Below, piece by piece: positions 1 through 64,000 of a DNA stretch of 64,000 nucleotides. Every line of letters starts with the position of its first letter. Position 1 is the stretch's first letter. The DNA comes from Levilactobacillus brevis (lineage in GTDB: Bacteria; Bacillota; Bacilli; Lactobacillales; Lactobacillaceae), in the NCBI GenBank assembly GCA_003666485.1, contig CP032931.1:2480001-2544000 (forward strand), in the 5' to 3' direction. The translations under genes and the position numbers were made by a program. The notes under the pieces were generated by a model. The model was not told the origin of the DNA, ran no database searches, and saw only the letters and a program-made list of their open reading frames with translations.

Positions 1-1573
1 CCCACCAATTTTCACTGGGCGACTGCCGCATGACGCTTTGCAGGCGCGACAACTCGTTGGTGATCTCACCATCCGCCCCCAATGCCCACATCCGACTCAT
101 GGCTGCCCGAGAATCTGGGGTCCACACCCAGGCTGGTGCGCCGGCTTGATGCGCGGCCAGAATGAACTGCTGGCTAAGTGAGATGCGCTGAAACGAGTAA
201 AAGTCGGCGGGCACCGCAGCTGGCGAGACCCAGTTGAACGGCGTGATGTACCCCACCCGCAATTGCGGGACCACTTGCTTGAGCTGGGTGACGACCCGGT
301 AATCCAACGAATGGACGGCCGACCCATCCCGCCGAAGCCGCGTGCCGTATTGCCGGGCAAATTGGTGAATTGCATTCGGCGAATCTTGAGGCGTAGTCTT
401 GATTTCGACTAACAAGGGTTGCCGCAGCCGTTCAGCAACTTTCAAGTAGGTTGCCCAGCCCACCAATCGGTCGTGATAGCCATTCTCATGGACTGTCAGC
501 TGTTCCAACTGGGCCAACGTCAATTGGTGTGGGGTGACGTTGCGCCGGGCTAACACGGCCAAATTTTCGTCATGGAGGACGACCCACTGGTGGTCACGGG
601 TTTCGTGGAGATCCATTTCGACGTAGGCCGGGTGTTGGCGACTCACGTGGCGCAAGGCCCCCAACGTATTTTGCACGCCCACCCCGTGATCAACGCCACG
701 ATGACTAATGGCTACCATGGGCGCGAACTGCGGCGGACTGAGCAGTGCCTGCCCGCTAACGCAAGCTCCGGCCACCACGAGCACGCCCATTAGCCACCAG
801 CCCTGATGACGCGGCACCGGTCGGCTGACGGTCGGCTGACCACACCAACTCCAGACCAGCGTGATGGCTGCCAAAATGACGGCGACCACGAAGCCCAGAA
901 AGATTAGGAGCAGCGACCCAGCCGCTAACAGCTTGGCCGGTCCTGGCGACAGGTGCGCATCTCCCCACCAGTTCAGGGCAACCAGGCCTTCTGCCAGTCC
1001 CCACCAAACCGCCAGCAACCCAGCGCTGACCAGTAACGCTGTGGCCATTTGCCGCCAGGTACCGGGATGCTGAATTTGCGGTGCCAATCGGCGAAAGACC
1101 CACGGCCCGCGCAACAAGCAACCACTGGCCACCAGCAGATAAATAATTGCCACAACTATGCCGACCGGCCGCCGATGCAGGCCCACGTAGTTGATGAACC
1201 CAGCTGGCAGCGGTACCCGGACCAACAGTCGACTGCTGAGGCCCCCTAGGCCCAGTGGCAACGCTAAAATGGTCAATCCCAGCTCGACCAGAATCCAGGT
1301 GCCCTTGTGCCGCCAAAGCAGTTGCCAACTTTGCCAGCCGGCGGGTCGACGCCCAATCAAGGTCAACGCCAGATGAGTCAGTTGCCAGGCGCTCAAGATC
1401 ATGAGACCGCCAATCAGCACGACCAAGTCAACGTGCCACCCGGGCCGCTGACCTAGTAAACGCAGGCCGGCGAAGAACAGAATGGCCAAACACCACCCCA
1501 GTGTCAGCCCAGGCGCAAAGATACCAGTTCGCCAAACCTGCTTCAATTGTCGTCCCCAAGACCGCACGTCCAT
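1..1573 (-). CDS. Membrane-anchored glycerophosphodiester phosphodiesterase (3'-truncated by window edge)
   Basis: This frame is open from an ATG at 1573 to the window edge, about 524 codons, so the C-terminus is missing. AGGAGGA lies directly upstream of the ATG. Residues 1 to about 285 hold several hydrophobic segments, as in the membrane domain of large Gram-positive GdpD proteins. A GDPD domain follows, with AISHRG near residue 287, EMDLHETRD and LHDEN, which supply the catalytic His and the metal-binding Glu and Asp. The family hydrolyses glycerophosphodiesters, and membrane-fused forms probably act on phospholipid or teichoic-acid glycerophosphate at the cell surface. The family call rests on seen motifs; the substrate is inferred. 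Confidence 0.85.
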   Translation of the reverse strand, partial: MDVRSWGRQLKQVWRTGIFAPGLTLGWCLAILFFAGLRLLGQRPGWHVDLVVLIGGLMILSAWQLTHLALTLIGRRPAGWQSWQLLWRHKGTWILVELGLTILALPLGLGGLSSRLLVRVPLPAGFINYVGLHRRPVGIVVAIIYLLVASGCLLRGPWVFRRLAPQIQHPGTWRQMATALLVSAGLLAVWWGLAEGLVALNWWGDAHLSPGPAKLLAAGSLLLIFLGFVVAVILAAITLVWSWCGQPTVSRPVPRHQGWWLMGVLVVAGACVSGQALLSPPQFAPMVAISHRGVDHGVGVQNTLGALRHVSRQHPAYVEMDLHETRDHQWVVLHDENLAVLARRNVTPHQLTLAQLEQLTVHENGYHDRLVGWATYLKVAERLRQPLLVEIKTTPQDSPNAIHQFARQYGTRLRRDGSAVHSLDYRVVTQLKQVVPQLRVGYITPFNWVSPAAVPADFYSFQRISLSQQFILAAHQAGAPAWVWTPDSRAAMSRMWALGADGEITNELSRLQSVMRQSPSENWW

Positions 1574-1619
1574 TCCTCCTCTACACCGTTACCATGAAAT
1601 TAGTTGTTTCAGCAATACT

Positions 1620-1780
1620 AGTTGTGCTCCGCTTTACCGTTACGAATATCAAGTTGAAACGCCCTCCTTGTGCAAATGGTGAAACCAGATGACTACGACC
1701 GCCCGGGTTCCGCCTATTCTGGAGGACGCCTTGACGACCTCCGGCGAAATTTCACTTTCTCTGAAACGGTGTGTGACCTC
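1620..1780. repeat. Possible degenerate copy of the multi-branched repeat
   Basis: The stretch TTTACCGTTACGA resembles one end of the minus-orientation copies (CTTACCGTTACGTG), and a TTTCAC motif near 1760 could be the matching arm. An internal GGAGGACGCC...GACCTCC hairpin is present. Similarity is too low for a firm assignment. The rest of this gap up to 1860 shows no gene. Confidence 0.25.
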
Positions 1781-1860
1781 TACCTCACCAACGTTGCCAA
1801 CACAACAGTATCAGCCCTACTTCAGCATGGGTACTACCGCATTGTGTGGCCAATCACCAC

Positions 1861-2050
1861 CGTAGCCGTGAGTTCGCTAGATATGAGTTCAGCCGTGGGA
1901 GTTTTCTTAGCGGTGGGCTTTACCGGTTAGAAAACTGACAACTTGGAGACGCGGGTCATCGGCTCCAAGTTGAGGGTCGAGACCGTTTTTTGGCTCGACC
2001 CGGCCCCCACCGCGTTCCGACTCATATCTAGCGAACGGTAAGGCGGCCAG
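1861..2050 (+). repeat. Multi-branched intergenic element, copy 1
   Basis: The outer stem pairs TTCGCTAGATATGAGT with ACTCATATCTAGCGAA. Three hairpins lie inside: GTTTTCTTA/GGTTAGAAAAC, CAACTTGGAG/CTCCAAGTTG and GGGTCGAG/CTCGACCC. The loops ACGCGGGT...CGG and ACCG...TTGG recur in the other copies. It lies between the gdpD-like gene and the ddl terminator. Confidence 0.85.
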
Positions 2051-2082
2051 CATCCTTGTGTTGCCCAAACAGATGATTAAAC

Positions 2083-2120
2083 AAAAAACCGGCCGGAACG
2101 TTTCCGCTCCTGACCGGCTT
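2083..2120 (-). terminator. Rho-independent terminator of ddl
   Basis: On the minus strand a GC-rich stem (AGCCGGTC...GGCCGGT with an inner GGAGCG/CGTTCC pairing) is followed by T6. It lies just after the ddl stop codon. Confidence 0.8.
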
Positions 2121-2127
2121 TTGAACC

Positions 2128-3270
2128 TTAATTTTTAGGCTTGTAAGTTGACGCTGCCGAGTGGTCATCCAATGGAATAAAGTCATAGGCCAGTTCGTCT
2201 TGGTACTTGAACTCGTCTAATCCCAGTTGGATCAACCGGTCAATCAGGTCAGCGTAGTTGATGCCCGTTGCCTGCCACAGTTGTGGGTACAGGCTAATGT
2301 TGGTGAACCCTGGCAAGGTGTTGACTTCGCCCACGTAAGGCACATTATCCTTAGAGACCAGATAATCGATGCGGGCCATGCCCTTCAACCCCAGGGCGGC
2401 ATAAGTCTGCAACCCCATTTGGGTAATTTCCTTGGTCAAGTCTTCTGGTAACTCGACTGGCACCTCAAAGGTCACCCCACTGGCATCCACGAACTTGTTG
2501 TTGTAGTCGTAGAACACGTCAGAGTCAGGTACCCGAATCGCACCTAACTTCGACGCAATCGGTTGTTCGTTCCCCAAAATGGAAATTTCGACTTCTTCTG
2601 GGCCGTCGATCGTCTGTTCCACCAGCACCTTGTAATCATACCGGAAGGCGTCTTCAATGCCGTCGTTGTATTCTTCGGCGTTGCCCGCCTTGTGAATACC
2701 GACTGAAGACCCTTGGTTGGCTGGCTTGATGAAGACGTTCGCGCCCAACTTGGCTTGAACAGTGTCATAGTCATACGCATCGCGGTTCTCTGGCGTCAAG
2801 ACCAGATACTTGGTGTTGCGAATGCCGTGAGCCGTCAAGACTTGCTTCGTCATATCCTTATCGAAGGACACGGCCGATGCCAAGACGCCACTCCCCACAT
2901 AAGGCTTTTTCAACAAGCGGAAAAGCCCCTGGATCGTACCGTCTTCACCCAGGTTACCATGAATAATCGGGAAGAAGACATCGATGTCCTTTGCTTGGGA
3001 TAAATTCCAAATGGGTGCCAATGGGTTAGAAGCGTCTACCTTGGTTTGTTCCGCCGCCGCAACAGTCGCTTCATCTTCGCCATCAAAAACCCGGCGTGAA
3101 GCGGCATCACTCAGGACGAAGCCATCGCGCGTCAGTAAGAATAAACTCACTTCGTAGCGAGACTTGTCCATTGCATCGTAAATGTTGTGCGCTGAGCGTT
3201 TAGAAACGTCATGCTCAGAAGAATTTCCACCGAATAATAGACCTACGTGAATCTTCGTTTTCTTTTCCAT
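2128..3270 (-). CDS. ddl: D-alanine--D-alanine/D-lactate ligase
   Basis: ATP-grasp ligase that makes the terminal D-Ala-D-X dipeptide for peptidoglycan in the cytoplasm. Seen motifs, numbered from the upstream ATG, are LLFGGNSSEHDVSKRS near residue 15, IIHGNLGEDGTIQG near 106, NQGSSVGIHK near 189 and the C-terminal VGEVNTLPGFT. The specificity residue in DYNNKFVD is Phe264, where D-Ala-D-Ala ligases have Tyr. Phe at this site is the mark of the D-Ala-D-Lac ligases of vancomycin-resistant Leuconostoc and Lactobacillus. Another ATG lies at 3282, but the AGGATGA ribosome binding site fits better with the ATG at 3270 (380 aa). The gene is monocistronic with its own terminator. Confidence 0.95.
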   Translation of the reverse strand: MEKKTKIHVGLLFGGNSSEHDVSKRSAHNIYDAMDKSRYEVSLFLLTRDGFVLSDAASRRVFDGEDEATVAAAEQTKVDASNPLAPIWNLSQAKDIDVFFPIIHGNLGEDGTIQGLFRLLKKPYVGSGVLASAVSFDKDMTKQVLTAHGIRNTKYLVLTPENRDAYDYDTVQAKLGANVFIKPANQGSSVGIHKAGNAEEYNDGIEDAFRYDYKVLVEQTIDGPEEVEISILGNEQPIASKLGAIRVPDSDVFYDYNNKFVDASGVTFEVPVELPEDLTKEITQMGLQTYAALGLKGMARIDYLVSKDNVPYVGEVNTLPGFTNISLYPQLWQATGINYADLIDRLIQLGLDEFKYQDELAYDFIPLDDHSAASTYKPKN

Positions 3271-3344
3271 GTTGTCACTCATCCTATCGTATATATTTCG
3301 GTTAGCCTTCAGTATACCATTTCTCTAAAAAATTGAGAATAAAA

Positions 3345-4319
3345 TCAGCCTAAAAAATCGATAGTTGAGCTTAAATATCCCTTAAGGGCGGCGGGCAGGT
3401 CCTTGCGTAAACGTAAGGCATCCAGCAACCGCTTACGATTGAAGAAACGGTTCCACCCCGCGATGGTGTCCGGCCGGCGGTTCAACGCCACCTGTTGCCG
3501 CCAATTTTTCAAGATCAACGTCAGGGCGTCCGCGTACAACCCGCTGCGATTCGTAGTCTCTGCTAAGTAGTTGGCAATGCGGTCATTTTCGCCGTAAATC
3601 AGTGGCGTGTTCAACCGCTTTAGACGTTCCATCAGCGCCGTCATCAAGAAGAGCTTGTCAGCCCGCGCCAATTTGTGATTATTGCTCAAAACGGCCAACA
3701 GATCCGCAATCGCGGTAAAGGCGTGTGCCCAGCCCGATTGGTTCACAAAGCCCCGCGTGTCCGTTTCCAGGCACAGGTAGCCCGTGGCTAAAATAACGAT
3801 TCGTTGGAGCTTGTCGACGGCAATGGGTTCAAGCGTCTGGTCCAAGAAATGCAAGACCACGCTCAGCATGGCCACGTGCCCGGCCCGGCCGAAGACGGCA
3901 TTGTTGGCTGGCTCCAAGATGTGGTCAAATAAAGCTTCGGGCCGGGACAATTCATCCAAGATAAAGGTTAATTGCTGTGAATCGAGGGCATCCTGCTGAA
4001 GGGCATCGTAGAACGTAAAATTAATGCCTTGGTAGCGGAGCTGGGCATCGGTCGACGCCAGATGCGCCAGCAACAATTTGATCTTGTCCGTCGTTAACGT
4101 CACCGGTACCTGTTGGTCCAATTGATGGCGGAAATCAGCTAATACGTCTTGGACCCCGTCTTGGTCGTCAGGTAACGTCACGGTCGTACGCCGGTGCCGT
4201 TTGATACCGTCCATGATGTGGCCTAACCGCGGCCCCAAGGACTGGTACACCTCACCCTGTTTGACCTGTTCATTCAGGGCCGTTAAGTCGCTTAACATTA
4301 TTTTGAGCTGTTCATCCAT
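3345..4319 (-). CDS. DUF2785 family protein
   Basis: About 324 residues, mostly helical, with the family-typical segment around RGFVNQSGWAHAFTAIADLL. Members occur widely in Firmicutes and have no established reaction. The start at 4319 (MDEQLKIML) is chosen because ACTGGAGGTTTCTTG precedes it with good spacing; an upstream in-frame start lacks a site. It lies 22 bp downstream of the SPFH gene on the same strand, so the two are probably cotranscribed. No signal peptide or membrane segment is visible. Confidence 0.75.
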   Translation of the reverse strand: MDEQLKIMLSDLTALNEQVKQGEVYQSLGPRLGHIMDGIKRHRRTTVTLPDDQDGVQDVLADFRHQLDQQVPVTLTTDKIKLLLAHLASTDAQLRYQGINFTFYDALQQDALDSQQLTFILDELSRPEALFDHILEPANNAVFGRAGHVAMLSVVLHFLDQTLEPIAVDKLQRIVILATGYLCLETDTRGFVNQSGWAHAFTAIADLLAVLSNNHKLARADKLFLMTALMERLKRLNTPLIYGENDRIANYLAETTNRSGLYADALTLILKNWRQQVALNRRPDTIAGWNRFFNRKRLLDALRLRKDLPAALKGYLSSTIDFLG

Positions 4320-4341
4320 CAAGAAACCTCCAGTGTTTGTC

Positions 4342-5190
4342 TTACTCCGCAATCTTCCCGGTATTGATCACCGGTTGGGAGCCCCGTTCATTAATAATTG
4401 AAACCATCATATTGTTGATTAATTGAATCTTTTGATTGTCAGATAAATTCAAGCTTGTCTCTGCCGATAACCGTTCGATAGCGCCTTCGGTAATGGAGAC
4501 CGCCCCTTCCACGATAATCTTTCGGGCAGAGAGGATGGCTTGTGATTGTTGCCGTTGTAACATGGCCGAAGCAATTTCGGTCGCGTAGGCTAAGTGCGTC
4601 AGCCGTGTCTCAATGATTTCGACCCCCGCCACATTCAACCGTTCCTGCAATTCCTCGGTCAAATGATTCGAGACCTCAGTGGGATTACTCCGCAACGTCA
4701 GCTCTTTGCCATCGCCAAAGTTATCGTAGGCGTATTCCGACGCCACGTGCCGAATGGCCGATTCACTTTGAATCTCCACAAATTGTTCATAGTCTTCGAC
4801 GGCAAATAACGCCTTACTGGTGTCCACCACCTTGAACACGATGACGGCAGCGATTTCCACGGGATTCCCCTGTAAATCGTTGACCTTTAAAATAGCGCTA
4901 TTAAAGTTGCGCACCCGCAAGGACACCGTCGACTTATTGGTCAGCGGCACGGTTAAATACAACCCCGCCTCACGAATCGTCCCGATGTAGCGCCCAAAGA
5001 AAGTCAGTACCTTGGATTGATTGGGACTGATGATCGTCAAACTGCTAGCGGCCAAGACTGCCAACACCACCAGAATGGCACCAATCACGGGCGCTGCGGC
5101 GATGCTCAAGTAGATACCCCCGGCTAAGACCAATAAGACCAATACCAAGCCGAGATAGCCATTAATGTGAAATACATTTTTTTCCTTCAT
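4342..5190 (-). CDS. SPFH/band-7 (stomatin-like) membrane protein
   Basis: About 282 residues. Two adjacent hydrophobic segments at residues 10-60 anchor it in the membrane. The SPFH domain follows (SLTIISPNQSKVLTFFGRYIG, then VRNFNSAILKVNDLQGNPVEIAAVIVFKV), and a helical segment rich in Ala, Glu and Gln (ATEIASAMLQRQQSQAILSARK) suggests oligomerisation. Such proteins scaffold membrane microdomains or protease complexes. GGGAGGAAAGCCGT precedes the ATG at 5190; a more distal in-frame ATG has no such site. The DUF2785 gene follows closely, so a shared transcript is likely. The exact role is unknown. Confidence 0.85.
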   Translation of the reverse strand: MKEKNVFHINGYLGLVLVLLVLAGGIYLSIAAAPVIGAILVVLAVLAASSLTIISPNQSKVLTFFGRYIGTIREAGLYLTVPLTNKSTVSLRVRNFNSAILKVNDLQGNPVEIAAVIVFKVVDTSKALFAVEDYEQFVEIQSESAIRHVASEYAYDNFGDGKELTLRSNPTEVSNHLTEELQERLNVAGVEIIETRLTHLAYATEIASAMLQRQQSQAILSARKIIVEGAVSITEGAIERLSAETSLNLSDNQKIQLINNMMVSIINERGSQPVINTGKIAE

Positions 5191-5303
5191 ACGGCTTTCC
5201 TCCCATTGCTTTGATACCTTCATTATACCCGACTACCCCGGGAAAACCCAAGGAAGCGCAGAAAATGATGGCCTTGCGTGGTATCTGTTATGTTGTCTGT
5301 ACT

Positions 5304-5484
5304 GTCCGCCTTACCGTTACGTGAAACTCTAGGCTGGAACGCTGGGGAAGGACCGGTCCGAGCCTGAGACCCGGTCTCAGCCCTTGCTTTGAGCCGAAAC
5401 CCACGTCTCAAAGACACCAATTTGTCAGCAAAGGACGCTGCCCAATTCCCCGGCTGAGCCTAGATTTCACTTCACTCACGGCTT
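5304..5484 (-). repeat. Multi-branched intergenic element, copy 2
   Basis: This copy is in the minus orientation. The outer arms are GTGAAACTCTAGGCT and AGCCTAGATTTCAC. Inside are CTGAGACC/GGTCTCAG and CTTTGAG/CTCAAAG hairpins. The hairpin nearest the right arm is altered (around TTGTCAGC). Confidence 0.8.
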
Positions 5485-5579
5485 TGATTGCTGAGCAACG
5501 ATCGACACATATTAGACTACTTCGACCATGAACGTTGGCGGTACTGATAGCTGATCGAGTTGTTGCTGACAACCACTAC

Positions 5580-5772
5580 CGTAGCCGAGAGTTCGCTAGA
5601 TATGAGTTCAGCCGTGGGAGTTCCCTTAGCGGCGCGATTTTTGCCGGTTAGGGAACTGGCAATTTGGAGACGCGGGTTATCGGCTCCAAATTGAGGTCTG
5701 AGACCGCACTTTGGCTCGGACCGGCGCCCACCGCGTTCCAACTCATATCTAGCGAACGGTAAGGCGCCCAGC
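5580..5772 (+). repeat. Multi-branched intergenic element, copy 3
   Basis: Outer arms are as in copy 1. Hairpin 1 is GTTCCCTTA/TTAGGGAAC and hairpin 2 is CAATTTGGAG/CTCCAAATTG. Both differ from copy 1 by paired, compensating substitutions. It is oriented opposite to copy 2, about 95 bp away. Confidence 0.85.
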
Positions 5773-5823
5773 CCCAACCACCCTCCACCCAACGCAGGTC
5801 AGTAAAATAGGCCATGGAACGCA

Positions 5824-5853
5824 ACAAGGCCGGGACATATGCCCCGACCTTGT
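5824..5853 (-). terminator. Terminator of the mbl-yidD-rodA-gcvH-like cluster
   Basis: A stem ACAAGGTCGGG/CCCGGCCTTGT follows the stop codon of the lipoyl protein gene on the minus strand. The T-tract is weak (TTGCGTT). Confidence 0.6.
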
Positions 5854-5870
5854 CAGATGACGATAGTTGA

Positions 5871-6173
5871 TTAGTCTTCTTGTACGTCGACAAACCAAGC
5901 AGCGTCAGTATCGCTACCGTTTAAAGCATCGAAATCGCTACCTAAAGCTGGGTTAACCGCCGTGACCTTACCGGAAACGGGGCTAGGAATGTCAGAAACC
6001 GCTTTGTCAGCTTCAACGCTCAATAGGTTTTCACCCTTCTTCACGTCATCGCCAACAGCTGGTAATTTGGCAAACTTGATGGTCCCTAATTCGTCTTGGC
6101 CTTCAGTGGTCAAACCGATCCGTGTCCCATCGTTCACTGCTTTGGTCCAGAAATACTTTACCATTTCACTCAT
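5871..6173 (-). CDS. GcvH-like lipoyl-carrier protein
   Basis: 100 residues with the compact lipoyl/H-protein fold pattern. GENLLSVEADKAVSDIPSP around residues 46-64 places a lysine where GcvH carries lipoate. No gcvT or gcvP gene is visible nearby. In many lactic acid bacteria such stand-alone H proteins are thought to serve in lipoate relay or as ADP-ribosylation targets rather than in glycine cleavage. AAGGAG lies 10 bp before the ATG at 6173. It is 17 bp downstream of rodA on the same strand and ends at a terminator, so it is probably the last gene of that transcript. Function is inferred from family only. Confidence 0.85.
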   Translation of the reverse strand: MSEMVKYFWTKAVNDGTRIGLTTEGQDELGTIKFAKLPAVGDDVKKGENLLSVEADKAVSDIPSPVSGKVTAVNPALGSDFDALNGSDTDAAWFVDVQED

Positions 6174-6189
6174 GCTAAATAATCTCCTT

Positions 6190-7395
6190 CTACTTAAACG
6201 ATTCGTTACGACTAAACATGTAACTCTTATAATGATACCGCATTGACATGATTAAGCCAATACCTATCAGGTTCCCAATTAAAGCGGACCCCCCTTGACT
6301 GACAAACGGCAATGGAATCCCAGTCAATGGTAACAGCCCAATGCTCATCCCAATGTTTTCAAACACGTGGAATAAGATCATCATGATGACCCCGGTCGAA
6401 ATGTAGGCGTAGAACACGTTTTTCGTGTCGAACGTGACCCGAATCATTTGGTAGATCAATAAGAAATACAGGAAAATCAGGACACATCCGCCGATGAAAC
6501 CGAAGTTTTCCCCAATAACGGAGAAAATCATATCGGATTCTCGCACGGGTACGTAGACGTGCGATACGTTGAAGCCGGTCCCGAAGATGCCTCCGGACCC
6601 AATGGCCTTCATACTTTGCCACAACTGATACCCGGTATCGGACGTATCTTGTGAGGGGTGTAACCAAGTGTCGACCCGGGAGAATTGGTAGGCCTGAAAG
6701 CCGACCTTTTCCAAAATCTTCCGCCCGGCATCAGTGGTCACCAGCGCTAACGCGGTCCCCCCAACGACGGCAATGGCACTAAACGCGGGGGCGATGATCT
6801 TCCAGGTGATTCCGGAAACCAAAATGACCCCACCCACGATGGCGAAGAACACCAGCATGGTCCCAAAGTCATTTTGCAACTTCAAGAGTAACGCCACTGG
6901 CAACGTCCACAAGATCAGCTTGCCGATCAACACCCAGTCGGTCCGAACGGTGTGAATCGGATTGGCGTTGTTGTGTTCGGTCACGACCCGCGCCAGCATC
7001 AAAATGAAGGCCGGCTTCATAACTTCTGACGGTTGGAAGGTCAACGAGCCAATCGCAAACCAGCTCCGCGCACCGGTGTTAACGTAGTACGCACGACTGT
7101 AGAAGATCAACACGGCCGCTAACAGGAAGATCCCCAAGCCGTATAGCAACGGGGCCACCTTCCACAGTTGTTCCGAATCAAATTGCATGATGATAACGAT
7201 GGCGACGGTCCCAATGATGTACCATGCCAATTGGGAGACCACGGCCGACGTAATGCTGGTCGCACTACTATCGTGGGTCGCCGCCACGTAGATCGACGCA
7301 AGACCAATCAACGCCAACATGAGGACACAAAAGATGATGCCCCAGTCGATTCGTGATTCCGTCTCGCCTCGCCGTTCTGTCGCATTCTTTGCCAC
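6190..7395 (-). CDS. rodA: Rod-shape SEDS glycosyltransferase RodA
   Basis: 401 residues with about ten membrane segments and SEDS-family motifs: ARSWFAIGSLTFQPSEVMKPAF, ESDMIFSVIGENFGFIGG, and a C-terminal GIPLPFVSQGGSALIGNLIGIGL. SEDS proteins polymerise lipid II glycan strands. The setting with mbl (MreB-like) marks it as the elongation-specific member rather than FtsW. The start codon is GTG at 7395 with AAGGAG 8 bp upstream. Genes for DUF2969, YidD and Mbl precede it on the same strand. Confidence 0.92.
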   Translation of the reverse strand: MAKNATERRGETESRIDWGIIFCVLMLALIGLASIYVAATHDSSATSITSAVVSQLAWYIIGTVAIVIIMQFDSEQLWKVAPLLYGLGIFLLAAVLIFYSRAYYVNTGARSWFAIGSLTFQPSEVMKPAFILMLARVVTEHNNANPIHTVRTDWVLIGKLILWTLPVALLLKLQNDFGTMLVFFAIVGGVILVSGITWKIIAPAFSAIAVVGGTALALVTTDAGRKILEKVGFQAYQFSRVDTWLHPSQDTSDTGYQLWQSMKAIGSGGIFGTGFNVSHVYVPVRESDMIFSVIGENFGFIGGCVLIFLYFLLIYQMIRVTFDTKNVFYAYISTGVIMMILFHVFENIGMSIGLLPLTGIPLPFVSQGGSALIGNLIGIGLIMSMRYHYKSYMFSRNESFK

Positions 7396-7495
7396 AATGA
7401 TTGCTCCTTAATTCAAACTAAGATTTGTCCTAAGCCTAGTATAAAGGCCGAAGTGAAATTCGACGTTTCGCTCCGGCCAACTTTACTAAAATTTA

Positions 7496-7720
7496 TTAAC
7501 CGCGATGCAGGTGGTAGTCCTTCAACAGGAGTTCGACCCCTTCGTCAACGGTCTTGACGCGGTACACATCCCCGTCGTTCAGTTGCGCTTCCAACCGGTC
7601 TTCAACCGGGGTGACCGTCCCAATGGTTTCGTCACCGATCTTCAGCACGGACATGTTGCCGCCGTCTGGGAGCTTTTGCTCGTCAATGGTTACCTGTACA
7701 GATTTTTCTCGTTTGCTCAT
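7496..7720 (-). CDS. DUF2969 family small protein
   Basis: 74 residues, soluble and acidic. It begins MSKREKSVQVTIDEQKL and matches the small DUF2969 proteins that LAB encode between yidD and rodA. The function is not known. The conserved place in the wall-elongation cluster suggests a link to envelope growth, which is inference. AAAGGAGAGTTGGC precedes the ATG. Confidence 0.75.
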   Translation of the reverse strand: MSKREKSVQVTIDEQKLPDGGNMSVLKIGDETIGTVTPVEDRLEAQLNDGDVYRVKTVDEGVELLLKDYHLHRG

Positions 7721-7732
7721 GCCAACTCTCCT

Positions 7733-8026
7733 TTATTTGTTAGATGACTCTTCATCTAAGTTCATCGCCTGGCGATAGGCCTTTTCTGCCGCCACGTTAC
7801 GACGCAAGGTAAAGTGATCCGGAACCGGATCGACCCCACCGTGGACAAATGGCTGACAGCGCAAGATACGGGCAATGCCCATGAGGCCGCCCTTAATCGC
7901 GCCATGCTTGGCCAAGGCCTGCAACATGTAATTGGAACAGGTCGGATAGTACCGGCAAGTGGGCGGAAATAACGGTGAGATCCACCGCTGATAACCGCGC
8001 ACCAGCCAAGTCAACAGTTGCCGCAT
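7733..8026 (-). CDS. yidD: Membrane protein insertion efficiency factor YidD
   Basis: 97 residues with the family signature [43 protein letters not shown] split over residues 17-60; the conserved Cys residues and RC...[11 protein letters not shown] are present. YidD assists YidC-dependent membrane protein insertion at the inner face of the membrane. AAGGGAGGCCTGACG precedes the ATG. It lies between mbl and the DUF2969 gene with short gaps, so cotranscription is likely. Confidence 0.93.
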
Positions 8027-8062
8027 CGTCAGGCCTCCCTTTCAATGAACCGTCTCAAACGC

Positions 8063-9067
8063 TTAGTTATTTTCTTTAGCCGTCTTGGTGTCCATGTGTT
8101 CCAGCAAGACACCGGCCCCTTTGGCCACGTTGTCCAATGGGTCTTCGGAAATGATGACGGGCACGGTCAACCGTTCGGAGAACAGCTTGTCGATGCCATC
8201 GAGCAAGGCGCCCCCACCGGTCAACATGATGCCACGATCAATGATGTCAGCGGCCAATTCTGGCGGTGTCGTTTCCAATACGGCCATGGCAGCGGACACG
8301 ATTTGTTCCACAGAATCATGAATGGCGACTTCCACTTCGGCGGCGTTGATCGTCGTGGTGGTTGGCATCCCACTAACGGAGTCCCGACCCCGAACTTCCA
8401 TGGTCTTTTCTTCGTTCCCAGGTTCTGGGTAGGCGGTCCCAATCTTGATCTTGATTGTTTCAGCAGTCCGCTCCCCAATAATCAGGTTGTGGTTATGCTT
8501 TAAGTAGTTCACGATTTCAGAGTTCATCCGGTCACCGGCCACCCGAATTGAGCGACTAGAAACGATGTCCCCTAAGGACAGAATGGCGATGTCAGAAGTC
8601 CCACCACCCATGTCAATAACCATGTTACCACTAGGCTTGAAGATATCCATGCCGGCACCCAAAGCAGCGACTTTTGGTTCAGCTTCCAAATAAACCTTCG
8701 CGCCACCGGACTTTTCAGCGGCCTGAATGATTGCCTTGCGTTCGATTTCAGTAATGTTCGTTGGTGCACAGATCATAATGTTTGGTTTGGATAAGAAGCC
8801 CTTTACACTTAATTTATTGATGAAATAGGAGAGCATGGCTTCGGTGATATCGAAATCAGAAATGACCCCATCCTTCAACGGACGAATTGCCCGGATATTA
8901 CCAGGAGTCCGACCCACCATCCGGTAGGCTTCAGAGCCCACTGCTAATACCTTGTCAGTCTTCGTGTCGATTGCCACGACTGATGGTTCATTTAATACGA
9001 TTCCTTTGCCGACCACGTAGATTAAAACGTTTGCCGTACCTAGGTCAATGCCAATGTCTTTCGCCAT
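8063..9067 (-). CDS. mbl: MreB-family cytoskeletal protein (Mbl type)
   Basis: 334-residue actin-like ATPase with DIGIDLGTANVLIYV at the N-terminus, EAEPKVAALGAGMDI near 136-150, MVIDMGGGTSDIAIL and LTGGGALLDGIDKL. It forms membrane-associated filaments that guide lateral wall synthesis with RodA. The Mbl rather than MreB label rests on position next to murA and rodA and away from mreCD. AGGAGGACGCATAAGT precedes the ATG. It is probably the first gene of the mbl-yidD-DUF2969-rodA-gcvH-like transcript, though the upstream gap is full of repeats and no clean promoter was picked. Confidence 0.9.
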   Translation of the reverse strand: MAKDIGIDLGTANVLIYVVGKGIVLNEPSVVAIDTKTDKVLAVGSEAYRMVGRTPGNIRAIRPLKDGVISDFDITEAMLSYFINKLSVKGFLSKPNIMICAPTNITEIERKAIIQAAEKSGGAKVYLEAEPKVAALGAGMDIFKPSGNMVIDMGGGTSDIAILSLGDIVSSRSIRVAGDRMNSEIVNYLKHNHNLIIGERTAETIKIKIGTAYPEPGNEEKTMEVRGRDSVSGMPTTTTINAAEVEVAIHDSVEQIVSAAMAVLETTPPELAADIIDRGIMLTGGGALLDGIDKLFSERLTVPVIISEDPLDNVAKGAGVLLEHMDTKTAKENN

Positions 9068-9214
9068 ACTTATGCGTCCTCCTGAATTTTAATGCCAATT
9101 TTCAACATTTCATTATACCATAAACCGCGTGAACTCTAAACGGTTTCTCCACCGCTCCTGTAAAACTTCTCTTTACGTTGCTAAACTGACTTGTCGTGGC
9201 GACACTGATAGGCG

Positions 9215-9371
9215 CTGGTCGCCTTGCCGTTGCGTGAAATTCTAGGCTGGAACGCTGGGGAAGGCCGGCCCGAGCCAAAACCCGGTCTCGGCCCTTGCTT
9301 TGAGCCGAAGAACACGTCTCAAAGTCACCAATTTGCCAGCTGAGCCTAGATTTCACTTCACTCTCGGCTAC
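9215..9371 (-). repeat. Multi-branched intergenic element, copy 4 (one hairpin lost)
   Basis: The outer arms TGAAATTCTAGGCT and AGCCTAGATTTCA are kept, as are hairpins GGCCCGAG/CTCGGCC and CTTTGAG/CTCAAAG. The third hairpin has been reduced to a short run. It lies upstream of mbl. Confidence 0.8.
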
Positions 9372-9488
9372 AACTGGTATGTGTAACCAATCGCTAGTTT
9401 AAGCTCTAACGTCTTCTACATCTTTAGTTGCCCCGATACTGAGCGCTAACCACCATTTTCAAAGAAGTTATCCATGACACATTGATAG

Positions 9489-9677
9489 CTGGCCGCCTGC
9501 CGTTCGCTAGATATGAGTCGGAACGCGGTGGGCGCCGGGTCGAGCCACAGAGCGGTCTCGACCCTCAACTCGGAGCCGACAACCCACGTCTCCAAGTTGC
9601 CAGTTTTCTAACCGGCCAGAACCACCGCTAAGAAAACTCCCACGGCTGAACTCATATCTAGCGAACTCTCGGCTACG
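9489..9677 (-). repeat. Multi-branched intergenic element, copy 5
   Basis: Complete copy in the minus orientation. Outer arms are GTTCGCTAGATATGAGT and ACTCATATCTAGCGAA. Inner hairpins are GGGTCGAG/CTCGACCC, an imperfect AACTCGGAG/CTCCAAGTT pair, and AGTTTTCTAAC/GCTAAGAAAACT. Confidence 0.85.
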
Positions 9678-9725
9678 GTGGTGCATGTCAGCAGTATTTG
9701 GCTTACCTCATCCATTTCATCTGTC

Positions 9726-9905
9726 GGAGCCAGCTAGACGTGTAGCCAGCTGTGTCGATCCAGTTAGCTGCCGTTGTTTGCCAGGTTACTGGATGGGACG
9801 ACTTGAAAGACTGGCGAGCTGTGCCAGGCTTCCAAGCGAGCCGGAAGCCCGCTCCTCGGCTGGAGGCGTTCCCCATAGCAGGCGGAACGTTTAGCTGGCG
9901 TAGGC
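9726..9905 (+). repeat. Second structured repeat family, copy A
   Basis: About 180 bp, matching 29168-29348 at most positions. The outer stem is GCCAGCTA/TAGCTGGC. Inner hairpins are ATCCAGT/ACTGGAT and CTGGC/GCCAG. The outer stem sequence differs from copy B by compensating changes. Reading frames through it are not shared with copy B, so it is treated as non-coding. Confidence 0.75.
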
Positions 9906-9930
9906 GACCACGAATTTCTTGTGGAGATAA

Positions 9931-9957
9931 GAAAAAGGCGGCAATTGCTGCCACCTT
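9931..9957 (-). terminator. Terminator of murA
   Basis: Minus-strand stem GGTGGCAG...TGCCGCC followed by T5 directly after the murA stop codon. Confidence 0.8.
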
Positions 9958-9965
9958 CCAGTGAG

Positions 9966-11273
9966 TTAGTTATTTACGTGTGCGTTCTTCAGTACCACGG
10001 TGTCATCATCAGCCACGGTGACCCGTTTGACTTCGGCACCCAGGGCCGTTAACTTCTTGTGGAAGTCGTAGTAACCCCGATCCAGGTACTTCAGATTAGT
10101 TACTTGGGTGTAACCGTCAGCTACCAAACCTGCCAGCACTAGAGCTGCTGCTGCTCGTAAGTCCGTTGCAGCCACTTCAGCGCCGTTGAAATCAGTTGGA
10201 CCGTGCATAACGACCGTCCGCCCGTTGACCTGGTACTTGGCGTTCATCCGCCGCAGTTCTTCCAGGTGCATGAAACGGTTTTCAAAGACGGTTTCTGTCA
10301 TCGTACTGGTGCCTTCAGCAGCCAGCTGCAAAACCGTCATTTGTGGTTGCATATCCGTTGGGAAACCAGGATATGGCAACGTTTTAACGTCGGTTGCCTG
10401 TAATTTATCTGGGCCAATGACACGAATACCATTAGGCTCGTCAGTCACTTGGGCACCCATTTCTTGTAATTTGGAGATCAATGGCTTGTTGTGTTCCACG
10501 ATACCGTCTTGAATCAAGACATTACCGTGCGTCAACGCAGCGCCGACCATGAAAGTACCAGCTTCGATACGGTCTTGAACCACACTGTGTTCCGTCCCGT
10601 GCATCTCTGACACACCGTCGATCCGCAACGTTTCCGTCCCGGCACCGCGAACGTGGGCGCCCATCTTGTTGAGGATGTTAGCCAAGTCCACGATTTCCGG
10701 TTCACGGGCAACGTTATCGATCACGGTCGTCCCCTTCGCCAGGCAAGCTGCCATCAGGATGTTTTGCGTCGCGCCCACACTTGGGAAATCTAAGTAGATA
10801 TGGGCCCCTTTGAGCTGGTCAGCGAAAGCTTCAATGTACCCGTCGTGTTGTTCGATACGGGCACCCAGTGCTTCCAGGCCCTTTAAGTGTAAATCAATGG
10901 GCCGTGTGCCAATCGCACAGCCACCGGGTAAGGCAACCCGCGCATGGCCTAACCGCGCCAACAGTGGTCCCATGACCACGATGGACGCACGCATCTTAGA
11001 CACGTACTCAAACGGCGCTTCACTAGAAAGTTGTTTAGTCGCGTCAATCGTGACTTCTCGTTTGGCCTCATCAAAATCAACGGACAAATTCAAGAAGCGT
11101 AAGACTTTATTCATCGTATACACATCAGACAAAACCGGAACATTTGCTAAGTGAGTGATGCCCTCTTCGCCCAGAATCGACGCTGCCAGGATTGGCAGGA
11201 CGGCATTTTTGGCCCCTTCAATATGGACCACACCAGTTAAGCGGTTCCCACCATGAACAATAATTTTTTCCAT
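9966..11273 (-). CDS. murA: UDP-N-acetylglucosamine 1-carboxyvinyltransferase
   Basis: 435 residues. It catalyses the first committed step of peptidoglycan synthesis, transferring enolpyruvate from PEP to UDP-GlcNAc in the cytoplasm. The KNA substrate motif is at 22-24, the catalytic Cys is C119 in [11 protein letters not shown], and the C-terminal domain has [11 protein letters not shown]. Cys at this site predicts fosfomycin sensitivity of the enzyme itself. TTGGAGGTATCCC precedes the ATG. It is 27 bp downstream of the DUF1146 gene on the same strand and ends at its own terminator, so the two form a short operon just downstream of the ATPase operon. Confidence 0.95.
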
Positions 11274-11300
11274 GGGATACCTCCAAAGATTTTTATGGGT

Positions 11301-11531
11301 CTAACGTAACAGATAGCCCAGATTACGAACGTTATCGATGAAGTCCAAAAAGAACGAACTGCAAGCGAATCCAACTGCGACCGACAGCATCACGATTAAG
11401 ACGCGTGATTGCCGCGGATAAAACGTCATCAATCGCTCAATGTGTAACGCAGAGATAGCCCAAAAGGCTAACCCGATGAAGAACAAGTGACTAATGATGG
11501 TCAGAATTCCCTGTAATCCAATGAGTGACAT
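11301..11531 (-). CDS. DUF1146 small membrane protein
   Basis: 76 residues with two hydrophobic segments (about residues 10-28 and 45-62) separated by a basic loop. This matches the DUF1146 family (B. subtilis YwzB type), whose gene sits between atpC and murA in many Firmicutes. No biochemical role is known. AAGGATTGAGCGA precedes the ATG. It is the first gene of the murA transcript, with a promoter at 11562-11590. Confidence 0.85.
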   Translation of the reverse strand: MSLIGLQGILTIISHLFFIGLAFWAISALHIERLMTFYPRQSRVLIVMLSVAVGFACSSFFLDFIDNVRNLGYLLR

Positions 11532-11561
11532 TCGCTCAATCCTTTCTAAACATTCTCACTA

Positions 11562-11590
11562 ACTATAGCATAATTTTTCAGCCTTGTCCC
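11562..11590 (-). promoter_or_regulatory. Promoter of DUF1146-murA
   Basis: On the minus strand GGGACA (-35) and TATAGT (-10, with an extended TG) are separated by 17 bp, about 30 bp upstream of the start codon. Confidence 0.6.
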
Positions 11591-11608
11591 CGAGATTCCC
11601 ATAAAATC

Positions 11609-11632
11609 GGCGTTTGTAATATTACAAATGCC
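11609..11632. promoter_or_regulatory. 24-bp palindrome upstream of the murA promoter
   Basis: GGCGTTTGTAATATTACAAATGCC split into halves reads as a near-perfect dyad centred at 11620/11621 (only one pair, G with T at the fourth position, is imperfect). It lies 19 bp upstream of the -35 box. It looks like an operator for a dimeric regulator, but I do not recognise the regulator. Confidence 0.5.
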
Positions 11633-12019
11633 CTGATTCACTGTTTAAACCACCCAGTGGATTAGTTAAATCACCGTGATAACTGATAAGCCATTTATTT
11701 AACATGGGCAAAAACAACTGCTCACCCCGCACCACACCAGGCTTACCTGACGCTCACGGCTTGTCGTCATTTACCCCCTAATGCCGCCGGCAGACTATTA
11801 GTGAAGTATCCCAACTAAACCCGAAAATTAATTGATGGCCGTCGCTCGACCAAAAAAGATTGATATTGCGCTAATCCCTTGTCGCTCTAGTCATTTCAAC
11901 GATTATGTTTAAATTTTCGTCAAATTTAAACATGAATGTCCTTATTTTTGACCCAACGCCCAGTGACACAATTCTTTCGGGTAAACTGGAAGTTCAACTC
12001 TGCAATTATAGTTGTATTG
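11633..12019. other. Gap without a recognised gene
   Basis: No convincing coding frame is seen. It contains a perfect AT-rich inverted repeat, GTTTAAATTT with AAATTTAAAC around a 5-base loop, at 11907-11931. Confidence 0.5.
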
Positions 12020-12168
12020 CTGGCTGTCGTACCGTCACGTGAGATTCTGGGCCGGAATCCTAGGGAAGGACTGGTCTGGGTTCGAGCCCGGTCTCGGTCC
12101 TTGCGTTAGCCGAAAAAGACGTCCCAGATTCCCCGGCTAAGCCTAGATTTCATCTCACTATCGGCTAC
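12020..12168 (-). repeat. Multi-branched intergenic element, copy 6 (shortened)
   Basis: The outer arms GTGAGATTCTGGGC and AGCCTAGATTTCATCTCAC remain pairable. A hairpin around GGTTCGAGCCCGGTCTCGG is visible. The two other hairpins are shortened or fused. Confidence 0.7.
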
Positions 12169-12312
12169 CGGACATCAATGTCAGCGCAATCCGGTTGTAA
12201 ACCGTTGGCCCAGCGACACCAATAATTACTGGCGTACCTGCCCTCAGAAAAATCGCTTCTGCCACACGTGCTGACGAATACCCATCGCTAGCCGCCACGG
12301 ACAACCGACCAC

Positions 12313-12504
12313 CGTAGCCGAGAGTCCGCTAGAGATGCGTTCAGCTGTGGGAGTTCCCTTAGCGGTGCGATTTTCAGCGCTTAGGGAACTGACACCTTGG
12401 AGACGCGGGTTGCCGGCCCCAAGGTGAGGTCCAAGACCGCTTTTGGGCTTGGACCGGCGCCCTCAGCGTTCCAACGCATCTCTAGCGGACGGTAAGGCGG
12501 CAGC
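12313..12504 (+). repeat. Multi-branched intergenic element, copy 7
   Basis: The outer arms GTCCGCTAGAGATGCGTT and AACGCATCTCTAGCGGAC differ from copy 1 at several positions, each change matched on the opposite arm. Hairpin 2 is CACCTTGG/CCAAGGTG and hairpin 3 is GGTCCAAG/CTTGGACC, again compensated. Confidence 0.9.
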
Positions 12505-12532
12505 TAGCAGAACCTGGTTTAGGTTTACAATC

Positions 12533-12572
12533 CTAAAAAAAACGACCGCCCACCCGCAAGGTGAACGGTCGC
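12533..12572 (-). terminator. Terminator of the atp operon
   Basis: Minus-strand stem CGACCGTTCACC/GGGTGGGCGGTCG with a T8 run, after atpC. Confidence 0.9.
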
Positions 12573-12598
12573 CAGAAACACGCGAACGTATTTTAAAT

Positions 12599-13018
12599 TT
12601 AGTGCTTAGCCACGTTGATCCGGTTGATTGCTCGCCGCAACGCTACCTCAGCCCGTGCAAGGGAATCGGCATCGTGCGCAGCTTGCGCCTTTTCAATCGT
12701 TGCTTTGGCACGTTCCCGGGCACTTTCAGCCCGATTGACGTCAATATCGTCTTGACGTTCCGCACTGTCTGCAACAATGGTCGCCACGTTGTCAGAGAAT
12801 TCCAAGAAACCACCGTTGACGGCGATCTTATCTTCGTTTTCACCTAACTTGACCCGCGTCTCATCGACCTCCAGAGAAGCGATGAGGGGCACGTGGTTAT
12901 ACATAATCCCAAGTTCACCAATGGTCGTCTTCACAACTAATAAGTCGCTCTTACCTTCGTAAACTTGGCCATCAGGGGTAACGATACTAACAGATAACAC
13001 TGATTGATTATCAGCCAA
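12599..13018 (-). CDS. atpC: F1Fo ATP synthase epsilon subunit
   Basis: 139 residues: an N-terminal beta-barrel (SVSIVTPDGQVYEGKSDLLVVKT, GELGIMYNHVPLIASL) and a C-terminal helical hairpin rich in Ala and Arg. It couples the gamma rotor to the ring and inhibits ATP hydrolysis. The start codon is TTG at 13018, with GGGAGGGATTCTAA before it. It is the last gene of the atpBEFHAGDC operon, 13 bp after atpD and before a strong terminator. Confidence 0.95.
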   Translation of the reverse strand: MADNQSVLSVSIVTPDGQVYEGKSDLLVVKTTIGELGIMYNHVPLIASLEVDETRVKLGENEDKIAVNGGFLEFSDNVATIVADSAERQDDIDVNRAESARERAKATIEKAQAAHDADSLARAEVALRRAINRINVAKH

Positions 13019-13031
13019 TTAGAATCCCTCC

Positions 13032-14453
<1,422 letters not shown>

Positions 14454-14469
14454 TTAATTCCTCCCGTCA

Positions 14470-15372
14470 TTAATTATTTAAGGCTTCTTGCCCACCAGTA
14501 ATTTCGGTGATTTCAGTCGTGATCTGTGCTTGACGTGCACGGTTGTAGTGCAGTTGCAACGTCGCGATTAAATCATCAGCATTATCAGTGGCAGACTGCA
14601 TCGCGTTGGTACTTGATGCATGTTCGGCCGTCTTTGCGTCCAAGATCGCACCGTAGACCAGGCTTTCCGCGTATTGCGGCAAAACGACTTGGAGCACCGC
14701 TTCATCAGAAGGCTCCGTGTCGTATTCGGCGGTCAACGGTGTTGCTTGCGTATCCTTTGCCGCGTCAGTCGTCATCGTTTCCTTGTCGACTGGCAACATC
14801 TTTTCTGCCCGGAAGCGGGAAGAAATTCGGTTAACAAAATGGTTGTAGCAAACGAAGAGTTCATCGAAGACTTCGTTGTTAAACATCGTGGTGACAGTCT
14901 TAACGATTTCCCGAACTTCATTGAATTCAGGCACATCGCTGACCCCACGATATTCGTAAGCCACGTTGACACCCCGGTGCTTGTAGAAATCAGCGCCGGT
15001 ACCCCCAACGGCTAACACCATGTAGTCGTCTTGGTTTGGTGTCCGTTCGTTAATGAACGCATTTGCATCCCGTAAGACACTGCTATTGTAGCTCCCAACC
15101 ATTCCGCGATCGGAGGTGATCACTAAATATGCGGTTTTCTTTACTGGACGGTTCGACTGTAGGCTACTTGAGGAATTATCATCCAATAGATGAGACTGCG
15201 AAAGATGCATGACGACAGCCTTAACTTTAGAAACATAGTCTTGGTAGCCGACTGCTTGTTTCTGAATCTTATTTAACTTCGCCGTCGAAACCATGTGCAT
15301 GGCCGCCGTAATTTGGCGGGTCGCTTTCGTGGAATTAATCCGACGTTGAACGTCATGAATTGATTCAGCCAT
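14470..15372 (-). CDS. atpG: F1Fo ATP synthase gamma subunit
   Basis: 300 residues. The N-terminal [33 protein letters not shown] and C-terminal [34 protein letters not shown] parts form the rotor coiled coil (only partly quoted here as motifs ITAAMHMVS and [12 protein letters not shown]). It transmits rotation between the c-ring and the alpha3beta3 hexamer. It lies between atpA and atpD, 22 bp from atpD. Confidence 0.96.
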
Positions 15373-15401
15373 TATTTCTCACCATCCTTCCTTCAAGTAT
15401 C

Positions 15402-16955
<1,554 letters not shown>

Positions 16956-16970
16956 TTATCACCGAATTCG

Positions 16971-17513
16971 TTATGCTAGCAGTTGCTGCCGTAAACGATT
17001 AATTTTAGTTCGTAGGCTACCATCGAGGACCGTGTCTGCGGCCTTGATAATAACACCACCAATCACAGCAGGGTCAACCTTGCTGCTCAAGATGACCTTC
17101 TTTGCCCCAACGCGCTTGGCGTAGACGGTCTCGATCTGTGACTTCTGTTCAGCCGTCAATTCGACTGCCGTCGTCACTTCAGCATAGACCGTGTCGTGGA
17201 CATCGTCATACAGCTTTTGGAAAGCATCGATAATATCGACAAGGTTTTCCATCCGGCCGTAATCGTAGGTCATTTGAATCAGGTTTTTGATATACGGTGA
17301 AGCTTGCTTCAACAAAGGTTGGAGCAAAGCTTCGCGTTCAGCAACCTGCAGGCTAGCGTCTGAGAGCATCGTGCTCAACTGTGGGTTGTCCTGGAAGATA
17401 CGCCGAAGTTCCACTAACTCTGTGTAGCCTGACTCCAGTTGGTCTTTTTCGGACAACAAATCAAATAATGCTTTGGAGTAGCGCTTTGCTACCGTTGCCC
17501 TATTAAGACTCAT
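16971..17513 (-). CDS. atpH: F1Fo ATP synthase delta subunit
   Basis: 180 residues from the ATG at 17513 ([20 protein letters not shown]), the family-typical start. The longer frame beginning upstream runs inside atpF and has no ribosome binding site. The C-terminal part ends in the usual [17 protein letters not shown] segment. Delta ties the F1 head to the b-subunit stalk. The start overlaps the atpF stop by 11 bp, which indicates translational coupling. Confidence 0.95.
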
Positions 17514-18018
17514 GTTGCTTCCCCAACCCTTCGATATAAGAATCAATTAATGCCTTTTGGTCGTCACCTTTTAATTCTCGTTGAATGATCTTGGAAGCAA
17601 TCTCAATAGATAGGTCCGCCACATCGTTACGGGCATTGGACAGCGCGTCTTGACGCTCCTGTTCGATATCCTTTTGGGCATTTTGCTTCATCGTTTGAAC
17701 ATCCGCTTGGGCCTGCGTCACGATTTGTTCGCGTTGTTGTTGACCGTTAGTCTTCGCATCGCTCACAATCGTTTGGGCTTCAGAACGAGAATTTGCCAAA
17801 GCTGCTTGGCGCTTTTGCACCAGGTCGGCAGCATCGTTACGGGACTTTTCGGCGGAATCAATATCATTACTGATTTTGTCGGCCCGATCCTGCATCATCT
17901 TCGTGACTGGACCCCACGCTACAACCTTAATGATCCACATCAACAGTAAGAACGTGACGATGTAGAACAGAGAATCTCCAAAGTAAAGCGACTGACCAAT
18001 TACTAAATGTGAGAGCAT
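17503..18018 (-). CDS. atpF: F1Fo ATP synthase b subunit
   Basis: 171 residues. One N-terminal membrane helix (about residues 15-35, [19 protein letters not shown]) is followed by a long charged coiled coil rich in Ala, Gln and Arg. It forms the peripheral stalk holding F1. It lies between atpE and atpH, and the 3' end overlaps atpH. Confidence 0.96.
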
Positions 18019-18073
18019 CTATTGACACCTCCTTTTGCTATCAGATATTTAAAACTAAACCGGTTCATTGTTA

Positions 18074-18307
<234 letters not shown>

Positions 18308-18318
18308 TTAGATAAAAC

Positions 18319-19038
18319 TTATTCCTCGACTTCTAGCTTTTGAGAAATATAAACTGATGACAACGTGACGAAAACGAACGCTTGGATAGCTCCCAAGAAC
18401 GCTGAGAACCCTTGCCAAGCCATTTCGATTGGCACCGCAACGATCATCGTCGCGATACCGTGTGAAGCTGCCAGATCCCAGATTACCCCTAATAGCATTT
18501 CACCAGAGAAGATAACCCCGAAGATACGGAGACCCAACGTCAGAAAGTTCGTGAATTCCTCAAAGATACTGATCGGAAGCCAGAACACGAAAGGTTTCAG
18601 GTAGTTTGTGAAGTGACGCTTATACCCTAATTTCCAAACGCCAGCAAACTGAGCAATCATCATGGTCATTAACGAGAACGTTAATGTGGTCATTGGGTCA
18701 GACGTTGGACTACGAACGATCGTCGCACCCCCACGCGTGGCCACTTGGATGAATAACCCCAATTCGTTAGACAGAAAGAGAAATAGGAATAACGTGAATC
18801 CCCACAAACCAAACTTACCGACATCGCCGGCTGGAATGGACCCCTTCAAAATTCCGTTGGTAAAATCAATCAGCCATTCCAAGAAGTTTTGCCCCTTGGT
18901 AGGCTTCATGGCTAATTTCCTGGAAGTGAAAAAAATAACTGCCACCATCAGCACAAATACGACTAGGCCGGATACAACGTTGGCAGTACTAAAAGTCAGT
19001 CCCAGAAATTGAAAGGTTGAAACTGGTTCACCATTCAC
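18319..19038 (-). CDS. atpB: F1Fo ATP synthase a subunit
   Basis: 239 residues with five to six membrane helices. The conserved LGLRIFGVIFSGEMLL segment carries the essential Arg that faces the c-ring Glu. It forms the proton half-channels of Fo. It is the first gene of the operon; no atpI-like gene precedes it. AAGAGGTGATATTCGGTG lies just before the ATG. The promoter proposed at 19166-19194 is about 130 bp upstream. Confidence 0.96.
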   Translation of the reverse strand: MNGEPVSTFQFLGLTFSTANVVSGLVVFVLMVAVIFFTSRKLAMKPTKGQNFLEWLIDFTNGILKGSIPAGDVGKFGLWGFTLFLFLFLSNELGLFIQVATRGGATIVRSPTSDPMTTLTFSLMTMMIAQFAGVWKLGYKRHFTNYLKPFVFWLPISIFEEFTNFLTLGLRIFGVIFSGEMLLGVIWDLAASHGIATMIVAVPIEMAWQGFSAFLGAIQAFVFVTLSSVYISQKLEVEE

Positions 19039-19165
19039 CGAATATCACCTCTTTTCCACACTATATGAACGCATTTTCTCTGTTAAATTCCTCACTTATG
19101 TCAGGTATTTCTCAAGAAAAGCGGAATAGTGAACGAAGCGAGCGCTCCATTCAAATACACTGGAA

Positions 19166-19194
19166 ATGATACCACCAATCCAGATAAAAGACAA
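19166..19194 (-). promoter_or_regulatory. Candidate atp operon promoter
   Basis: Minus-strand TTGTCT (-35) and TATCAT (-10) are spaced by 17 bp. A CACAGGA...TCCTGTG dyad lies just upstream (19206-19226). Confidence 0.55.
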
Positions 19195-19226
19195 AACAAT
19201 TTTTCACAGGATAAACATTCCTGTGA

Positions 19227-19592
19227 GTAAGATTAAAATCCAGTTTTTAAAAGGATTGTTATCGTTTTCACAGTATATATGCGTGCGCACTCGCTATGAT
19301 AGAATTTTTAGTCGATCAGGACCAGGTCTTGCCCCAGAAATCATTGACAGATCCACTGAGCAAGCGCTGGTTCTAACCGTCTAAAATGACGCTGAGCAGA
19401 CGCCCATCGGTCACCTTGCACCATTCACCCAATGCTGAGAACAAAGCGACCAGCGGCGTCTATAACGGGCCTTGATGGCAGCTTAGTTGAGCCTGTTACC
19501 TGATAAACTCAACGAACTGATGGTCACCGGGACCAGCGCAGTTAAGTCATCTCACCCACCTGACATGGCGGTGACACAGTCTTTTTCCTAAC
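19227..19592. other. Gap without a recognised gene
   Basis: I see no credible gene between the atp promoter region and the upp terminator. Short inverted GGTCACC/GGTGACC-like motifs occur near 19410 and 19522-19572. Their role is unclear. Confidence 0.4.
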
Positions 19593-19628
19593 AAAGAAGA
19601 GACTCGACCGCAGTGGCCGAATCTCTTT
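19593..19628 (-). terminator. Terminator of upp
   Basis: Minus-strand stem AGAGATTCGGCC/GGTCGAGTCTCT followed by TCTTT, directly after the upp stop. Confidence 0.75.
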
Positions 19629-19633
19629 AACGT

Positions 19634-20269
19634 TTACTTCGTTCCAAACAACCGGTCACCGGCATCGCCGAGACCTGGCACAATGTACCCGTCTTCGTTC
19701 AGGTGATCATCTAACGCTGCCGTGTAAATATCAACGTCAGGTTGGGCTTCACGTAAAGCCTTGACCCCTTCTGGTGCGGAAACTAAACAAACGAACTTCA
19801 TGTTCTTCGGATCAGCACCACGCTTTTCCAAAGCTTCGATGGCCATCATTGCTGACCCACCGGTGGCCAACATTGGGTCAACGATGAAGATTTGCCGTTG
19901 GTCAATGTCAGAAGGCATTTTTACGAAATATTCATGAGGCTGTAAGGTCTTCTCATCACGGTACATCCCGATGTGACCGACTTTAGCAGCTGGGATCAAT
20001 TCCAAAATACCATCAACCATACCGATACCGGCACGTAAGATTGGTACAATGGCGACCTTTTTACCAGAGAGTTCCTTGGCAGTCATCTTTCCCATTGGTG
20101 TTTCGATTTCCTTATCTTTCAAAGGCATATCGCGCGAAACTTCGTAGGCCATTAAGGTCGAGATTTCGTTGACAACCTCCCGAAAACTGCGGGTCCCACA
20201 GTCTTTGTTCCGGATAATCGTCAGTTTGTGTTGAATCAACGGGTGGTCAAGTACTTGAAACTTCCCCAT
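19634..20269 (-). CDS. upp: Uracil phosphoribosyltransferase
   Basis: 211 residues. It salvages uracil with PRPP to UMP in the cytoplasm. The PRPP-binding loop reads [14 protein letters not shown] near residue 128, and the uracil-binding C-terminal segment is [18 protein letters not shown]. Length and ends match the family. It lies about 100 bp downstream of glyA on the same strand, an arrangement common in LAB, and ends at a terminator before the atp promoter region. Confidence 0.96.
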
Positions 20270-20365
20270 GAATGAGCGCTCCTTTATGATTTCTTACAAT
20301 TGTACCATGAATTTCCGCTACCAAAACGGTTAATTTCAAATGAAAACGTTTTTACAACAAATTTT

Positions 20366-21613
20366 TTAGTCCAACGCTGATAAAGGGTGGGCACTGGTCA
20401 GCTCGTGGACCCGTTGCCGCACGTCTTCCAAGACTTTGTCATCAGTTGGGTTCAGTAACGTCTTAACGATCAAGCGTGCCACTTCGCGGGATTCATCAGC
20501 GTTGAAACCACGTGTCGTGATTGCTGGCGTCCCTAAGCGGATTCCTGACGTTTTGAACGGACTCAACGTTTCGTTCGGGATGGCTTCCTTGTTGGTCGTG
20601 ATCATCACGCTGTCCAACAATTCTTGGGCTTGCTTCCCATTAAGATCGGTGGCTGACAGGTCAAGCGTCATCAAGTGGTTGTCCGTGCCGTCAGAAACGA
20701 CCCGAACCTTTGGCAACTGGTTGAATTCGTCCGCCATCGCCTGGGCGTTGGCAATAATTTGCTTGCCGTAGTCGGTGAATTCCGGCTGAAGGTCTTCGAA
20801 GAATGCGGCGGCCTTACCGGCAATCACGTGTTCCAACGGCCCACCTTGCGTGCCGGGGAAGACCGCTGAGTTGATGCGCTTGGCATTTTCCGCTTGGGAT
20901 AAGATCATCCCACCCCGCGGTCCACGCAACGTCTTGTGCGTCGTCGTGGTGACCACGTCAGCGATACCCACGGGACTAGGATGCAGACCCGCAGCGACTA
21001 AGCCGGCGATGTGCGCCATGTCGACCATCAAGTAAGCGCCAACTTCATCCGCAATGTCGCGGAAGGCATGCCAATCAATGATTCGTGAGTACGCTGATGC
21101 CCCAGCCACGATCAGTTGTGGCTTGACTTTAAGCGCCAAGTCACGAATCATGTCGTAGTCCAGGAGTTCCGTGTCCGGATTCAACGCGTAACTGTACGCA
21201 TTGTACAATTTACCAGAGAAATTAACCTTAGCGCCGTGAGTCAAATGGCCCCCGGCATCCAGGCCCATCCCCAGAATAGTGTCGCCAGGCTTCAAAAATG
21301 CCGCATAGACGGCTTGGTTCGCCTGAGAACCGGAGTGTGGTTGGACGTTAGCGTATTCGGCGTTAAACAGCTTCTTAGCGCGGTCAATGGCCAGTTGCTC
21401 CACCACGTCGATGTACTGCGTGCCACCGTAGTAGCGTTTTCCCGGATACCCTTCGGCATACTTGTTGGTCAACACGGAGCCCTGAGCCGTGCGCACGGCT
21501 TCGCTGACGATGTTTTCCGAAGCAATTAATTCAATCGTTTCTTCCTGACGGTCTTCTTCTTTGGCGATAGCGCCCCATAATTCTGGATCTTTTTCTTTGA
21601 AATTCACTGGCAA
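20366..21613 (-). CDS. glyA: Serine hydroxymethyltransferase
   Basis: 415-residue PLP enzyme converting serine and tetrahydrofolate into glycine and methylene-THF. The PLP lysine lies in [15 protein letters not shown] near residue 226. [12 protein letters not shown] and the N-terminal [13 protein letters not shown] are family hallmarks. GGGGGAATTGCCA precedes the ATG. It sits between sua5 and upp, as in many Lactobacillaceae. The 475-bp gap towards sua5 holds a truncated repeat and a long hairpin. Confidence 0.96.
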
Positions 21614-21713
21614 TTCCCCCTGAACTGTAATTGGTCCTATTTTACCAAATTTTTCACCTCAGTGGGACTACTTCGCATTATTTATTATTTTATAAAACGT
21701 ACGGTGGGCCGTG

Positions 21714-21801
21714 CTGGCCGCCTACCGTCCACCAAATATGGGTCGTACCGCTGTGGACGGACGGGGTGAGCCAGGGAACGGTCTCGACGCCTCACGGCTA
21801 C
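21714..21801 (-). repeat. Multi-branched intergenic element, copy 8 (strongly truncated)
   Basis: The left end (CTGGCCGCCTACCGTCCACC) and one hairpin (GGGGTGAG...CTCGACGCC) remain. The sequence then jumps to the CGGCTAC end. The other two hairpins and the right arm are deleted. Confidence 0.7.
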
Positions 21802-21958
21802 GTGGCAATTCACCTACTCAATGCAGATAAACGCCGTCATTTCAGCGATAATCCTGCTACCTTGTGGGTAATCACTGATGTTACCGACCAGCGACGATCC
21901 GAGATGGCTGTTGCGATGACAGCGATGTTAGCTGAGGACAGAAAAAAGAGAGTGGACT

Positions 21959-22055
21959 AAAAGGCGGTTAGCTGGCGAGCATTAAGGCTGATAAACGAAT
22001 AATCCCGGGCTTGGATTGTTTATTTATCAGTTTTAAGCGGAACCAGCTGCCTTTT
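21959..22055. repeat. Long imperfect hairpin
   Basis: Arms AAAAGGCGGTTAGCTGG and CCAGCTGCCTTTT enclose a second pairing of CTGATAAACGAATAATC with GATTGTTTATTTATCAG. It is unlike the other repeats in the window. Confidence 0.5.
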
Positions 22056-22088
22056 GGCCCAGGTTTCAACACCAGATATTCGGAGACA

Positions 22089-22118
22089 CAAAAGGCCCGA
22101 GACTTTTGTCCCAGGCCC
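22089..22118 (-). terminator. Terminator of sua5
   Basis: Minus-strand stem GGCCTGGGAC/GTCTCGGGCC followed by TTTTGT, just after the sua5 stop. Confidence 0.7.
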
Positions 22119-22130
22119 CCAAATCAATGC

Positions 22131-23147
22131 TTATTTTTCAAAATGTTGTTGGCCAGCTGACTTATTCAACCGGTTCATGTAAGCCGCACCTAGGCCTTCT
22201 GCCGCGAAGCCTTGGGCCAGGATACCGGTCACGGGTGATTCCAGGTCAAAATGCCGCAACCCAGCAAACAGCCGGTGACTGGCACTGGCCATATCGGCCC
22301 CCAGTGAGAAGGCTTCGGCGTTTGCTGGTAAGGTTTCATTGGCCAGCGTGCGGTCCAACGCCATCACACCGATGGTTCCGGACTGCTCGGCTGCCCATGC
22401 GAGTGCTGCGGGCCAATCCGCCTCGTCATCGACGATCGTGACCTGGGCGTTGGGCGCGTAATGCTTGTATTTCATCCCTGGTGCCTTAGGAATCTCGCCC
22501 TTGCCGACCTTGTGGTGGTTGGACTGAACCTGCCCAATCACGGCGGCCAGTTGTTCTTCAGTCACGCCACCCGGACGCAGAATCGTCGGAATGTCCGTGG
22601 ACATGTCCAGGACCGTGGATTCAACCCCCACCTTGGTGGGACCATCGTCTAAAATGCCGGCAATCTTACCATTTAAATCATGATAGACGTGCTTGGCCAG
22701 CGTTGGGCTGGGCTTGCCTGAGGTGTTGGCGGATGGCCCGACTAACGGAACTCCCGCCGCCTTGATCAGGTCTAACGTGACCTGGTTAGCGGGGTTCCGA
22801 AAGGCCGCCGTGTCCAAGCCCCCGGTGACGGCCTTCGAAAAGGCACCCGGTTGGAGCTTGAAAATCAGCGTCAGCGGGCCAGGCCAAAACGCCTTGATCA
22901 GCGCTTCGGCCTTGGCGGACAGCGGTTGGGCATATTTCTTGACCGTGTCTTCGCCAGTGACGTGGACGATCAACGGATTGTCGCTGGGGCGACCCTTGGC
23001 CAAATAGACCTGCTTGACCGCCGCTTCATTGGTCGCGTCGGCGCCTAAGCCATAGACCGTCTCCGTGGGAAAGGCCACGAGTTGGCCGGCCTGGATAGCC
23101 GCGGCCGCCGCAGCGATTTCAGTTGGTTGAAAAATTTTGGTTTCCAT
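22131..23147 (-). CDS. L-threonylcarbamoyladenylate synthase (Sua5 type)
   Basis: 338 residues from METKIFQPTEI. It makes threonylcarbamoyl-AMP for t6A tRNA modification. The YrdC-like core shows QLVAFPTETVYGLGADA, KGRPSDNPLIVHV and GPSANTSGKPSPT. The extra C-terminal domain after about residue 210 (KHYAPNAQVTIV) marks the long Sua5 form rather than TsaC. The ATG at 23147 fits the family start; a longer frame would overlap prmC. It is 28 bp downstream of prmC, so the two are probably cotranscribed with prfA. Confidence 0.93.
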   Translation of the reverse strand: METKIFQPTEIAAAAAAIQAGQLVAFPTETVYGLGADATNEAAVKQVYLAKGRPSDNPLIVHVTGEDTVKKYAQPLSAKAEALIKAFWPGPLTLIFKLQPGAFSKAVTGGLDTAAFRNPANQVTLDLIKAAGVPLVGPSANTSGKPSPTLAKHVYHDLNGKIAGILDDGPTKVGVESTVLDMSTDIPTILRPGGVTEEQLAAVIGQVQSNHHKVGKGEIPKAPGMKYKHYAPNAQVTIVDDEADWPAALAWAAEQSGTIGVMALDRTLANETLPANAEAFSLGADMASASHRLFAGLRHFDLESPVTGILAQGFAAEGLGAAYMNRLNKSAGQQHFEK

Positions 23148-23175
23148 ATCGATTTCTCTAATCTCCCATCTAAAT

Positions 23176-24012
23176 TCACAATTGCACGCGGACCATGCGA
23201 TCATGGCCGTTGATGTCCGCCTTGATGGTCACCGTCGCTTGAGGAAAGGCCGTGGCAAATAACTGCCGCACGGCTGGTCCCTGCTGGTACCCAATCTCCG
23301 CAAAGAACTGCCCGTGTGTCGTCAGGTAATCCCCCAACAACTGGGCGAAGCGTTGGTAAAACGCCAGACCGTGGTTGGCCGCAAATAAGGCTGTCGCCGG
23401 TTCAAAGCGTTTGACCGAATCGTCCATCACCGCCAGTTCACTCCGGTCGATGTAGGGCGGATTGGACACGATGACGTCAAACCGCTGCCCGGCCACCGGT
23501 GTCAAGAGGTCACCCACCGCAAAAGTTACGGGGGTGTCGAGTGCCTGGGCATTATCCTGGGCCACCGCAATGGCCGCCGCCGAAATGTCCGTGGCGGTCA
23601 CGTCCCAAGTCGGTCGCTCCGCCTTTAACGTCAACGCAATCGCTCCACTCCCGGTACCCACGTCTAACACGCGCTGCGACGTTGCCGGCAGCTGTAGCAG
23701 CCACTCGACGAGCTCCTCGGTCTCGGGCCGAGGAATCAACGTGGCCGGCGTGACGCGAAACTCGCGACCGTAAAATGGCGCGTGCCCCAAGACGTACTGG
23801 GCGGGCTCACCGTCACAGACCCGGTCAATTTGCCGGTGGTACGTCGCCAGTTGGTCACCGGCCAGCGTTTCTCGGTAGTGTTGGACCAGTTGGGTAAAGG
23901 ACCAGCCTTGCCCTTCCTGCATCAAGTAGGCGGCAACGCTGGTCTCTTGGCCGGCCGCCGTCAGTTGGTGCTCGGCAGCCTTTATCGCCATCAAAATGGT
24001 GGTCTTAGCCAT
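23176..24012 (-). CDS. prmC: Peptide chain release factor N5-glutamine methyltransferase
   Basis: 278 residues. The SAM-binding motif [15 protein letters not shown] lies near residue 116, and the catalytic NPPY is in [12 protein letters not shown] near 185. It methylates the Gln of the GGQ motif in RF1 and RF2. The start overlaps the prfA stop by 8 bp, so substrate and modifying enzyme are translationally coupled. The N-terminal helical domain is somewhat divergent. Confidence 0.95.
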
Positions 24013-25090
24013 TGTTCTTTAAGTCTTCTAGCTTGGCCGCTTGATCGGATAGAATCAGGGCATCAATGATGTCGTCTAATTCCCCGTTCATGACGCGATC
24101 CAGCTTGTTCAATGTCAAGCCGATTCGGTGATCCGTTACCCGGTTTTGCGGGTAGTTGTAAGTCCGGATCCGTTCGGAACGATCCCCGGTCCCCACGGCA
24201 GACTTCCGTTCGGCGTTGTAGGCGTCTTCTTCTTGTTGTTTATAGTAGTCGTAGACCCGGGCCCGTAAAATGGTCATGGCCTTGGCCCGGTTTTGTTGCT
24301 GTGACCGTTCATCTTGCATGGCCACGACGATTCCGGTTGGCAAGTGGGTCATCCGCACGGCCGAAGAGGTCTTGTTGATGTGTTGTCCACCGGCACCAGA
24401 GGAACGGTAAACGTCGGTCCGAATGTCCTTGGGATCGATATCAATGTCCACGTCCTCTTCTTCCGGCATCACGCCGACCGTCGCGGTACTGGTGTGGACC
24501 CGACCGGCAGATTCCGTCGCTGGCACCCGTTGAACCCGGTGCGCACCGTTTTCGTACTTCAGCTTGGAGTAGACTTTGTCCCCGGTGATCATCAAGACGA
24601 TTTCCTTGAACCCACCAACTTCAGTGGCGTTTTCATCGACGATTTCGATCTTCCAGCCTTGGCGTTCGGCGTACTTGGAGTACATGCTAAAGAGGTCAGC
24701 CGCAAATAAGCTGGCTTCATCCCCACCAGCAGCCCCGTGAATTTCCATGATGATGTTCTTGTCATCGTTGGGGTCTTTCGGCAACAGTAAGACCTTAATG
24801 TCGTCTTCGAGCTTTTCCTTTTGGGCCGTTAAGTCCTTGAGCTCTTCTTTGACCATGGCGTCCATGTCATCGTCAAGCTTTTCACGCAGCATTTCGTCGT
24901 CATCGGCGATTTGCTTGGTCACGTCTTGGTACTGGTGGTATTTGTCCACCGTTTCGCGCAGCTCCCCTTCTTCTTTGGACAGCTTCATGAATTTCTGCGT
25001 GTCCGCGATGACTTCGGGGTCACTGATCAATTCATTGAGCTCGTCGTAGCGGTCGGCCACGGCTTGGAGCTTGTCAAACATTTCATCCAT
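24005..25090 (-). CDS. prfA: Peptide chain release factor 1
   Basis: 361 residues. The GGQ motif is in [17 protein letters not shown] near residue 234 and the stop-codon reading tripeptide is PAT in RVPATES. It terminates translation at UAA and UAG. GAGGTTAAATCGA precedes the ATG. It heads the prfA-prmC-sua5 group and lies about 80 bp downstream of tdk. Confidence 0.96.
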
Positions 25091-25173
25091 TCGATTTAAC
25101 CTCGTTTCAAAATTAACTTGCGTCAGGCAAAACGGTTCAACGACCGCCTTGCAAAATGTGTTGTCGCGTTGTC

Positions 25174-25770
25174 TTATTTTGGCCGCGACTTACCAATCTG
25201 GTCCAATGGTGGGTTGAAATAATGGCGCCGGCACACGGGGTAATACGCCTCGTTGCCGCCAATCTGAACCTGTTCACCCTCGTAAACGGGTTGGTTGTCG
25301 TGGAACCGCAGATTCATGATGGCCTTCTTGGTGCAAAACCAGCAAATGGTCTTCATTTCTTCGATCTTATCCGCATATAACAGGAGGTACTTGGACCCTT
25401 CAAACAGTTCGTTCTTGAAATCATTCTTTAACCCAAAGGTCATGACTGGAATGTGCAGCTCATCGACCACCTTGGCCAATTGGAACACGTGTGCCTTGGT
25501 CATGAACTGGGCCTCGTCGATCAACACACAGTTGGCCTGCGCATCAATGCGTTGTACCTCATCGTAGAGATTGGTTTCTTTAAAAATGGGATGAGCCGTC
25601 CGCTTCAAGCCAATGCGACTTGAGACGTGGCCGACCCCATCTCTGGTATCCAAGCCACTGGTCATAATGATGACCCGCTTGCCCTGTTCCTCATAGTTAT
25701 GGGCGACCTTCAAGATTTCAATGGTCTTCCCGCTATTCATTGCGCCGTACCGAAAAAATAGCTGCGCCAC
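25174..25770 (-). CDS. tdk: Thymidine kinase
   Basis: 198 residues of the type II thymidine kinase family. The P-loop [11 protein letters not shown] is at about 8-18, VLIDEAQFM near 83, and zinc-binding Cys residues occur in CWFCTKK and PVCRRH. It phosphorylates thymidine in the salvage pathway. The start codon is GTG at 25770 with GGTGGGAG upstream. It lies upstream of prfA on the same strand. Confidence 0.95.
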
Positions 25771-25913
25771 GTTGCTCCCACCTTTTTGACAGTTTCTATC
25801 TATTATAGCCGATTACGCTGGAAAATTCGACTGTCGCGGCCAATTGGTGATAGATTTTTCTGCGAAACCGTTACCAGTCTGGTAGTGTCCTGATATTGGC
25901 AACCATGGCGGTA

Positions 25914-26094
25914 CTGGTCGCCTTGCCGTTCGCAAAATAGGCATCGGAACGCGGTGGGAAGGACCGGTCTGAGCCAAAGGGCGGTCTCAGCCCTCGCTGG
26001 GAACCGTAGCCCGCGTTTCCCAGACGCCATTTTCTAAGAAGAACACTTAGAAAATCCCACGGCTGAACGCCTATTTTGCTTCACTCTCGGCTAC
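25914..26094 (-). repeat. Multi-branched intergenic element, copy 9
   Basis: Outer arms are GCAAAATAGGC and GCCTATTTTGC, unlike the sequence in other copies but fully paired. Inner hairpins are GGTCTGAG/CTCAGCC, CTGGGAA/TTCCCAG and ATTTTCTAAG/CTTAGAAAAT. Confidence 0.9.
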
Positions 26095-26303
26095 ACTTGT
26101 TTTTATCAACAATATTGTTTTAGTACTTGCCCGCCAACAAATCAGGCAGTAGTCGCGATTGCAGGTGGCTGTCAGCATAATCCGTACATGAGACCTACCA
26201 AGACAATCAACAAGCTTCGGCACACTTGCAACTACTGTTACCTCAGTGGCTATACTAAATGGCAGGCGCAACGGGCTAGCGGCTAGTCGCTGACAACGAC
26301 CTA

Positions 26304-26492
26304 TGTAGCCGAGAGTTCGCCAAATATGGGTTCAGCCGTGGGAGTTACCTTGCCAGTGATTTCTGCTGGTTAGGTAACTGGCGTCTTTGAGACGTGGTCT
26401 TTCGGCTCAAAGTCGAGGCGTCGAGACCGCCCTTTGGCTCGACCCGTCCGCCCACCGCGTTCCGACCCATATTTGGCGGACGGTAGGTGGTA
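26304..26492 (+). repeat. Multi-branched intergenic element, copy 10
   Basis: Outer arms are TTCGCCAAATATGGGTTC and GACCCATATTTGGCGGA. Hairpins are GTTACCTTGCCAG/CTGGTTAGGTAAC, CTTTGAG/CTCAAAG and CGTCGAG/CTCGACC. It faces copy 9 about 210 bp away in the opposite orientation, in the divergent tdk-murT gap. Confidence 0.9.
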
Positions 26493-26651
26493 GATAACCT
26501 CCACCTCGTCAGCTGACCAACCCAACTCCTTGCGATTTGGGAAAGTTCAAGCAGAGTCCTCCCCTTAATGCCGAAAAAATGCTAAAATTAGGGCTTGAAT
26601 ATTATGGAACCCGACATTAAAAAATCTTGTCGCGATTAAGGAGCGAATTGC

Positions 26652-28001
26652 ATGTCATTCAGAAGCGGCGTTGCCACCTTCGCGGGGAAATCCTCTTACT
26701 GGTTTCTCCACACGTTTCTACACGGGGGAAGTTCTCTCCCCGGAAAAATTACGTTAAAACTCGATCCCAACATTTTGCGGACCTTGGGCGCCAAGTATGA
26801 CGTCATCGTGATCACGGGAACCAACGGAAAGACGTTGACCACGGCGTTAACGGTCTCCGTGCTCCGTGAAAAGTATCCCGATATCTTGACGAATCCCACT
26901 GGTTCCAACATGGAACAGGGAATCGTCACCACTTTCTTGAACGCCAAGAACCCGAAGACTGGCCGGCCACTGGCGGTACTGGAAGTCGATGAGGCCAACG
27001 TCATTAAGGTGACCCAATACATTGAACCGAAAGCTTTTGTCTTTACGAATATTTTCCGGGACCAAATGGACCGCTACGGTGAAATTTACACCACTTACCA
27101 AAAAATTCTTGACGGGGTGGCCCTGGCGCCTAACGCAACCATTATTGCCAACGGTGACTCCCCAATTTTTCATTCCAAGGAATTGCCAAATCCAATTCAG
27201 TACTACGGCTTTGACGACCAGCCCGACGGCGACTTCAAGGCCAAGCCCAACACGGATGGCGTGCTGTGCCCCAACTGTGAGCACATTTTGCACTACCATT
27301 CCCTGACCTACAGCAATCAAGGCAAGTATTTCTGCCCGAACTGTGGCTTCTCACGGCCGGAGCTAACTTACCGGTTGACCAAGTTGGGCGAGCAGACGCC
27401 AACGTCTTCGAAATTTGAAATCGACGGTCACCCCTTCAAGATTCAGGTCGGTGGGACCTACAACATCTACAACGCCCTAGCTGCTTACGCGGTGGGTCGT
27501 TTCATGGACGTGACGCCGGAACAGGTCAGTGACGCCTTCAACGCCAACCAACAAGTCTTTGGTCGCCAAGAGGTCATCAACGTGGACGGCAAGCGGGTCA
27601 CCATCATCTTGGTCAAGAACCCCGTGGGATTAGACCAGGTGTTGCACATGATTGGCACGGACACGCACCCATTTTCTCTGGTGGGCCTGCTCAACGCCAA
27701 CTACGCGGACGGTATCGATACCAGTTGGATCTGGGATGGCGACTTTGAACAGTTGGCCGACCGGGACATTCCGACCGTCATCACCGGGGGCGAGCGTTAC
27801 AAGGACATCACGTTCCGGCTGAAGGTCGCGGGAATTCCCGACGACCGCCACATTGTGGAACCGAACCTGGAAAAGGTCGTGGACGAGATCAAGAAGGTCT
27901 CGACCGACCGCGTTTACGTGCTGGCGACCTACACCGCCATGCTGCAGATGCGTAAAATTTTAGCTGATAAAGGCTACGTCAAGGAGGGTCTCGGTCTATG
28001 A
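26652..28001 (+). CDS. murT: Lipid II isoglutaminyl synthase, MurT subunit
   Basis: 449 residues. A Mur-ligase central domain carries the P-loop VITGTNGKT at about 54-61. A C4 zinc ribbon (CPNCEHIL and FCPNCGF) lies near residues 208-232, and the C-terminal MurT domain shows NPVGLDQVL. With GatD it amidates the alpha-carboxyl of D-Glu in lipid II using glutamine nitrogen, which is needed for efficient transpeptidation. AAGGAG lies 8 bp before the ATG. The stop overlaps the gatD start (ATGA), a classic coupled pair. Confidence 0.96.
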   Translation: MSFRSGVATFAGKSSYWFLHTFLHGGSSLPGKITLKLDPNILRTLGAKYDVIVITGTNGKTLTTALTVSVLREKYPDILTNPTGSNMEQGIVTTFLNAKNPKTGRPLAVLEVDEANVIKVTQYIEPKAFVFTNIFRDQMDRYGEIYTTYQKILDGVALAPNATIIANGDSPIFHSKELPNPIQYYGFDDQPDGDFKAKPNTDGVLCPNCEHILHYHSLTYSNQGKYFCPNCGFSRPELTYRLTKLGEQTPTSSKFEIDGHPFKIQVGGTYNIYNALAAYAVGRFMDVTPEQVSDAFNANQQVFGRQEVINVDGKRVTIILVKNPVGLDQVLHMIGTDTHPFSLVGLLNANYADGIDTSWIWDGDFEQLADRDIPTVITGGERYKDITFRLKVAGIPDDRHIVEPNLEKVVDEIKKVSTDRVYVLATYTAMLQMRKILADKGYVKEGLGL

Positions 28002-28702
28002 GTTACGAATTAAACGTCGCCCACCTGTACGGCGACCTGATGAACACTTACGGTGACGTCGGAAATATTCTGGCGTTGAACTACTATGCCAAGCAAATGG
28101 ACGTTACCTTAAACGTGAAGGTTGTCAGCCTCGAGGAAGACTTCCACGCTGACGACTATGATCTGGCCTTCTTTGGCGGTGGCCAAGACTTTGAACAGAC
28201 CATCGTCTCCCAAGATATCCAGACCAAAAAGGCTGAGTTGATCAAATTCATCGAATCCGACGGTCCCCTATTGGCCATCTGTGGCGGTTTCCAGCTGTTA
28301 GGCCATTACTATATTGGCGCTGACGGCGAAAAATTACCCGGCATCGGTGCATTGGACCACTATACGCTGGCCCAAGACCACAACCGCTTCATCGGTGACA
28401 TCGTCATCAAGAACCAGGAGACCGGTGAGACCTACCACGGGTTTGAAAACCACCAGGGATTGACTTACCTGGGCAAGAGCGAACGACCACTGGGTAACGT
28501 CGTCTCAGGCAAGGGTAATAACGGCGAGGACGGTACGGAAGGGGCAATTTACAAGAACGTTTATTGTTCTTACTTCCACGGCCCAATTCTGACGCGTAAC
28601 GGCGACATCGCCAAGCACCTGTTAGTGGCCGCTTTGAAGCGGAAATACCCGGACGCCGACTTCAGCCAGCAAGAGGCACTGCCGATTCCGGCAACGTTCT
28701 AA
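27998..28702 (+). CDS. gatD: Lipid II isoglutaminyl synthase, GatD glutaminase subunit
   Basis: 234-residue class I glutamine amidotransferase-like protein. The nucleophile is C95 in LLAICGGFQLLG and the catalytic His is in SYFHGPIL near 189. It releases ammonia from glutamine for MurT. The 4-bp overlap with murT indicates translational coupling and balanced production. A hairpin terminator follows. Confidence 0.96.
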   Translation: MSYELNVAHLYGDLMNTYGDVGNILALNYYAKQMDVTLNVKVVSLEEDFHADDYDLAFFGGGQDFEQTIVSQDIQTKKAELIKFIESDGPLLAICGGFQLLGHYYIGADGEKLPGIGALDHYTLAQDHNRFIGDIVIKNQETGETYHGFENHQGLTYLGKSERPLGNVVSGKGNNGEDGTEGAIYKNVYCSYFHGPILTRNGDIAKHLLVAALKRKYPDADFSQQEALPIPATF

Positions 28703-28744
28703 ATAAGCTGGCATCAGTAGGCATACCAATCTTAAACTTAAAGA

Positions 28745-28799
28745 AAGTTCCAACCACCTTCGTCTAAATCACTGACGATAGTGATTGGAACTTTTTATT
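28745..28799 (+). terminator. Terminator of murT-gatD
   Basis: Stem AAAGTTCCAA/TTGGAACTTT with an inner ATCACT/AGTGAT hairpin, ending in T5. Confidence 0.85.
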
Positions 28800-28877
28800 T
28801 ATTACAAGTTGAACGGCAAAAATCGCCTAAAAATATTGCCGTGATAGAACTAGTTATGTCCAGGGGGATAGCTCAAA

Positions 28878-29067
28878 CTGGCCGCCTACCGTCCGCCAAA
28901 TATGGGTCGGAACGCTGTGGGCGGACGTGTCGAGCCATAAGGCGGTCTCGACACCTCGCCTTTGAGCCGATGGACCACGTCTCAAAGACGCCAGTTACCT
29001 AACCAGCAAATAGCGCTGCTAAGGTAACTCCCACGGCTGAACCCATATTTGGCGGACTCTCGGCTAC
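28878..29067 (-). repeat. Multi-branched intergenic element, copy 11
   Basis: Complete copy. Outer arms are GTCCGCCAAATATGGGTC and GAACCCATATTTGGCGGAC. Inner hairpins are GTGTCGAG/CTCGACAC, CTTTGAG/CTCAAAG and AGTTACCTAAC/GCTAAGGTAACT. Confidence 0.9.
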
Positions 29068-29167
29068 ACGGTGATTGCTAATTAACAATGCGTTTAACCC
29101 TTAGTGCCAGCTGATTCTACCATTGGTTTTTAATTAATGCACAGTCACTGACAAGCACCAATCCGCC

Positions 29168-29348
29168 GGAGTCAGCCAGTAGTGCAGCCGGCTGTGTCGA
29201 CCCAGTTAGCTGGCGTTTTTGGCCAGGTTACTGGGTGGGACGACTTGAGAGACTGGCGAATTTTGCCAGGCTTTCAAGCGAACCGGAAGACCGCTTCTCA
29301 GGCTGGAGGTGTTCCCCAGAGCAGGCGGAACTGCTGGCTGACGGAGGC
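29168..29348 (+). repeat. Second structured repeat family, copy B
   Basis: Homologous to 9726-9905. The outer stem is GTCAGCCAG/CTGGCTGAC. Inner hairpins are ACCCAGTTAGCTGGC/GCCAGGTTACTGGGT and CTGGC/GCCAG. Relative to copy A, the outer stem and the ACCCAG/CTGGGT pair show matched changes. Confidence 0.75.
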
Positions 29349-29430
29349 ATTCTGGTTTCACTAGCTTTCATAGTTAGAATGCTATCTGGTTGAGATTTAA
29401 GAGCTTAGTCAGTCCTTAAACTTCAGTTCA

Positions 29431-30468
29431 TTACGAAAAATCATGACCAACATACCGGCTTTTCTCGGCCAAATACGTGCCAATCACCGCGTTGCGTTGG
29501 TCCAGATACGGTTCGTTGGGGGCCACGGGATGAACGCGGTTGGTCAAGAACACCATCGCCTGCCGGGTCATTGGGTCGATCACCAGATACGTGCCGGTGA
29601 ACCCCGAATGCCAGATGACCCGGTGCGACTGTGGCCACTGGGTTGCGGTCAACGCCCAGCCGAGTGAACGGCCAGCGTGACCATTGGGTGTCCAATCATG
29701 CGTTAGCTGATGAATGAAGGTCGGTGGCAGGACTGCCGGGGCCATTTCCGGCCGACAGTAGGCCTGACAGAACCGTGTCAGGTCAGCGACCGTACTGAAT
29801 AGGCCCGCAGACCCGCACCGCCGCTGCAACACATAGCCCTTGGGGTCATGGACCTCACCACGAATCAAGCCACGCGTCACGGTCTGAGCCGTTGGGATAC
29901 ATGCCAGTGGCTCCGTGGGGGTAAACGTACTGTGGGTCATCCCCAGTGGCGTCAACACACGCTGTTGCACGGCCACCTGAATGGGGTCGCCTAAAATTTG
30001 TTCAACGATCCACCCGAGGAAAATGTAGTTGACGTCGGCATAGACCATTTTCCGGCCAAATGTCGGGCCGACGTGCAGGTGTAACAGCGCGTGGGTCAAC
30101 GCCACAGCATCCAATTGGTTGCGGTTGGGGATGTAGCCCGTGATGCCCGACGTGTGCGTGAGTAAATGCCGCACAGTCACCCGCGAATCTTGCCACTCCG
30201 GCAAGTAGTCGTGCACGTGGTCAGTCAAGTGTAACCGGCCCGCCGCTAGCAGCTGCAGGACCACGCTTAACGTCCCCACGACCTTGGTCAGCGAGGCCAC
30301 GTCGTACAGCATCCCCGGCCGCAATGGCTCAGTATGGGGCACAATGGCGGCAACACCGTACTGCCCCGTTTCCACGCGGTCGCCATCGATCAGGGCAAAG
30401 CTCACCCCTGGGACCACCTTTTCCGCGACCAGCCGTTGAAGGGCCGCTTTCGTTTCTACATACGCCAT
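29431..30468 (-). CDS. Serine hydrolase of the beta-lactamase/esterase (class C-like) family
   Basis: 345 residues from MAYVETKAAL; an upstream GTG in frame is a weaker start, since GAGGTGCGGTCC precedes the ATG at 30468. The SxxK nucleophile motif is SLTK near residue 61, and HLLTHTSGITG follows. The second motif is YADVN where class C enzymes have YxN, and the third is HSGFTG in place of KTG. No signal peptide is visible, so it is probably a cytoplasmic esterase or peptidase rather than a secreted beta-lactamase. The substrate is unknown. It is a single gene between repeat-rich gaps. Confidence 0.82.
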   Translation of the reverse strand: MAYVETKAALQRLVAEKVVPGVSFALIDGDRVETGQYGVAAIVPHTEPLRPGMLYDVASLTKVVGTLSVVLQLLAAGRLHLTDHVHDYLPEWQDSRVTVRHLLTHTSGITGYIPNRNQLDAVALTHALLHLHVGPTFGRKMVYADVNYIFLGWIVEQILGDPIQVAVQQRVLTPLGMTHSTFTPTEPLACIPTAQTVTRGLIRGEVHDPKGYVLQRRCGSAGLFSTVADLTRFCQAYCRPEMAPAVLPPTFIHQLTHDWTPNGHAGRSLGWALTATQWPQSHRVIWHSGFTGTYLVIDPMTRQAMVFLTNRVHPVAPNEPYLDQRNAVIGTYLAEKSRYVGHDFS

Positions 30469-30559
30469 GGACCGCACCTCTCTCTTTCTCTGGGTCCATT
30501 GTACCCATCCCGACTGGCAAATGGCAATTCCAGTTTGTCTTAAACTAGCGGTTACATGC

Positions 30560-30600
30560 CCTGTAGTGCAAACTAGCCGCCTACCATTGTGGGCAAGACC
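30560..30600 (-). repeat. Remnant of a multi-branched element end
   Basis: AACTAGCCGCCTACCATTGTGGGC resembles, in pieces, the left end of minus-orientation copies (ACTGGCCGCCTACCGT and GTGGGC). No hairpins remain. The rest of the gap up to the terminator shows no gene. Confidence 0.4.
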
Positions 30601-30756
30601 AAGTCAAAATTGCGCTACGAGTGCGCACGCTAAGCAAACTTAAAATTTCCTAAACCTTTCTGAAAGCTGGTTACAATGCACGGCTGAATTTCGTTAGTAA
30701 AGTTAGAGAGAACGCCGTGCTGTATAAGGCGAATGCCACCAACAATCCCGCGTGCA

Positions 30757-30792
30757 CAAAAAAACGCCCTGCCACCACTGGCAAGACGCTTT
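30757..30792 (-). terminator. Terminator of the ABC exporter operon
   Basis: Minus-strand stem AGCGTCTTGCCA/TGGCAGGGCGT followed by T7. Confidence 0.85.
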
Positions 30793-30807
30793 GTAAATAC
30801 CCTTGAA

Positions 30808-32649
30808 TTATGCCAAATCGTTACCCGTAAACTGACTATTGTAGAGGTCGGCGTAGAAACCATTGGCCGCTAACAAGCTGGCGTGGTTCCCGGTTTCGAC
30901 AATGTGGCCGTGATTCATAACCACGATGTTCTCGGCATTTTGAATCGTGGATAACCGGTGGGCGACCACGAAGCTCGTCCGCCCTGCCAGCAAGCTTTGC
31001 ATGGCGTGTTGAATCAGCATTTCCGTCCGGGTATCGACCGAACTAGTGGCTTCGTCCAAGATCAAGACGTCTGGATCCGCCACGAAGGCCCGCGCAATCG
31101 TCAATAATTGCCGTTGCCCTTGGGAAATGTTGGTGGCCGCTTCATTCAAGATGGTATCGTACCCATCTGGTAGTTGGCGAATGAAGGTGTCGGCATGAGC
31201 TGCCTTGGCCGCCGCGTACACGTCTGCTTCACTCGCATCCTCGCGACCGTACTTGATGTTGTCGAAGATCGACCCGGTAAATAACCAGGTGTCCTGCAGC
31301 ACCATCGCGAAGTGCCGGCGTAAATCGGTCCGGCCCACGGCGTGCGTGTCCTGACCACGATACCTGATCTGGCCAGAATCGACATCGTAGAACCGTTCCA
31401 ACAGATTGATGATAGTGGTCTTCCCGGCCCCAGTTGGCCCGACAATGGCGACCATATCACCCGGTTTGACCTTCAAATTAAAGTCTTCGATCAGTGGATT
31501 ATTTTCCACATATCTGAAGGCCACGTTGTCAAATTCAATGACATTGCCATTAGTCGCCGTTTCAGCGGGGACCTCCGCCGTCTTGGTCTCAACCATATCG
31601 GTTTCATCCAATACGGCAAAGATCCGTTCGGCAGAGGCAATCGTCGCCTGAATCGTGTTGGTCAAGTTGGCCATTTGCGTGATGGGTTGTGAGAATTGGT
31701 TGGTGTATTGCAGGAAGGCCTGCACGTTCCCCAAGCTCACGGTCCCGTTGGCAACCTGAATCCCACCGATAACGGCGACAGCCAGATAGTCCAGGTTCTT
31801 CACGAAGTTCATCAGCGGGAAAATCAGACTGGAAACAAATTGCGCCTTCCACGCGGATTGGTAATACTTACGGTTGTGTTCTTCGAATTCTTCTTGAGCC
31901 GCTTCTTCACGGTTAAACGTCTTGACCACTGTATGGCCAGCGTACGTTTCTTCAACCGTGTTGTTCAACAGCCCCAGGTTCTTCTGTTGACTAGCGAAGA
32001 ACCGTTGCGATTTTGGCGCCACGATACCGACCACTAAGACACTCAGTGGAACGGAGACCAAGGCAACCAACGTCAGCCAGCCGCTGATGGTCAGCATCAT
32101 GTACAAGACCCCAAAGAAGGTCAGGACACTGGTCACCATTTGCGACAAGGTCTGTTGTAGCGTGCCCCCGATGTTATCCATATCGTTGGCCATCCGTGAC
32201 ATCAGGTCCCCATTACTGTGGGTATCGTAGTAACTGATCGGCAACCGTTGCATCTTTTCCTTCAGGTCACGCCGCAAACGGTAAACGACCTTTTGGGAGA
32301 TCCAACTCATGATCAGCTGTTGGACGATACCAAATACCGCCGCTCCGGCATACATGATGCCGACGACCACCAGAATGTGGCCAATCTTGCCAAAGTCAAC
32401 TGGCAGGCTGTGAATGGCGATACCGGCCTTTAGCTCGGCAGTTCCCTTCATCACACCCTTGAACAGTTCCGTGGTGGCTTCCCCCAAGATCTTCGGCGTC
32501 TTGATCTGCAAGACCACCGAGACGATAGCGAAGACTAACACCACGAAGATACCGGGAAGCCAGGCTTTCATGTAGCGGAACAACCGGAGAGTCGTCCCCC
32601 AGAATTTTTGTGGCCGTTGTTTGGTAGCGGCACCACGTCCATTACGCAT
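30808..32649 (-). CDS. ABC multidrug-type exporter half-transporter, catalytically canonical half
   Basis: 613 residues: six N-terminal membrane helices (about 30-330) and an ATPase domain. Walker A is GPTGAGKTTIINL, the signature is NISQGQRQLL, and Walker B is VLILDEATSSVD with the catalytic Glu. It pairs with the product of the upstream gene, whose coding end overlaps this start by 8 bp, forming a heterodimer of the LmrCD/BmrCD/TM287-288 type. The two genes divide the sites: this one keeps the catalytic Glu but has a weak signature. The substrate is unknown; drugs or lipids are typical for the family. Confidence 0.9.
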   Translation of the reverse strand: MRNGRGAATKQRPQKFWGTTLRLFRYMKAWLPGIFVVLVFAIVSVVLQIKTPKILGEATTELFKGVMKGTAELKAGIAIHSLPVDFGKIGHILVVVGIMYAGAAVFGIVQQLIMSWISQKVVYRLRRDLKEKMQRLPISYYDTHSNGDLMSRMANDMDNIGGTLQQTLSQMVTSVLTFFGVLYMMLTISGWLTLVALVSVPLSVLVVGIVAPKSQRFFASQQKNLGLLNNTVEETYAGHTVVKTFNREEAAQEEFEEHNRKYYQSAWKAQFVSSLIFPLMNFVKNLDYLAVAVIGGIQVANGTVSLGNVQAFLQYTNQFSQPITQMANLTNTIQATIASAERIFAVLDETDMVETKTAEVPAETATNGNVIEFDNVAFRYVENNPLIEDFNLKVKPGDMVAIVGPTGAGKTTIINLLERFYDVDSGQIRYRGQDTHAVGRTDLRRHFAMVLQDTWLFTGSIFDNIKYGREDASEADVYAAAKAAHADTFIRQLPDGYDTILNEAATNISQGQRQLLTIARAFVADPDVLILDEATSSVDTRTEMLIQHAMQSLLAGRTSFVVAHRLSTIQNAENIVVMNHGHIVETGNHASLLAANGFYADLYNSQFTGNDLA

Positions 32650-34375
32650 CGACGGTATCCCCCTTCCGCAGTTGTGAGTCGAGAATTTCTTGATAAGTCT
32701 TGTTGGTGGCCTTCAATTCGTCGTGTGTCCCTTGGCCCACGATGTTCCCGCCGTCGATCACTAAGATCAAGTCGGCATCGGCAACCGTGGAGACCCGTTG
32801 GGCAACGATGACTGTGACACCGGCTTGAACCTGAGCATCTTGCCGCAGATCTTGTCGCAACAGCGCATCGGTCTTGAAGTCCAGTGCAGAGAACGAGTCA
32901 TCAAAAATGTAGACGCTCGCCCGCTTCAGAATCGTCCGGGCAATGACCAACCGTTGTCGTTGACCACCAGAGAAGTTGTCCCCGTTTTGTTCAACGACAC
33001 CGTCTAAGCCACCCTCTTCTTTAATGAAGTCGCTGGCTTGGGCAACGTCGAGTGCGTGCCAAATTTGGCTATCACTGGCGTCGGACATCCCGTAAGTCAT
33101 GTTACTGCGGACCGTTCCGGAGAACAGCACCGCTTTTTGTTGCGTGATGGAAATCGCTTCGTGCAACGCCTTTTGGCTCAAGGCCGTCAGTGGCGTGCCG
33201 TTCAGCTTGATTTGGCCACTTTCTGGGTCAAATAACCGTGGAATCAGGTTGACCAGCGTGGATTTCCCAGAACCAGTCCCCCCGATAATGGCGACGGTCT
33301 GCCCCGCCGTGGCGGTAAAGTTCACGTCGGTCAAGGCTAATTTTTCTGCCCCCGTATACCGGAAGTTCACGTGATCAAAGGTCAGGCTGGCCGCCGATTG
33401 GTCCAACGCAACTGGTTGGTCCGCATCATTGATCTTACTCTTCAAATCCATGACTTCGTTGATCCGTGCCGCAGACGCCTGGGCCCGTGGCAGGAAGACG
33501 AAGACCATGGAGACCATCATGAAACTGATCAATAATTGGGTGGCATAAGTCATGAACGCGACCAAATTACCGACCTCCATGGCTTGGCTCCCAATCAGCT
33601 TGCCGCCATACCAGACGATCCCGATGTTGGTCCCGCTCACGATCAGCGTGATGACCGGTAACATCAGTGAGACGATCATGAAGACCTTGATCCCAGTTGA
33701 CGTGTAATCCTTGTTGGCCCCTTCAAAACGGTCTTGTTCGAATTGGTCCTGGTTGAACGCCCGGATGACCCGGACCCCCGTCAGACCTTCACGAAAGACC
33801 AGGTTGATGCGGTCAATCTTCTTTTGCAAGCTCTTGAACAATGGCACTGCAAAGTACATGATCAGCCCGGTGAAAAAGGCCAATACAGGCAAAGCAACCA
33901 AGAAGACCATCGTCAGCCGCGGACTCTTGACGTAAGCCAAGACGCCAGCCCCCACCAACATGATGGGCGCCATCAGCATCATCCGTAGCATTTGGACCAT
34001 GACGTTTTGAATCTGTACCACGTCGTTGGTCGTCCGGGTAATCAGTGACGCGTTCCCCACCGTTTCAAATTCTTCGGTGGACGCGTACGTGACTTTCTTA
34101 AATAAATCAGTTCGGATTCGTTGGCCCATCCGTTGCGACTGCGTAGACGCATAATACACGTTTCCGGCGGCTCCCAATACCCCAATGAAACTCAAGAGGA
34201 GCATCAGGCCACCCGTGCGCCAGATGTAGCCGATATCGTTGTTGGCGATCCCTTTATCGATGATGTTGGAAGTCAACGTCGGTAAGGAGAGATCACAGGC
34301 AACTTGAATAATCATAAACCCAACAGCAAGGACTACTGCCCACCAGTCCAAGTGTTTTCGGGCAAGTCGCATCAT
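32642..34375 (-). CDS. ABC multidrug-type exporter half-transporter, degenerate-site half
   Basis: 577 residues from MMRLARKHLDWW; AGAAGGCCAAATTTC precedes this ATG. Six membrane helices are followed by an ATPase domain with Walker A GGTGSGKSTLVNL and signature NFSGGQRQRL. Walker B is VYIFDDSFSALD, where Asp replaces the catalytic Glu. This asymmetry is known from heterodimeric exporters with one degenerate ATP site. It is first in the two-gene operon. The upstream gap holds repeats and no clear regulator gene. Confidence 0.9.
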   Translation of the reverse strand: MMRLARKHLDWWAVVLAVGFMIIQVACDLSLPTLTSNIIDKGIANNDIGYIWRTGGLMLLLSFIGVLGAAGNVYYASTQSQRMGQRIRTDLFKKVTYASTEEFETVGNASLITRTTNDVVQIQNVMVQMLRMMLMAPIMLVGAGVLAYVKSPRLTMVFLVALPVLAFFTGLIMYFAVPLFKSLQKKIDRINLVFREGLTGVRVIRAFNQDQFEQDRFEGANKDYTSTGIKVFMIVSLMLPVITLIVSGTNIGIVWYGGKLIGSQAMEVGNLVAFMTYATQLLISFMMVSMVFVFLPRAQASAARINEVMDLKSKINDADQPVALDQSAASLTFDHVNFRYTGAEKLALTDVNFTATAGQTVAIIGGTGSGKSTLVNLIPRLFDPESGQIKLNGTPLTALSQKALHEAISITQQKAVLFSGTVRSNMTYGMSDASDSQIWHALDVAQASDFIKEEGGLDGVVEQNGDNFSGGQRQRLVIARTILKRASVYIFDDSFSALDFKTDALLRQDLRQDAQVQAGVTVIVAQRVSTVADADLILVIDGGNIVGQGTHDELKATNKTYQEILDSQLRKGDTVDA

Positions 34376-34580
34376 GAAATTTGGCCTTCTTTCTTCTAAG
34401 GTTACTCTGTAAAACATCAAAAATGCATATGCGACAATTATACTCGCTTGAATCGTGTTTGCAATCATGTATTACCGCTTAAATTAATCAGCGGTGACAA
34501 AAAATAATGTCCGTAATCATGGTGCTGGACCAGTATCCTGAGTGCAGTAGAACTAGTTGCTTACGGCCACATGGTCCGAA

Positions 34581-34696
34581 CTGGCCGCCTACCGTCCGTC
34601 AAATATGGGTCGGAACGCGGTGGGCGGCCGGGGCGAGCCAAGGGGCGGTCTCGACGCCTCCCACGGCTGAACCATATTTGCCGGACTCTCGGCTAC
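34581..34696 (-). repeat. Multi-branched intergenic element, copy 12 (two hairpins lost)
   Basis: The outer arms GTCCGTCAAATATGGGTC and AACCATATTTGCCGGAC and one hairpin (GGGGCGAG...CTCGACGCC) remain. The segment that would hold the other two hairpins is cleanly missing. Confidence 0.8.
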
Positions 34697-34852
34697 AGAA
34701 GATGCATCACTATCAGCCGGTTTCAGCCTTGGCATTTGTTTCACTAATTTCGGCAATTGCATTGGCAGAGAAACTAATTGACCTTTTCAGCCAACGGGCA
34801 AAGGTTACAAGTAAATAAGGCTCAGCTGACGAGGAGCAAGGCTATTAAATTA

Positions 34853-34988
34853 GTCCACGCCACCATCTGCGACTATCAGAGATTCCGGTAGTTATGGGAA
34901 ACGCCGTCAATCTCCAAACACATTTGGCTTCGACCGGTCCTTCCCACAGCGTCACGGTCCAAGTTTGGCGAACGGTAAGGCGGCCAGC
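34853..34988 (+). repeat. Composite repeat: third-family unit joined to the 3' half of a multi-branched element (copy 13)
   Basis: The first 70 bp (CCACCATCTGCGACTATCAG through CCGTCAATCTCCAAACAC) match 35659-35783. The remainder (from CGACCGGTCC to GGCGGCCAGCAC) is the right half of the multi-branched family and lacks its left partner arm. Confidence 0.65.
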
Positions 34989-35166
34989 ACGGACTAAATC
35001 ACATTCAAAGACTAATTTTGTCCCCGTAAACTCAGACGTCACCATAAATCTAGCTAAGGCTTGCAACCTTCAGCTAGAAGACCAATCGGTGGCAAAACAC
35101 CGCCATGTAAGCGTTTACGGAACGCTTTTTACCATTCATAAAGCTGGTAATGTTGTCAATATTTGT

Positions 35167-35172
35167 TACAAT
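35167..35172 (+). promoter_or_regulatory. Extended -10 of the 35197 gene
   Basis: TGTTACAAT forms an extended -10 element about 25 bp upstream of the start codon. No good -35 is seen. Confidence 0.45.
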
Positions 35173-35196
35173 GGGGACACTGAAGGGAGTAAGAGC

Positions 35197-35526
35197 ATGG
35201 CGAGCAACTCAGATTCAATCTATAACGTCTTAACCTATATTCACCGTCATCAAGATCAGGTTCGCTTTATCCAACAGCGCAATAGCAACGTCATCGCGAT
35301 TGGCGTCCCCGACTCGGTGCCGGTAGCGAATCAGGAACTCTACTTCCCCGTTGGCCACCTGTTGGTCAACCGGATGGATGATGACTTTTTAGCCAAAAAT
35401 GGTGAGCTGTTGAACGACTTCTTCGACCGCACGCGTAGTTCTAAAGAAGACTACCGCGAAGTCTGGATCACCACCAGTTACATCCCCACCGAGCACATGT
35501 ACTTGGTGGAAATTTCTTTTGAATGA
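35197..35526 (+). CDS. Conserved-looking hypothetical protein, 109 aa
   Basis: I do not recognise this family. The ATG at 35197 has GAAGGGAGTAAGAGC upstream. A longer open frame that begins at 34894 runs through repeat sequence and is not credible. The protein is soluble and acidic in its second half, with no signal peptide or membrane segment. Its own extended -10 and terminator make it a single-gene unit. Repeat elements flank it on both sides. Confidence 0.65.
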   Translation: MASNSDSIYNVLTYIHRHQDQVRFIQQRNSNVIAIGVPDSVPVANQELYFPVGHLLVNRMDDDFLAKNGELLNDFFDRTRSSKEDYREVWITTSYIPTEHMYLVEISFE

Positions 35527-35532
35527 TGACTT

Positions 35533-35566
35533 AAAAACGGGCAGCCCAGTAGCGGGTTGCCCGTTT
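35533..35566 (+). terminator. Terminator of the 35197 gene
   Basis: Stem ACGGGCAGCCC/GGGTTGCCCGT, then TTCGTTT. Confidence 0.8.
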
Positions 35567-35658
35567 CGTTTGTCTGCGTTTAGTTTGGTCACCTAAAGGT
35601 TGCAAGTACAAAAACACCTGATAATACGCAACTGACAAGGATCGTGAACATGAAATGA

Positions 35659-35786
35659 GTCCATGCCACCACCTGCGGCTGTCAGAGATTCCGGTAGCTA
35701 TGGGGACCGCCGGCGGCCTAAGGAGCGGTCCGCCGACTCGGTTTGAAGCTTGACGAACCCCGTCAATCTCCAAACACGTCCACGCT
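35659..35786 (+). repeat. Third repeat family, longer copy
   Basis: This copy shares its ends (CCACCACCTGCGGCTGTCAG and CCGTCAATCTCCAAACAC) with 34853-34926. Its inner part holds hairpin-forming stretches (GGCGG/CCGCC and CGGTTT/AACCCCG). AGATTCCGG and CCCCGTCAATCT can pair as an outer stem. Confidence 0.5.
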
Positions 35787-35934
35787 GTAAGCTGAGAAAA
35801 AACGCTCAGCTAACACCGTTGTCACAGCAACCTACACCTCTGACTGCCTCCGGTCACGTCGGTGATTAACCACAAAATTAGCAGAGAAATCGCTGAAACG
35901 GCAACGTTCATCCACACTAGTGGGTAACCTGTCA

Positions 35935-36102
35935 CGTAGCCGTGAGTGAGCTAAATTTGGACTCAGCCGTGGGAGTTTGCAAGTGAACTGCTTGGAAACT
36001 GGCGTCTTCGGCTCGAAGCGAGGTTGAAGACCGCCCTTTGGCGTCGACCGGTCCCTCCCACAGCGTCACGGTCCAAATTTGGCGAACGGCAAGGCGGCCA
36101 GC
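35935..36102 (+). repeat. Multi-branched intergenic element, copy 14 (divergent)
   Basis: The outer arms GAGCTAAATTTGGACTC and GGTCCAAATTTGGC pair well but differ from all other copies. The hairpin GTTTGCAAG...CTTGGAAAC and the hairpin around CTTCGGCTCGAAG are shorter than usual. Confidence 0.75.
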
Positions 36103-36138
36103 ACAGAGTAAGGTGCGTTCATTGACCGCAAATATGGG

Positions 36139-36345
36139 TTAGCTGAAGATGGCGTGAGAAGCCCAGATGCCGCCGCCAATGACCAGTACCGCCACGATAA
36201 AGAAACGGAATAGTGCGGCAAAGGCGACCAGCACAATGGCGCCAATGATCAGCGTTCCCACAATCCCCAACAGCCAGCCGGCTAGGCCAAAGACCAACCG
36301 CAGTAGTGGAAACAGTAGCAACAATAACAATAGTAATAAGATCAC
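36139..36345 (-). CDS. Small hydrophobic membrane protein, 68 aa
   Basis: Two to three membrane segments cover nearly the whole protein (a poly-Leu N-terminus, then GLAGWLLGIVGTLIIGAIVL and a C-terminal FFIVAVLVIGGGIWASH). The start is GTG at 36345 with GGAG 8 bp upstream. No family is recognised with confidence. It is a single gene between a repeat and the GGDEF gene terminator. It could be a small membrane stress protein, but that is speculation. Confidence 0.6.
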   Translation of the reverse strand: MILLLLLLLLLFPLLRLVFGLAGWLLGIVGTLIIGAIVLVAFAALFRFFIVAVLVIGGGIWASHAIFS

Positions 36346-36443
36346 GATGATCGCTCCATTCTACCCGGGGAATTCCCCGGTTAACTTGTATTTTACACGT
36401 TTTTTTCGGCGGGCACACGGCTTAACTATTTAAAAATTTGTAA

Positions 36444-36478
36444 ACAAAAGGAACGGTCACCAATCGGCCCCGTTCCCG
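36444..36478 (-). terminator. Terminator of the GGDEF gene
   Basis: Minus-strand stem GGGAACGG/CCGTTCC followed by TTTTGTTT. Confidence 0.7.
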
Positions 36479-36492
36479 TCGTTATCATTTAT

Positions 36493-37618
36493 CTAGCTAG
36501 CGGTAATGCGGTACCGCCCCGTTTGCTTGGAGTGATACAGGTTGGCATCGACCCGCTTGTAAAAGTCCAGTGGGTTGCGGTCCCGGTCGTGCAGGACGGA
36601 GACACCCACGGAAATGGTGACGTTCAAGTCCTCACCATTGTAAGTCGTCGTCAGGTTCTTCACCGCGTCAAATACCTCTTGGGCGATTGGTCGCGCCCGA
36701 TTTAAGTCGCGGTCAGGTAAGAGAATATTGAACTCCTCGCCCCCCCGTCCGGTACAAGATGATGTCGCTGCCAAATGGCTTCAAACTCGCGGCAACCGCG
36801 TTAGCAACCTGCTTAAGCACCTCATCGCCGGCCAAGTGACCATACGTATCGTTGATGTGTTTGAAGTGGTCGATGTCAAACATGATCATCGCCAGGTCCC
36901 GTTGGTGCGCGGCGCTCTGGTGGAAATGAAAACCCACGGCGCGGTCATAAGCCGCATAATTTTGCACGTGCGTCAGCGCATCCCAGTTCGCCGACTGGAA
37001 CAAGCGGTCCTTGATACGGCGGTCCTTATCTTGAATCTTGAAATAGCCGTACATCAAGGTGGCCAAGACCAGGTAGTCGGCAATTTCAATCCAGTAAGTC
37101 GTCCACGGCAGTTGGAAACGGAACTTGACAAACATCCAGAGTGCCAGGCCGAACGCCGTCGCTACCGAGATGTAGCGGGTGTATGGTGCCCGCCAGAGGT
37201 GTGTGCTTTGCTGGTAAGATAACCAGTAGAACAAGATGAAGATAAAGGTATACCCCCAAGACAAGATGGCCGTCACGTTACCGTTGAGCACCATGAATCC
37301 GACCCCGGCTAACAGAATCAGCCAGGTGGGAATCTTGAGTGCCAAGAAATACGCCACAAAGATCAAGAGAAGTAGTTGAAAGTTCGTAAACGTCCAAGAC
37401 AGGTGGCTGTCGCGGACAATCATCTGCAAGGCGAAGACGGATACCACAGCACAGGTGGTCCCAATGATCACTTGAACATGTTTTAAATTGTATGGTCGCC
37501 GACTGGATTCAGCCTTCGCTGTGACCCAAGTAAAAATCGACCAGTACAGGGTGATAACTCCCAAGGTGAAGAAAATACTGGTAATGATGGGCGGTACAAG
37601 CCACATAGTCCATGACAT
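36493..37618 (-). pseudogene. Membrane GGDEF diguanylate cyclase, frameshifted in the active-site codon run
   Basis: Residues 1 to about 205 form a multi-helix membrane sensor domain. A GGDEF domain then starts (DALTHVQNYAAYDRAV, FDIDHFKHINDTYGHLAGDEVL). At 36740-36746 a run of seven G on the coding strand shifts the frame, so the active-site motif reads RTGGRG and the protein ends 9 residues later. With six G it would read RTGGEEF and continue to a normal end (ISVGVSVLHDRD...DANLYHSKQTGRYRI) at 36493. The gene may be a fresh pseudogene, a phase-variable gene, or carry a sequencing error. An EAL gene lies divergently upstream. Confidence 0.85.
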
Positions 37619-37854
37619 GGAATAATCTCCTTGCTCAGTGATTTAATAATTAATCCAGTAATTGGTTCTCCAATCCTGGTACTAGTATAACGCATTAATT
37701 TGCTCTAACAACTACTATAAAACAATTCATATAATAAAACCATAACTATTTATATAAAACATTATGTCACGGGATGAACGATTTGCGCTTTTGCTAGTTC
37801 CCCCCACTCCTGTTTTTCTGGTCATTTCCCCTATCCGAATTCGTTAAAATAAAG

Positions 37855-37860
37855 TATGAT
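37855..37860 (+). promoter_or_regulatory. Candidate -10 of the EAL gene
   Basis: TATGAT lies 35 bp upstream of the EAL start codon. The matching -35 is weak. Confidence 0.4.
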
Positions 37861-37894
37861 GGGAGCAGACACTTGAAAGGAGGAACCATTCGAC

Positions 37895-38557
37895 ATGTAC
37901 CGTTATTTTCTACAGCCCCAGTTAGATGTCACCAACAACTCACTGATTGGCTACGAAATGCTCATTCGCCAACAGGTCGACGGCAAATGGGTCTTGCCTC
38001 AAGACTTCGAGTCAATTCCTATCGACACCCAGGCCGACCTGATCAAACGCACGGCCCAAAAACTGCGGCTGAAGATTGGCTCAGTCTCCTACAACGTTAA
38101 CCAGCGGCAATTCGTCGACTGCACGATTGCCCAAGCGATCGTCGACGCTCAGCTACAGATTGCCCCAGTGAATTTGATTCTCGAGGTCACCGAAGAAGAG
38201 ACCGACACGGCTGTTTCGAACCAGCAAATTATCGATCAGGTTCACTTTTTTGACGACCACGCGATTCAACTTAGTCTAGACGATATCGGGACTGGTATCA
38301 ATACCTTTGACCACATCAAACCGATTCTGCCCTACGCTAGCGAAATTAAATTTGCCATGCAAAATTTCCGGGCTGAGGGTCGCGCCGCAGAAATTCCGGA
38401 TAACCTGGTTTTCTGGAAAAAGGTCGCCCAGGACTACAAGTTACGCTTGATTCTGGAAGGTGTGGAAAATGAGGCCGAAGACAAGATGGCCAATGACTTG
38501 GAAATCGACCTGCGGCAGGGCTGGTACTACGGGAAGCCCCACCTGTTCAAATTATAA
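37895..38557 (+). CDS. EAL-domain cyclic-di-GMP phosphodiesterase
   Basis: 220-residue stand-alone EAL domain. The signature is YEMLIR (EML for EAL). The other metal and catalytic residues appear to be present: NVNQRQF, ILEVTEEE, LSLDDIGTG, EIKFAMQNF, LILEGVENE and QGWYYGKP. It therefore probably still hydrolyses c-di-GMP. GGAGGAACCATTCGAC precedes the ATG. It is divergent from the frameshifted GGDEF gene, which suggests the two form a local signalling module whose synthase arm is now off. Confidence 0.88.
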   Translation: MYRYFLQPQLDVTNNSLIGYEMLIRQQVDGKWVLPQDFESIPIDTQADLIKRTAQKLRLKIGSVSYNVNQRQFVDCTIAQAIVDAQLQIAPVNLILEVTEEETDTAVSNQQIIDQVHFFDDHAIQLSLDDIGTGINTFDHIKPILPYASEIKFAMQNFRAEGRAAEIPDNLVFWKKVAQDYKLRLILEGVENEAEDKMANDLEIDLRQGWYYGKPHLFKL

Positions 38558-38712
38558 TTTTCGCAATACTTTTTATTAATAATATTATTTATTTTTAAGG
38601 CTACTAATCGGTTGTGCTAGGTCGCAATCTCTGGTAGTCTTTTACTTATCCCAATTATTTTAAAAATTCAGCTAGACTTGCTAAACACGGGTCTATTTAG
38701 GAGGCGTCACCA

Positions 38713-39816
38713 CTGCATCTGCCAGTCAACCGGCACCGCTGCTCCACTTGCGGTCACCGACTTAACCCATTTCTCGCACAATGCCCCACCTGTGGCGCAC
38801 CCCAGTTGTCACTCATGGCCGCGCTCTTCACGTGCCACGGCCAGCTCACCCGCGGCGCTTACTGGCAACGTATTGGCGTACTCACGGTACTCACCTGTGG
38901 TCTACTGATCACGCTCATGAGCACCGTTTTGCAATATCCGGCCTTTCGCCTGCAGCCCGCTTACCTGAACACGGGCAAGGCACTGCTACTACTGGTCACG
39001 GCAGCTGGTTTGTTTACCTGCAGCCTCATCACGCTGGCCGCCACCTTGCAGCGCCTGCATGACCGGCACCGTACCGGGCGCTTCTTAGGGTGGTTAGCAC
39101 TACCCGTCATTGGTTGGGGGCTGGTCCTCGTCCAGCTACTGAGTCCGAGTCGGGGTCCCCGCACGCCCGTCGCCACTAGTTTCACCTGGCGACAACGCGT
39201 CCGGACCGGGCGCCTGCTGATCAGCGGTACCCTGCTGTACGCGGTCAGTCTTAACTTCGTGGGTATCGCCGCACTCAGAGGGGCCCACCCCGACCCACTC
39301 CCCACGAATTCAGCCGCACCGGCAGCGCCCACTGCGGCCAACCAGCTGATGCTGGGCCGCCACAACATTTCATTGGCGAACCACCGGACTTACCGCGTAG
39401 CCTATCGTAATCGCCAGTGGGCCCACACGACATTTGCCATTGACCGCATCACGGTCTACCGCACCTATGGCCCTTACCGCATCCCCAGCAACGACGGGCC
39501 CCTCACCATCAACGGTATCATTGGCGTTCACATGAAGATTCACGCGGGAGCTAACATTCAGACCTACCCCGTTGCGAAAACGTTAACCACAAACGACGGT
39601 CAGCGTCTCACCGCGGACCGCTCTAACAGCGACGTGTTCGCGGGCGACCTGAATCAGGGCACGCGGACGGCGGGAACGACTTACTATCTCATGCCCCGGC
39701 TAAACGAGGTGGCCGACGTGACTCGCATCGACGTGAGTTGGGACGCCGTGCTAAGGAGCCAGCCGCAATTCCCACAGACCTTCCATGCCAGCATCCCGTT
39801 GACCGCTAAAAAATAA
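38713..39816 (+). CDS. Zinc-ribbon plus DUF805 membrane protein (apparent CTG start)
   Basis: About 367 residues. The frame opens right after an in-frame TAG, and the only start-like codon before the zinc ribbon is CTG at 38713, preceded by AGGAGG with 8-bp spacing. Residues 10-31 hold two CxxC pairs (CSTC and CPTC). A DUF805 domain follows (CHGQLTRGAYWQRIG; LQRLHDRHRTGRFLGWLALP) with four membrane helices. A fifth helix and a C-terminal, probably external, domain of about 200 residues with ITINGIIGVHMKIH-like segments complete it. If translation instead began at TTG 38806, the zinc ribbon would be lost. The function is unknown. Confidence 0.72.
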   Translation: MHLPVNRHRCSTCGHRLNPFLAQCPTCGAPQLSLMAALFTCHGQLTRGAYWQRIGVLTVLTCGLLITLMSTVLQYPAFRLQPAYLNTGKALLLLVTAAGLFTCSLITLAATLQRLHDRHRTGRFLGWLALPVIGWGLVLVQLLSPSRGPRTPVATSFTWRQRVRTGRLLISGTLLYAVSLNFVGIAALRGAHPDPLPTNSAAPAAPTAANQLMLGRHNISLANHRTYRVAYRNRQWAHTTFAIDRITVYRTYGPYRIPSNDGPLTINGIIGVHMKIHAGANIQTYPVAKTLTTNDGQRLTADRSNSDVFAGDLNQGTRTAGTTYYLMPRLNEVADVTRIDVSWDAVLRSQPQFPQTFHASIPLTAKK

Positions 39817-39851
39817 TGGCCCCTCGGTGTTGTCCGAGAACCCATTACTTT
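39813..39851. terminator. Bidirectional terminator between convergent genes
   Basis: Stem AATGG...CCATT with inner CCTCGG/CCGAG, flanked by A-rich and T-rich ends. It serves the DUF805 gene and the lectin gene, which converge here. Confidence 0.65.
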
Positions 39852-39861
39852 GTGACTCTTA

Positions 39862-42318
39862 TCAACTAGGGACGTTCGTCAACTCCCAGTCGATTTCACC
39901 GGAGTAGTTGCCTTGCATGGCACTTCCGTTGATCTTCAGCAGAATGCCTTGATCATCAGACCAGTCGGCTGCAATATCAGTCTCCGTATCATCACCAGTT
40001 GCCTGTCCGGTGGCAATTAGCGTTGACATGTCATTGGACAAGGGGTGTTGCGTGCCGTCGCTGTCGACATAGATCAACTGGCCGTCTAGGGGCGTCTTCA
40101 CGGCCGTATTGTCGTTCAAGGTCATGCCCGCCGTCCGCGCAACGAGCTGCCAGCCGGCCTTTTGCCGAGAATCAACGACCGCTAGCGCCCACTTAGCCGA
40201 CCGCTTAATCACCGTCGCGGACCCACTCAGCACGGTCGGCTGAAACACCAATGGCCCACTGGTGCTACCGAACCCGTAGCCACTGGTTGTGACGTCAACC
40301 GAATCCGTATTAGAACGCTCTTCGGACGACTTATTGGTACTGTAAAGCTCGATGGTATTGACGCCCCTCTTTAGCAGACTGTCATCAACAGGATAGCTGA
40401 AGACCCATGGATCAACACCGGGCATTGCCAAAATATCAGTTAAGGCCTTGGATCCCTGATCAACGTGATTGACTACTAGATGAACAATGATGTCCTCAGG
40501 CTTCATAGCGGCCGCTCCAGCATCAAGTCCATAAGGATATTTGGCTTGACCCACAATTTGGGCAGGTTGACCTGACCCGTCCGCAACGTTTAACGTACTG
40601 TCTTCCGGACTAATGGTCATTTTTAAATTGGACGCCTTCACGTTAAAGGCAGGCAGACTTGCGGCGGCCGAGGCGTTAGACCCGTTGAAGTAACTGGTAG
40701 CCTCAGCCTCCGTTGCCGCATCGGCACCAACTGTCCCATAAAGGGTAATCTTGGCCTCATCTGAACCGGTCAACGTAAGACCGTTGCCATCACTACCTAG
40801 ATTAACGGGCAGCGTTGTCCCATCACGTTTAGAAATATCCACCTCGGCTCGGGACCCATCGGGATTCTCAATGCTCCCAGACGTCAGGGTGATACTGTTG
40901 GGGATGTTCAGTGCGGCATTAACCTCTTCCCAATCTTTCGAACCACCGCTCCGCTTAAACGTATAAGCCAGTTTGACTGGCATTCCGCCAGAAATCGTCG
41001 GCGTAGAACTGGTATCAACCGGTGTATAATCATTCGAATCGTTGTCTTGGATACTGAGGGTGGCTGTGGCACTGTTCACAACGTCACCCGGTACTTGGTC
41101 AAAAACTACCAGGTTGTTTTCCGTACTTTCTCCCGTTGACCCCGTAAATCCCCAACGAACTTTGGTGCTTCCGTTTTCCAGCTTAAATTCGTCTAGTTTA
41201 AGGGGAACGGTTGCTTCATTGGCTGGTTGCTTCGGCTGGCCAGTATCGGAATTTTTGTCATCGTAAACATATCTCATTTTACCAATATTAGTACCATTAG
41301 TTGGGGGCGTATAGGTTAAGGTCACGTGATGCCACCGGTGATCCGTCATCTTATCGGTCGTGGCGTCAGCATTTTTCCCTTCGTCTAGGTAACCTAAATG
41401 TGTCATTTTGTAGAAATAATAAGTACCACGATAATCTGAGGAGAACAATGTTGGATACCAAGTAGTTGCCCCTAACAAGTTAGTTGCCCAAATATTCGTT
41501 TTCAATCCTGCTGCTCCCACCGCTGTATAGGTACTGGCACTGCCTGGGTAGTTCGAAGCGATATGGTTATTACTACTACTAATCGTTCCCGCCGCCCCCG
41601 TTGCATCGCCTGAAGAATCAAATTGATTGTAGTAATTTCCATTGTCAAATGATGACGGGTACGTGTCGTTTAAATCCCACTGGACTAATTTCAATGGATC
41701 TTCCTGGTTACGATGCGTATCGAATTCCAGTGCCCAGCTTCTATCAATTGCGTTTTGCCCTAAATCCATTTTCTGCCAACTTTGTGGGTCCATCCCCCAA
41801 ACACCCATACTCTCCCCAACGCCAGGTGTAATGACAGTATTCTTATCTTTATCAAGCGCTGTCGACTTAGAAAAGGCCTTCACGCCTTGTGTGGAATTCT
41901 GCAGAACAAACGCCATGCCATCGCCTAACCCTTGATTGACAAACGCCTGCTCAGTACTGGTATATATCCACATGCCCGTTCTTTCCGGCTTGGCCAGGTC
42001 AAATACCGCGTCGCGCGACCAAATGGCTCCCCAGGAATTTTTCTCACCAGCCTGCGAAATCTTGATGGCGGAATTAGTTGTGCTCCCGGCATTAACAATC
42101 TCTGCTTTGTTGGTACCATTAGCTTCCACGCCATTATCGCCATTCCAAAAATAACCACTGTACTCGGACGAATTTAAATCGACCCCCTGTGGTGCTCCGG
42201 TTAAAGCGTCTTGATAATTATAATAGCGTGGCTCTGCCGCATCCGCGGGTATACTCGACCACAGCCCAAGCCCGGCCGTAGCCAAAGTTATTGCCGCCGT
42301 CACGATTCCTTTCTTCAT
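39862..42318 (-). CDS. Secreted L-type-lectin / WxL-domain surface protein
   Basis: 818 residues. A signal peptide (KKGIVTAAITLATAGLGL...ADAA) is followed by an L-type lectin-like domain at about 30-360 (WSRDAVFDLAKPERTGMWIY, GDGMAFVLQNS, SWALEFDTHRN, HHVTLTYTPP). Middle beta-rich repeats follow. The C-terminal part has two WxL motifs, AGWQLVAR and IDWELTN. WxL domains bind peptidoglycan non-covalently, and no LPxTG motif is present. It probably displays a carbohydrate-binding domain on the wall for adhesion. The usual WxL cluster partners are not seen here. Confidence 0.88.
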   Translation of the reverse strand: MKKGIVTAAITLATAGLGLWSSIPADAAEPRYYNYQDALTGAPQGVDLNSSEYSGYFWNGDNGVEANGTNKAEIVNAGSTTNSAIKISQAGEKNSWGAIWSRDAVFDLAKPERTGMWIYTSTEQAFVNQGLGDGMAFVLQNSTQGVKAFSKSTALDKDKNTVITPGVGESMGVWGMDPQSWQKMDLGQNAIDRSWALEFDTHRNQEDPLKLVQWDLNDTYPSSFDNGNYYNQFDSSGDATGAAGTISSSNNHIASNYPGSASTYTAVGAAGLKTNIWATNLLGATTWYPTLFSSDYRGTYYFYKMTHLGYLDEGKNADATTDKMTDHRWHHVTLTYTPPTNGTNIGKMRYVYDDKNSDTGQPKQPANEATVPLKLDEFKLENGSTKVRWGFTGSTGESTENNLVVFDQVPGDVVNSATATLSIQDNDSNDYTPVDTSSTPTISGGMPVKLAYTFKRSGGSKDWEEVNAALNIPNSITLTSGSIENPDGSRAEVDISKRDGTTLPVNLGSDGNGLTLTGSDEAKITLYGTVGADAATEAEATSYFNGSNASAAASLPAFNVKASNLKMTISPEDSTLNVADGSGQPAQIVGQAKYPYGLDAGAAAMKPEDIIVHLVVNHVDQGSKALTDILAMPGVDPWVFSYPVDDSLLKRGVNTIELYSTNKSSEERSNTDSVDVTTSGYGFGSTSGPLVFQPTVLSGSATVIKRSAKWALAVVDSRQKAGWQLVARTAGMTLNDNTAVKTPLDGQLIYVDSDGTQHPLSNDMSTLIATGQATGDDTETDIAADWSDDQGILLKINGSAMQGNYSGEIDWELTNVPS

Positions 42319-42964
42319 GCACGTAACCCCCTCGTCCAGACGAACTGAACTTCTTTACTTTCCTCAACTTTTTGCCCTGCTTCGTTTATGAAAATTTTTA
42401 TTTTTTATTGTCCAAGCGAAAACACCCATTAGCGTACTGAGATCTTGTTAAACTTACAAGATGCCGCTGACAAGTGCTTGGTTAAAATATTTAACGTTCC
42501 TAATAGATATAGTGTACCATCAACCGCCCGAGATAGTAAGGATAATTATCAATCATTTCTTGCTTGGTTTGTTTTTTATAATTGTTTTAATATCAGCGTT
42601 TTAAGCGGATTCACAAATTCAGATAACTTAGATAGCATAAGATTTGGTTTTCATGTGATAACTTCATTTTTCTTCACAAACATCTTATTATGTAACTATA
42701 ATTTTTAAGCTTAAATGTAAGCTCTCCAATACCCAAGCTGACAAACAACAAATGTATACTATCGGGTTAGCCGAATGTCTATCAGTTTTCTCCAATCCTG
42801 TCACTATCAAAAAAATCGTTGCCGTGACAGTACAATCTGTCTCAAGCAACAACCACTAAAGATTGGCCAGCACGTACTACCTGTTTCTCAGAGTTTACCC
42901 GCGCCTAAACTGGTCTAGTCCACACAATTTACCCGCAACTAACGCATCCAAATTTTATGATAAC
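42319..42964. other. AT-rich gap upstream of the lectin gene
   Basis: No convincing gene is seen. An 87-codon open frame at 42445-42708 lacks a ribosome binding site and has no recognisable features. The AT-rich DNA probably holds the lectin-gene promoter, but I could not choose one. Confidence 0.4.
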
Positions 42965-43003
42965 GAAAAAGCCCACAAGCGCTGTTTTACCAACGTTTGT
43001 GGA
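42965..43003 (-). terminator. Terminator downstream of tRNA-Glu
   Basis: Minus-strand stem CCACAAACG/CGCTTGTGG followed by T5. Confidence 0.75.
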
Positions 43004-43010
43004 CCATTTA

Positions 43011-43084
43011 TCACCCGCACGGGGCTCGAACCCGTAACTCCGCCTTGAGAGGGCGACGTCTTAAACCAGTTTGACCAGCGGGCA
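43011..43084 (-). tRNA. tRNA-Glu (anticodon CTC)
   Basis: The T-arm ACGGG/CCCGT around TTCGAGC and the anticodon stem TCGCC/GGCGG with loop CTCTCAA give anticodon CTC. The D-arm reads TGGTCAAACTGGTTTAAGAC. The acceptor TGCCCGC/GCGGGTG closes with two consecutive G-U wobble pairs at its end. No CCA is encoded. A terminator follows. Confidence 0.85.
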
Positions 43085-43266
43085 ATGTTATCAACTAGCA
43101 GTATCTAATTTACGCTATTCTCCCAATATTGTCAATCCTTGAATGAATAAAATTACACAGAAATGGGAATTCATACAGGAATTCGTCTTTTTTCGGCAAA
43201 ACTGGTTGACACCAAAAGCGTAACAAGTTACTATTAAATAGTTGTTTACGCAACGTAGATTCTTAT

Positions 43267-43339
43267 TGGGTATTCGCCAAATTGGTAAGGCAGCGGACTC
43301 TGAATCCGTAATTTACTGGTTCGAGCCCAGTATACCCAA
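43267..43339 (+). tRNA. tRNA-Gln (anticodon CTG)
   Basis: The acceptor TGGGTAT/ATACCCA is fully paired. The anticodon stem CGGA/TCCG holds loop CTCTGAA, anticodon CTG. The T-arm is ACTGG/CCAGT around TTCGAGC. No CCA is encoded. It is divergent from tRNA-Glu and points towards the integrase gene. Confidence 0.92.
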
Positions 43340-43357
43340 TCATAGATTAATCACAAG

Positions 43358-43400
43358 TCATCATGGTAGCTGCTCAATCCCGCCATGATGGCTTTTCTTT
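43358..43400 (+). terminator. Terminator of tRNA-Gln
   Basis: Stem TCATCATGG/CCATGATGG followed by CTTTTCTTTT. Confidence 0.75.
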
Positions 43401-43421
43401 TACTTCCTATTGTGAATAGCA

Positions 43422-43460
43422 ACTACGAGTTGACTACCAAAGACGTAGTCAACTCGTAGT
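43422..43460. repeat. Perfect 16-bp inverted repeat beside the integrase gene
   Basis: ACTACGAGTTGACTAC and GTAGTCAACTCGTAGT flank a 7-base loop. There is no strong T-tract on the minus strand, so it may be an integrase or excision binding site rather than a terminator. Confidence 0.7.
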
Positions 43461-43517
43461 CAAAAACATCGTTACTTTCTTAGCAACCAGCTTTTCCCAT
43501 CCGTATACCCATAATCA

Positions 43518-44651
43518 TTAAAAATTTAAATAGTTGGCGAGTTTTTCCGTAGCCTCGTTCCGCTCCTTGTCGGTCACAGCAGTGTAAATGTCTAAGGTCG
43601 TCTTGTAGCTGGCGTGTCCCAGTTGGTCTTGCACTGATTTGATCGACGCCCCTGCTTCAAACGCTAGGGTTGCGTAGGTATGCCGGAAAGCATGCACGGT
43701 GACGTGCCTCAATCCATACTTCTTGAGTGTATGCTCCAACCACTTTCTGGGCTTCGTCGGCTGGCACATCTCGTTGTTTTCGTTGGCAAAAACCAGATTG
43801 TTCCCTCGGTTGCGTCGTCGCTGGTCAAGTTGCCACCGCTGTAGAATACGACACGTCTTCGGGTCAATATAGACGGTTCGATTGCTGCGGATGGTCTTAG
43901 GCGATTGGACGAGCAACCGGGCGTTGTCGCCCCGTGATTGCGTCTTAGAGACCGTCACCGTGCCCTTGTTGAAATCAATATCAGACCACAGCAAGCAGAG
44001 CATTTCAGACTTGCGCATACCACTGAACGCCGCTAACCGGAAAAACACGTTGGCCTGCGGGTCGTTGGTATCATCATTCAAGCATTCAAAAAAGTGTTCA
44101 AGTTCAGCCCGGTTAAAATAGTTTTCCAAATTCTTGCGGGAACGATTATCCTTGTTAACGGGGATGATAACCCGTTTCGCCGGGTTGTCTTTGATGAGTT
44201 CCATGTTGATGGCAAAGTCCAAGACACTGGCAGCATAGTCTAACAGCGTATGGTATTTCGTCAATCCCGCTTTGAACCACCCGTTAATAGCATTTTGGCA
44301 AACCGCCATACTGATCTGCTTGACCCGGTAGCTACCGAATACGGGGAGGATGTGCAACCGAAATAGCCGCTTAGTGGTCGCCCACGTACTTTCTTTTACC
44401 GTGTTCTGATATTGCGGGAACCAACGCTCGTAAACCTCTTTAAAAGTTGTATCGTCCCGTTCATCCGGAAGGCCATTGGTCATTGCGTCACGCCTTAGAC
44501 GCGAGCTAACCAATTGGGCTTCCCTTTTCGTCTTCAAACCACGACGAGTCGTTCGGCGCGGCTTTCCCGTGAGTGGATCAATTCCCAAGTAAACCTGAAC
44601 GCGGTAGCGGGTATTTCCGTTCCTGTCCTGATACTTCTGGATGCTAGCCAT
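43518..44651 (-). CDS. Phage-type tyrosine integrase (orphan)
   Basis: 377 residues: an N-terminal arm-binding domain (KYQDRNGNTRYRVQVYLG, FKEVYERWFPQY), a core-binding domain and a catalytic domain. Catalytic residues seen are the Arg in FSGMRKSEML, HAFRH with H320 and R323, H346 in LGHASYKTT, and Y356 in LDIYTAV. ATAGGAGGTCATATC precedes the ATG. The 3' end points at tRNA-Gln, about 180 bp away, consistent with integration at a tRNA. No phage, excisionase or plasmid genes follow, so it looks like the remnant of an element. Confidence 0.92.
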   Translation of the reverse strand: MASIQKYQDRNGNTRYRVQVYLGIDPLTGKPRRTTRRGLKTKREAQLVSSRLRRDAMTNGLPDERDDTTFKEVYERWFPQYQNTVKESTWATTKRLFRLHILPVFGSYRVKQISMAVCQNAINGWFKAGLTKYHTLLDYAASVLDFAINMELIKDNPAKRVIIPVNKDNRSRKNLENYFNRAELEHFFECLNDDTNDPQANVFFRLAAFSGMRKSEMLCLLWSDIDFNKGTVTVSKTQSRGDNARLLVQSPKTIRSNRTVYIDPKTCRILQRWQLDQRRRNRGNNLVFANENNEMCQPTKPRKWLEHTLKKYGLRHVTVHAFRHTYATLAFEAGASIKSVQDQLGHASYKTTLDIYTAVTDKERNEATEKLANYLNF

Positions 44652-44750
44652 GATATGACCTCCTATAGACTTTGGCAGGGCAACGACGTTTCCAAATATC
44701 CCCCCTATTATCCATCTGAAGGCCCTTTTCTGAAAGTCAGGAGAATCCCC

Positions 44751-44819
44751 GTGATTTTATTTGAATTGGCGGACACGCCATTTCATTGGGTTTGGCGTCA
44801 GCTTATCCGTGACGATTAA
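44751..44819 (+). CDS. Possible 22-aa small protein
   Basis: A GTG start at 44751 has AGGAG 7 bp upstream. The peptide begins MILFELADTPFHWVWR and is amphipathic. No family is known. It sits between the integrase (divergent) and the SOS-regulated gene. Confidence 0.3.
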   Translation: MILFELADTPFHWVWRQLIRDD

Positions 44820-44839
44820 CCGACTGGTGAAATTTCCAC

Positions 44840-44868
44840 TTGCATTATCGAACACTTGTTCGTATAAT
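44840..44868 (+). promoter_or_regulatory. Promoter with LexA (SOS) box
   Basis: TTGCAT (44840-44845) and TATAAT (44863-44868) are 17 bp apart. The spacer contains CGAACACTTGTTCG at 44849-44862, which matches the Gram-positive LexA/DinR consensus CGAAC-N4-GTTCG exactly. LexA bound here would block RNA polymerase. Confidence 0.9.
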
Positions 44869-44887
44869 AACTGAAGAGGTGATGATC

Positions 44888-45145
44888 ATGAAGCAACTTG
44901 CCATCAACGGTAAACTCATTAGCGAGCCTAAAGTGCTCAAACTCAGCCCCCTGCTCATCTTTGCCAAGATCACTGATGACGCAGGCCAACAGCAAAACTG
45001 CTTGATTCACCAGCACGGGCTTAATTTTCTTTACCAAGCGACTGCGGGCGCCCACGTGGCGCTGTTTGGCCACTACAACCAGCGCCACCAGTTTGTGATT
45101 ACCCATTTCACGGTTATCGCTAGCACAACCGCTGCGGCTTCTTAA
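44888..45145 (+). CDS. Small OB-fold-like protein under SOS control
   Basis: 85 residues from MKQLAINGKLISEPKVL; GAGGTGATGATC precedes the ATG at 44888. The pattern of short beta strands (LAINGKLI, LLIFAKIT, NCLIHQ, HVALFGHY, QFVITHFTVI) resembles a single small OB-fold as in nucleic-acid-binding proteins, but I cannot name the family. Its promoter has a consensus LexA box between -35 and -10, so induction by DNA damage is expected. It ends at a strong terminator and is a single-gene unit. A role in DNA repair or element mobilisation is inference. Confidence 0.75.
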   Translation: MKQLAINGKLISEPKVLKLSPLLIFAKITDDAGQQQNCLIHQHGLNFLYQATAGAHVALFGHYNQRHQFVITHFTVIASTTAAAS

Positions 45146-45164
45146 CAATTAAATTGAACGACTA

Positions 45165-45216
45165 AAAACCACGAGCAACACCCCGCCTAATCAGGCAAGT
45201 GTTTGCTCGTGGTTTT
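45165..45216. terminator. Terminator of the SOS-regulated gene
   Basis: Stem AAAACCACGAGCAACAC/GTGTTTGCTCGTGGTTTT with an inner GCCT/AGGC hairpin. Confidence 0.85.
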
Positions 45217-45376
45217 GCTTTCCCAAGTGTCAGTCATCTGAGCTTGGGAAAGTGAAATCAGCCGCGGTCAGGGAACTTTTGTGTGGAAAGACCGACCGCC
45301 GTCAGATTCCCAATGAATTCAGCTAATTAGCTGCTTTCGGCATTGCCACACCCGCGGGGATGCAGCAATGGACTAA

Positions 45377-45952
45377 CTAGCCCCCATAATTGTCGTTGTA
45401 ATTGTGACCCTTGGGATTGGTTTGCTTAGCCAGCTTCTTGCTGGTGTAGTAATACTTGGTGTCAACTGGTCTGGACGGCAAAATCGTGTCATGTAAAACT
45501 TTGACTTTTTTGCCCTTGACCTTAGTCGTCACAACCTTGTATTGTTCCAACGCCCGCTTGTAACTCATGTTTGGCAGGTAGTCTGTATCCCAACCGCCGA
45601 TGCGCGTCTTGCCACCAGACTTGTAGGCAAAGTACCAGTTGTCTTTGCCCTGCTGCAGTTTCTTGGCTGGATCATATTGATGCAAAATATACTTGTCCTT
45701 GCGAACTTTGCTAGTATCCCAACCGTTCCAGCTGACGTTAACCTTCTTCGCCGTGAACTTCAGTTTACTGTAGACCAGCTTGCCCTTTGCGTTCTTCTCG
45801 TAGTGATACCAAGTCCGCCGCAAAGATTTAGGGAAGGTCTTCAACGACTTTTTGGCCTTGGCATCTGCCGTCATGCCGGGTGTGGCGACGGTCACAGCCG
45901 CGCCCATGGTAGTCGCCACCATGATGGCGCTAAAGATTTTCATTAGTTTCAT
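45377..45952 (-). CDS. Small secreted basic protein
   Basis: 191 residues. The N-terminal signal peptide ends near GMTADAKAKK. The mature part is Lys- and Tyr-rich (RRTWYHYEKNAKGKLVYSKL, KDKYILHQYDPAKKL, NWYFAYKSGGKTRIGGW), typical of exported Lactobacillus proteins of unknown role. AAAGGAGCTAACAAAC precedes the ATG. It is the last of four consecutive secreted-protein genes on this strand. No catalytic motif is visible. Confidence 0.75.
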   Translation of the reverse strand: MKLMKIFSAIMVATTMGAAVTVATPGMTADAKAKKSLKTFPKSLRRTWYHYEKNAKGKLVYSKLKFTAKKVNVSWNGWDTSKVRKDKYILHQYDPAKKLQQGKDNWYFAYKSGGKTRIGGWDTDYLPNMSYKRALEQYKVVTTKVKGKKVKVLHDTILPSRPVDTKYYYTSKKLAKQTNPKGHNYNDNYGG

Positions 45953-45992
45953 GTTTGTTAGCTCCTTTAGTCTAAATTAAATTCACAATAAA

Positions 45993-46706
45993 TCAGTTTA
46001 AATCATTTACTGCTGTGCTGAGTGTCTGTGCAAACGTCCCCATGCTCGAAGCAGTCTCATCAGTATTATCAGTGACAGGTTCAAGTTTGTCTAAGGAATT
46101 AGCCATTGCATCTAGACTTGCGCGTTGTGAACCAGAAAAGCGGTTCTTAAAAACATTGTAGACGTTAATCAAAGCGTCCCTATCTTTGGCAACAACTTTA
46201 GCATTCCCGTCTTCGCCATAGTATCCGTCGGTCCAGGTATACTCGATCGATGTAGCCATGTCCCCATAACTACGGGTGTAAGGTTCAGATTTATCTCCCC
46301 CATTGACTGGCATCAATGCCTTCATATAAGCCGTATAAGTATTGTTCAACCGCTTTTGCTTATTGAACGGTGCCTTCCCAGCTGTCAAATACTTCTTGTA
46401 GATCCAACCGGCCTTCTTCCCAGACTTGATGTAAGCCAGGGTTGCCTTCTTACCATGGTTCTTGATAACGGCTTTCTTCGTCGCCGTCCAAGTCGTGTAG
46501 CGGTACTTGCTCATCTTGTATTTGCGATGGGTCAGCTTGGCACTACTATAAATGTTGCCCTTCTTACCGTGATACGTCTTGTGAGCGAACTTACTGGTTG
46601 AGATGACCTTGACCTTGCTCTTAGCGCTCGCCGGCGTAGTCAAGCTTGGTGCGACTAACACGAAACTCAATGCTGCAATGAGACTTACTTTGAATAATTT
46701 CTTCAT
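45993..46706 (-). CDS. Secreted protein with SH3-like cell-surface module
   Basis: 237 residues. A signal peptide (KKLFKVSLIAALSFVLVAPS...ASA) precedes a basic module with YHGKKGNIYSSAKLTHRKY and GKKAGWIYKKYLTAGKAP. This resembles the GW/SH3-like wall-binding modules of Lactobacillus surface proteins. The C-terminal half is acidic and helical. It probably associates with the wall. The substrate or role is unknown. It is 17 bp from the neighbouring metzincin-like gene, so a shared transcript is likely. Confidence 0.75.
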   Translation of the reverse strand: MKKLFKVSLIAALSFVLVAPSLTTPASAKSKVKVISTSKFAHKTYHGKKGNIYSSAKLTHRKYKMSKYRYTTWTATKKAVIKNHGKKATLAYIKSGKKAGWIYKKYLTAGKAPFNKQKRLNNTYTAYMKALMPVNGGDKSEPYTRSYGDMATSIEYTWTDGYYGEDGNAKVVAKDRDALINVYNVFKNRFSGSQRASLDAMANSLDKLEPVTDNTDETASSMGTFAQTLSTAVNDLN

Positions 46707-46722
46707 AATTTTCCAGTCCTAT

Positions 46723-47295
46723 CTAGAACGGTATGTTCTTATATAATTTTTTGAGATTCTTCTTGTCATACTTCGTTGGCTTATCAGCCTTAAACGTTGT
46801 GTTGTTCATGATACTATCATAATGATTCGTCCAATTTAGGCCTAATGCATCTCCAATCGCCATTCCAGCCCAACCACTTCGCTCAGCCTTATCAAAGTAC
46901 ATATCCTTCATCAGCTTTCGGGACAGTTCTAGCGGATACCCAATATCCTGGGTTTGACTAACGGTGCCATCCTTTTCTTCCGTGATGAAATAACTTCTTC
47001 CATACGTATACGGACTTTTTTTCCCAGCACTCTTAGTCGTCGTCAAAACCAGCTCCGCTTCAGAAGCGCGGCTCGTCTTGACCAGCTTCACGACCTTCAG
47101 GTTATTCCAGTTTTTGACCGCCTTACGCCACACACTCTGGTAATAGCTTCCCGTAGAACTAATATGATACGAGATTGTTTTTTGGGGAAATCCTGGTTTG
47201 GCCTTAGCCTGGGCGCTAACTGACCCTATACCTAGGCAACCAAGTCCGACGATGACCACTAGGCTTAGCAAAACTCTTTTCCTCAGAGATAACAT
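46723..47295 (-). CDS. Secreted metzincin-like protein lacking the HExxH site
   Basis: 190 residues from MLSLRKRVLL; GGGAGGCAAAGT precedes this ATG. A signal peptide (LSLVVIVGLGCLGIGSVSAQA) is followed by a matrixin-like pattern: ISYHISSTGSYYQSVWRKAV, then WNNLKVVKLV and, near the C-terminus, AIGDALGLNWTNHYDSIMN. In active relatives this last segment reads HELGHALGL...SVM. Here the zinc ligands and catalytic Glu are replaced (MAIGD at 145-149). It is therefore probably a non-catalytic homologue. It lies within the secreted-protein cluster. Confidence 0.72.
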   Translation of the reverse strand: MLSLRKRVLLSLVVIVGLGCLGIGSVSAQAKAKPGFPQKTISYHISSTGSYYQSVWRKAVKNWNNLKVVKLVKTSRASEAELVLTTTKSAGKKSPYTYGRSYFITEEKDGTVSQTQDIGYPLELSRKLMKDMYFDKAERSGWAGMAIGDALGLNWTNHYDSIMNNTTFKADKPTKYDKKNLKKLYKNIPF

Positions 47296-47303
47296 ACTTT
47301 GCC

Positions 47304-47347
47304 TCCCAACTACTTCCCAACTACTTCCCAACTACTTCCCAACCTTA
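47304..47347. repeat. 11-bp tandem repeat between two secreted-protein genes
   Basis: TCCCAACTACT is repeated three times, plus a partial fourth. It overlaps the stop codon of the upstream gene and ends just before the ribosome binding site of the next. Confidence 0.85.
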
Positions 47348-47859
47348 AAACTCTTATTCGCCGACAACATCATAAACGCCTTCAATCCGCTCTTACTGGT
47401 GTACCCGGCCCGCAGCGTGACCTTCTTGACCTTCTTCGTCTTGAAAGTCTTCTTAAACGTCAGCTTCTTGGTCAGCTTGGCGTACTTGATGCCATTCTTG
47501 GTGATGATTCTCACCTGCTTAGCTGGCGTGAAAACACTCAGTGGAATGTTCGTGACGACCAGCTTACCGGACACCTTCAGTGACTTACCCGACTTAGTAC
47601 GCTTAGCCTTCACGTTGGTCAGCTTGTACGTCCAGCGGTTCTCCTTAACGCCATCTTGCGTGATCAGCCCTAGCTTAGCGGCTTGGTGGGGCGTATACGT
47701 CTGGCCCTTGTAGGTCACGATTGTCTTGCCATTGACAACCGTTTCAACGGATGACACCTTCTGTTGCTTTGCTTGAGCCACCGTTCCTGGACTCTCCACG
47801 GCGACGGCGCCTAAGGTTACCGTTACCAGCAACCCACTGACGAGTTGTCTCAACCTCAT
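47332..47859 (-). CDS. Small secreted basic protein
   Basis: 175 residues. A signal peptide (RLRQLVSGLLVTVTLGAVAV...VAQA) is followed by a very Lys-rich mature part. YKGQTYTPHQAAKLGLIT and the beta-rich LKVSGKLVVTNIPLSVF stand out. No family is identified. It is the first gene of the secreted cluster. The stop codon lies inside the first unit of an 11-bp tandem repeat, so slippage could change the spacing to the next gene. Confidence 0.72.
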   Translation of the reverse strand: MRLRQLVSGLLVTVTLGAVAVESPGTVAQAKQQKVSSVETVVNGKTIVTYKGQTYTPHQAAKLGLITQDGVKENRWTYKLTNVKAKRTKSGKSLKVSGKLVVTNIPLSVFTPAKQVRIITKNGIKYAKLTKKLTFKKTFKTKKVKKVTLRAGYTSKSGLKAFMMLSANKSFKVGK

Positions 47860-48049
47860 ATGTAAGTTCCTCCTTCTACTGCGCAGTGGTCACACCCACT
47901 GCCGCCTTGTTGCGGGAGCTACGGACGGCCATCCCCCATCACTGGCGATCAGCCGACCGGTTCCCCCTAAACAATCTAAATCATACACTATGAGGGTGAC
48001 ACACTATGACACTTGAAAAATATTTTTACCCAAAAACGCCTTTTTCGCA

Positions 48050-48094
48050 AAAAAAATCGCCCATTCAGCCAATTAATCCACTGAATAGACGATT
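48050..48094 (-). terminator. Terminator of yfhO
   Basis: Minus-strand stem AATCG..ATTCAG/CTGAAT..CGATT followed by T8. Confidence 0.85.
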
Positions 48095-48103
48095 ATCACA
48101 TCA

Positions 48104-51100
48104 TTATTTTATTTTTCGGCGATACCAGGTCCACAGTCCCGCACCCATCAAAATCACGAAACCCAGACCAGTCAGCCAACTACCGAGCCGTAACCCCGGC
48201 GTGTGGTAGGTCAACCGCACCCGGTGTCGGCCCGCAGCCAGTCGCGCACCGACAAAACCGACGTTGACCTTTTTCAGCGGCGTTGGCTTGCCGTCAACGG
48301 TCAACTGCCAACCCTTGGAATACGGAATCGACGTGGTCAAGACCGTTGGCCGTGTCGCCTCGGCAACACCACTCACCTGATTGTCCGTGACCCGCAAGTG
48401 CTGCAGACCGTTTCGTTTAAGCCCCGCCATGCGTTGATGATAGGACTTGCCAAATGGCACGGCAATCAGCTTGGCTGACTTGAACGTCAACTGCTTGACC
48501 CCTTTGAACGTCAGACGGATCGTTCGGCGGGGCTTCGTCGTGTACCCCAGGTTCAGTAGGACGCGCCGTTTCGGCTGGTAATCCGACAGGTTGCCCTGCC
48601 CCAGCTGACTGAAGCTAGTCACATTTTGCTTACTACCCACGGTCATCGTGTAGGCGCCGTCGCCCACGTTCCACAACGCATTGCGCAGACGGTTCAGGCG
48701 GGCGATCCCCGTGAAGGCCTGGTTCTTAAACGCCTGGGTATTCTGCGAGCCACGATACTTGTCAGCCACACTGAAGTCTTGCGCCTGGATGCCCGTCAGC
48801 TCCAGATAAAGCTCCGTCTTACGGGTCTGATGGGGTGCCGTGACGTGCAGGTTAACGGTCAGCGGGTGGTTTTGATTATCACTGGTCAGTTGCCGCAGCC
48901 CCGCCTGATTACGTGCTTGATTGCGCTGAATTATCCGGCGATTCTCCCGTGCCAACCGCTTTAACCGTGCTTTGTCATTCCGAATATTGACGGAACGGTC
49001 CGGGTTGTATTTCCGCAGAGACGGCCGTTGCGGCAGCAAGTCGTCCGGCAGTAGCTGATTGCCTTGTTGCCGGAACTTGACGACCTGCTGCAGGCTATCC
49101 AACACCGTCTGCTTATCCGTCGTCGCGGTATAGCCGATTTGCCGTGCCCGACTGTGGTAATGCGCCGTGGGCACGCCCGCAACCCGACCACCAATCAGAG
49201 CGCCAGTCGTCAATGCCTGCTCACGGTCGATACCGTTTAGCTGGTTAAATTGGGGGGGCGTCAACCGCTGCCGTTGCAGATATGCCAGCGGTAAGGCGTT
49301 GGCCGATTGCAGCACCGTCGTGGCGTAATTATTCCCCAGGCCATGGACCGGGCGATCGCGGAACTTGACCACTTTACTGTGGCGTTTCACCGGGCGATAT
49401 CCCTCCGGCAGGGCCTGCATCCCCCACTGATTGCTGCGGGCAAAGATCGTGCGCACGCCCAACAGGTTGTTCAGCGTGGTCCGACTGTCGGCCTGGTTGA
49501 TGGGTTTGTTCATTTTAAATTGCGAATTGTCCACTGCCTGGCTGAAGTCGCCAACTGCCGCGTTTTGCACGGAGAAATAACTCATGATGTCGTGGACGCC
49601 CAGGTTCATGCCCATGTTCGTCTTGGCTTCATTCGTGTAATTGTAATACTTGCTGGTGGCGGTCCGACTGAAACCAGACTGCTGCTTCACGTAGGCCTCG
49701 GCACCATCGTAAATGTCGCGTTGGTACCGACTAGCGACCCCGCGCGGCAGCAGCTGTTGACTGGCCCCACCAGCGTTTGGATTGAAATACCCGTAGCCGT
49801 TGACCACAATATTGAGGGCCAACAGTGGCAGGAGCACGCGGGTCCATTGCCACAGCGTCCATCGACCCCAGGTTCCCCACAACAGGGCGCCTAGCGTCAG
49901 TAGGAGTAGCCCATAGATGACGAAATCATGGGGATGGTTATCAAAGACAAAGCCATTGGCCGCCCAAATGGCCACCAGTAAGCCGACCACGCTCCAGCTC
50001 AACGTCCGTAGATCTGCGCGCGTCAGACTGGTCAGGTGATCCAAGAAGGCCATCGTGGCCAGGCCAAACGGTAAGGCAGCTAGTAATAACCAGCGCTGTG
50101 ACGGCGTGGTCCCACCGTTCATCAAAGCCGGTATGGCAGGCAGGAGCGTGCCTACCCCTAGCAGTACCAGACCCACATTTAGCCATAGATACCGCCGGAA
50201 GTGCCGCAGCACGTAGACAACGCCTAAGAACGTCAGTCCAGCCACGCCGAGGTTGACCCAAAACCGCATGGGATTACCGGTCGTCACCAGCGCATTGGGG
50301 AGCCGCAGGTAATAGCTCACGGGAAACAAGCCGTACCCGTTGGCAAATTGCCCGCCAGCCCGCGTCGACGACAGCACGCCCAGTAGGGACGGGATGAACA
50401 AGACGCCAGCCAACAGGAACCCCGTCAGTCCGGCACCAATCAGCCGTCGACTCAGGACTCCTAATGACAGCGACTGGTCACGGTACAAGCGCAAATACCG
50501 CAAGACCGCGTATACCAGGCTGCCGATGGCCAGTATGTAAGCAAAGTAGAAGTTTCTGACGAGTGCCAGCCCCGTAAAGGCCGCCAGTGGCACCCATGAC
50601 CGCCCGCGATAAACGTGGTCGATGCCATAAGCCAGCAGTGGAAATAAAATCATTGGTAACAGGAAAAACGGGTGGCGAATGCTAACGTACAGGCTGTAGC
50701 CGGTGAACGTGTACGCTAAGGTTCCTAACAGCACGCTCAGCGGCCGAAATGACCGTTGCCGGGCAAAGAATAGGAATGCCAGTCCACTGGCATACAGCCG
50801 CAGTAAAATCAGCAGGTTATAGCCCATTTCCAAATGGTGCTTGGGAAATAAGCCAATCAGGTAGCTGAACGGGTCACCCAACACGTAGTACGAAAACGTC
50901 GTCAACTTGTCGGCCCCTAGTCCCAGATCCCAGGACCAGCCCGTCAAGCCACCGTGATGGAGCCACGTATAAAATTTTACTAAAATCGGGTAATGCTGTG
51001 CCAGTCCATCACCTTCCCAGATGAATGACTTACCCGTCAACAGAAAAATCCCGTAAACTAGACTCACAAGTAGCAGAAAACAGCCCGTATAAGTCAGATA

Positions 51101-51121
51101 GATACTCCTCGAGCGTTTCAA
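48104..51121 (-). CDS. yfhO: YfhO-family membrane glycosyltransferase
   Basis: 1005 residues. About 12-14 membrane helices cover residues 10-460 (FLLLVSLVYGIFLLTG; the GDGLAQHYPI segment is typical). A large external domain follows, with one C-terminal helix (LTGLGFVILMGAGLWTWY). YfhO proteins belong to the GT-C-like fold and in Bacillus contribute to glycosylation of lipoteichoic acid. The start codon is TTG at 51121 with GGGGAG 6 bp upstream. It is monocistronic. Confidence 0.9.
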   Translation of the reverse strand: MKRSRSIYLTYTGCFLLLVSLVYGIFLLTGKSFIWEGDGLAQHYPILVKFYTWLHHGGLTGWSWDLGLGADKLTTFSYYVLGDPFSYLIGLFPKHHLEMGYNLLILLRLYASGLAFLFFARQRSFRPLSVLLGTLAYTFTGYSLYVSIRHPFFLLPMILFPLLAYGIDHVYRGRSWVPLAAFTGLALVRNFYFAYILAIGSLVYAVLRYLRLYRDQSLSLGVLSRRLIGAGLTGFLLAGVLFIPSLLGVLSSTRAGGQFANGYGLFPVSYYLRLPNALVTTGNPMRFWVNLGVAGLTFLGVVYVLRHFRRYLWLNVGLVLLGVGTLLPAIPALMNGGTTPSQRWLLLAALPFGLATMAFLDHLTSLTRADLRTLSWSVVGLLVAIWAANGFVFDNHPHDFVIYGLLLLTLGALLWGTWGRWTLWQWTRVLLPLLALNIVVNGYGYFNPNAGGASQQLLPRGVASRYQRDIYDGAEAYVKQQSGFSRTATSKYYNYTNEAKTNMGMNLGVHDIMSYFSVQNAAVGDFSQAVDNSQFKMNKPINQADSRTTLNNLLGVRTIFARSNQWGMQALPEGYRPVKRHSKVVKFRDRPVHGLGNNYATTVLQSANALPLAYLQRQRLTPPQFNQLNGIDREQALTTGALIGGRVAGVPTAHYHSRARQIGYTATTDKQTVLDSLQQVVKFRQQGNQLLPDDLLPQRPSLRKYNPDRSVNIRNDKARLKRLARENRRIIQRNQARNQAGLRQLTSDNQNHPLTVNLHVTAPHQTRKTELYLELTGIQAQDFSVADKYRGSQNTQAFKNQAFTGIARLNRLRNALWNVGDGAYTMTVGSKQNVTSFSQLGQGNLSDYQPKRRVLLNLGYTTKPRRTIRLTFKGVKQLTFKSAKLIAVPFGKSYHQRMAGLKRNGLQHLRVTDNQVSGVAEATRPTVLTTSIPYSKGWQLTVDGKPTPLKKVNVGFVGARLAAGRHRVRLTYHTPGLRLGSWLTGLGFVILMGAGLWTWYRRKIK

Positions 51122-51150
51122 AAAAATCTCCCCTTATCTAAAAAGATAGT

Positions 51151-51179
51151 GGGTCAGCCCCTTACCCCAAGGGACTGAC
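51151..51179. promoter_or_regulatory. Hairpin in the yfhO leader
   Basis: GGTCAGCCCCTT and AAGGGACTGACC pair around a short loop, 30 bp upstream of the yfhO start. It could be a leader structure, or a terminator lacking a close T-tract. Confidence 0.4.
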
Positions 51180-51360
51180 CGCCTACTCCTTCACTATAAC
51201 GAGCAAATCAGCTACCGACAAGGGGTGACGGTCATTTGTAACCTAGCTTTACAGACTGTAACTTAACTGTAGCAAAACATTAACACTTGAAATCTATCAC
51301 TGTTGCATAGATGTTGTTATTCCAACAATTGTTTGCCATCATCGTTGCAAGCGTGCAACA

Positions 51361-51395
51361 TAAAACGCCTAACCAGGCGTTCCCAGTTAGGCGTT
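51361..51395 (-). terminator. Terminator of pgi
   Basis: Minus-strand stem AACGCCTAAC/GTTAGGCGTT followed by TTA. Confidence 0.7.
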
Positions 51396-51412
51396 CAGCG
51401 TTTATTTAACTT

Positions 51413-52759
51413 TTAGAGACGGGCGTTTAATTCCTTACCCAACTTTTCAAAACCAGGCTTGCCTAACAGCGCAAACATGTTGGTCTTGTAAGCTTCGACC
51501 CCTGGTTGGTTGAATGGGTTAATGCCGTTCAAGTAACCAGAAATGGCAACGGCTACTTCAAAGAAGTAGATCAGGTAGCCTAACGTGTAAGGTGTTTGGT
51601 CAGGGATGTGGACGCTCATGTTTGGCACGCCCCCATCGGTGTGGGCCAGTACAACCCCTTGGTAAGCCTTAGTGTTGACAAAGCTCATTTGCTTGCCTTC
51701 CAAGTACTTCAAGCCGTCCAAGTCATCGTCTTCGCTTGGCACGTCAACATCATTTTGTGGCTGGTCAACCGTGATGACCGTTTCCATCAGGTTCCGGCGA
51801 CCTTCTTGGATGTATTGACCCAAGGAGTGCAGGTCGGTACTGAAGTTCGCGGAGGATGGGTAGATGCCCTTTTGGTCTTTCCCTTCAGATTCACCCATCA
51901 ATTGCTTCCACCATTCGGCGAAGTATTGCAGGCGTGGTTCGTAGTTTTCCAGCAATTCTGTCGTGTAACCCTTGCGGTATAAAATGTTCCGCAAAGCGGC
52001 GTATTGGTAAGCTTCGTTCTTGGTCAAATCAGGGTTGGTGTAGGCGTCTTGAGCGTCGGCAGCCCCCTTCATCAATTCGTCAATATCCGCACCAGAAGCG
52101 GCGATCGGCAACAACCCAACGGCAGTTAAGACGGAGTAACGACCACCCACGCCGTCAGGAATGACGAATGTTTCGTAACCAGCAGCGTCGGCTTCGGTCT
52201 TCAAAGCCCCGCGTTGCTTGTCGGTCGTGGCGTAGATCCGGCTCTTGGCACCGTCTGCCCCGTACTTCTTGACCAATAGGTCCTTGAAGATCCGGAAGGC
52301 AATGGACGGTTCCGTCGTGGTCCCGGACTTCGAAATAATGTTCACGGAGAAGTCGCGGTCGCCGATCAGGTTGATCAGGTCATGCACGTAGTCTGGGCTG
52401 ATAGAGTTCCCAGCAAAGAAGACTTGAGGTCCCTGACGCTTTTCAGCAGGCAGGTAGTTGAAGAAGGTATCGTGTAAGAAGTCCACGGCCATCTTGGCAC
52501 CGAGGTAAGAGCCCCCGATACCGATGACGATCAAGACTTCAGAGTCAGAACGAATCTTCTTGGCTGCCGCCTTAATGCGGGCAAATTCAGCTTTATCATA
52601 ATCGTGGGGCAACGCCAACCAGTCACGGAAGTCGCTACCGGCCCCGGTACCCTGACGTAATTCTGCATCCGCAGCGGTCACGAGTGCTTGCATTTCTCCC
52701 AATTCATTGTCATGAATAAACGGATCAAGTTTGGAACGATCAAAGGCGATATGTGCCAT
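51413..52759 (-). CDS. pgi: Glucose-6-phosphate isomerase
   Basis: 448 residues. Phosphosugar isomerase motifs are [15 protein letters not shown] near residue 78, [15 protein letters not shown] near 143 and [12 protein letters not shown] near 201. The catalytic Glu lies in the [10 protein letters not shown] region, and the C-terminal [10 protein letters not shown] is present. It interconverts glucose-6-P and fructose-6-P in the cytoplasm. The length matches Firmicutes Pgi. It is a single gene with its own terminator. Confidence 0.96.
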
Positions 52760-52852
52760 ATTCAGATAACCTCACTTTTATTGTTATTGACTAGTCCATT
52801 ATAACGCATTCCCCCCAAATGTAAATGGTCTAGTCCACAATTTTAGAGAAAA

Positions 52853-52887
52853 TAAAAAGGACGACCAACCCACGTTAGCCGTCCATT
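52853..52887 (-). terminator. Terminator of the sugar transporter gene
   Basis: Minus-strand stem GGACGGCTAAC/GGTTGGTCGTCC followed by T5. Confidence 0.8.
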
Positions 52888-52891
52888 ATAA

Positions 52892-53755
52892 CTATTTCAT
52901 TAAACCAAGGGTTACCCCACCAACGACCACTAAAAGTGACCCGATGGTGATGTAGACCATTTCGCGTCCAGTCTTCTTTTCACCCAGTAACCAGATGCTC
53001 CCGAAGGTGGAAATAACGATTCCACATTGCGCCAGGGAGTAGCTAATGGCCAAGCCGACCGTTGGAATGGACATGAACATGAAGAAGTTCCCAATGCCCC
53101 AGACCAAACCGGTCATAATGTTCTTGGCCGTGGCCTTGTGCCACACCTTTTGCCGAGAGAACATCACGAAGATCAAGGCCCCTAAGACCATACCCAAGGA
53201 TTGTGGGAAGATGATGGTCTTGGAATCCAACCCGGATGCCGTGACGATAACGGTGTAGAGCACGTAACCAATCGTGGAGATCACGATGGCCATGGTCCCC
53301 TTGCCGGCTTCGACCGGTTGGCTAGAACCCGCAGCGGCCCGCTTGTCTCGCAAGGACGTCATGGCAGCCCCAATGATCAAAACGATCACGGCAATCGTGC
53401 CCAGCGTCACCATCTTCGTGGTCTTCCATTCGTGGAACAGCAACACGCCGGCCAACGCCGTCCCGACCAGTTGTAACCCGGTCGAGATTGGCACGGTCCG
53501 TGAGATGCCGATGAACTTCATGGATTGGAACTGTTCAAACTGACCGACAGCCCAGCAGAGTCCTGAAGCGACCCCAACCAACATTGACATACCCGTTAAG
53601 GCACTGTGGAAGTAGACCAATGAGAAGAGTCCGAACAAAACGGCCCCCGCGGTCATCCCCAACGTTTGTTGGTAGGAAGTCCCGCCCAAACGACCACTGA
53701 TCAATCCAATACTACCCCAACATACCGCTGGGATCAAAGCTAATAATATACCCAT
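52892..53755 (-). CDS. GRP/GlcU-family sugar uptake protein
   Basis: 287 residues with ten membrane helices, beginning MGILLALIPAVCWGSIGLIS, and SGLCWAVGQFEQFQSMKFIG and GLVWGIGNFFMFMSIPTVG repeats typical of the glucose/ribose porter family. Members import glucose or related sugars by proton symport. GAGG lies 8 bp before the ATG at 53755; an upstream in-frame ATG is less likely. A cre-like site lies about 40 bp upstream, suggesting CcpA control. Its place next to pgi fits sugar metabolism. The exact sugar is unknown. Confidence 0.88.
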   Translation of the reverse strand: MGILLALIPAVCWGSIGLISGRLGGTSYQQTLGMTAGAVLFGLFSLVYFHSALTGMSMLVGVASGLCWAVGQFEQFQSMKFIGISRTVPISTGLQLVGTALAGVLLFHEWKTTKMVTLGTIAVIVLIIGAAMTSLRDKRAAAGSSQPVEAGKGTMAIVISTIGYVLYTVIVTASGLDSKTIIFPQSLGMVLGALIFVMFSRQKVWHKATAKNIMTGLVWGIGNFFMFMSIPTVGLAISYSLAQCGIVISTFGSIWLLGEKKTGREMVYITIGSLLVVVGGVTLGLMK

Positions 53756-53796
53756 TATGCAAACCTCAACTCTCGTTTCATTATCTGACAATCTCT

Positions 53797-53811
53797 CTGT
53801 AAGCGCTTTTT
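53797..53811 (-). promoter_or_regulatory. cre-like site (CcpA)
   Basis: AAAAAGCGCTTACA on the minus strand matches 12 of 14 positions of TGAAAGCGCTTACA. It sits in the transporter promoter region. Confidence 0.55.
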
Positions 53812-53938
53812 AAATTGCAATAGTAAGTTTAAATGTTTCTTTTCTAAAAGTAAACCATTATTGCGCAAAAAAAGACCATTTGGTCAGTGGTCTATCCTAC
53901 CAAGTGGCCTCTCTTGCATTCGTTTTCACCCGTTTTCA

Positions 53939-55087
53939 TTAATCAACTGACAACAGTAAACCCTTTAATGATTCACTCTGACGGTCTGAAACGTTAGTCA
54001 AAAAATCATCCGGTGATAAGAAGTTGTTGAAAGCTGTTACACGACCGGTATAATTTTCGACAGCAGCATTAACTGTTTGCTGCAAGTGCTTCATGGAATA
54101 GCTTGGTGCCGTGGTCGTTACCAAAATCTTGGTCCCCGTTTTGGCCACCGCAAAAGCCTGTTCCAACAACCCTGGTAGATCTTGTTCCAGAGTGAAGGCG
54201 TGCTTCTTGCCCCGAATAAAGGCTGGTGGATTGATGGCGATCATATCAAAAGTTAAGCCGTGTTTTTGCGCGTAGTCCAAGTAATTGGCCACGTCCATGG
54301 TCCGCATTTCCACCGGTGCCTGTTCCAAGTTATTGGCAGCTAACTGTGCCTGTAAGGCCGTCGTCGCCCGGTTGGTTGGATCGACCGTCACCGCTTCCGT
54401 TGCGCCACCGACCATGGCTGCCGCAACGATACCCGTTTCTGCACTGAACAAGTTCAAGATTTTCTTTTGCTTGCTGGTCTGCTTAACCCAGTCACGAATC
54501 TGCCGGAATTCCAGTGCCAACTGGGAACGGCCCACGGTCAGGTCAACGGGGTAAGTCACGCCATTTTCCAAGACCGGCATCGGTTGATCGGGTAAGGTTC
54601 CCGTAATCAGTTGCGCGTTTTCTTGACCCGGCGTGACGGCGACGACTGTCTTGCCCTTGCCCACGGCGCGTTCAAAGCCCGCATAGATCAGGCGCGCTTG
54701 TTGCTTCAAGGCCGTGTTCTCCCAGCGGAAGACGTAGATGCCATTGAAGACATCAACGGCTAAGCCACCTAGACCGTCCGCCGTGCCATTGAAGAGGCGA
54801 TAAGCAGACTGGTCCGCAAACGCCATCCGCCGCCCCACTGCGGACCGGAATTTGGCCGCAAAGAAGCGCTCGTCGATGGGTTCGTTTTCCCGCAAGCTCA
54901 GGATGTACCCGATACCGCGGTGTTGCTTGGCAAAGTACGCCGTGGCCGCAAAGTGGCCGTGGTTTTCCAATTGGACCCAGGCGCCATTTTCAAAGTCGTT
55001 GCGATTTTCTAAGTCAGTTAAAGACACGATGGGATAGCCGTCCTCGAATTTACGAACGGACTTCCCGATAATTTGTACTCGTTTCAA
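53939..55087 (-). CDS. Class I SAM-dependent rRNA methyltransferase (RlmI-like)
   Basis: 382 residues from a TTG at 55087, preceded by AAGGAGG with 7-bp spacing. An N-terminal PUA domain (VQIIGKSVRKFEDGYPIVSLTD, GAWVQLENH) precedes an EEHEE-like region and a Rossmann domain with ILNLFSAETGIVAAAMVGG and IAINPPAFIRGKK. Relatives methylate C5 of 23S rRNA cytosines. The target base here is inferred only. Longer upstream starts lack a ribosome binding site. It is separate from the two-component genes by about 115 bp. Confidence 0.87.
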   Translation of the reverse strand: MKRVQIIGKSVRKFEDGYPIVSLTDLENRNDFENGAWVQLENHGHFAATAYFAKQHRGIGYILSLRENEPIDERFFAAKFRSAVGRRMAFADQSAYRLFNGTADGLGGLAVDVFNGIYVFRWENTALKQQARLIYAGFERAVGKGKTVVAVTPGQENAQLITGTLPDQPMPVLENGVTYPVDLTVGRSQLALEFRQIRDWVKQTSKQKKILNLFSAETGIVAAAMVGGATEAVTVDPTNRATTALQAQLAANNLEQAPVEMRTMDVANYLDYAQKHGLTFDMIAINPPAFIRGKKHAFTLEQDLPGLLEQAFAVAKTGTKILVTTTAPSYSMKHLQQTVNAAVENYTGRVTAFNNFLSPDDFLTNVSDRQSESLKGLLLSVD

Positions 55088-55202
55088 AAGTTTCCTCCTT
55101 AAGTGGTCCTCCCATTGTACCATGTTTGGGGACCAACTTCGCTGTAAAAATAATTCTGCTCAGTTTACGATTGGCTCGTGTGTTGATGGGATTGGTGAGA
55201 CC

Positions 55203-55230
55203 CACTACCATAGCCGAGCGTTCGCCAATG
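55203..55230 (+). repeat. Remnant of a multi-branched element end
   Basis: ATAGCCGAGCGTTCGCCAA matches the left end of plus-orientation copies (GTAGCCGAGAGTTCGCCAA). It ends just before the histidine kinase stop codon. Confidence 0.6.
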
Positions 55231-55241
55231 ACCATCCGTCC

Positions 55242-56711
55242 CTACTCCACCGGTTTCGCCCGTTGGGAATTGGTTTGGTGTTGGTCGGGAAAGATGACTG
55301 TGAAGGTGGTCCCGACCCCTTCCTTACTGGTGACGCTGATTTTACCGTGATGCAGCTCAACCAATTGATGGACGATGGATAAGCCCAGACCGGATTCGCC
55401 GTACTTGGTATTCTTCCGCGACGGATCGGCCTTGTAGTAACGTTCCCAAATATTTTGCAGCTGCTCGTCACTCATCCCCATCCCGGTATCCGCGACCTTG
55501 ACGATGGTCTCTTCATATCCGCGCTGGGCGGACAAGGTGATGTGACCCTGTTGGGTAAATTGAATGGCATTTTGCGTGATATTGAACATGATCTGAACAA
55601 ACCGGTCGTAGTCGGCGTAAACATCGATTTCCTTGGGGGCTTGTAACTCCAGTGTATCCCCGGAATCATCGGCCTTTTGCTTCAGCTGCTCGACAATGTT
55701 GTGCAACGCATCGACCGCGTTAAATTCATGCAGGTTTAGGGTAATCTGGTTGGAACGAATCTTTTCGTAGTCCAGGTTTTCATTGACCAACCGGATCAGC
55801 CGACTGGTCTCACTGCGCATCAGGTCGATACTTTCTTCCTTGCTCTCCTCGGGAATCGCGTCGTACGCCAAGCCCTCCAACAGGCCGTTGATGGTCGTCA
55901 GTGGCGTCCGCATTTCGTGGGAAGCATTGGCCATGAATTCTCGCCGTCGTTCTTCTTGGCGTTGAATCTCTTCTTGTGATTCTTTTAACGAGTGGGCCAT
56001 GCCGTTAAAATCGTTGATCAGGTCATCAATTTCATCACGGTCCCGACTGGCCATTTGGATGTCGTAATTACCCTTGGCCACTTGATTGGTCGCCTTCCGC
56101 AGCCGGTTGATCCGCGACGTGTAGTACCGCGCCAGGATGTAGCTGGCCACGACCGCCACTAAGAAGGACACCAGCAGCGCCTTCATCAGGTTGTGATTGA
56201 TCTGGTTCACGTTGGTATTGATATCGGAGACAAAAGCCCCCATCACCACGACCGCCACCAGTTTGTGATTATAAAAATAAGGTTTCATAACCTCGGTCAT
56301 GGCGGGACTGACCCGACCATTCTTGTTACGAACGCGCCGATCAACGACCTTGTGAATGATTTGGTTCTTCTTTAATTTTTTCCAGTCCGACTGGTCAATG
56401 GCTTGTTGATACACGTTGGCCGGGAACACGATCTTGTTGGTCGCGCTATAAATGGTGGTACTGATGGCTTGGTTTTGCAAGAGCTGCTCGCTACTCTCTA
56501 GCGAATTTGTATCAAACTGCACCGTATTAGGCTTCTGTGAACTAATGCGCAGCGACTGCTCGATAAGACTATTTGAATATTTTTCCAGGGAATTCCAGGT
56601 GTTACTGTACACCATGTGGCGGGTCATCTGTGAATAGGATACCCCCATTATCACCAGAATAATCATAATCGCCGCAAAGAATCCTAACATCTGTTGATAC
56701 ATTAGTTTCAT
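55242..56711 (-). CDS. Sensor histidine kinase
   Basis: 489 residues. Membrane helices near 10-30 and 175-195 flank an extracellular sensor region. A HAMP segment (RINRLRKATNQVAKGNYDI), a HisKA domain with the phospho-His in NASHEMRTPLTTI near residue 270, and an HATPase domain (NITQNAIQFTQ, DTGMGMSDEQ, GESGLGLSIV) follow. It overlaps the response regulator gene by 4 bp, so the pair is coupled. The signal is unknown. The architecture resembles the general envelope-stress kinases of Firmicutes such as ArlS, which is only an analogy. Confidence 0.93.
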   Translation of the reverse strand: MKLMYQQMLGFFAAIMIILVIMGVSYSQMTRHMVYSNTWNSLEKYSNSLIEQSLRISSQKPNTVQFDTNSLESSEQLLQNQAISTTIYSATNKIVFPANVYQQAIDQSDWKKLKKNQIIHKVVDRRVRNKNGRVSPAMTEVMKPYFYNHKLVAVVVMGAFVSDINTNVNQINHNLMKALLVSFLVAVVASYILARYYTSRINRLRKATNQVAKGNYDIQMASRDRDEIDDLINDFNGMAHSLKESQEEIQRQEERRREFMANASHEMRTPLTTINGLLEGLAYDAIPEESKEESIDLMRSETSRLIRLVNENLDYEKIRSNQITLNLHEFNAVDALHNIVEQLKQKADDSGDTLELQAPKEIDVYADYDRFVQIMFNITQNAIQFTQQGHITLSAQRGYEETIVKVADTGMGMSDEQLQNIWERYYKADPSRKNTKYGESGLGLSIVHQLVELHHGKISVTSKEGVGTTFTVIFPDQHQTNSQRAKPVE

Positions 56712-57442
56712 TGCTGATCTGCTCCACTATCATCAAATTTATAACCCACCCCCCAAACGGTCTGAATAATTTGAGGGCCAACTTTTTCAATCTTTTGCCG
56801 TAACTTCTTGATGTGGGCGTCCACGGTCCGTTCGTCGCCGTAGTACTCGTAATCCCACACCAGCTGGAGTAATTGCTCCCGTGAGAAGACCTGCCGTGGC
56901 TTTTGGGCCAACGTCTTGAGGAGATCAAATTCCTTAGGCGTCAGGTCCTGAATTTGCCGGTCATTCAGATAGGCTTCACGGGTCTTGGTGTTCAACTTGA
57001 AGTTCTCCGTGACCACATCAAACGCCTCGGTATCATTCAAGGCATCTTGCTCGTTAGCCTTTGAAATCGGGCCAAGTTCAGCGCGTCGGTGCAAGGCCTT
57101 GATCCGGGCAATCAGCGTAATGGGGCTAAATGGCTTGGTGACGTAATCGTCAGCCCCCATTTCCAATCCCAAGACCTGGTCGCTTTCGGAATCTCTGGCC
57201 GTCAACATGATAATCGGCACGGTCGGCGACAGCTTGCGGATCTCTGCGCTGACCTGCATGCCATCCATCCCCGGTAGGTTCAAGTCCAGCGTGATCATGT
57301 CCCAATCATTGGGGGTCGCCGAAAACATCTCCATGGCTTCGTTGCCGTCATAGGCGAAGTGGGCGTCCCACTTTTCCTTCTTAAAAAACATTGACATCAT
57401 TTGCGATACAGAATGGTTATCTTCAATCATTAATAACTTCAT
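56708..57442 (-). CDS. OmpR-family response regulator
   Basis: 244 residues from MKLLMIEDNHSVSQMM; GGAGGTAGCA precedes this ATG, while a longer frame upstream lacks a site. The receiver has the phospho-Asp in MITLDLNLPGMDG near residue 54 and the KPFSP switch Lys. The C-terminal winged helix shows LTPKEFDLLKTLAQKPRQVFSREQLL in pieces and DERTVDAHIKKLRQKI. It is translationally coupled to the kinase gene. The regulon is unknown. Confidence 0.94.
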   Translation of the reverse strand: MKLLMIEDNHSVSQMMSMFFKKEKWDAHFAYDGNEAMEMFSATPNDWDMITLDLNLPGMDGMQVSAEIRKLSPTVPIIMLTARDSESDQVLGLEMGADDYVTKPFSPITLIARIKALHRRAELGPISKANEQDALNDTEAFDVVTENFKLNTKTREAYLNDRQIQDLTPKEFDLLKTLAQKPRQVFSREQLLQLVWDYEYYGDERTVDAHIKKLRQKIEKVGPQIIQTVWGVGYKFDDSGADQQ

Positions 57443-57812
57443 TGCTACCTCCACAGATTCACGTTTCGTTATTTTCGGAGCCGGCAAAAAGTTTGTAGGT
57501 CATAGTTGTCTTAAACCTACCAAGGGAAACAGAACTGGCAGTGACAGAACTATGAAGTTTCTGTAACTTTTCGCTGGCATCCAGTAGTCGTGACAATCGG
57601 TCATTTTCAGTCGACACCGCCGCGGTCGCGTGCCCCACAACGGTCAGTAGCCGGAACGTCAACCTTAATTTACCACTAACCTAACAAACTTGCCACGGGG
57701 GCGCCCCTTGCGGTGAAGTCCCCGGCACAATTCTGCCAGACAGTCTAGTTCTTATTATACTATATCTACCACCTGCATCCGGCCTTAAAATCTCGGTAGC
57801 CAAGCAAATATT
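57443..57812. other. Gap between the response regulator and ssrA
   Basis: No credible gene is seen. A minus-strand open frame at 57459-57662 has no ribosome binding site or family features. The promoter of the two-component operon must lie here, but I could not assign it. Confidence 0.4.
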
Positions 57813-57840
57813 TTGCAGAAATCCTGAGGTATGGTACACT
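57813..57840 (+). promoter_or_regulatory. ssrA promoter
   Basis: TTGCAG and TACACT with a 16-bp spacer, 16 bp upstream of the mature tmRNA 5' end. Confidence 0.75.
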
Positions 57841-57856
57841 ATATCAGTAACAATAT

Positions 57857-58224
57857 GGGGCTGTTCTGGATTCGACTGGTATAGGTTGAAGCTTGACTGC
57901 GCGTCGTAGCGGCATCTACGTTAAAAGGTCCAGTTCATTATAACTGCAAAAAATGATAAAAATTCTTACGCTTTAGCTGCTTAATAGGCGCTTAACGTAG
58001 ATCCTCCTAGGCTTGCCCGCGGTCTAGATCTGGGTCCTAACTTTAACGGGCTTACGCTAACGGCTCCCACCTGAAGTACGTTAGAAGAGATAAATCAGGT
58101 TAGCTGAGTATGTGGGCCCTGACAGGCGGCAAGTTATTCAGTGAAACTTTAAATAGTCTGCCTATGCGTGTAGACGTTGAGTTGGCAATATGCTAGGACG
58201 CGGGTTCGATCCCCGCCAGCTCCA
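57857..58224 (+). ncRNA. ssrA: tmRNA
   Basis: The tRNA-like ends GGGGCTG and CAGCTCC pair, with GGTTCGATCCCC as T-arm. The tag reading frame runs 57946-57984 from GCA and encodes AKNDKNSYALAA before TAA. tmRNA rescues stalled ribosomes and tags the nascent protein for proteolysis. The 3' end lacks an encoded CCA. This 3' end is a frequent integration site, and the sequence downstream changes to phage-like content. Confidence 0.97.
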
Positions 58225-58382
58225 TTAGTCAGAAAATCCCATGTTGTAAGCACCGTCTTAACACCGTGGTTATAGGGTTTCAAGTTTCGATGTATCACAT
58301 AGATAACCATAGAATGGCAGTCAATGGCATTCAAAATGGCATTTACGGAACTACTCAAATAAACCAGCGGTGGTAGGAATTG

Positions 58383-58414
58383 AACTGTTAGCTTAACGGC
58401 TAGCAGTTTTTATT
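58383..58414 (+). terminator. Terminator downstream of ssrA
   Basis: Stem AACTGTTAGC/GCTAGCAGTT followed by TTTATTTT. Confidence 0.65.
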
Positions 58415-58430
58415 TTGCTTTACTTTTTAG

Positions 58431-58460
58431 TTACCCTATTCAGCCAATTTCTGTTATACT
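58431..58460 (+). promoter_or_regulatory. Promoter of the antitoxin RNA
   Basis: TTACCC and TATACT with an 18-bp spacer. It predicts transcription from about 58467, which is the first base of a 13-bp repeat shared with the toxin gene. Confidence 0.65.
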
Positions 58461-58466
58461 GATGTT

Positions 58467-58533
58467 GCGAAAAACGAAGTAATATTGATTACACCAAAGC
58501 CCCTGACTATCGCAAGTAGTCAGGGGCTTTTTT
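58467..58533 (+). ncRNA. Candidate antisense antitoxin RNA (RNA II of an Fst/par-type locus)
   Basis: A transcript of about 67 nt would run from the promoter at 58455-58460 to the hairpin terminator at 58498-58533. Its 5' end (GCGAAAAACGAAG, 58467-58479) is identical to 58650-58662. That site is the complement of the toxin mRNA over codons 3-7. The two RNAs are convergent and share the terminator. This matches the known par design, where RNA II pairs with the toxin message through repeats and the terminator stem. Confidence 0.75.
58498..58533. terminator. Shared bidirectional terminator of the toxin-antitoxin locus
   Basis: Stem AGCCCCTGACTA/TAGTCAGGGGCT with loop TCGCAAG, followed by T6 on the plus strand. 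Confidence 0.9.
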
Positions 58534-58582
58534 ATACGTCTATGTAACTAAACGGGTGGGTTAGATGTTGCCTAATACTGTT

Positions 58583-58669
58583 TTACTTGTGGCGTCTACG
58601 GTCTAACCAGTCCGTAAACAGGGCTACTAGGAGTCCAACCGCAAGCGGGGCGAAAAACGAAGCGAACAT
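58583..58669 (-). CDS. Fst/Lpt-family type I toxin peptide, 28 aa
   Basis: The peptide begins MFASFFAPLAVGLLVALFTD and ends WLDRRRHK: a single membrane helix with an APL-VG core and a charged tail, as in the Fst and Lpt toxins of Gram-positive par loci. These toxins insert into the membrane when not repressed by antisense RNA. GGGGAGGTG lies 7 bp before the ATG. A promoter TTGCAA-17-GATAAT sits at 58717-58745, giving a leader of about 40 nt in which CCCAC...GTGGG can mask the ribosome binding site. The predicted mRNA of about 210 nt ends at the shared terminator. It probably stabilises the adjoining mobile island. Confidence 0.85.
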   Translation of the reverse strand: MFASFFAPLAVGLLVALFTDWLDRRRHK

Positions 58670-58716
58670 TTACTACACCTCCCCACTGTTGCTAGTGTGG
58701 GTTGGGCAACTCCTCT

Positions 58717-58745
58717 ATTATCCAGTAAGCGTACAATGATTGCAA
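58717..58745 (-). promoter_or_regulatory. Toxin gene promoter
   Basis: Minus-strand TTGCAA (-35) and GATAAT (-10) with exact 17-bp spacing. The start point is predicted near 58710. Confidence 0.7.
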
Positions 58746-58915
58746 CGCGCAACGATTGCAGTGCAACGGTAACGTTACTTATCAATGGGAGATTCTGACC
58801 ACGATCATCCCACTTTAAATTTACTAGTCACTTGCCGGGTAGGGCGACACTTTCAATTCAGAAACATCTCTAGCCTCTTTAATGACCTAGCATTTCCAAT
58901 CATCCGAACGCTCCA

Positions 58916-58975
58916 AAATGTTGGCAAATGTTGGTATATTCTAACATCAAAAACGTTAACAAATGTTAGCATTTC
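58916..58975. repeat. Ten-bp-spaced repeat pairs
   Basis: GTTGGCAAATGTTGG and GTTAACAAATGTTAG are each a pentamer repeated after exactly one helical turn. An inverted CTAACAT lies between them. They sit in a non-coding stretch. Confidence 0.6.
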
Positions 58976-59085
58976 CTAGGTCCCAAAACCTTATCAATTG
59001 TCAGCATTACAACTCACCCAAACCTTGTAAAACCTTAGCAATTAATAGCAATCATTCATTGCACTCTGCTTATCCCGTAGCGACG

Positions 59086-59250
59086 CCCTTTTTTAAAGAC
59101 TGCAATATCTGCAAAAATCCTTTTAGGGTGTCAGAAATGTCAGGATAATTCTCTTTTTTAGGGCGTCGCAAATGTCGGGATGGTTATCTTTTTTAGGGCC
59201 TCCACAATCTCCACATTTCCCTTTAGGGTGTCCGATATATCCGAATAGCG
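59086..59250. repeat. Five-unit array: T-rich/AGGG box plus doubled pentamer
   Basis: Five units 31-35 bp apart each have a (C)TTTTTTAGGG-like box followed by a five-base word given twice, 9 bp apart: CTGCA, GTCAG, GTCG(C/G), CTCCA, (G/A)TCCG. The box is conserved while the word differs between units. Minus-strand reading gives DI-D-LKK-like hendecads, but the frame is broken between units, so a decayed coiled-coil gene is possible. Confidence 0.65.
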
Positions 59251-59398
59251 TTCCTTTTCATTGGTAACGTTCCCTTTGCAAAACAACCCACAAATGCTGC
59301 TATATCAATAAATCACTTAGAATTTTGTGTTGTGTTTATTTCCCAAAAAGTTATATCTATTTTAGAACGCTCCGATCCATAACCTTGCTGGCAAGAAA

Positions 59399-59438
59399 GA
59401 TGTTAAGTTATGTTAAGCTATGTCAAGTTTTGTCAGGT
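59399..59438. repeat. Four 10-bp direct repeats
   Basis: ATGTTAAGTT, ATGTTAAGCT, ATGTCAAGTT and TTGTCAGGTC follow each other without spacers, on the same face of the helix, like iterons or operator arrays. Confidence 0.7.
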
Positions 59439-59577
59439 CGTTCATTCTATGTTCACTGTTTAACTGGCAGGTTTTAGCAGGTAGTAGAATCACGCAACTT
59501 TAGCAATTATGATACAATGACTGTGTTAGGTTAATTTGGTGAGAGACTGCTGCCGGGCGGTTTTTTCAAAACAATAT

Positions 59578-59637
59578 AGAAGCCATCTCGTCTAATACTC
59601 ATGGTATACTTACCAATGAGGGGCGGGGTGGCTTCTT
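59578..59637. repeat. 60-bp dyad
   Basis: AGAAGCCA and TGGCTTCT enclose CTCATGGTA/TACCAATGAG. An extended -10 (TGATACAAT, 59511-59518) and a short hairpin with T6 (59546-59567) lie just upstream, so a short transcript may run into this region. Confidence 0.5.
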
Positions 59638-59663
59638 ACTTTCGGGCCGTTAAAGCGGCTCTT

Positions 59664-60089
59664 TTATTTTGGATATTTTTCTACCTGTTGCAACATAGCA
59701 TACGCTGCCTGTCGTTGTTTCGCCGTACTATCCGGATCATGTAATACTTGGTTAGCAACGCTACGGATTACCTGACCGTCCACTACCCACCCTTCGTTTG
59801 TTTTAAGAAAATGCTTGTCGTTGAATCCCTCATACATGGGGTACAACTGCTTCAACTCCGCTACGGTATCCGGATCACAATCATCTTGCGAATCCTCGTT
59901 AAGACCGTTAGCAATCCCTGTATCAATTGCTTTTTGAGTTGGGGAGCCATCCTCGTTCAACATCCCCTTTTGAACCATGATCCGGTAAATCTGTGCCTTA
60001 ACGTCGTTCACTTTATCCGGCTTGATTGTCCCGGCCTGTGCAGCGACCTTATAGGCATCTTCCACTAGCTGTGGGTAAACAATTCTCAT
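59664..60089 (-). CDS. Phage-type hypothetical protein, 141 aa
   Basis: I do not recognise the family. From the ATG at 60089 (MRIVYPQLVEDAY; GGAGG 8 bp upstream), the protein is soluble, acidic and helical, with a central linker rich in Asp and a C-terminal helical part (KQRQAAYAMLQQVEKYPK). It is the most downstream gene of the minus-strand island operon, close behind smaller phage-like genes. A structural or regulatory role cannot be told from sequence. Confidence 0.65.
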   Translation of the reverse strand: MRIVYPQLVEDAYKVAAQAGTIKPDKVNDVKAQIYRIMVQKGMLNEDGSPTQKAIDTGIANGLNEDSQDDCDPDTVAELKQLYPMYEGFNDKHFLKTNEGWVVDGQVIRSVANQVLHDPDSTAKQRQAAYAMLQQVEKYPK

Positions 60090-60094
60090 CAGCC

Positions 60095-60223
60095 TCACCT
60101 CCACTTAAAACTGCTCCAATACCATAACAACATCATGTTTATCCGGTTTCCACCCCCGCTAACCGGGTTAATTCCGTTAGACACCGGGACCAACGTAACT
60201 GATACGCGTAAAATTGCGCACAT
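60095..60223 (-). CDS. Possible 42-aa coupled small protein
   Basis: The ATG shares one base with the stop of the upstream gene (TGATG) and the frame ends at the ribosome binding site of the next gene. Such packing is common in phage operons. It has a hydrophobic C-terminal stretch (MMLLWYWSSF). Without homologues, coding remains doubtful. Confidence 0.35.
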   Translation of the reverse strand: MCAILRVSVTLVPVSNGINPVSGGGNRINMMLLWYWSSFKWR

Positions 60224-60540
60224 CACTTGTCGCCAATTAACTCAACCATTAGTTGCCAACCATGTTCATCCATATACTGGGGATGTTGCTTCGCAAAACG
60301 TGAAATCCGCTCGCTATTCTTAACCTGGTGCCAACGGATCCGATGTACCCGCCGCCGTAGTAATTTAATCCGCAATTTTAACCACGGTCGCGGTACACTG
60401 CCGGTATTGCTTACCCTAGTCAGGCGGTCAATGGCTGCATCCACGGCATTCAACTGCCTAACAACACGCTGCTGGTGTCTAAACATACAGGCAAGTTGCT
60501 GGCTTTCTTTAGTTTTAGCTGACACTTTCAGCACCCCCAT
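60223..60540 (-). CDS. Small basic phage-type protein
   Basis: About 105 residues from MGVLKVSAKTK, very rich in Arg, Lys and Gln (RHQQRVVRQLNAVDAAIDRL, LKLRIKLLRRRVHRIRWHQ) and helical, suggesting nucleic-acid binding. The start overlaps the end of the HTH gene by about 25 bp. Alternative ATG codons lie 6-18 bp upstream. No family is recognised. Confidence 0.55.
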   Translation of the reverse strand: MGVLKVSAKTKESQQLACMFRHQQRVVRQLNAVDAAIDRLTRVSNTGSVPRPWLKLRIKLLRRRVHRIRWHQVKNSERISRFAKQHPQYMDEHGWQLMVELIGDK

Positions 60541-60883
60541 CCCCATCCATTGGGGCAATCACTGGCTTTAGGTTGGCCTTCCAATTAACTAGGTCGGCCT
60601 TCTGAATGGCCGTTAGGCGGATATTCATGCTATTAATCTGGTGTTTATAGCCAGCGATACCAATTTGCCGCTCTTCCTCAGTAGTGGCAATAAATACACC
60701 GTTGTTTCGGCCACGCAACGCCACGATAGGGACACCGTACACATTGACCAGATTACTAATAGACTCCCGTACGGCCCGAATGGTTAAACCAGTTAGCTTG
60801 CCAATATCATCCGTACTAGCGGGGCTTTCCCCACCAATGGGGATGGCATTCAATACATCATGTTCGATCATACTTGGTTTCAT
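60515..60883 (-). CDS. Helix-turn-helix protein of the island
   Basis: 122 residues. Residues 5-65 look like a winged helix (HDVLNAIPIGGESPASTDDIGK, LTGLTIRAVRESISNLVNVYG, FIATTEEERQIG). The rest is helical. Similar small HTH proteins occur beside the primase-helicase modules of LAB phages and satellites. It lies directly downstream of the iteron region, so it may act on the origin or on transcription through it. The start has only a weak ribosome binding site. Confidence 0.65.
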   Translation of the reverse strand: MKPSMIEHDVLNAIPIGGESPASTDDIGKLTGLTIRAVRESISNLVNVYGVPIVALRGRNNGVFIATTEEERQIGIAGYKHQINSMNIRLTAIQKADLVNWKANLKPVIAPMDGDGGAESVS

Positions 60884-60953
60884 GTTTCGTCACTCGCTTT
60901 CTCCCCCTCGGTTAAGCTGAGGGATTTTATTTTTTCTAAGTGTTAACGTAAAT

Positions 60954-61139
60954 ACCTGTGTATCCCGTGTTAGTGTGTAGAACGTCGCTATATCAACATT
61001 CTTAGCGTTGACTACCTGTGTTAATCCCGTGTACACCCGTGTTATTCCTACACAGGTATACACACGTTGTACACGGGTTAGCTACTCCTAAAAGCCTTTA
61101 ATACCGGGGCTATACACACCTACACAGGTAACACAGGTA
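60954..61139. other. Iteron-rich putative replication origin
   Basis: Nine copies of a 9-10 bp word, TAACAC(A/G)GGT or its complement ACC(T/C)GTGTTA, occur in both orientations: 60954, 60963, 61014, 61025 and 61035 forward-like; 61049, 61070, 61121 and 61130 inverted. The stretch is non-coding and lies immediately downstream of the primase-helicase module. This is where phage satellites and related elements keep the origin bound by their Rep protein. Confidence 0.75.
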
Positions 61140-61152
61140 TTTTAGAGATTTA

Positions 61153-61627
61153 TTATTTTCGGTGGTAACCTCGTTGCCGCTTTCCAGAAATAACTACATT
61201 GGAACGATAGCCCCATCCATCCTCATTATCCATAATCAACTTCAAGCGCTTAGCATCCCGGTTAAGCTGGCCGGAAAAGAAACTGTCCACTTGCTTGTTA
61301 AAAACTACGGCAAGTATCTCAGTCGTTGAGGTTTTCTGTAATGGCTCTCGCTTGTCAGTCAGCTTGCCATCAAGCCACTTGGCAACGGCCTCATTACCAC
61401 CGTCAACCATCCGGGTAAAGTAGCTATGCTTCACGCTGAGACTTAACTCATCCCAATTAGTAGGTACCATCATCCTTAGATAATCCTCTACCGCGTCTTT
61501 CATGGGATTAATCGCTTGGGCACCCTGCTGGTACTGCTTGGCTTCACGCAACGTCTCACGGTCAAAATACAAAGGTTCCTCGTTGTCATACCAGCTTTTA
61601 GCCTCCAATAATATCTGTTGAATATCA
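61153..61627 (-). pseudogene. VirE-type helicase gene, 3' fragment
   Basis: The C-terminal part of the island helicase (from about DIQQILLEAKSWYDNEEPLYF) continues the protein interrupted at 62970. The two halves join in frame once the IS and one copy of the 8-bp duplication are removed. An internal ATG allows a 151-residue frame, but without the ATPase core it should be inactive. It ends just before the iteron region. Confidence 0.88.
61620..61627. repeat. Target-site duplication, left copy
   Basis: GAATATCA, repeated at 62970-62977 on the other side of the insertion sequence. Confidence 0.9.
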
Positions 61628-62969
61628 GAGAGCGTAAAATATCTTGTGTAAATGCATAAAAGATTTCTGAATTGTATAGAAATAGGGAATGCCTTCCCTT
61701 ATGATATTTAGTAACCACAGAAAACATCACAGGAGGCATTCCCCATGAATGAACTTACCACAGAAATTATCGCTGCACTAGCCCAAAAGCAAGATTTGGA
61801 CGAAATTTTTCGGCAACATTTGGAAACGGCCATCAATGATTTAATGCACGAGGAACTTTCATCGTTCCTCGGTTATGAACCCTACGACCGCCAAGGTTTT
61901 AACAGCGGCAATTCACGCAATGGGCATTATCTGCGAACCTTTAAAACTAAGTATGGGGAACTAAACTTGAAGGTTCCACGCGACCGAAATGGCATCTTTA
62001 ATACGCAAACTATTCCAAGCTATCAACGCCAAACGGATGGTTTAGAAGCCACGGTTGTCCAGCTCTACGAAAAAGGGATTACCACTAGTGAGATCGCGGA
62101 TTTGATTGAGAAAATGTATGGCGCTCATTACACACCACAAACGGTTTCAAACCTCACGAAGGTCGTTGACCAACAGGTCAACGCCTTCAAGACGCGCCCT
62201 CTAGCGAGCCGTTACGCAGTCATTTATGTGGACGCAACATACTTACCTCTGCGCCGGGACTCAGTGGCTAAAGAAGCCGTGCATATCGCCATTGGCATTC
62301 GACCAAATGGGATGAAAGAGGTCCTAGCATATCAAGTCGCTCCAACTGAATCCAGTACCGTTTGGGAAGAACTTCTCGTGGACATCCAGCAGCGTGGTGT
62401 AAAAGAAGTCCTCTTATTCGTGGCCGATGGCTTAGTCGGCCTTACCAACACAATTGGTGACCACTTCCCTAAGGCTAAGCTCCAGCAGTGCCTGGTCCAC
62501 GTCAGCCGGAACATTGAAGCTCACGTTCGAACTAAGGACCGACAAGAGGCCCTTAACGACTTCAAACTGATCCATCAAGCAGCTACCATGGACGACGCAA
62601 GACAAGCTTTAGCTGACTTCATAGACAAGTGGCAAAAGACGTATCAAAGAGTAACGGGCAAGCTAGAAAATAATCCTCATCTCTTGACCTGTTTCACGTT
62701 TCCAGCTGCGATACGCAGTAGCATCTACAGCACAAATCTCATTGAGTCGTTCAACAAGAAGCTAAAACGGCAGACAAAGAAGAAAGAACAATTTCCAAAT
62801 GAACCAGCACTAGAACGAGTTCTGGTCACAGTTATTCGTGACTACAACGGCCAAAATTTTGAGCGAACGCATCGAGGTTTCAAGCAAATTCAGGATACGT
62901 TAGAATCCATGTATTAGAAGCTAGCTAATGGGAGAGGACTTCCATTTACACAAAAAATTTGACACTTCC
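61628..62969 (+). mobile_element. IS256-family insertion sequence
   Basis: 1342 bp bounded by imperfect inverted repeats. The last 27 bp at each end agree at 20 positions and share TTGTGTAAATG. It carries one transposase gene and is flanked by the 8-bp duplication GAATATCA, as expected for the family. The intact ends and gene suggest a recent insertion. Confidence 0.93.
61745..62917 (+). CDS. IS256-family transposase
   Basis: 390 residues, complete. DDE residues are visible in VIYVDATYLPL, LLFVADGLVGL and STNLIESFNKKLKR; the EPYDRQGFNSGNSRNGHY N-terminal segment is typical of mutator-type transposases. ACAGGAGGCATTCCCC precedes the ATG. It catalyses cut-and-paste or copy-out transposition of the element that splits the helicase gene. 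Confidence 0.95.
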   Translation: MNELTTEIIAALAQKQDLDEIFRQHLETAINDLMHEELSSFLGYEPYDRQGFNSGNSRNGHYLRTFKTKYGELNLKVPRDRNGIFNTQTIPSYQRQTDGLEATVVQLYEKGITTSEIADLIEKMYGAHYTPQTVSNLTKVVDQQVNAFKTRPLASRYAVIYVDATYLPLRRDSVAKEAVHIAIGIRPNGMKEVLAYQVAPTESSTVWEELLVDIQQRGVKEVLLFVADGLVGLTNTIGDHFPKAKLQQCLVHVSRNIEAHVRTKDRQEALNDFKLIHQAATMDDARQALADFIDKWQKTYQRVTGKLENNPHLLTCFTFPAAIRSSIYSTNLIESFNKKLKRQTKKKEQFPNEPALERVLVTVIRDYNGQNFERTHRGFKQIQDTLESMY

Positions 62970-62977
62970 GAATATCA
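62970..62977. repeat. Target-site duplication, right copy
   Basis: GAATATCA, identical to 61620-61627. Confidence 0.9.
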
Positions 62978-63903
62978 TGATCGTTAGCTTTCCAAGGACT
63001 CTTAATAGCTTTTGTCACACCACAGCGAATGGGATAAAACCGGCGTTCACCGGTAGCATCCTTTAAATAGTCCTGCTGATTAGTGGTGCCAATAAAGACG
63101 TTCTTACGTGGGTGCCTAGTGGCTACGCGCCCATAACTGTTGCGGTAGTAATCCGAAACGGCACTGGTAAAATTCTTGATACCCTCAATATCCGTTTTCT
63201 TCATGGCTGAAAGCTCCGCAATTTCAATCACCCAACTACCAATTAGCTGCTGGTAATCATCCTTGTGTTTACCCATGCCTTTCATTGAGTCATTGAAGTA
63301 ATCCGGTGCCAGTAACCCCACTGTGGTACTTTTGCCTAACCCTTGCGGCCCTTCCAGTATGGGGATGATCTCAAACTTACAGCCGGGATGATAGACCCTA
63401 GCAATTGCCCCGGTTAACCACTTACGCGTAACCATTCGGGTATAGTGATTGTCGGCAGCTCCTAGGTAATCAATAAAGAAACTCTCCGCACGGGGCTTAC
63501 CATCCCACTTACCGCCTTTCATAATCCGCTCTTTCATAGGATTAACGGTGTGTTTCATGGCCGTGGTAACCAGCGCGTCTAACATATTATCCTTTGAGAA
63601 AGTAATGTTATAGGCACGATCCAAGTAAGCTCTTAGTAATGAGTCGTCGGCATCCACCCATGTTCCACGCTTAAAGCCGATTGCCTTACAGTCATGCCGT
63701 TTAAAAACTTGGTCGGTAAACTCATCAAATGCCAGCAATCCCTTTAACTTGGGGTCGTTATCTAAATACACACAGATATTAAAGATGCTTTTCTTAATAC
63801 CGCCATTAGTGGTTAATCTCAGCTCACTCTTCCAGTCGGACTTAGAGGCCGCTTCGATTTTCTTATCCCGATTAGCTGCTAACCGTTTAGCTTCTTCATC
63901 CAC
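62970..63903 (-). pseudogene. VirE-type helicase gene, 5' fragment interrupted by the IS
   Basis: It starts at GTG 63903 (GAGGTGATAGT upstream), 9 bp after the primase stop. The VirE/D5-like ATPase core has Walker A GPQGLGKSTTVG, Walker B-like SWVIEIAELSAMKK and the NVFIGTTNQQDYL sensor segment. The reading frame enters the IS at the target duplication and ends after 19 foreign residues. In LAB phages and satellites this protein unwinds DNA for element replication. Its disruption should prevent autonomous replication. Confidence 0.9.
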
Positions 63904-63912
63904 ACTATCACC

Positions 63913-64000
63913 TCACAATCGCTTCAAAACTGACTTAAATATCTGATTGACCTCACTACTTGGCAGTGGCGTGTCTAAATGGTCGTTGGCAACTTGCAAC
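63913..64000 (-). CDS. 3' end of the island primase gene (cut by window edge)
   Basis: The last 28 codons of an upstream gene are visible. They read LQVANDHLDTPLPSSEVNQI and then FKSVLKRL before TGA. The motif N-x-x-L-x-x-PL-x-x-x-EV-x-x-I resembles the primase C-terminal (PriCT) domain of phage primase-polymerases. Its place directly before the VirE helicase supports this call. The catalytic part lies outside the window. Confidence 0.65.
   Translation of the reverse strand, partial: LQVANDHLDTPLPSSEVNQIFKSVLKRL

What the first reader, a model, noticed from the sequence alone, without database searches (positions are those of the whole stretch)
1861..36102. Family of about 14 multi-branched intergenic elements with compensatory stem changes
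Each complete copy is about 190 bp: an outer stem of 15-18 bp enclosing three hairpins, a cloverleaf-like four-way junction. Stems change in matched pairs between copies. The outer stem is TTCGCTAGATATGAG in copy 1, TCCGCTAGAGATGCG in copy 7 and GCAAAATAGGC in copy 9, each with its exact partner arm. Hairpin 2 is CAACTTGGAG, CAATTTGGAG, CACCTTGG, CTGGGAA or CTTTGAG, always with its complement. Loop sequences (ACGCGGGT...CGG and ACCG...TTGG) stay the same. That pattern means structure is under selection, as RNA or as single-stranded DNA. They sit only between genes and operons, and only in the first 36 kb. I know no named family with this structure.
Basis: partly seen in the sequence, partly recalled or inferred. 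Interest (0 to 1): 0.85.

Follow-up and report, generated by a model that had tools for sequence, protein, structure and literature searches.

The report
Jumping DNA with paired RNA-like arms
The folded repeats are inner parts of short non-autonomous jumping DNA pieces that sit between genes in Levilactobacillus and related bacteria, and unusually each piece carries one or two outward-facing arms whose folded shape has been kept as if they worked as RNA.

Summary
The ~190-nt cloverleaf elements are real, their stems co-vary, and they are not limited to the first 36 kb: the whole genome (a Levilactobacillus) has at least 150.

They are not free-standing RNA genes. [quoted passage not shown] The usual unit is arm(-) - spacer - arm(+), about 600 bp, with 14-bp terminal inverted repeats CTAAAGGTTGCAAG (CTAAAGGTTGAAAG in sister species) and, where both ends survive, mostly 7-9-bp target duplications. 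A 1559-bp autonomous IS4-family element in a sister species has the same ends.

The arms are the surprise. They point outwards (27 of 35 close neighbours "-+", none "+-"). They show significant covariation and a strong G-U over A-C bias, so one defined strand folds single-stranded, most simply as RNA. One-arm and armless units with intact ends exist, so arms seem dispensable for transposition.

R1 matches occur in 11 of 40 Lactobacillaceae genera sampled, own genus included, in no Rfam family, and in no paper I found. Function is inferred, not shown. Verdict: a MITE family, new variant of a known kind.

The parts
1859..2051 (+). A arm, complete (single arm in its gap)
   Evidence: same site filled in L050
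5301..5485 (-). A arm, complete; left arm of a divergent pair
5578..5771 (+). A arm, complete; right arm of the pair with 5301-5485
9215..9373 (-). A arm, short variant
9488..9679 (-). A arm, complete; pairs with B arm 9724-9905
   Evidence: not alignable in L050, where only a B arm was found in this gap
9724..9905 (+). B arm (sister type of A, same architecture)
   Evidence: R1 matches 9719-9910 at 21.3 bits over the full model
12019..12169 (-). A arm, degraded; left arm of a divergent pair
   Evidence: 68% canonical pairs
12311..12501 (+). A arm, complete; right arm of the pair with 12019-12169
21713..21794 (-). A arm fragment (3' part)
25913..26095 (-). A arm, complete; left arm of a divergent pair
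26303..26490 (+). A arm, complete; right arm of the pair with 25913-26095
28877..29068 (-). A arm, complete; pairs with B arm 29165-29348
29165..29348 (+). B arm, complete
34580..34698 (-). A arm fragments (two pieces) of a decayed unit
34815..34906 (-). B-like fragment, 78% identical over 92 nt to 35621-35712
   Evidence: direct repeat D13; below the threshold of the B profile, a weak B- match (L362)
34923..34988 (+). A arm fragment (3' third) of the same decayed unit
35060..35073 (-). terminal inverted repeat CTGAAGGTTGCAAG, right end of the decayed unit
   Evidence: (G000:C1:2515060-2515073)
35593..35606 (+). terminal inverted repeat CTAAAGGTTGCAAG, left end of the unit carrying B 35672 and A 35934
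   Evidence: (G000:C1:2515593-2515606)
35672..35853 (-). B arm, complete
35934..36102 (+). A arm, complete; right arm of the pair with 35672-35853; no TIR with duplication found at its right end
   Evidence: L363

Best explanation
It is a family of non-autonomous DNA transposons (MITEs), usually about 600 bp, moved in trans by an IS4-family transposase that recognises 14-bp ends CTAAAGGTTG(A/C)AAG and duplicates mostly 7-9 bp of target. SHOWN by sequence: the ends, the duplications, a clean filled-versus-empty site, an autonomous 1559-bp element with the same ends in a sister species, the divergent paired arms, strand-specific structure, spread through Lactobacillaceae. INFERRED: mobilisation in trans, and that the cargo, usually two outward-pointing cloverleaf arms (A with A, or A with B), works as RNA. 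Whichever strand is transcribed, by read-through from a neighbouring gene or from inside, the transcript of a two-arm unit carries one arm in sense orientation in its downstream half. I think this arm acts as an RNA-level punctuation or shield (a structured 3' end, or a binding or processing site for a host RNase or RNA-binding protein), so that insertion between genes is tolerated and copies persist. Arms are probably not needed for transposition itself, because one-arm and armless units with intact ends and duplications exist.
For: Ends and duplications: L064 filled vs L060 empty at the mreB-murA gap with near-identical flanks, 15-bp TIR and 8-bp repeat TTACCAAA. Own genome: 28 matches to CTRAAGRTTGYAAG, 0 for the same pattern read backwards; 26 of 28 have an A or B profile match inside within 900 nt; three units with both TIRs and a perfect 8-bp repeat (605, 615, 390 bp), a fourth (749 bp) with 7 of 8, and two weaker candidates (402 and 282 bp). 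Sister species: CTAAAGGTTGAAAG in 23 of 35 genomes, 72 in G035, control 0 in all 35; of 10 TIR pairs in two genomes 6 have a 7-9 bp repeat (one shifted by a base), 1 has 6 of 7, 3 have none. Autonomous element: L325, 1559 bp, perfect TIRs, 8-bp repeat ctgattaa, 489-aa transposase frame, NCBIfam IS4 NF049925 at 469.9 bits (cut-off 250). Arm architecture: deduplicated neighbours within 500 nt in the window and 30 loci are -+ 27, -- 6, ++ 2, +- 0 of 35; 10 of 17 other-genus loci re-searched with R1 also hold a -/+ pair (11 if the 14.4-bit match in L266 is counted). Single-strand folding of one strand: on the tree WC->GU 165 vs WC->AC 48, WC->WC double 180; in the 37 fetched copies closest by BLAST to one copy GU 49 vs AC 5; B arms GU 65 vs AC 13; alifold energy sense vs antisense -59.6/-38.8 (A) and -85.0/-56.2 (B). 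Dispensable arms: one-arm 390-bp unit and armless 224-bp unit L282 with perfect TIRs and 8-bp repeat.
Against: No transcript was seen; RNA is inferred. G-T pairs also form in single-stranded DNA. In the one 3.8-kb region scanned there are 2 promoter-like sites (2.8 expected) and 1 terminator-like site (5.2 expected), which lies inside arm 25913-26095 on its antisense strand; this speaks against intrinsic termination. Units sit in tandem (24), convergent (7) and divergent (4) gaps of 36 examined, one undetermined, so there is no fixed orientation to genes. A first, arm-centred search for TIR plus duplication in 33 own-genome units gave 0 against 8 of 300 random spans; the TIR-first search found them, but in 22 of 28 TIR loci it found no partner end with a duplication. 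Beyond the arms, 136 of 150 A and 21 of 26 B copies have no end motif of 11 or more of 14. No own-genome copy of the autonomous IS was found with the 200-aa query: the only own matches are 14 weak ones (26% identity), and the one tested is an IS1380-family protein. The 142 genome copies were mostly chosen by covariance-model score, which favours well-paired copies.
Confidence: 0.78

Rival explanations
1. The arms have no function of their own: they are ordinary MITE filler whose fold was fixed in a few source copies, and what looks like covariation is a handful of source subfamilies copied or gene-converted around the genome.
For: Arms at shared sites in the window and L050 are not each other's nearest relatives (ranks 105 of 156, 113 of 156, 79 of 156 and 7 of 143), as expected if copies are replaced or converted. 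A few stem variants recur in many copies and in both species. Decayed fragments exist in the window, so copies do rot.
Against: Pair-keeping and GU-biased changes also dominate the terminal branches (GU 110 vs AC 42, double pair-keeping 118 vs breaking 41, means of 20 reconstructions), although the copies were mostly score-chosen. The strand bias (GU over AC) is not produced by copying as such. Across all copies, information in the flanks falls to near zero beyond about 30-35 nt from the arms, though some copy pairs align further.
Confidence: 0.25
2. Single-stranded DNA arms recognised during transposition or replication (REP/REPIN- or IS200/IS605-like).
For: Hairpins in inverted pairs resemble BIMEs/REPINs; most A arms begin with GTAG (about 90% per base in 134 anchored copies), a tag of one REP superfamily (title and start of abstract seen in the listing); the genome has 5 Y1 transposase matches.
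Against: Ends and target duplications go with a DDE/IS4-type element. No A or B arm lies in the four Y1 loci fetched, of 5 found (L259-L262). The G035 arms begin GTAAGCC, so GTAG is not conserved. Armless and one-arm units with duplications exist.
Confidence: 0.08
3. Double-stranded cruciform or supercoil-relief sites (strand-neutral DNA structures).
For: Long imperfect palindromes between genes.
Against: GU:AC imbalance on one strand (466:53 cells in 58 pairs; 209:53 without three GU-majority pairs); a strand-neutral structure predicts equality.
Confidence: 0.03
4. A trans-acting or cis-regulatory structured RNA gene family independent of transposition, as first proposed.
For: Covariation, conserved loops, wide distribution. 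Most arms now lack a recognisable end motif.
Against: 26 of 28 own-genome end motifs have an arm inside; no consistent orientation to genes; 150 or more copies.
Confidence: 0.06

Closest known systems
bcr1-bcr3 repeats of the Bacillus cereus group
   Same: described as MITE-like; bcr1 averages 39 and reaches 130 copies per genome; BCR elements are 100-400 bp; 40-51% of all bcr1-bcr18 copies in two strains lie in transcripts (passages of PMC3446304 and PMC6542083)
   Different: [quoted passage not shown] ours has 14-bp TIRs shared with an IS4-family element, mostly 7-9 bp duplications and divergent cloverleaf arms
MITEs in general, e.g. QMITE2 of Coxiella burnetii
   Same: TIRs, 7-9 bp direct repeats, stable predicted fold of the transcript (passages of PMC10969869)
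   Different: QMITE2 is drawn as TIRs around a 113-145 bp core folded as one transcript; here two separate multi-branched arms lie roughly 50-100 nt inside the TIRs and co-vary
REP / BIME / REPIN
   Same: inverted pairs of structured repeats with variable spacers, intergenic (recalled)
   Different: REPs are 20-40 bp (abstract in the listing) and linked to Y1 transposases (title in the listing); here arms are ~190 nt and ends are shared with a DDE/IS4 element
Mobile insertion cassettes of IS231 (IS4 family)
   Same: IS4-type ends around a cargo without transposase (recalled; MIC appears only in an abbreviation list)
   Different: those carry protein genes (recalled), here non-coding arms

Membership tests
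MITE (non-autonomous DNA transposon) | short, no transposase gene | tested here: met
   units 390-749 bp in the own genome, 401-620 bp in two sister genomes; the interior is mostly the arms
MITE (non-autonomous DNA transposon) | terminal inverted repeats | tested here: met
   most own-genome copies no longer have a recognisable end
MITE (non-autonomous DNA transposon) | target-site duplication and an empty counterpart | tested here: met
   one clean filled/empty site, L064 vs L060; four own-genome units with duplication
MITE (non-autonomous DNA transposon) | autonomous element with the same ends | tested here: met
   L325, 1559 bp, in a sister genome; not found in the own genome
MITE (non-autonomous DNA transposon) | mobilisation by the transposase in trans | not testable with these tools
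   needs a transposition assay
IS4 family (for the autonomous partner) | IS4-type DDE transposase | tested here: met
   NF049925 469.9 bits, cut-off 250; Pfam DDE_Tnp_1 49.2 bits, cut-off 23
REP/BIME/REPIN | associated with a Y1 (RAYT) transposase | tested here: inconclusive
   5 Y1 matches in the genome, no arms in the 4 loci fetched, the fifth not fetched; ends are shared with a DDE element instead
REP/BIME/REPIN | conserved GTAG or CGTC tag at one end | tested here: not met
   GTAG in most own-genome A arms, GTAA in G035, not at the start of the B consensus
Rfam RNA family | match at gathering score | tested here: not met
   whole window, and 15 loci including other genera; only three chance-level matches at E 3.0-3.7 in window 1700-13000
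structured RNA | significant covariation | tested here: met
   (own implementation)
structured RNA | a transcript | not testable with these tools
   no RNA-seq at hand
bcr1-type repeat | TTTAT motif at ends | tested here: not met
   ends are CTAAAGG...CCTTTAG with varied 7-9 bp duplications, none reading TTTAT in the units with clear duplications

The most novel reading that the evidence does not exclude
A functional RNA domain has been captured as MITE cargo and spread to more than a hundred gene boundaries per genome, where each copy acts at the RNA level and is kept by selection in place: a genome-wide layer of mobile, paired, outward-reading RNA punctuation in Lactobacillaceae.
Probability: 0.3. 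Interest if true: 0.8.

Novelty: new variant of a known kind. Interest (0 to 1): 0.52.

Why it matters
MITEs are usually read as decaying filler. Here the cargo evolves like an RNA gene, with compensatory changes, G-U tolerance on one strand only and conserved loops, in at least 150 copies in one genome and with matches in 11 of 40 sampled genera of an industrially important family. That makes the question "do bacterial MITEs carry working RNA domains?" directly testable with ordinary RNA-seq. The units also appear to be uncatalogued repeats (within the searches made here) that can complicate assembly and annotation in Levilactobacillus and its relatives.

Tried and rejected
Rfam at gathering score on the window and 15 loci, and up to E=10 on window 1700-13000: nothing but three chance-level hits in the last. 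Y1 (RAYT-like) partner: 5 Y1 matches in the genome; of the 4 loci fetched none holds an arm. Arm-centred TIR/TSD searches: nothing convincing, and 0 of 33 units against 8 of 300 random spans; superseded by the TIR-first search. First covariation run with an exponential-tail fit: only 2 significant pairs, both in the structure; the empirical null on the filtered rows gave 6. Frames next to TIRs tested as possible transposases: 10 frames, one DDE_Tnp_1 match; the others were six host-type proteins, a TnpB-like frame, an HTH_38/rve frame and one without a match. Arms at shared sites as nearest neighbours: no. Plasmid and phage records: one copy used as query, no match; all 150 listed own-genome matches are on contig C1 and none on the other four contigs, 3.4% of the genome. 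Promoters/terminators: nothing above chance in one 3.8-kb region. Known end motifs around 16 other-genus units: 13 of 14 on one side in three, 12 in one, no more than 10 on either side in the other 12; a generic TIR-plus-duplication search found 0 of 16; no control was run for this. Literature: seven searches of open-licence PMC papers found no description of this family; PMC2267715 lists Lactobacillus johnsonii and names a family Lac-1 (passages only), which I did not compare. R-scape itself was not available. The copies used for statistics are 142 unique full-length arms out of 152 full-length matches in the window and 130 fetched loci; 30 loci came and 99 of the other 120 listed R1 matches were fetched. 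For one search, rows over 93% identical were dropped (142 to 120). The 37 'closest by BLAST' copies were ranked among these fetched copies; the 40 full-length BLAST hits of the whole-genome search (itself capped) all lie in the R1 list.
Full report
OBSERVATION. The repeats are there as described. Self-comparison and iterated profile search find 14 near-complete arms plus fragments between 1.85 and 36.1 kb. Single-copy folding gives the outer stem with three hairpins in the well-preserved A copies, and RNAalifold on 11 window copies keeps it with 27 of 54 pairs showing double, pair-keeping changes. MreB synteny places it in Levilactobacillus; Lev. suantsaiihabitans heads the list at 99% protein identity. 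A covariance model from the 11 copies (R1) finds 150 full-length matches of 131-187 bits spread over the chromosome, a lower bound because only 150 of 1392 candidates were scored.

DISTRIBUTION. R1 matches 33 of 35 Levilactobacillus genomes, own genome included; 76 of 301 Lactobacillaceae genomes in 11 of 40 genera, own included; and 11 of 295 genomes of the order, all of them in this family. The last two used stricter filters that lose weak matches. Named loci with matches outside the genus are Lactiplantibacillus pingfangensis (L129, 64 bits and a divergent partner) and Lp. nangangensis (L111, 25 bits). No match was found in plasmid or phage records with one copy as query, and all 150 listed own matches are on the main chromosome contig.

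COVARIATION. On 142 unique full-length copies (mean pairwise identity 79%, aligned by sequence only) I compared column-pair G statistics with alignments in which the same substitutions were re-dealt along the tree. After dropping rows over 93% identical (120 left), 6 pairs passed E<0.05 under a rate-weighted null, all in the structure; 8 passed under a uniform null, 7 in the structure; 22 of the 60 best scores are structure pairs. An earlier run on all 142 with a fitted tail gave 2, both in the structure. Over 58 pairs the reconstructed changes from a Watson-Crick pair include 180 WC-to-WC double changes, 165 WC-to-GU, 48 WC-to-AC and 49 transversion mismatches.

WHICH STRAND, WHICH MOLECULE. 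If the structure acted as double-stranded DNA, G-T and A-C mismatches would be equally tolerated. They are not: 466 GU against 53 AC cells, 209 against 53 without three GU-majority pairs, and 49 against 5 in the 37 fetched copies closest by BLAST to one copy. The three rows of that set still named after the window are too few to tell (GU 4, AC 9; without the degraded copy 12021-12168 GU 2, AC 1). B arms behave alike: 65 against 13 in 36 copies. Consensus folding is much better for the sense strand than for its complement (A -59.6 vs -38.8; B -85.0 vs -56.2 kcal/mol). So one strand folds single-stranded; RNA is the simplest molecule, single-stranded DNA is not excluded.

ARMS COME IN DIVERGENT PAIRS. 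B is a sister type of A: 41 BLAST matches in the genome, the query itself included, matched by R1 end to end at 21 bits. Among 35 distinct neighbouring arm pairs within 500 nt in the window and 30 loci, 27 are -+, 6 --, 2 ++ and none +-; the same arrangement appears in sister species and in 10 of 17 other-genus loci, 11 with the weak 14.4-bit match of L266. Of 36 own-genome units, 24 lie between tandem genes, 7 between convergent, 4 between divergent, and one could not be placed (genes called by open frame and codon usage), so there is no fixed orientation to host genes.

THE UNIT IS A TRANSPOSON. In the mreB-murA gap, L064 (Lev. tongjiangensis) carries a B-/A+ unit and L060 (Lev. yonginensis) does not, with almost identical flanks. 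The insert begins CTAAAGGTTGAAAGC, ends GCTTTCAACCTTTAG, and is flanked by TTACCAAA on both sides. The 14-mer CTAAAGGTTGAAAG occurs in 23 of 35 genus genomes, with 0 matches to the backwards control in all 35. Ten TIR pairs in G014 and G035 span 401-620 bp; 6 have a 7-9 bp direct repeat (one shifted by one base), 1 has 6 of 7, 3 have none. In the window's own genome that 14-mer is absent and the end reads CTAAAGGTTGCAAG with a few variants: 28 matches, control 0; 26 of 28 have an arm match inside; units at 1,906,560-1,907,164, 2,718,018-2,718,632 and 2,860,028-2,860,417 have both ends and perfect 8-bp repeats, one from 467,092 (749 bp) has 7 of 8, two more loci give weaker candidates, and the rest show no partner end with a duplication. 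Two of these ends lie in the window, at 35,060 and 35,593. Most own arms no longer have a recognisable end; the mean best match to the sister-species end motif beyond A arms is only slightly above control (8.27 vs 8.00, sd of control means 0.07; B 8.88 vs 8.10, sd 0.16). Similar ends flank a few other-genus units (13 of 14 on one side in L265, L269 and L272, 12 in L267), while the other 12 of 16 units examined reach no more than 10 of 14 on either side, without a control.

THE AUTONOMOUS PARTNER. A 1559-bp element in G035 (L325) has the same perfect ends, the duplication ctgattaa and a 489-aa transposase frame that passes NCBIfam's IS4 model NF049925 at 469.9 bits against a cut-off of 250. With a 200-aa query from another genome, 13 of 35 genus genomes have a match at E<=0.001, one of them G000 with 14 weak matches at 26% identity; the one of these tested is an IS1380-family transposase. 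So no source transposase was found in the window's own genome.

ARMS AS CARGO. A 390-bp unit with a single A arm and intact ends and duplication, and a 224-bp unit without recognisable arms in G006 with perfect ends and duplication (L282), indicate that arms are not required in cis for transposition, although loss after insertion is not excluded. What keeps the fold is therefore probably an activity of the arm, most simply in RNA. Because arms point outwards, a transcript of either strand of a two-arm unit carries one sense arm in its downstream half. I infer a role as RNA punctuation or protection; this step is not shown. An intrinsic terminator is unlikely: in the 3.8 kb scanned, with four complete A arms, the only terminator-like site lies inside one arm on its antisense strand.

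AGAINST, AND OPEN. Arms at the four sites shared with L050 are not nearest relatives of their counterparts, so copies are replaced, converted or independently inserted, and part of the covariation may be spread of a few source variants. Terminal branches still favour pair-keeping changes, but most copies were chosen by covariance-model score, and tree reconstruction is unreliable if copies recombine. Copies differ in age: some pairs align 90-280 nt beyond the arm, while most flanks do not align.

KNOWN OR NEW. No Rfam family fits. Seven literature searches gave no description; only open-licence PMC papers were searchable. The nearest described relatives in kind are the bcr1-bcr3 repeats of the Bacillus cereus group (passages) and bacterial MITEs in general (passages). 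I file it as a new variant: a MITE by every sequence criterion tested, unusual for its paired, divergent, covarying arms.

Noticed in passing
window 36100-64000: No arms found here. The stretch holds a phage-type integrase (43518-44651) beside tRNA-Glu and tRNA-Gln, a Mutator-family transposase (61745-62917) and a VapE-like protein (62914-63903), so part of it looks like acquired DNA, which may explain the absence.
   Followed up: partly
L282 1501-1724 (G006): A 224-bp armless miniature element with the same perfect TIRs and an 8-bp duplication TAAGTGAA, so the same ends also carry other cargo.
   Followed up: partly
L265 (G332, a genome of another genus of the family): Arms scoring 148 bits, as high as in some Levilactobacillus species; the other listed matches outside the genus reach at most 76 bits. 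Possible recent horizontal transfer.
   Followed up: no
G000:C1 (14 places listed, e.g. L335): Fourteen copies of a 440-aa transposase frame with equal match scores; the one tested is IS1380 family. An apparently recent IS expansion.
   Followed up: partly
L285, L293, L302, L305 (Levilactobacillus genomes): Another class of element with the same 14-bp end followed by a strong hairpin just inside; L293 has a TnpB-like (Cas12f1-like) frame nearby.
   Followed up: no
window arms, 5' end: Most A arms start with GTAGCC, like the GTAG tag of one REP superfamily; arms of one sister species read GTAAGCC, so probably coincidence.
   Followed up: partly
window sites 1859, 5301, 5578, 12311 versus L050: Arms at shared sites are less alike than many non-allelic copies, suggesting conversion or replacement between copies.
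   Followed up: partly
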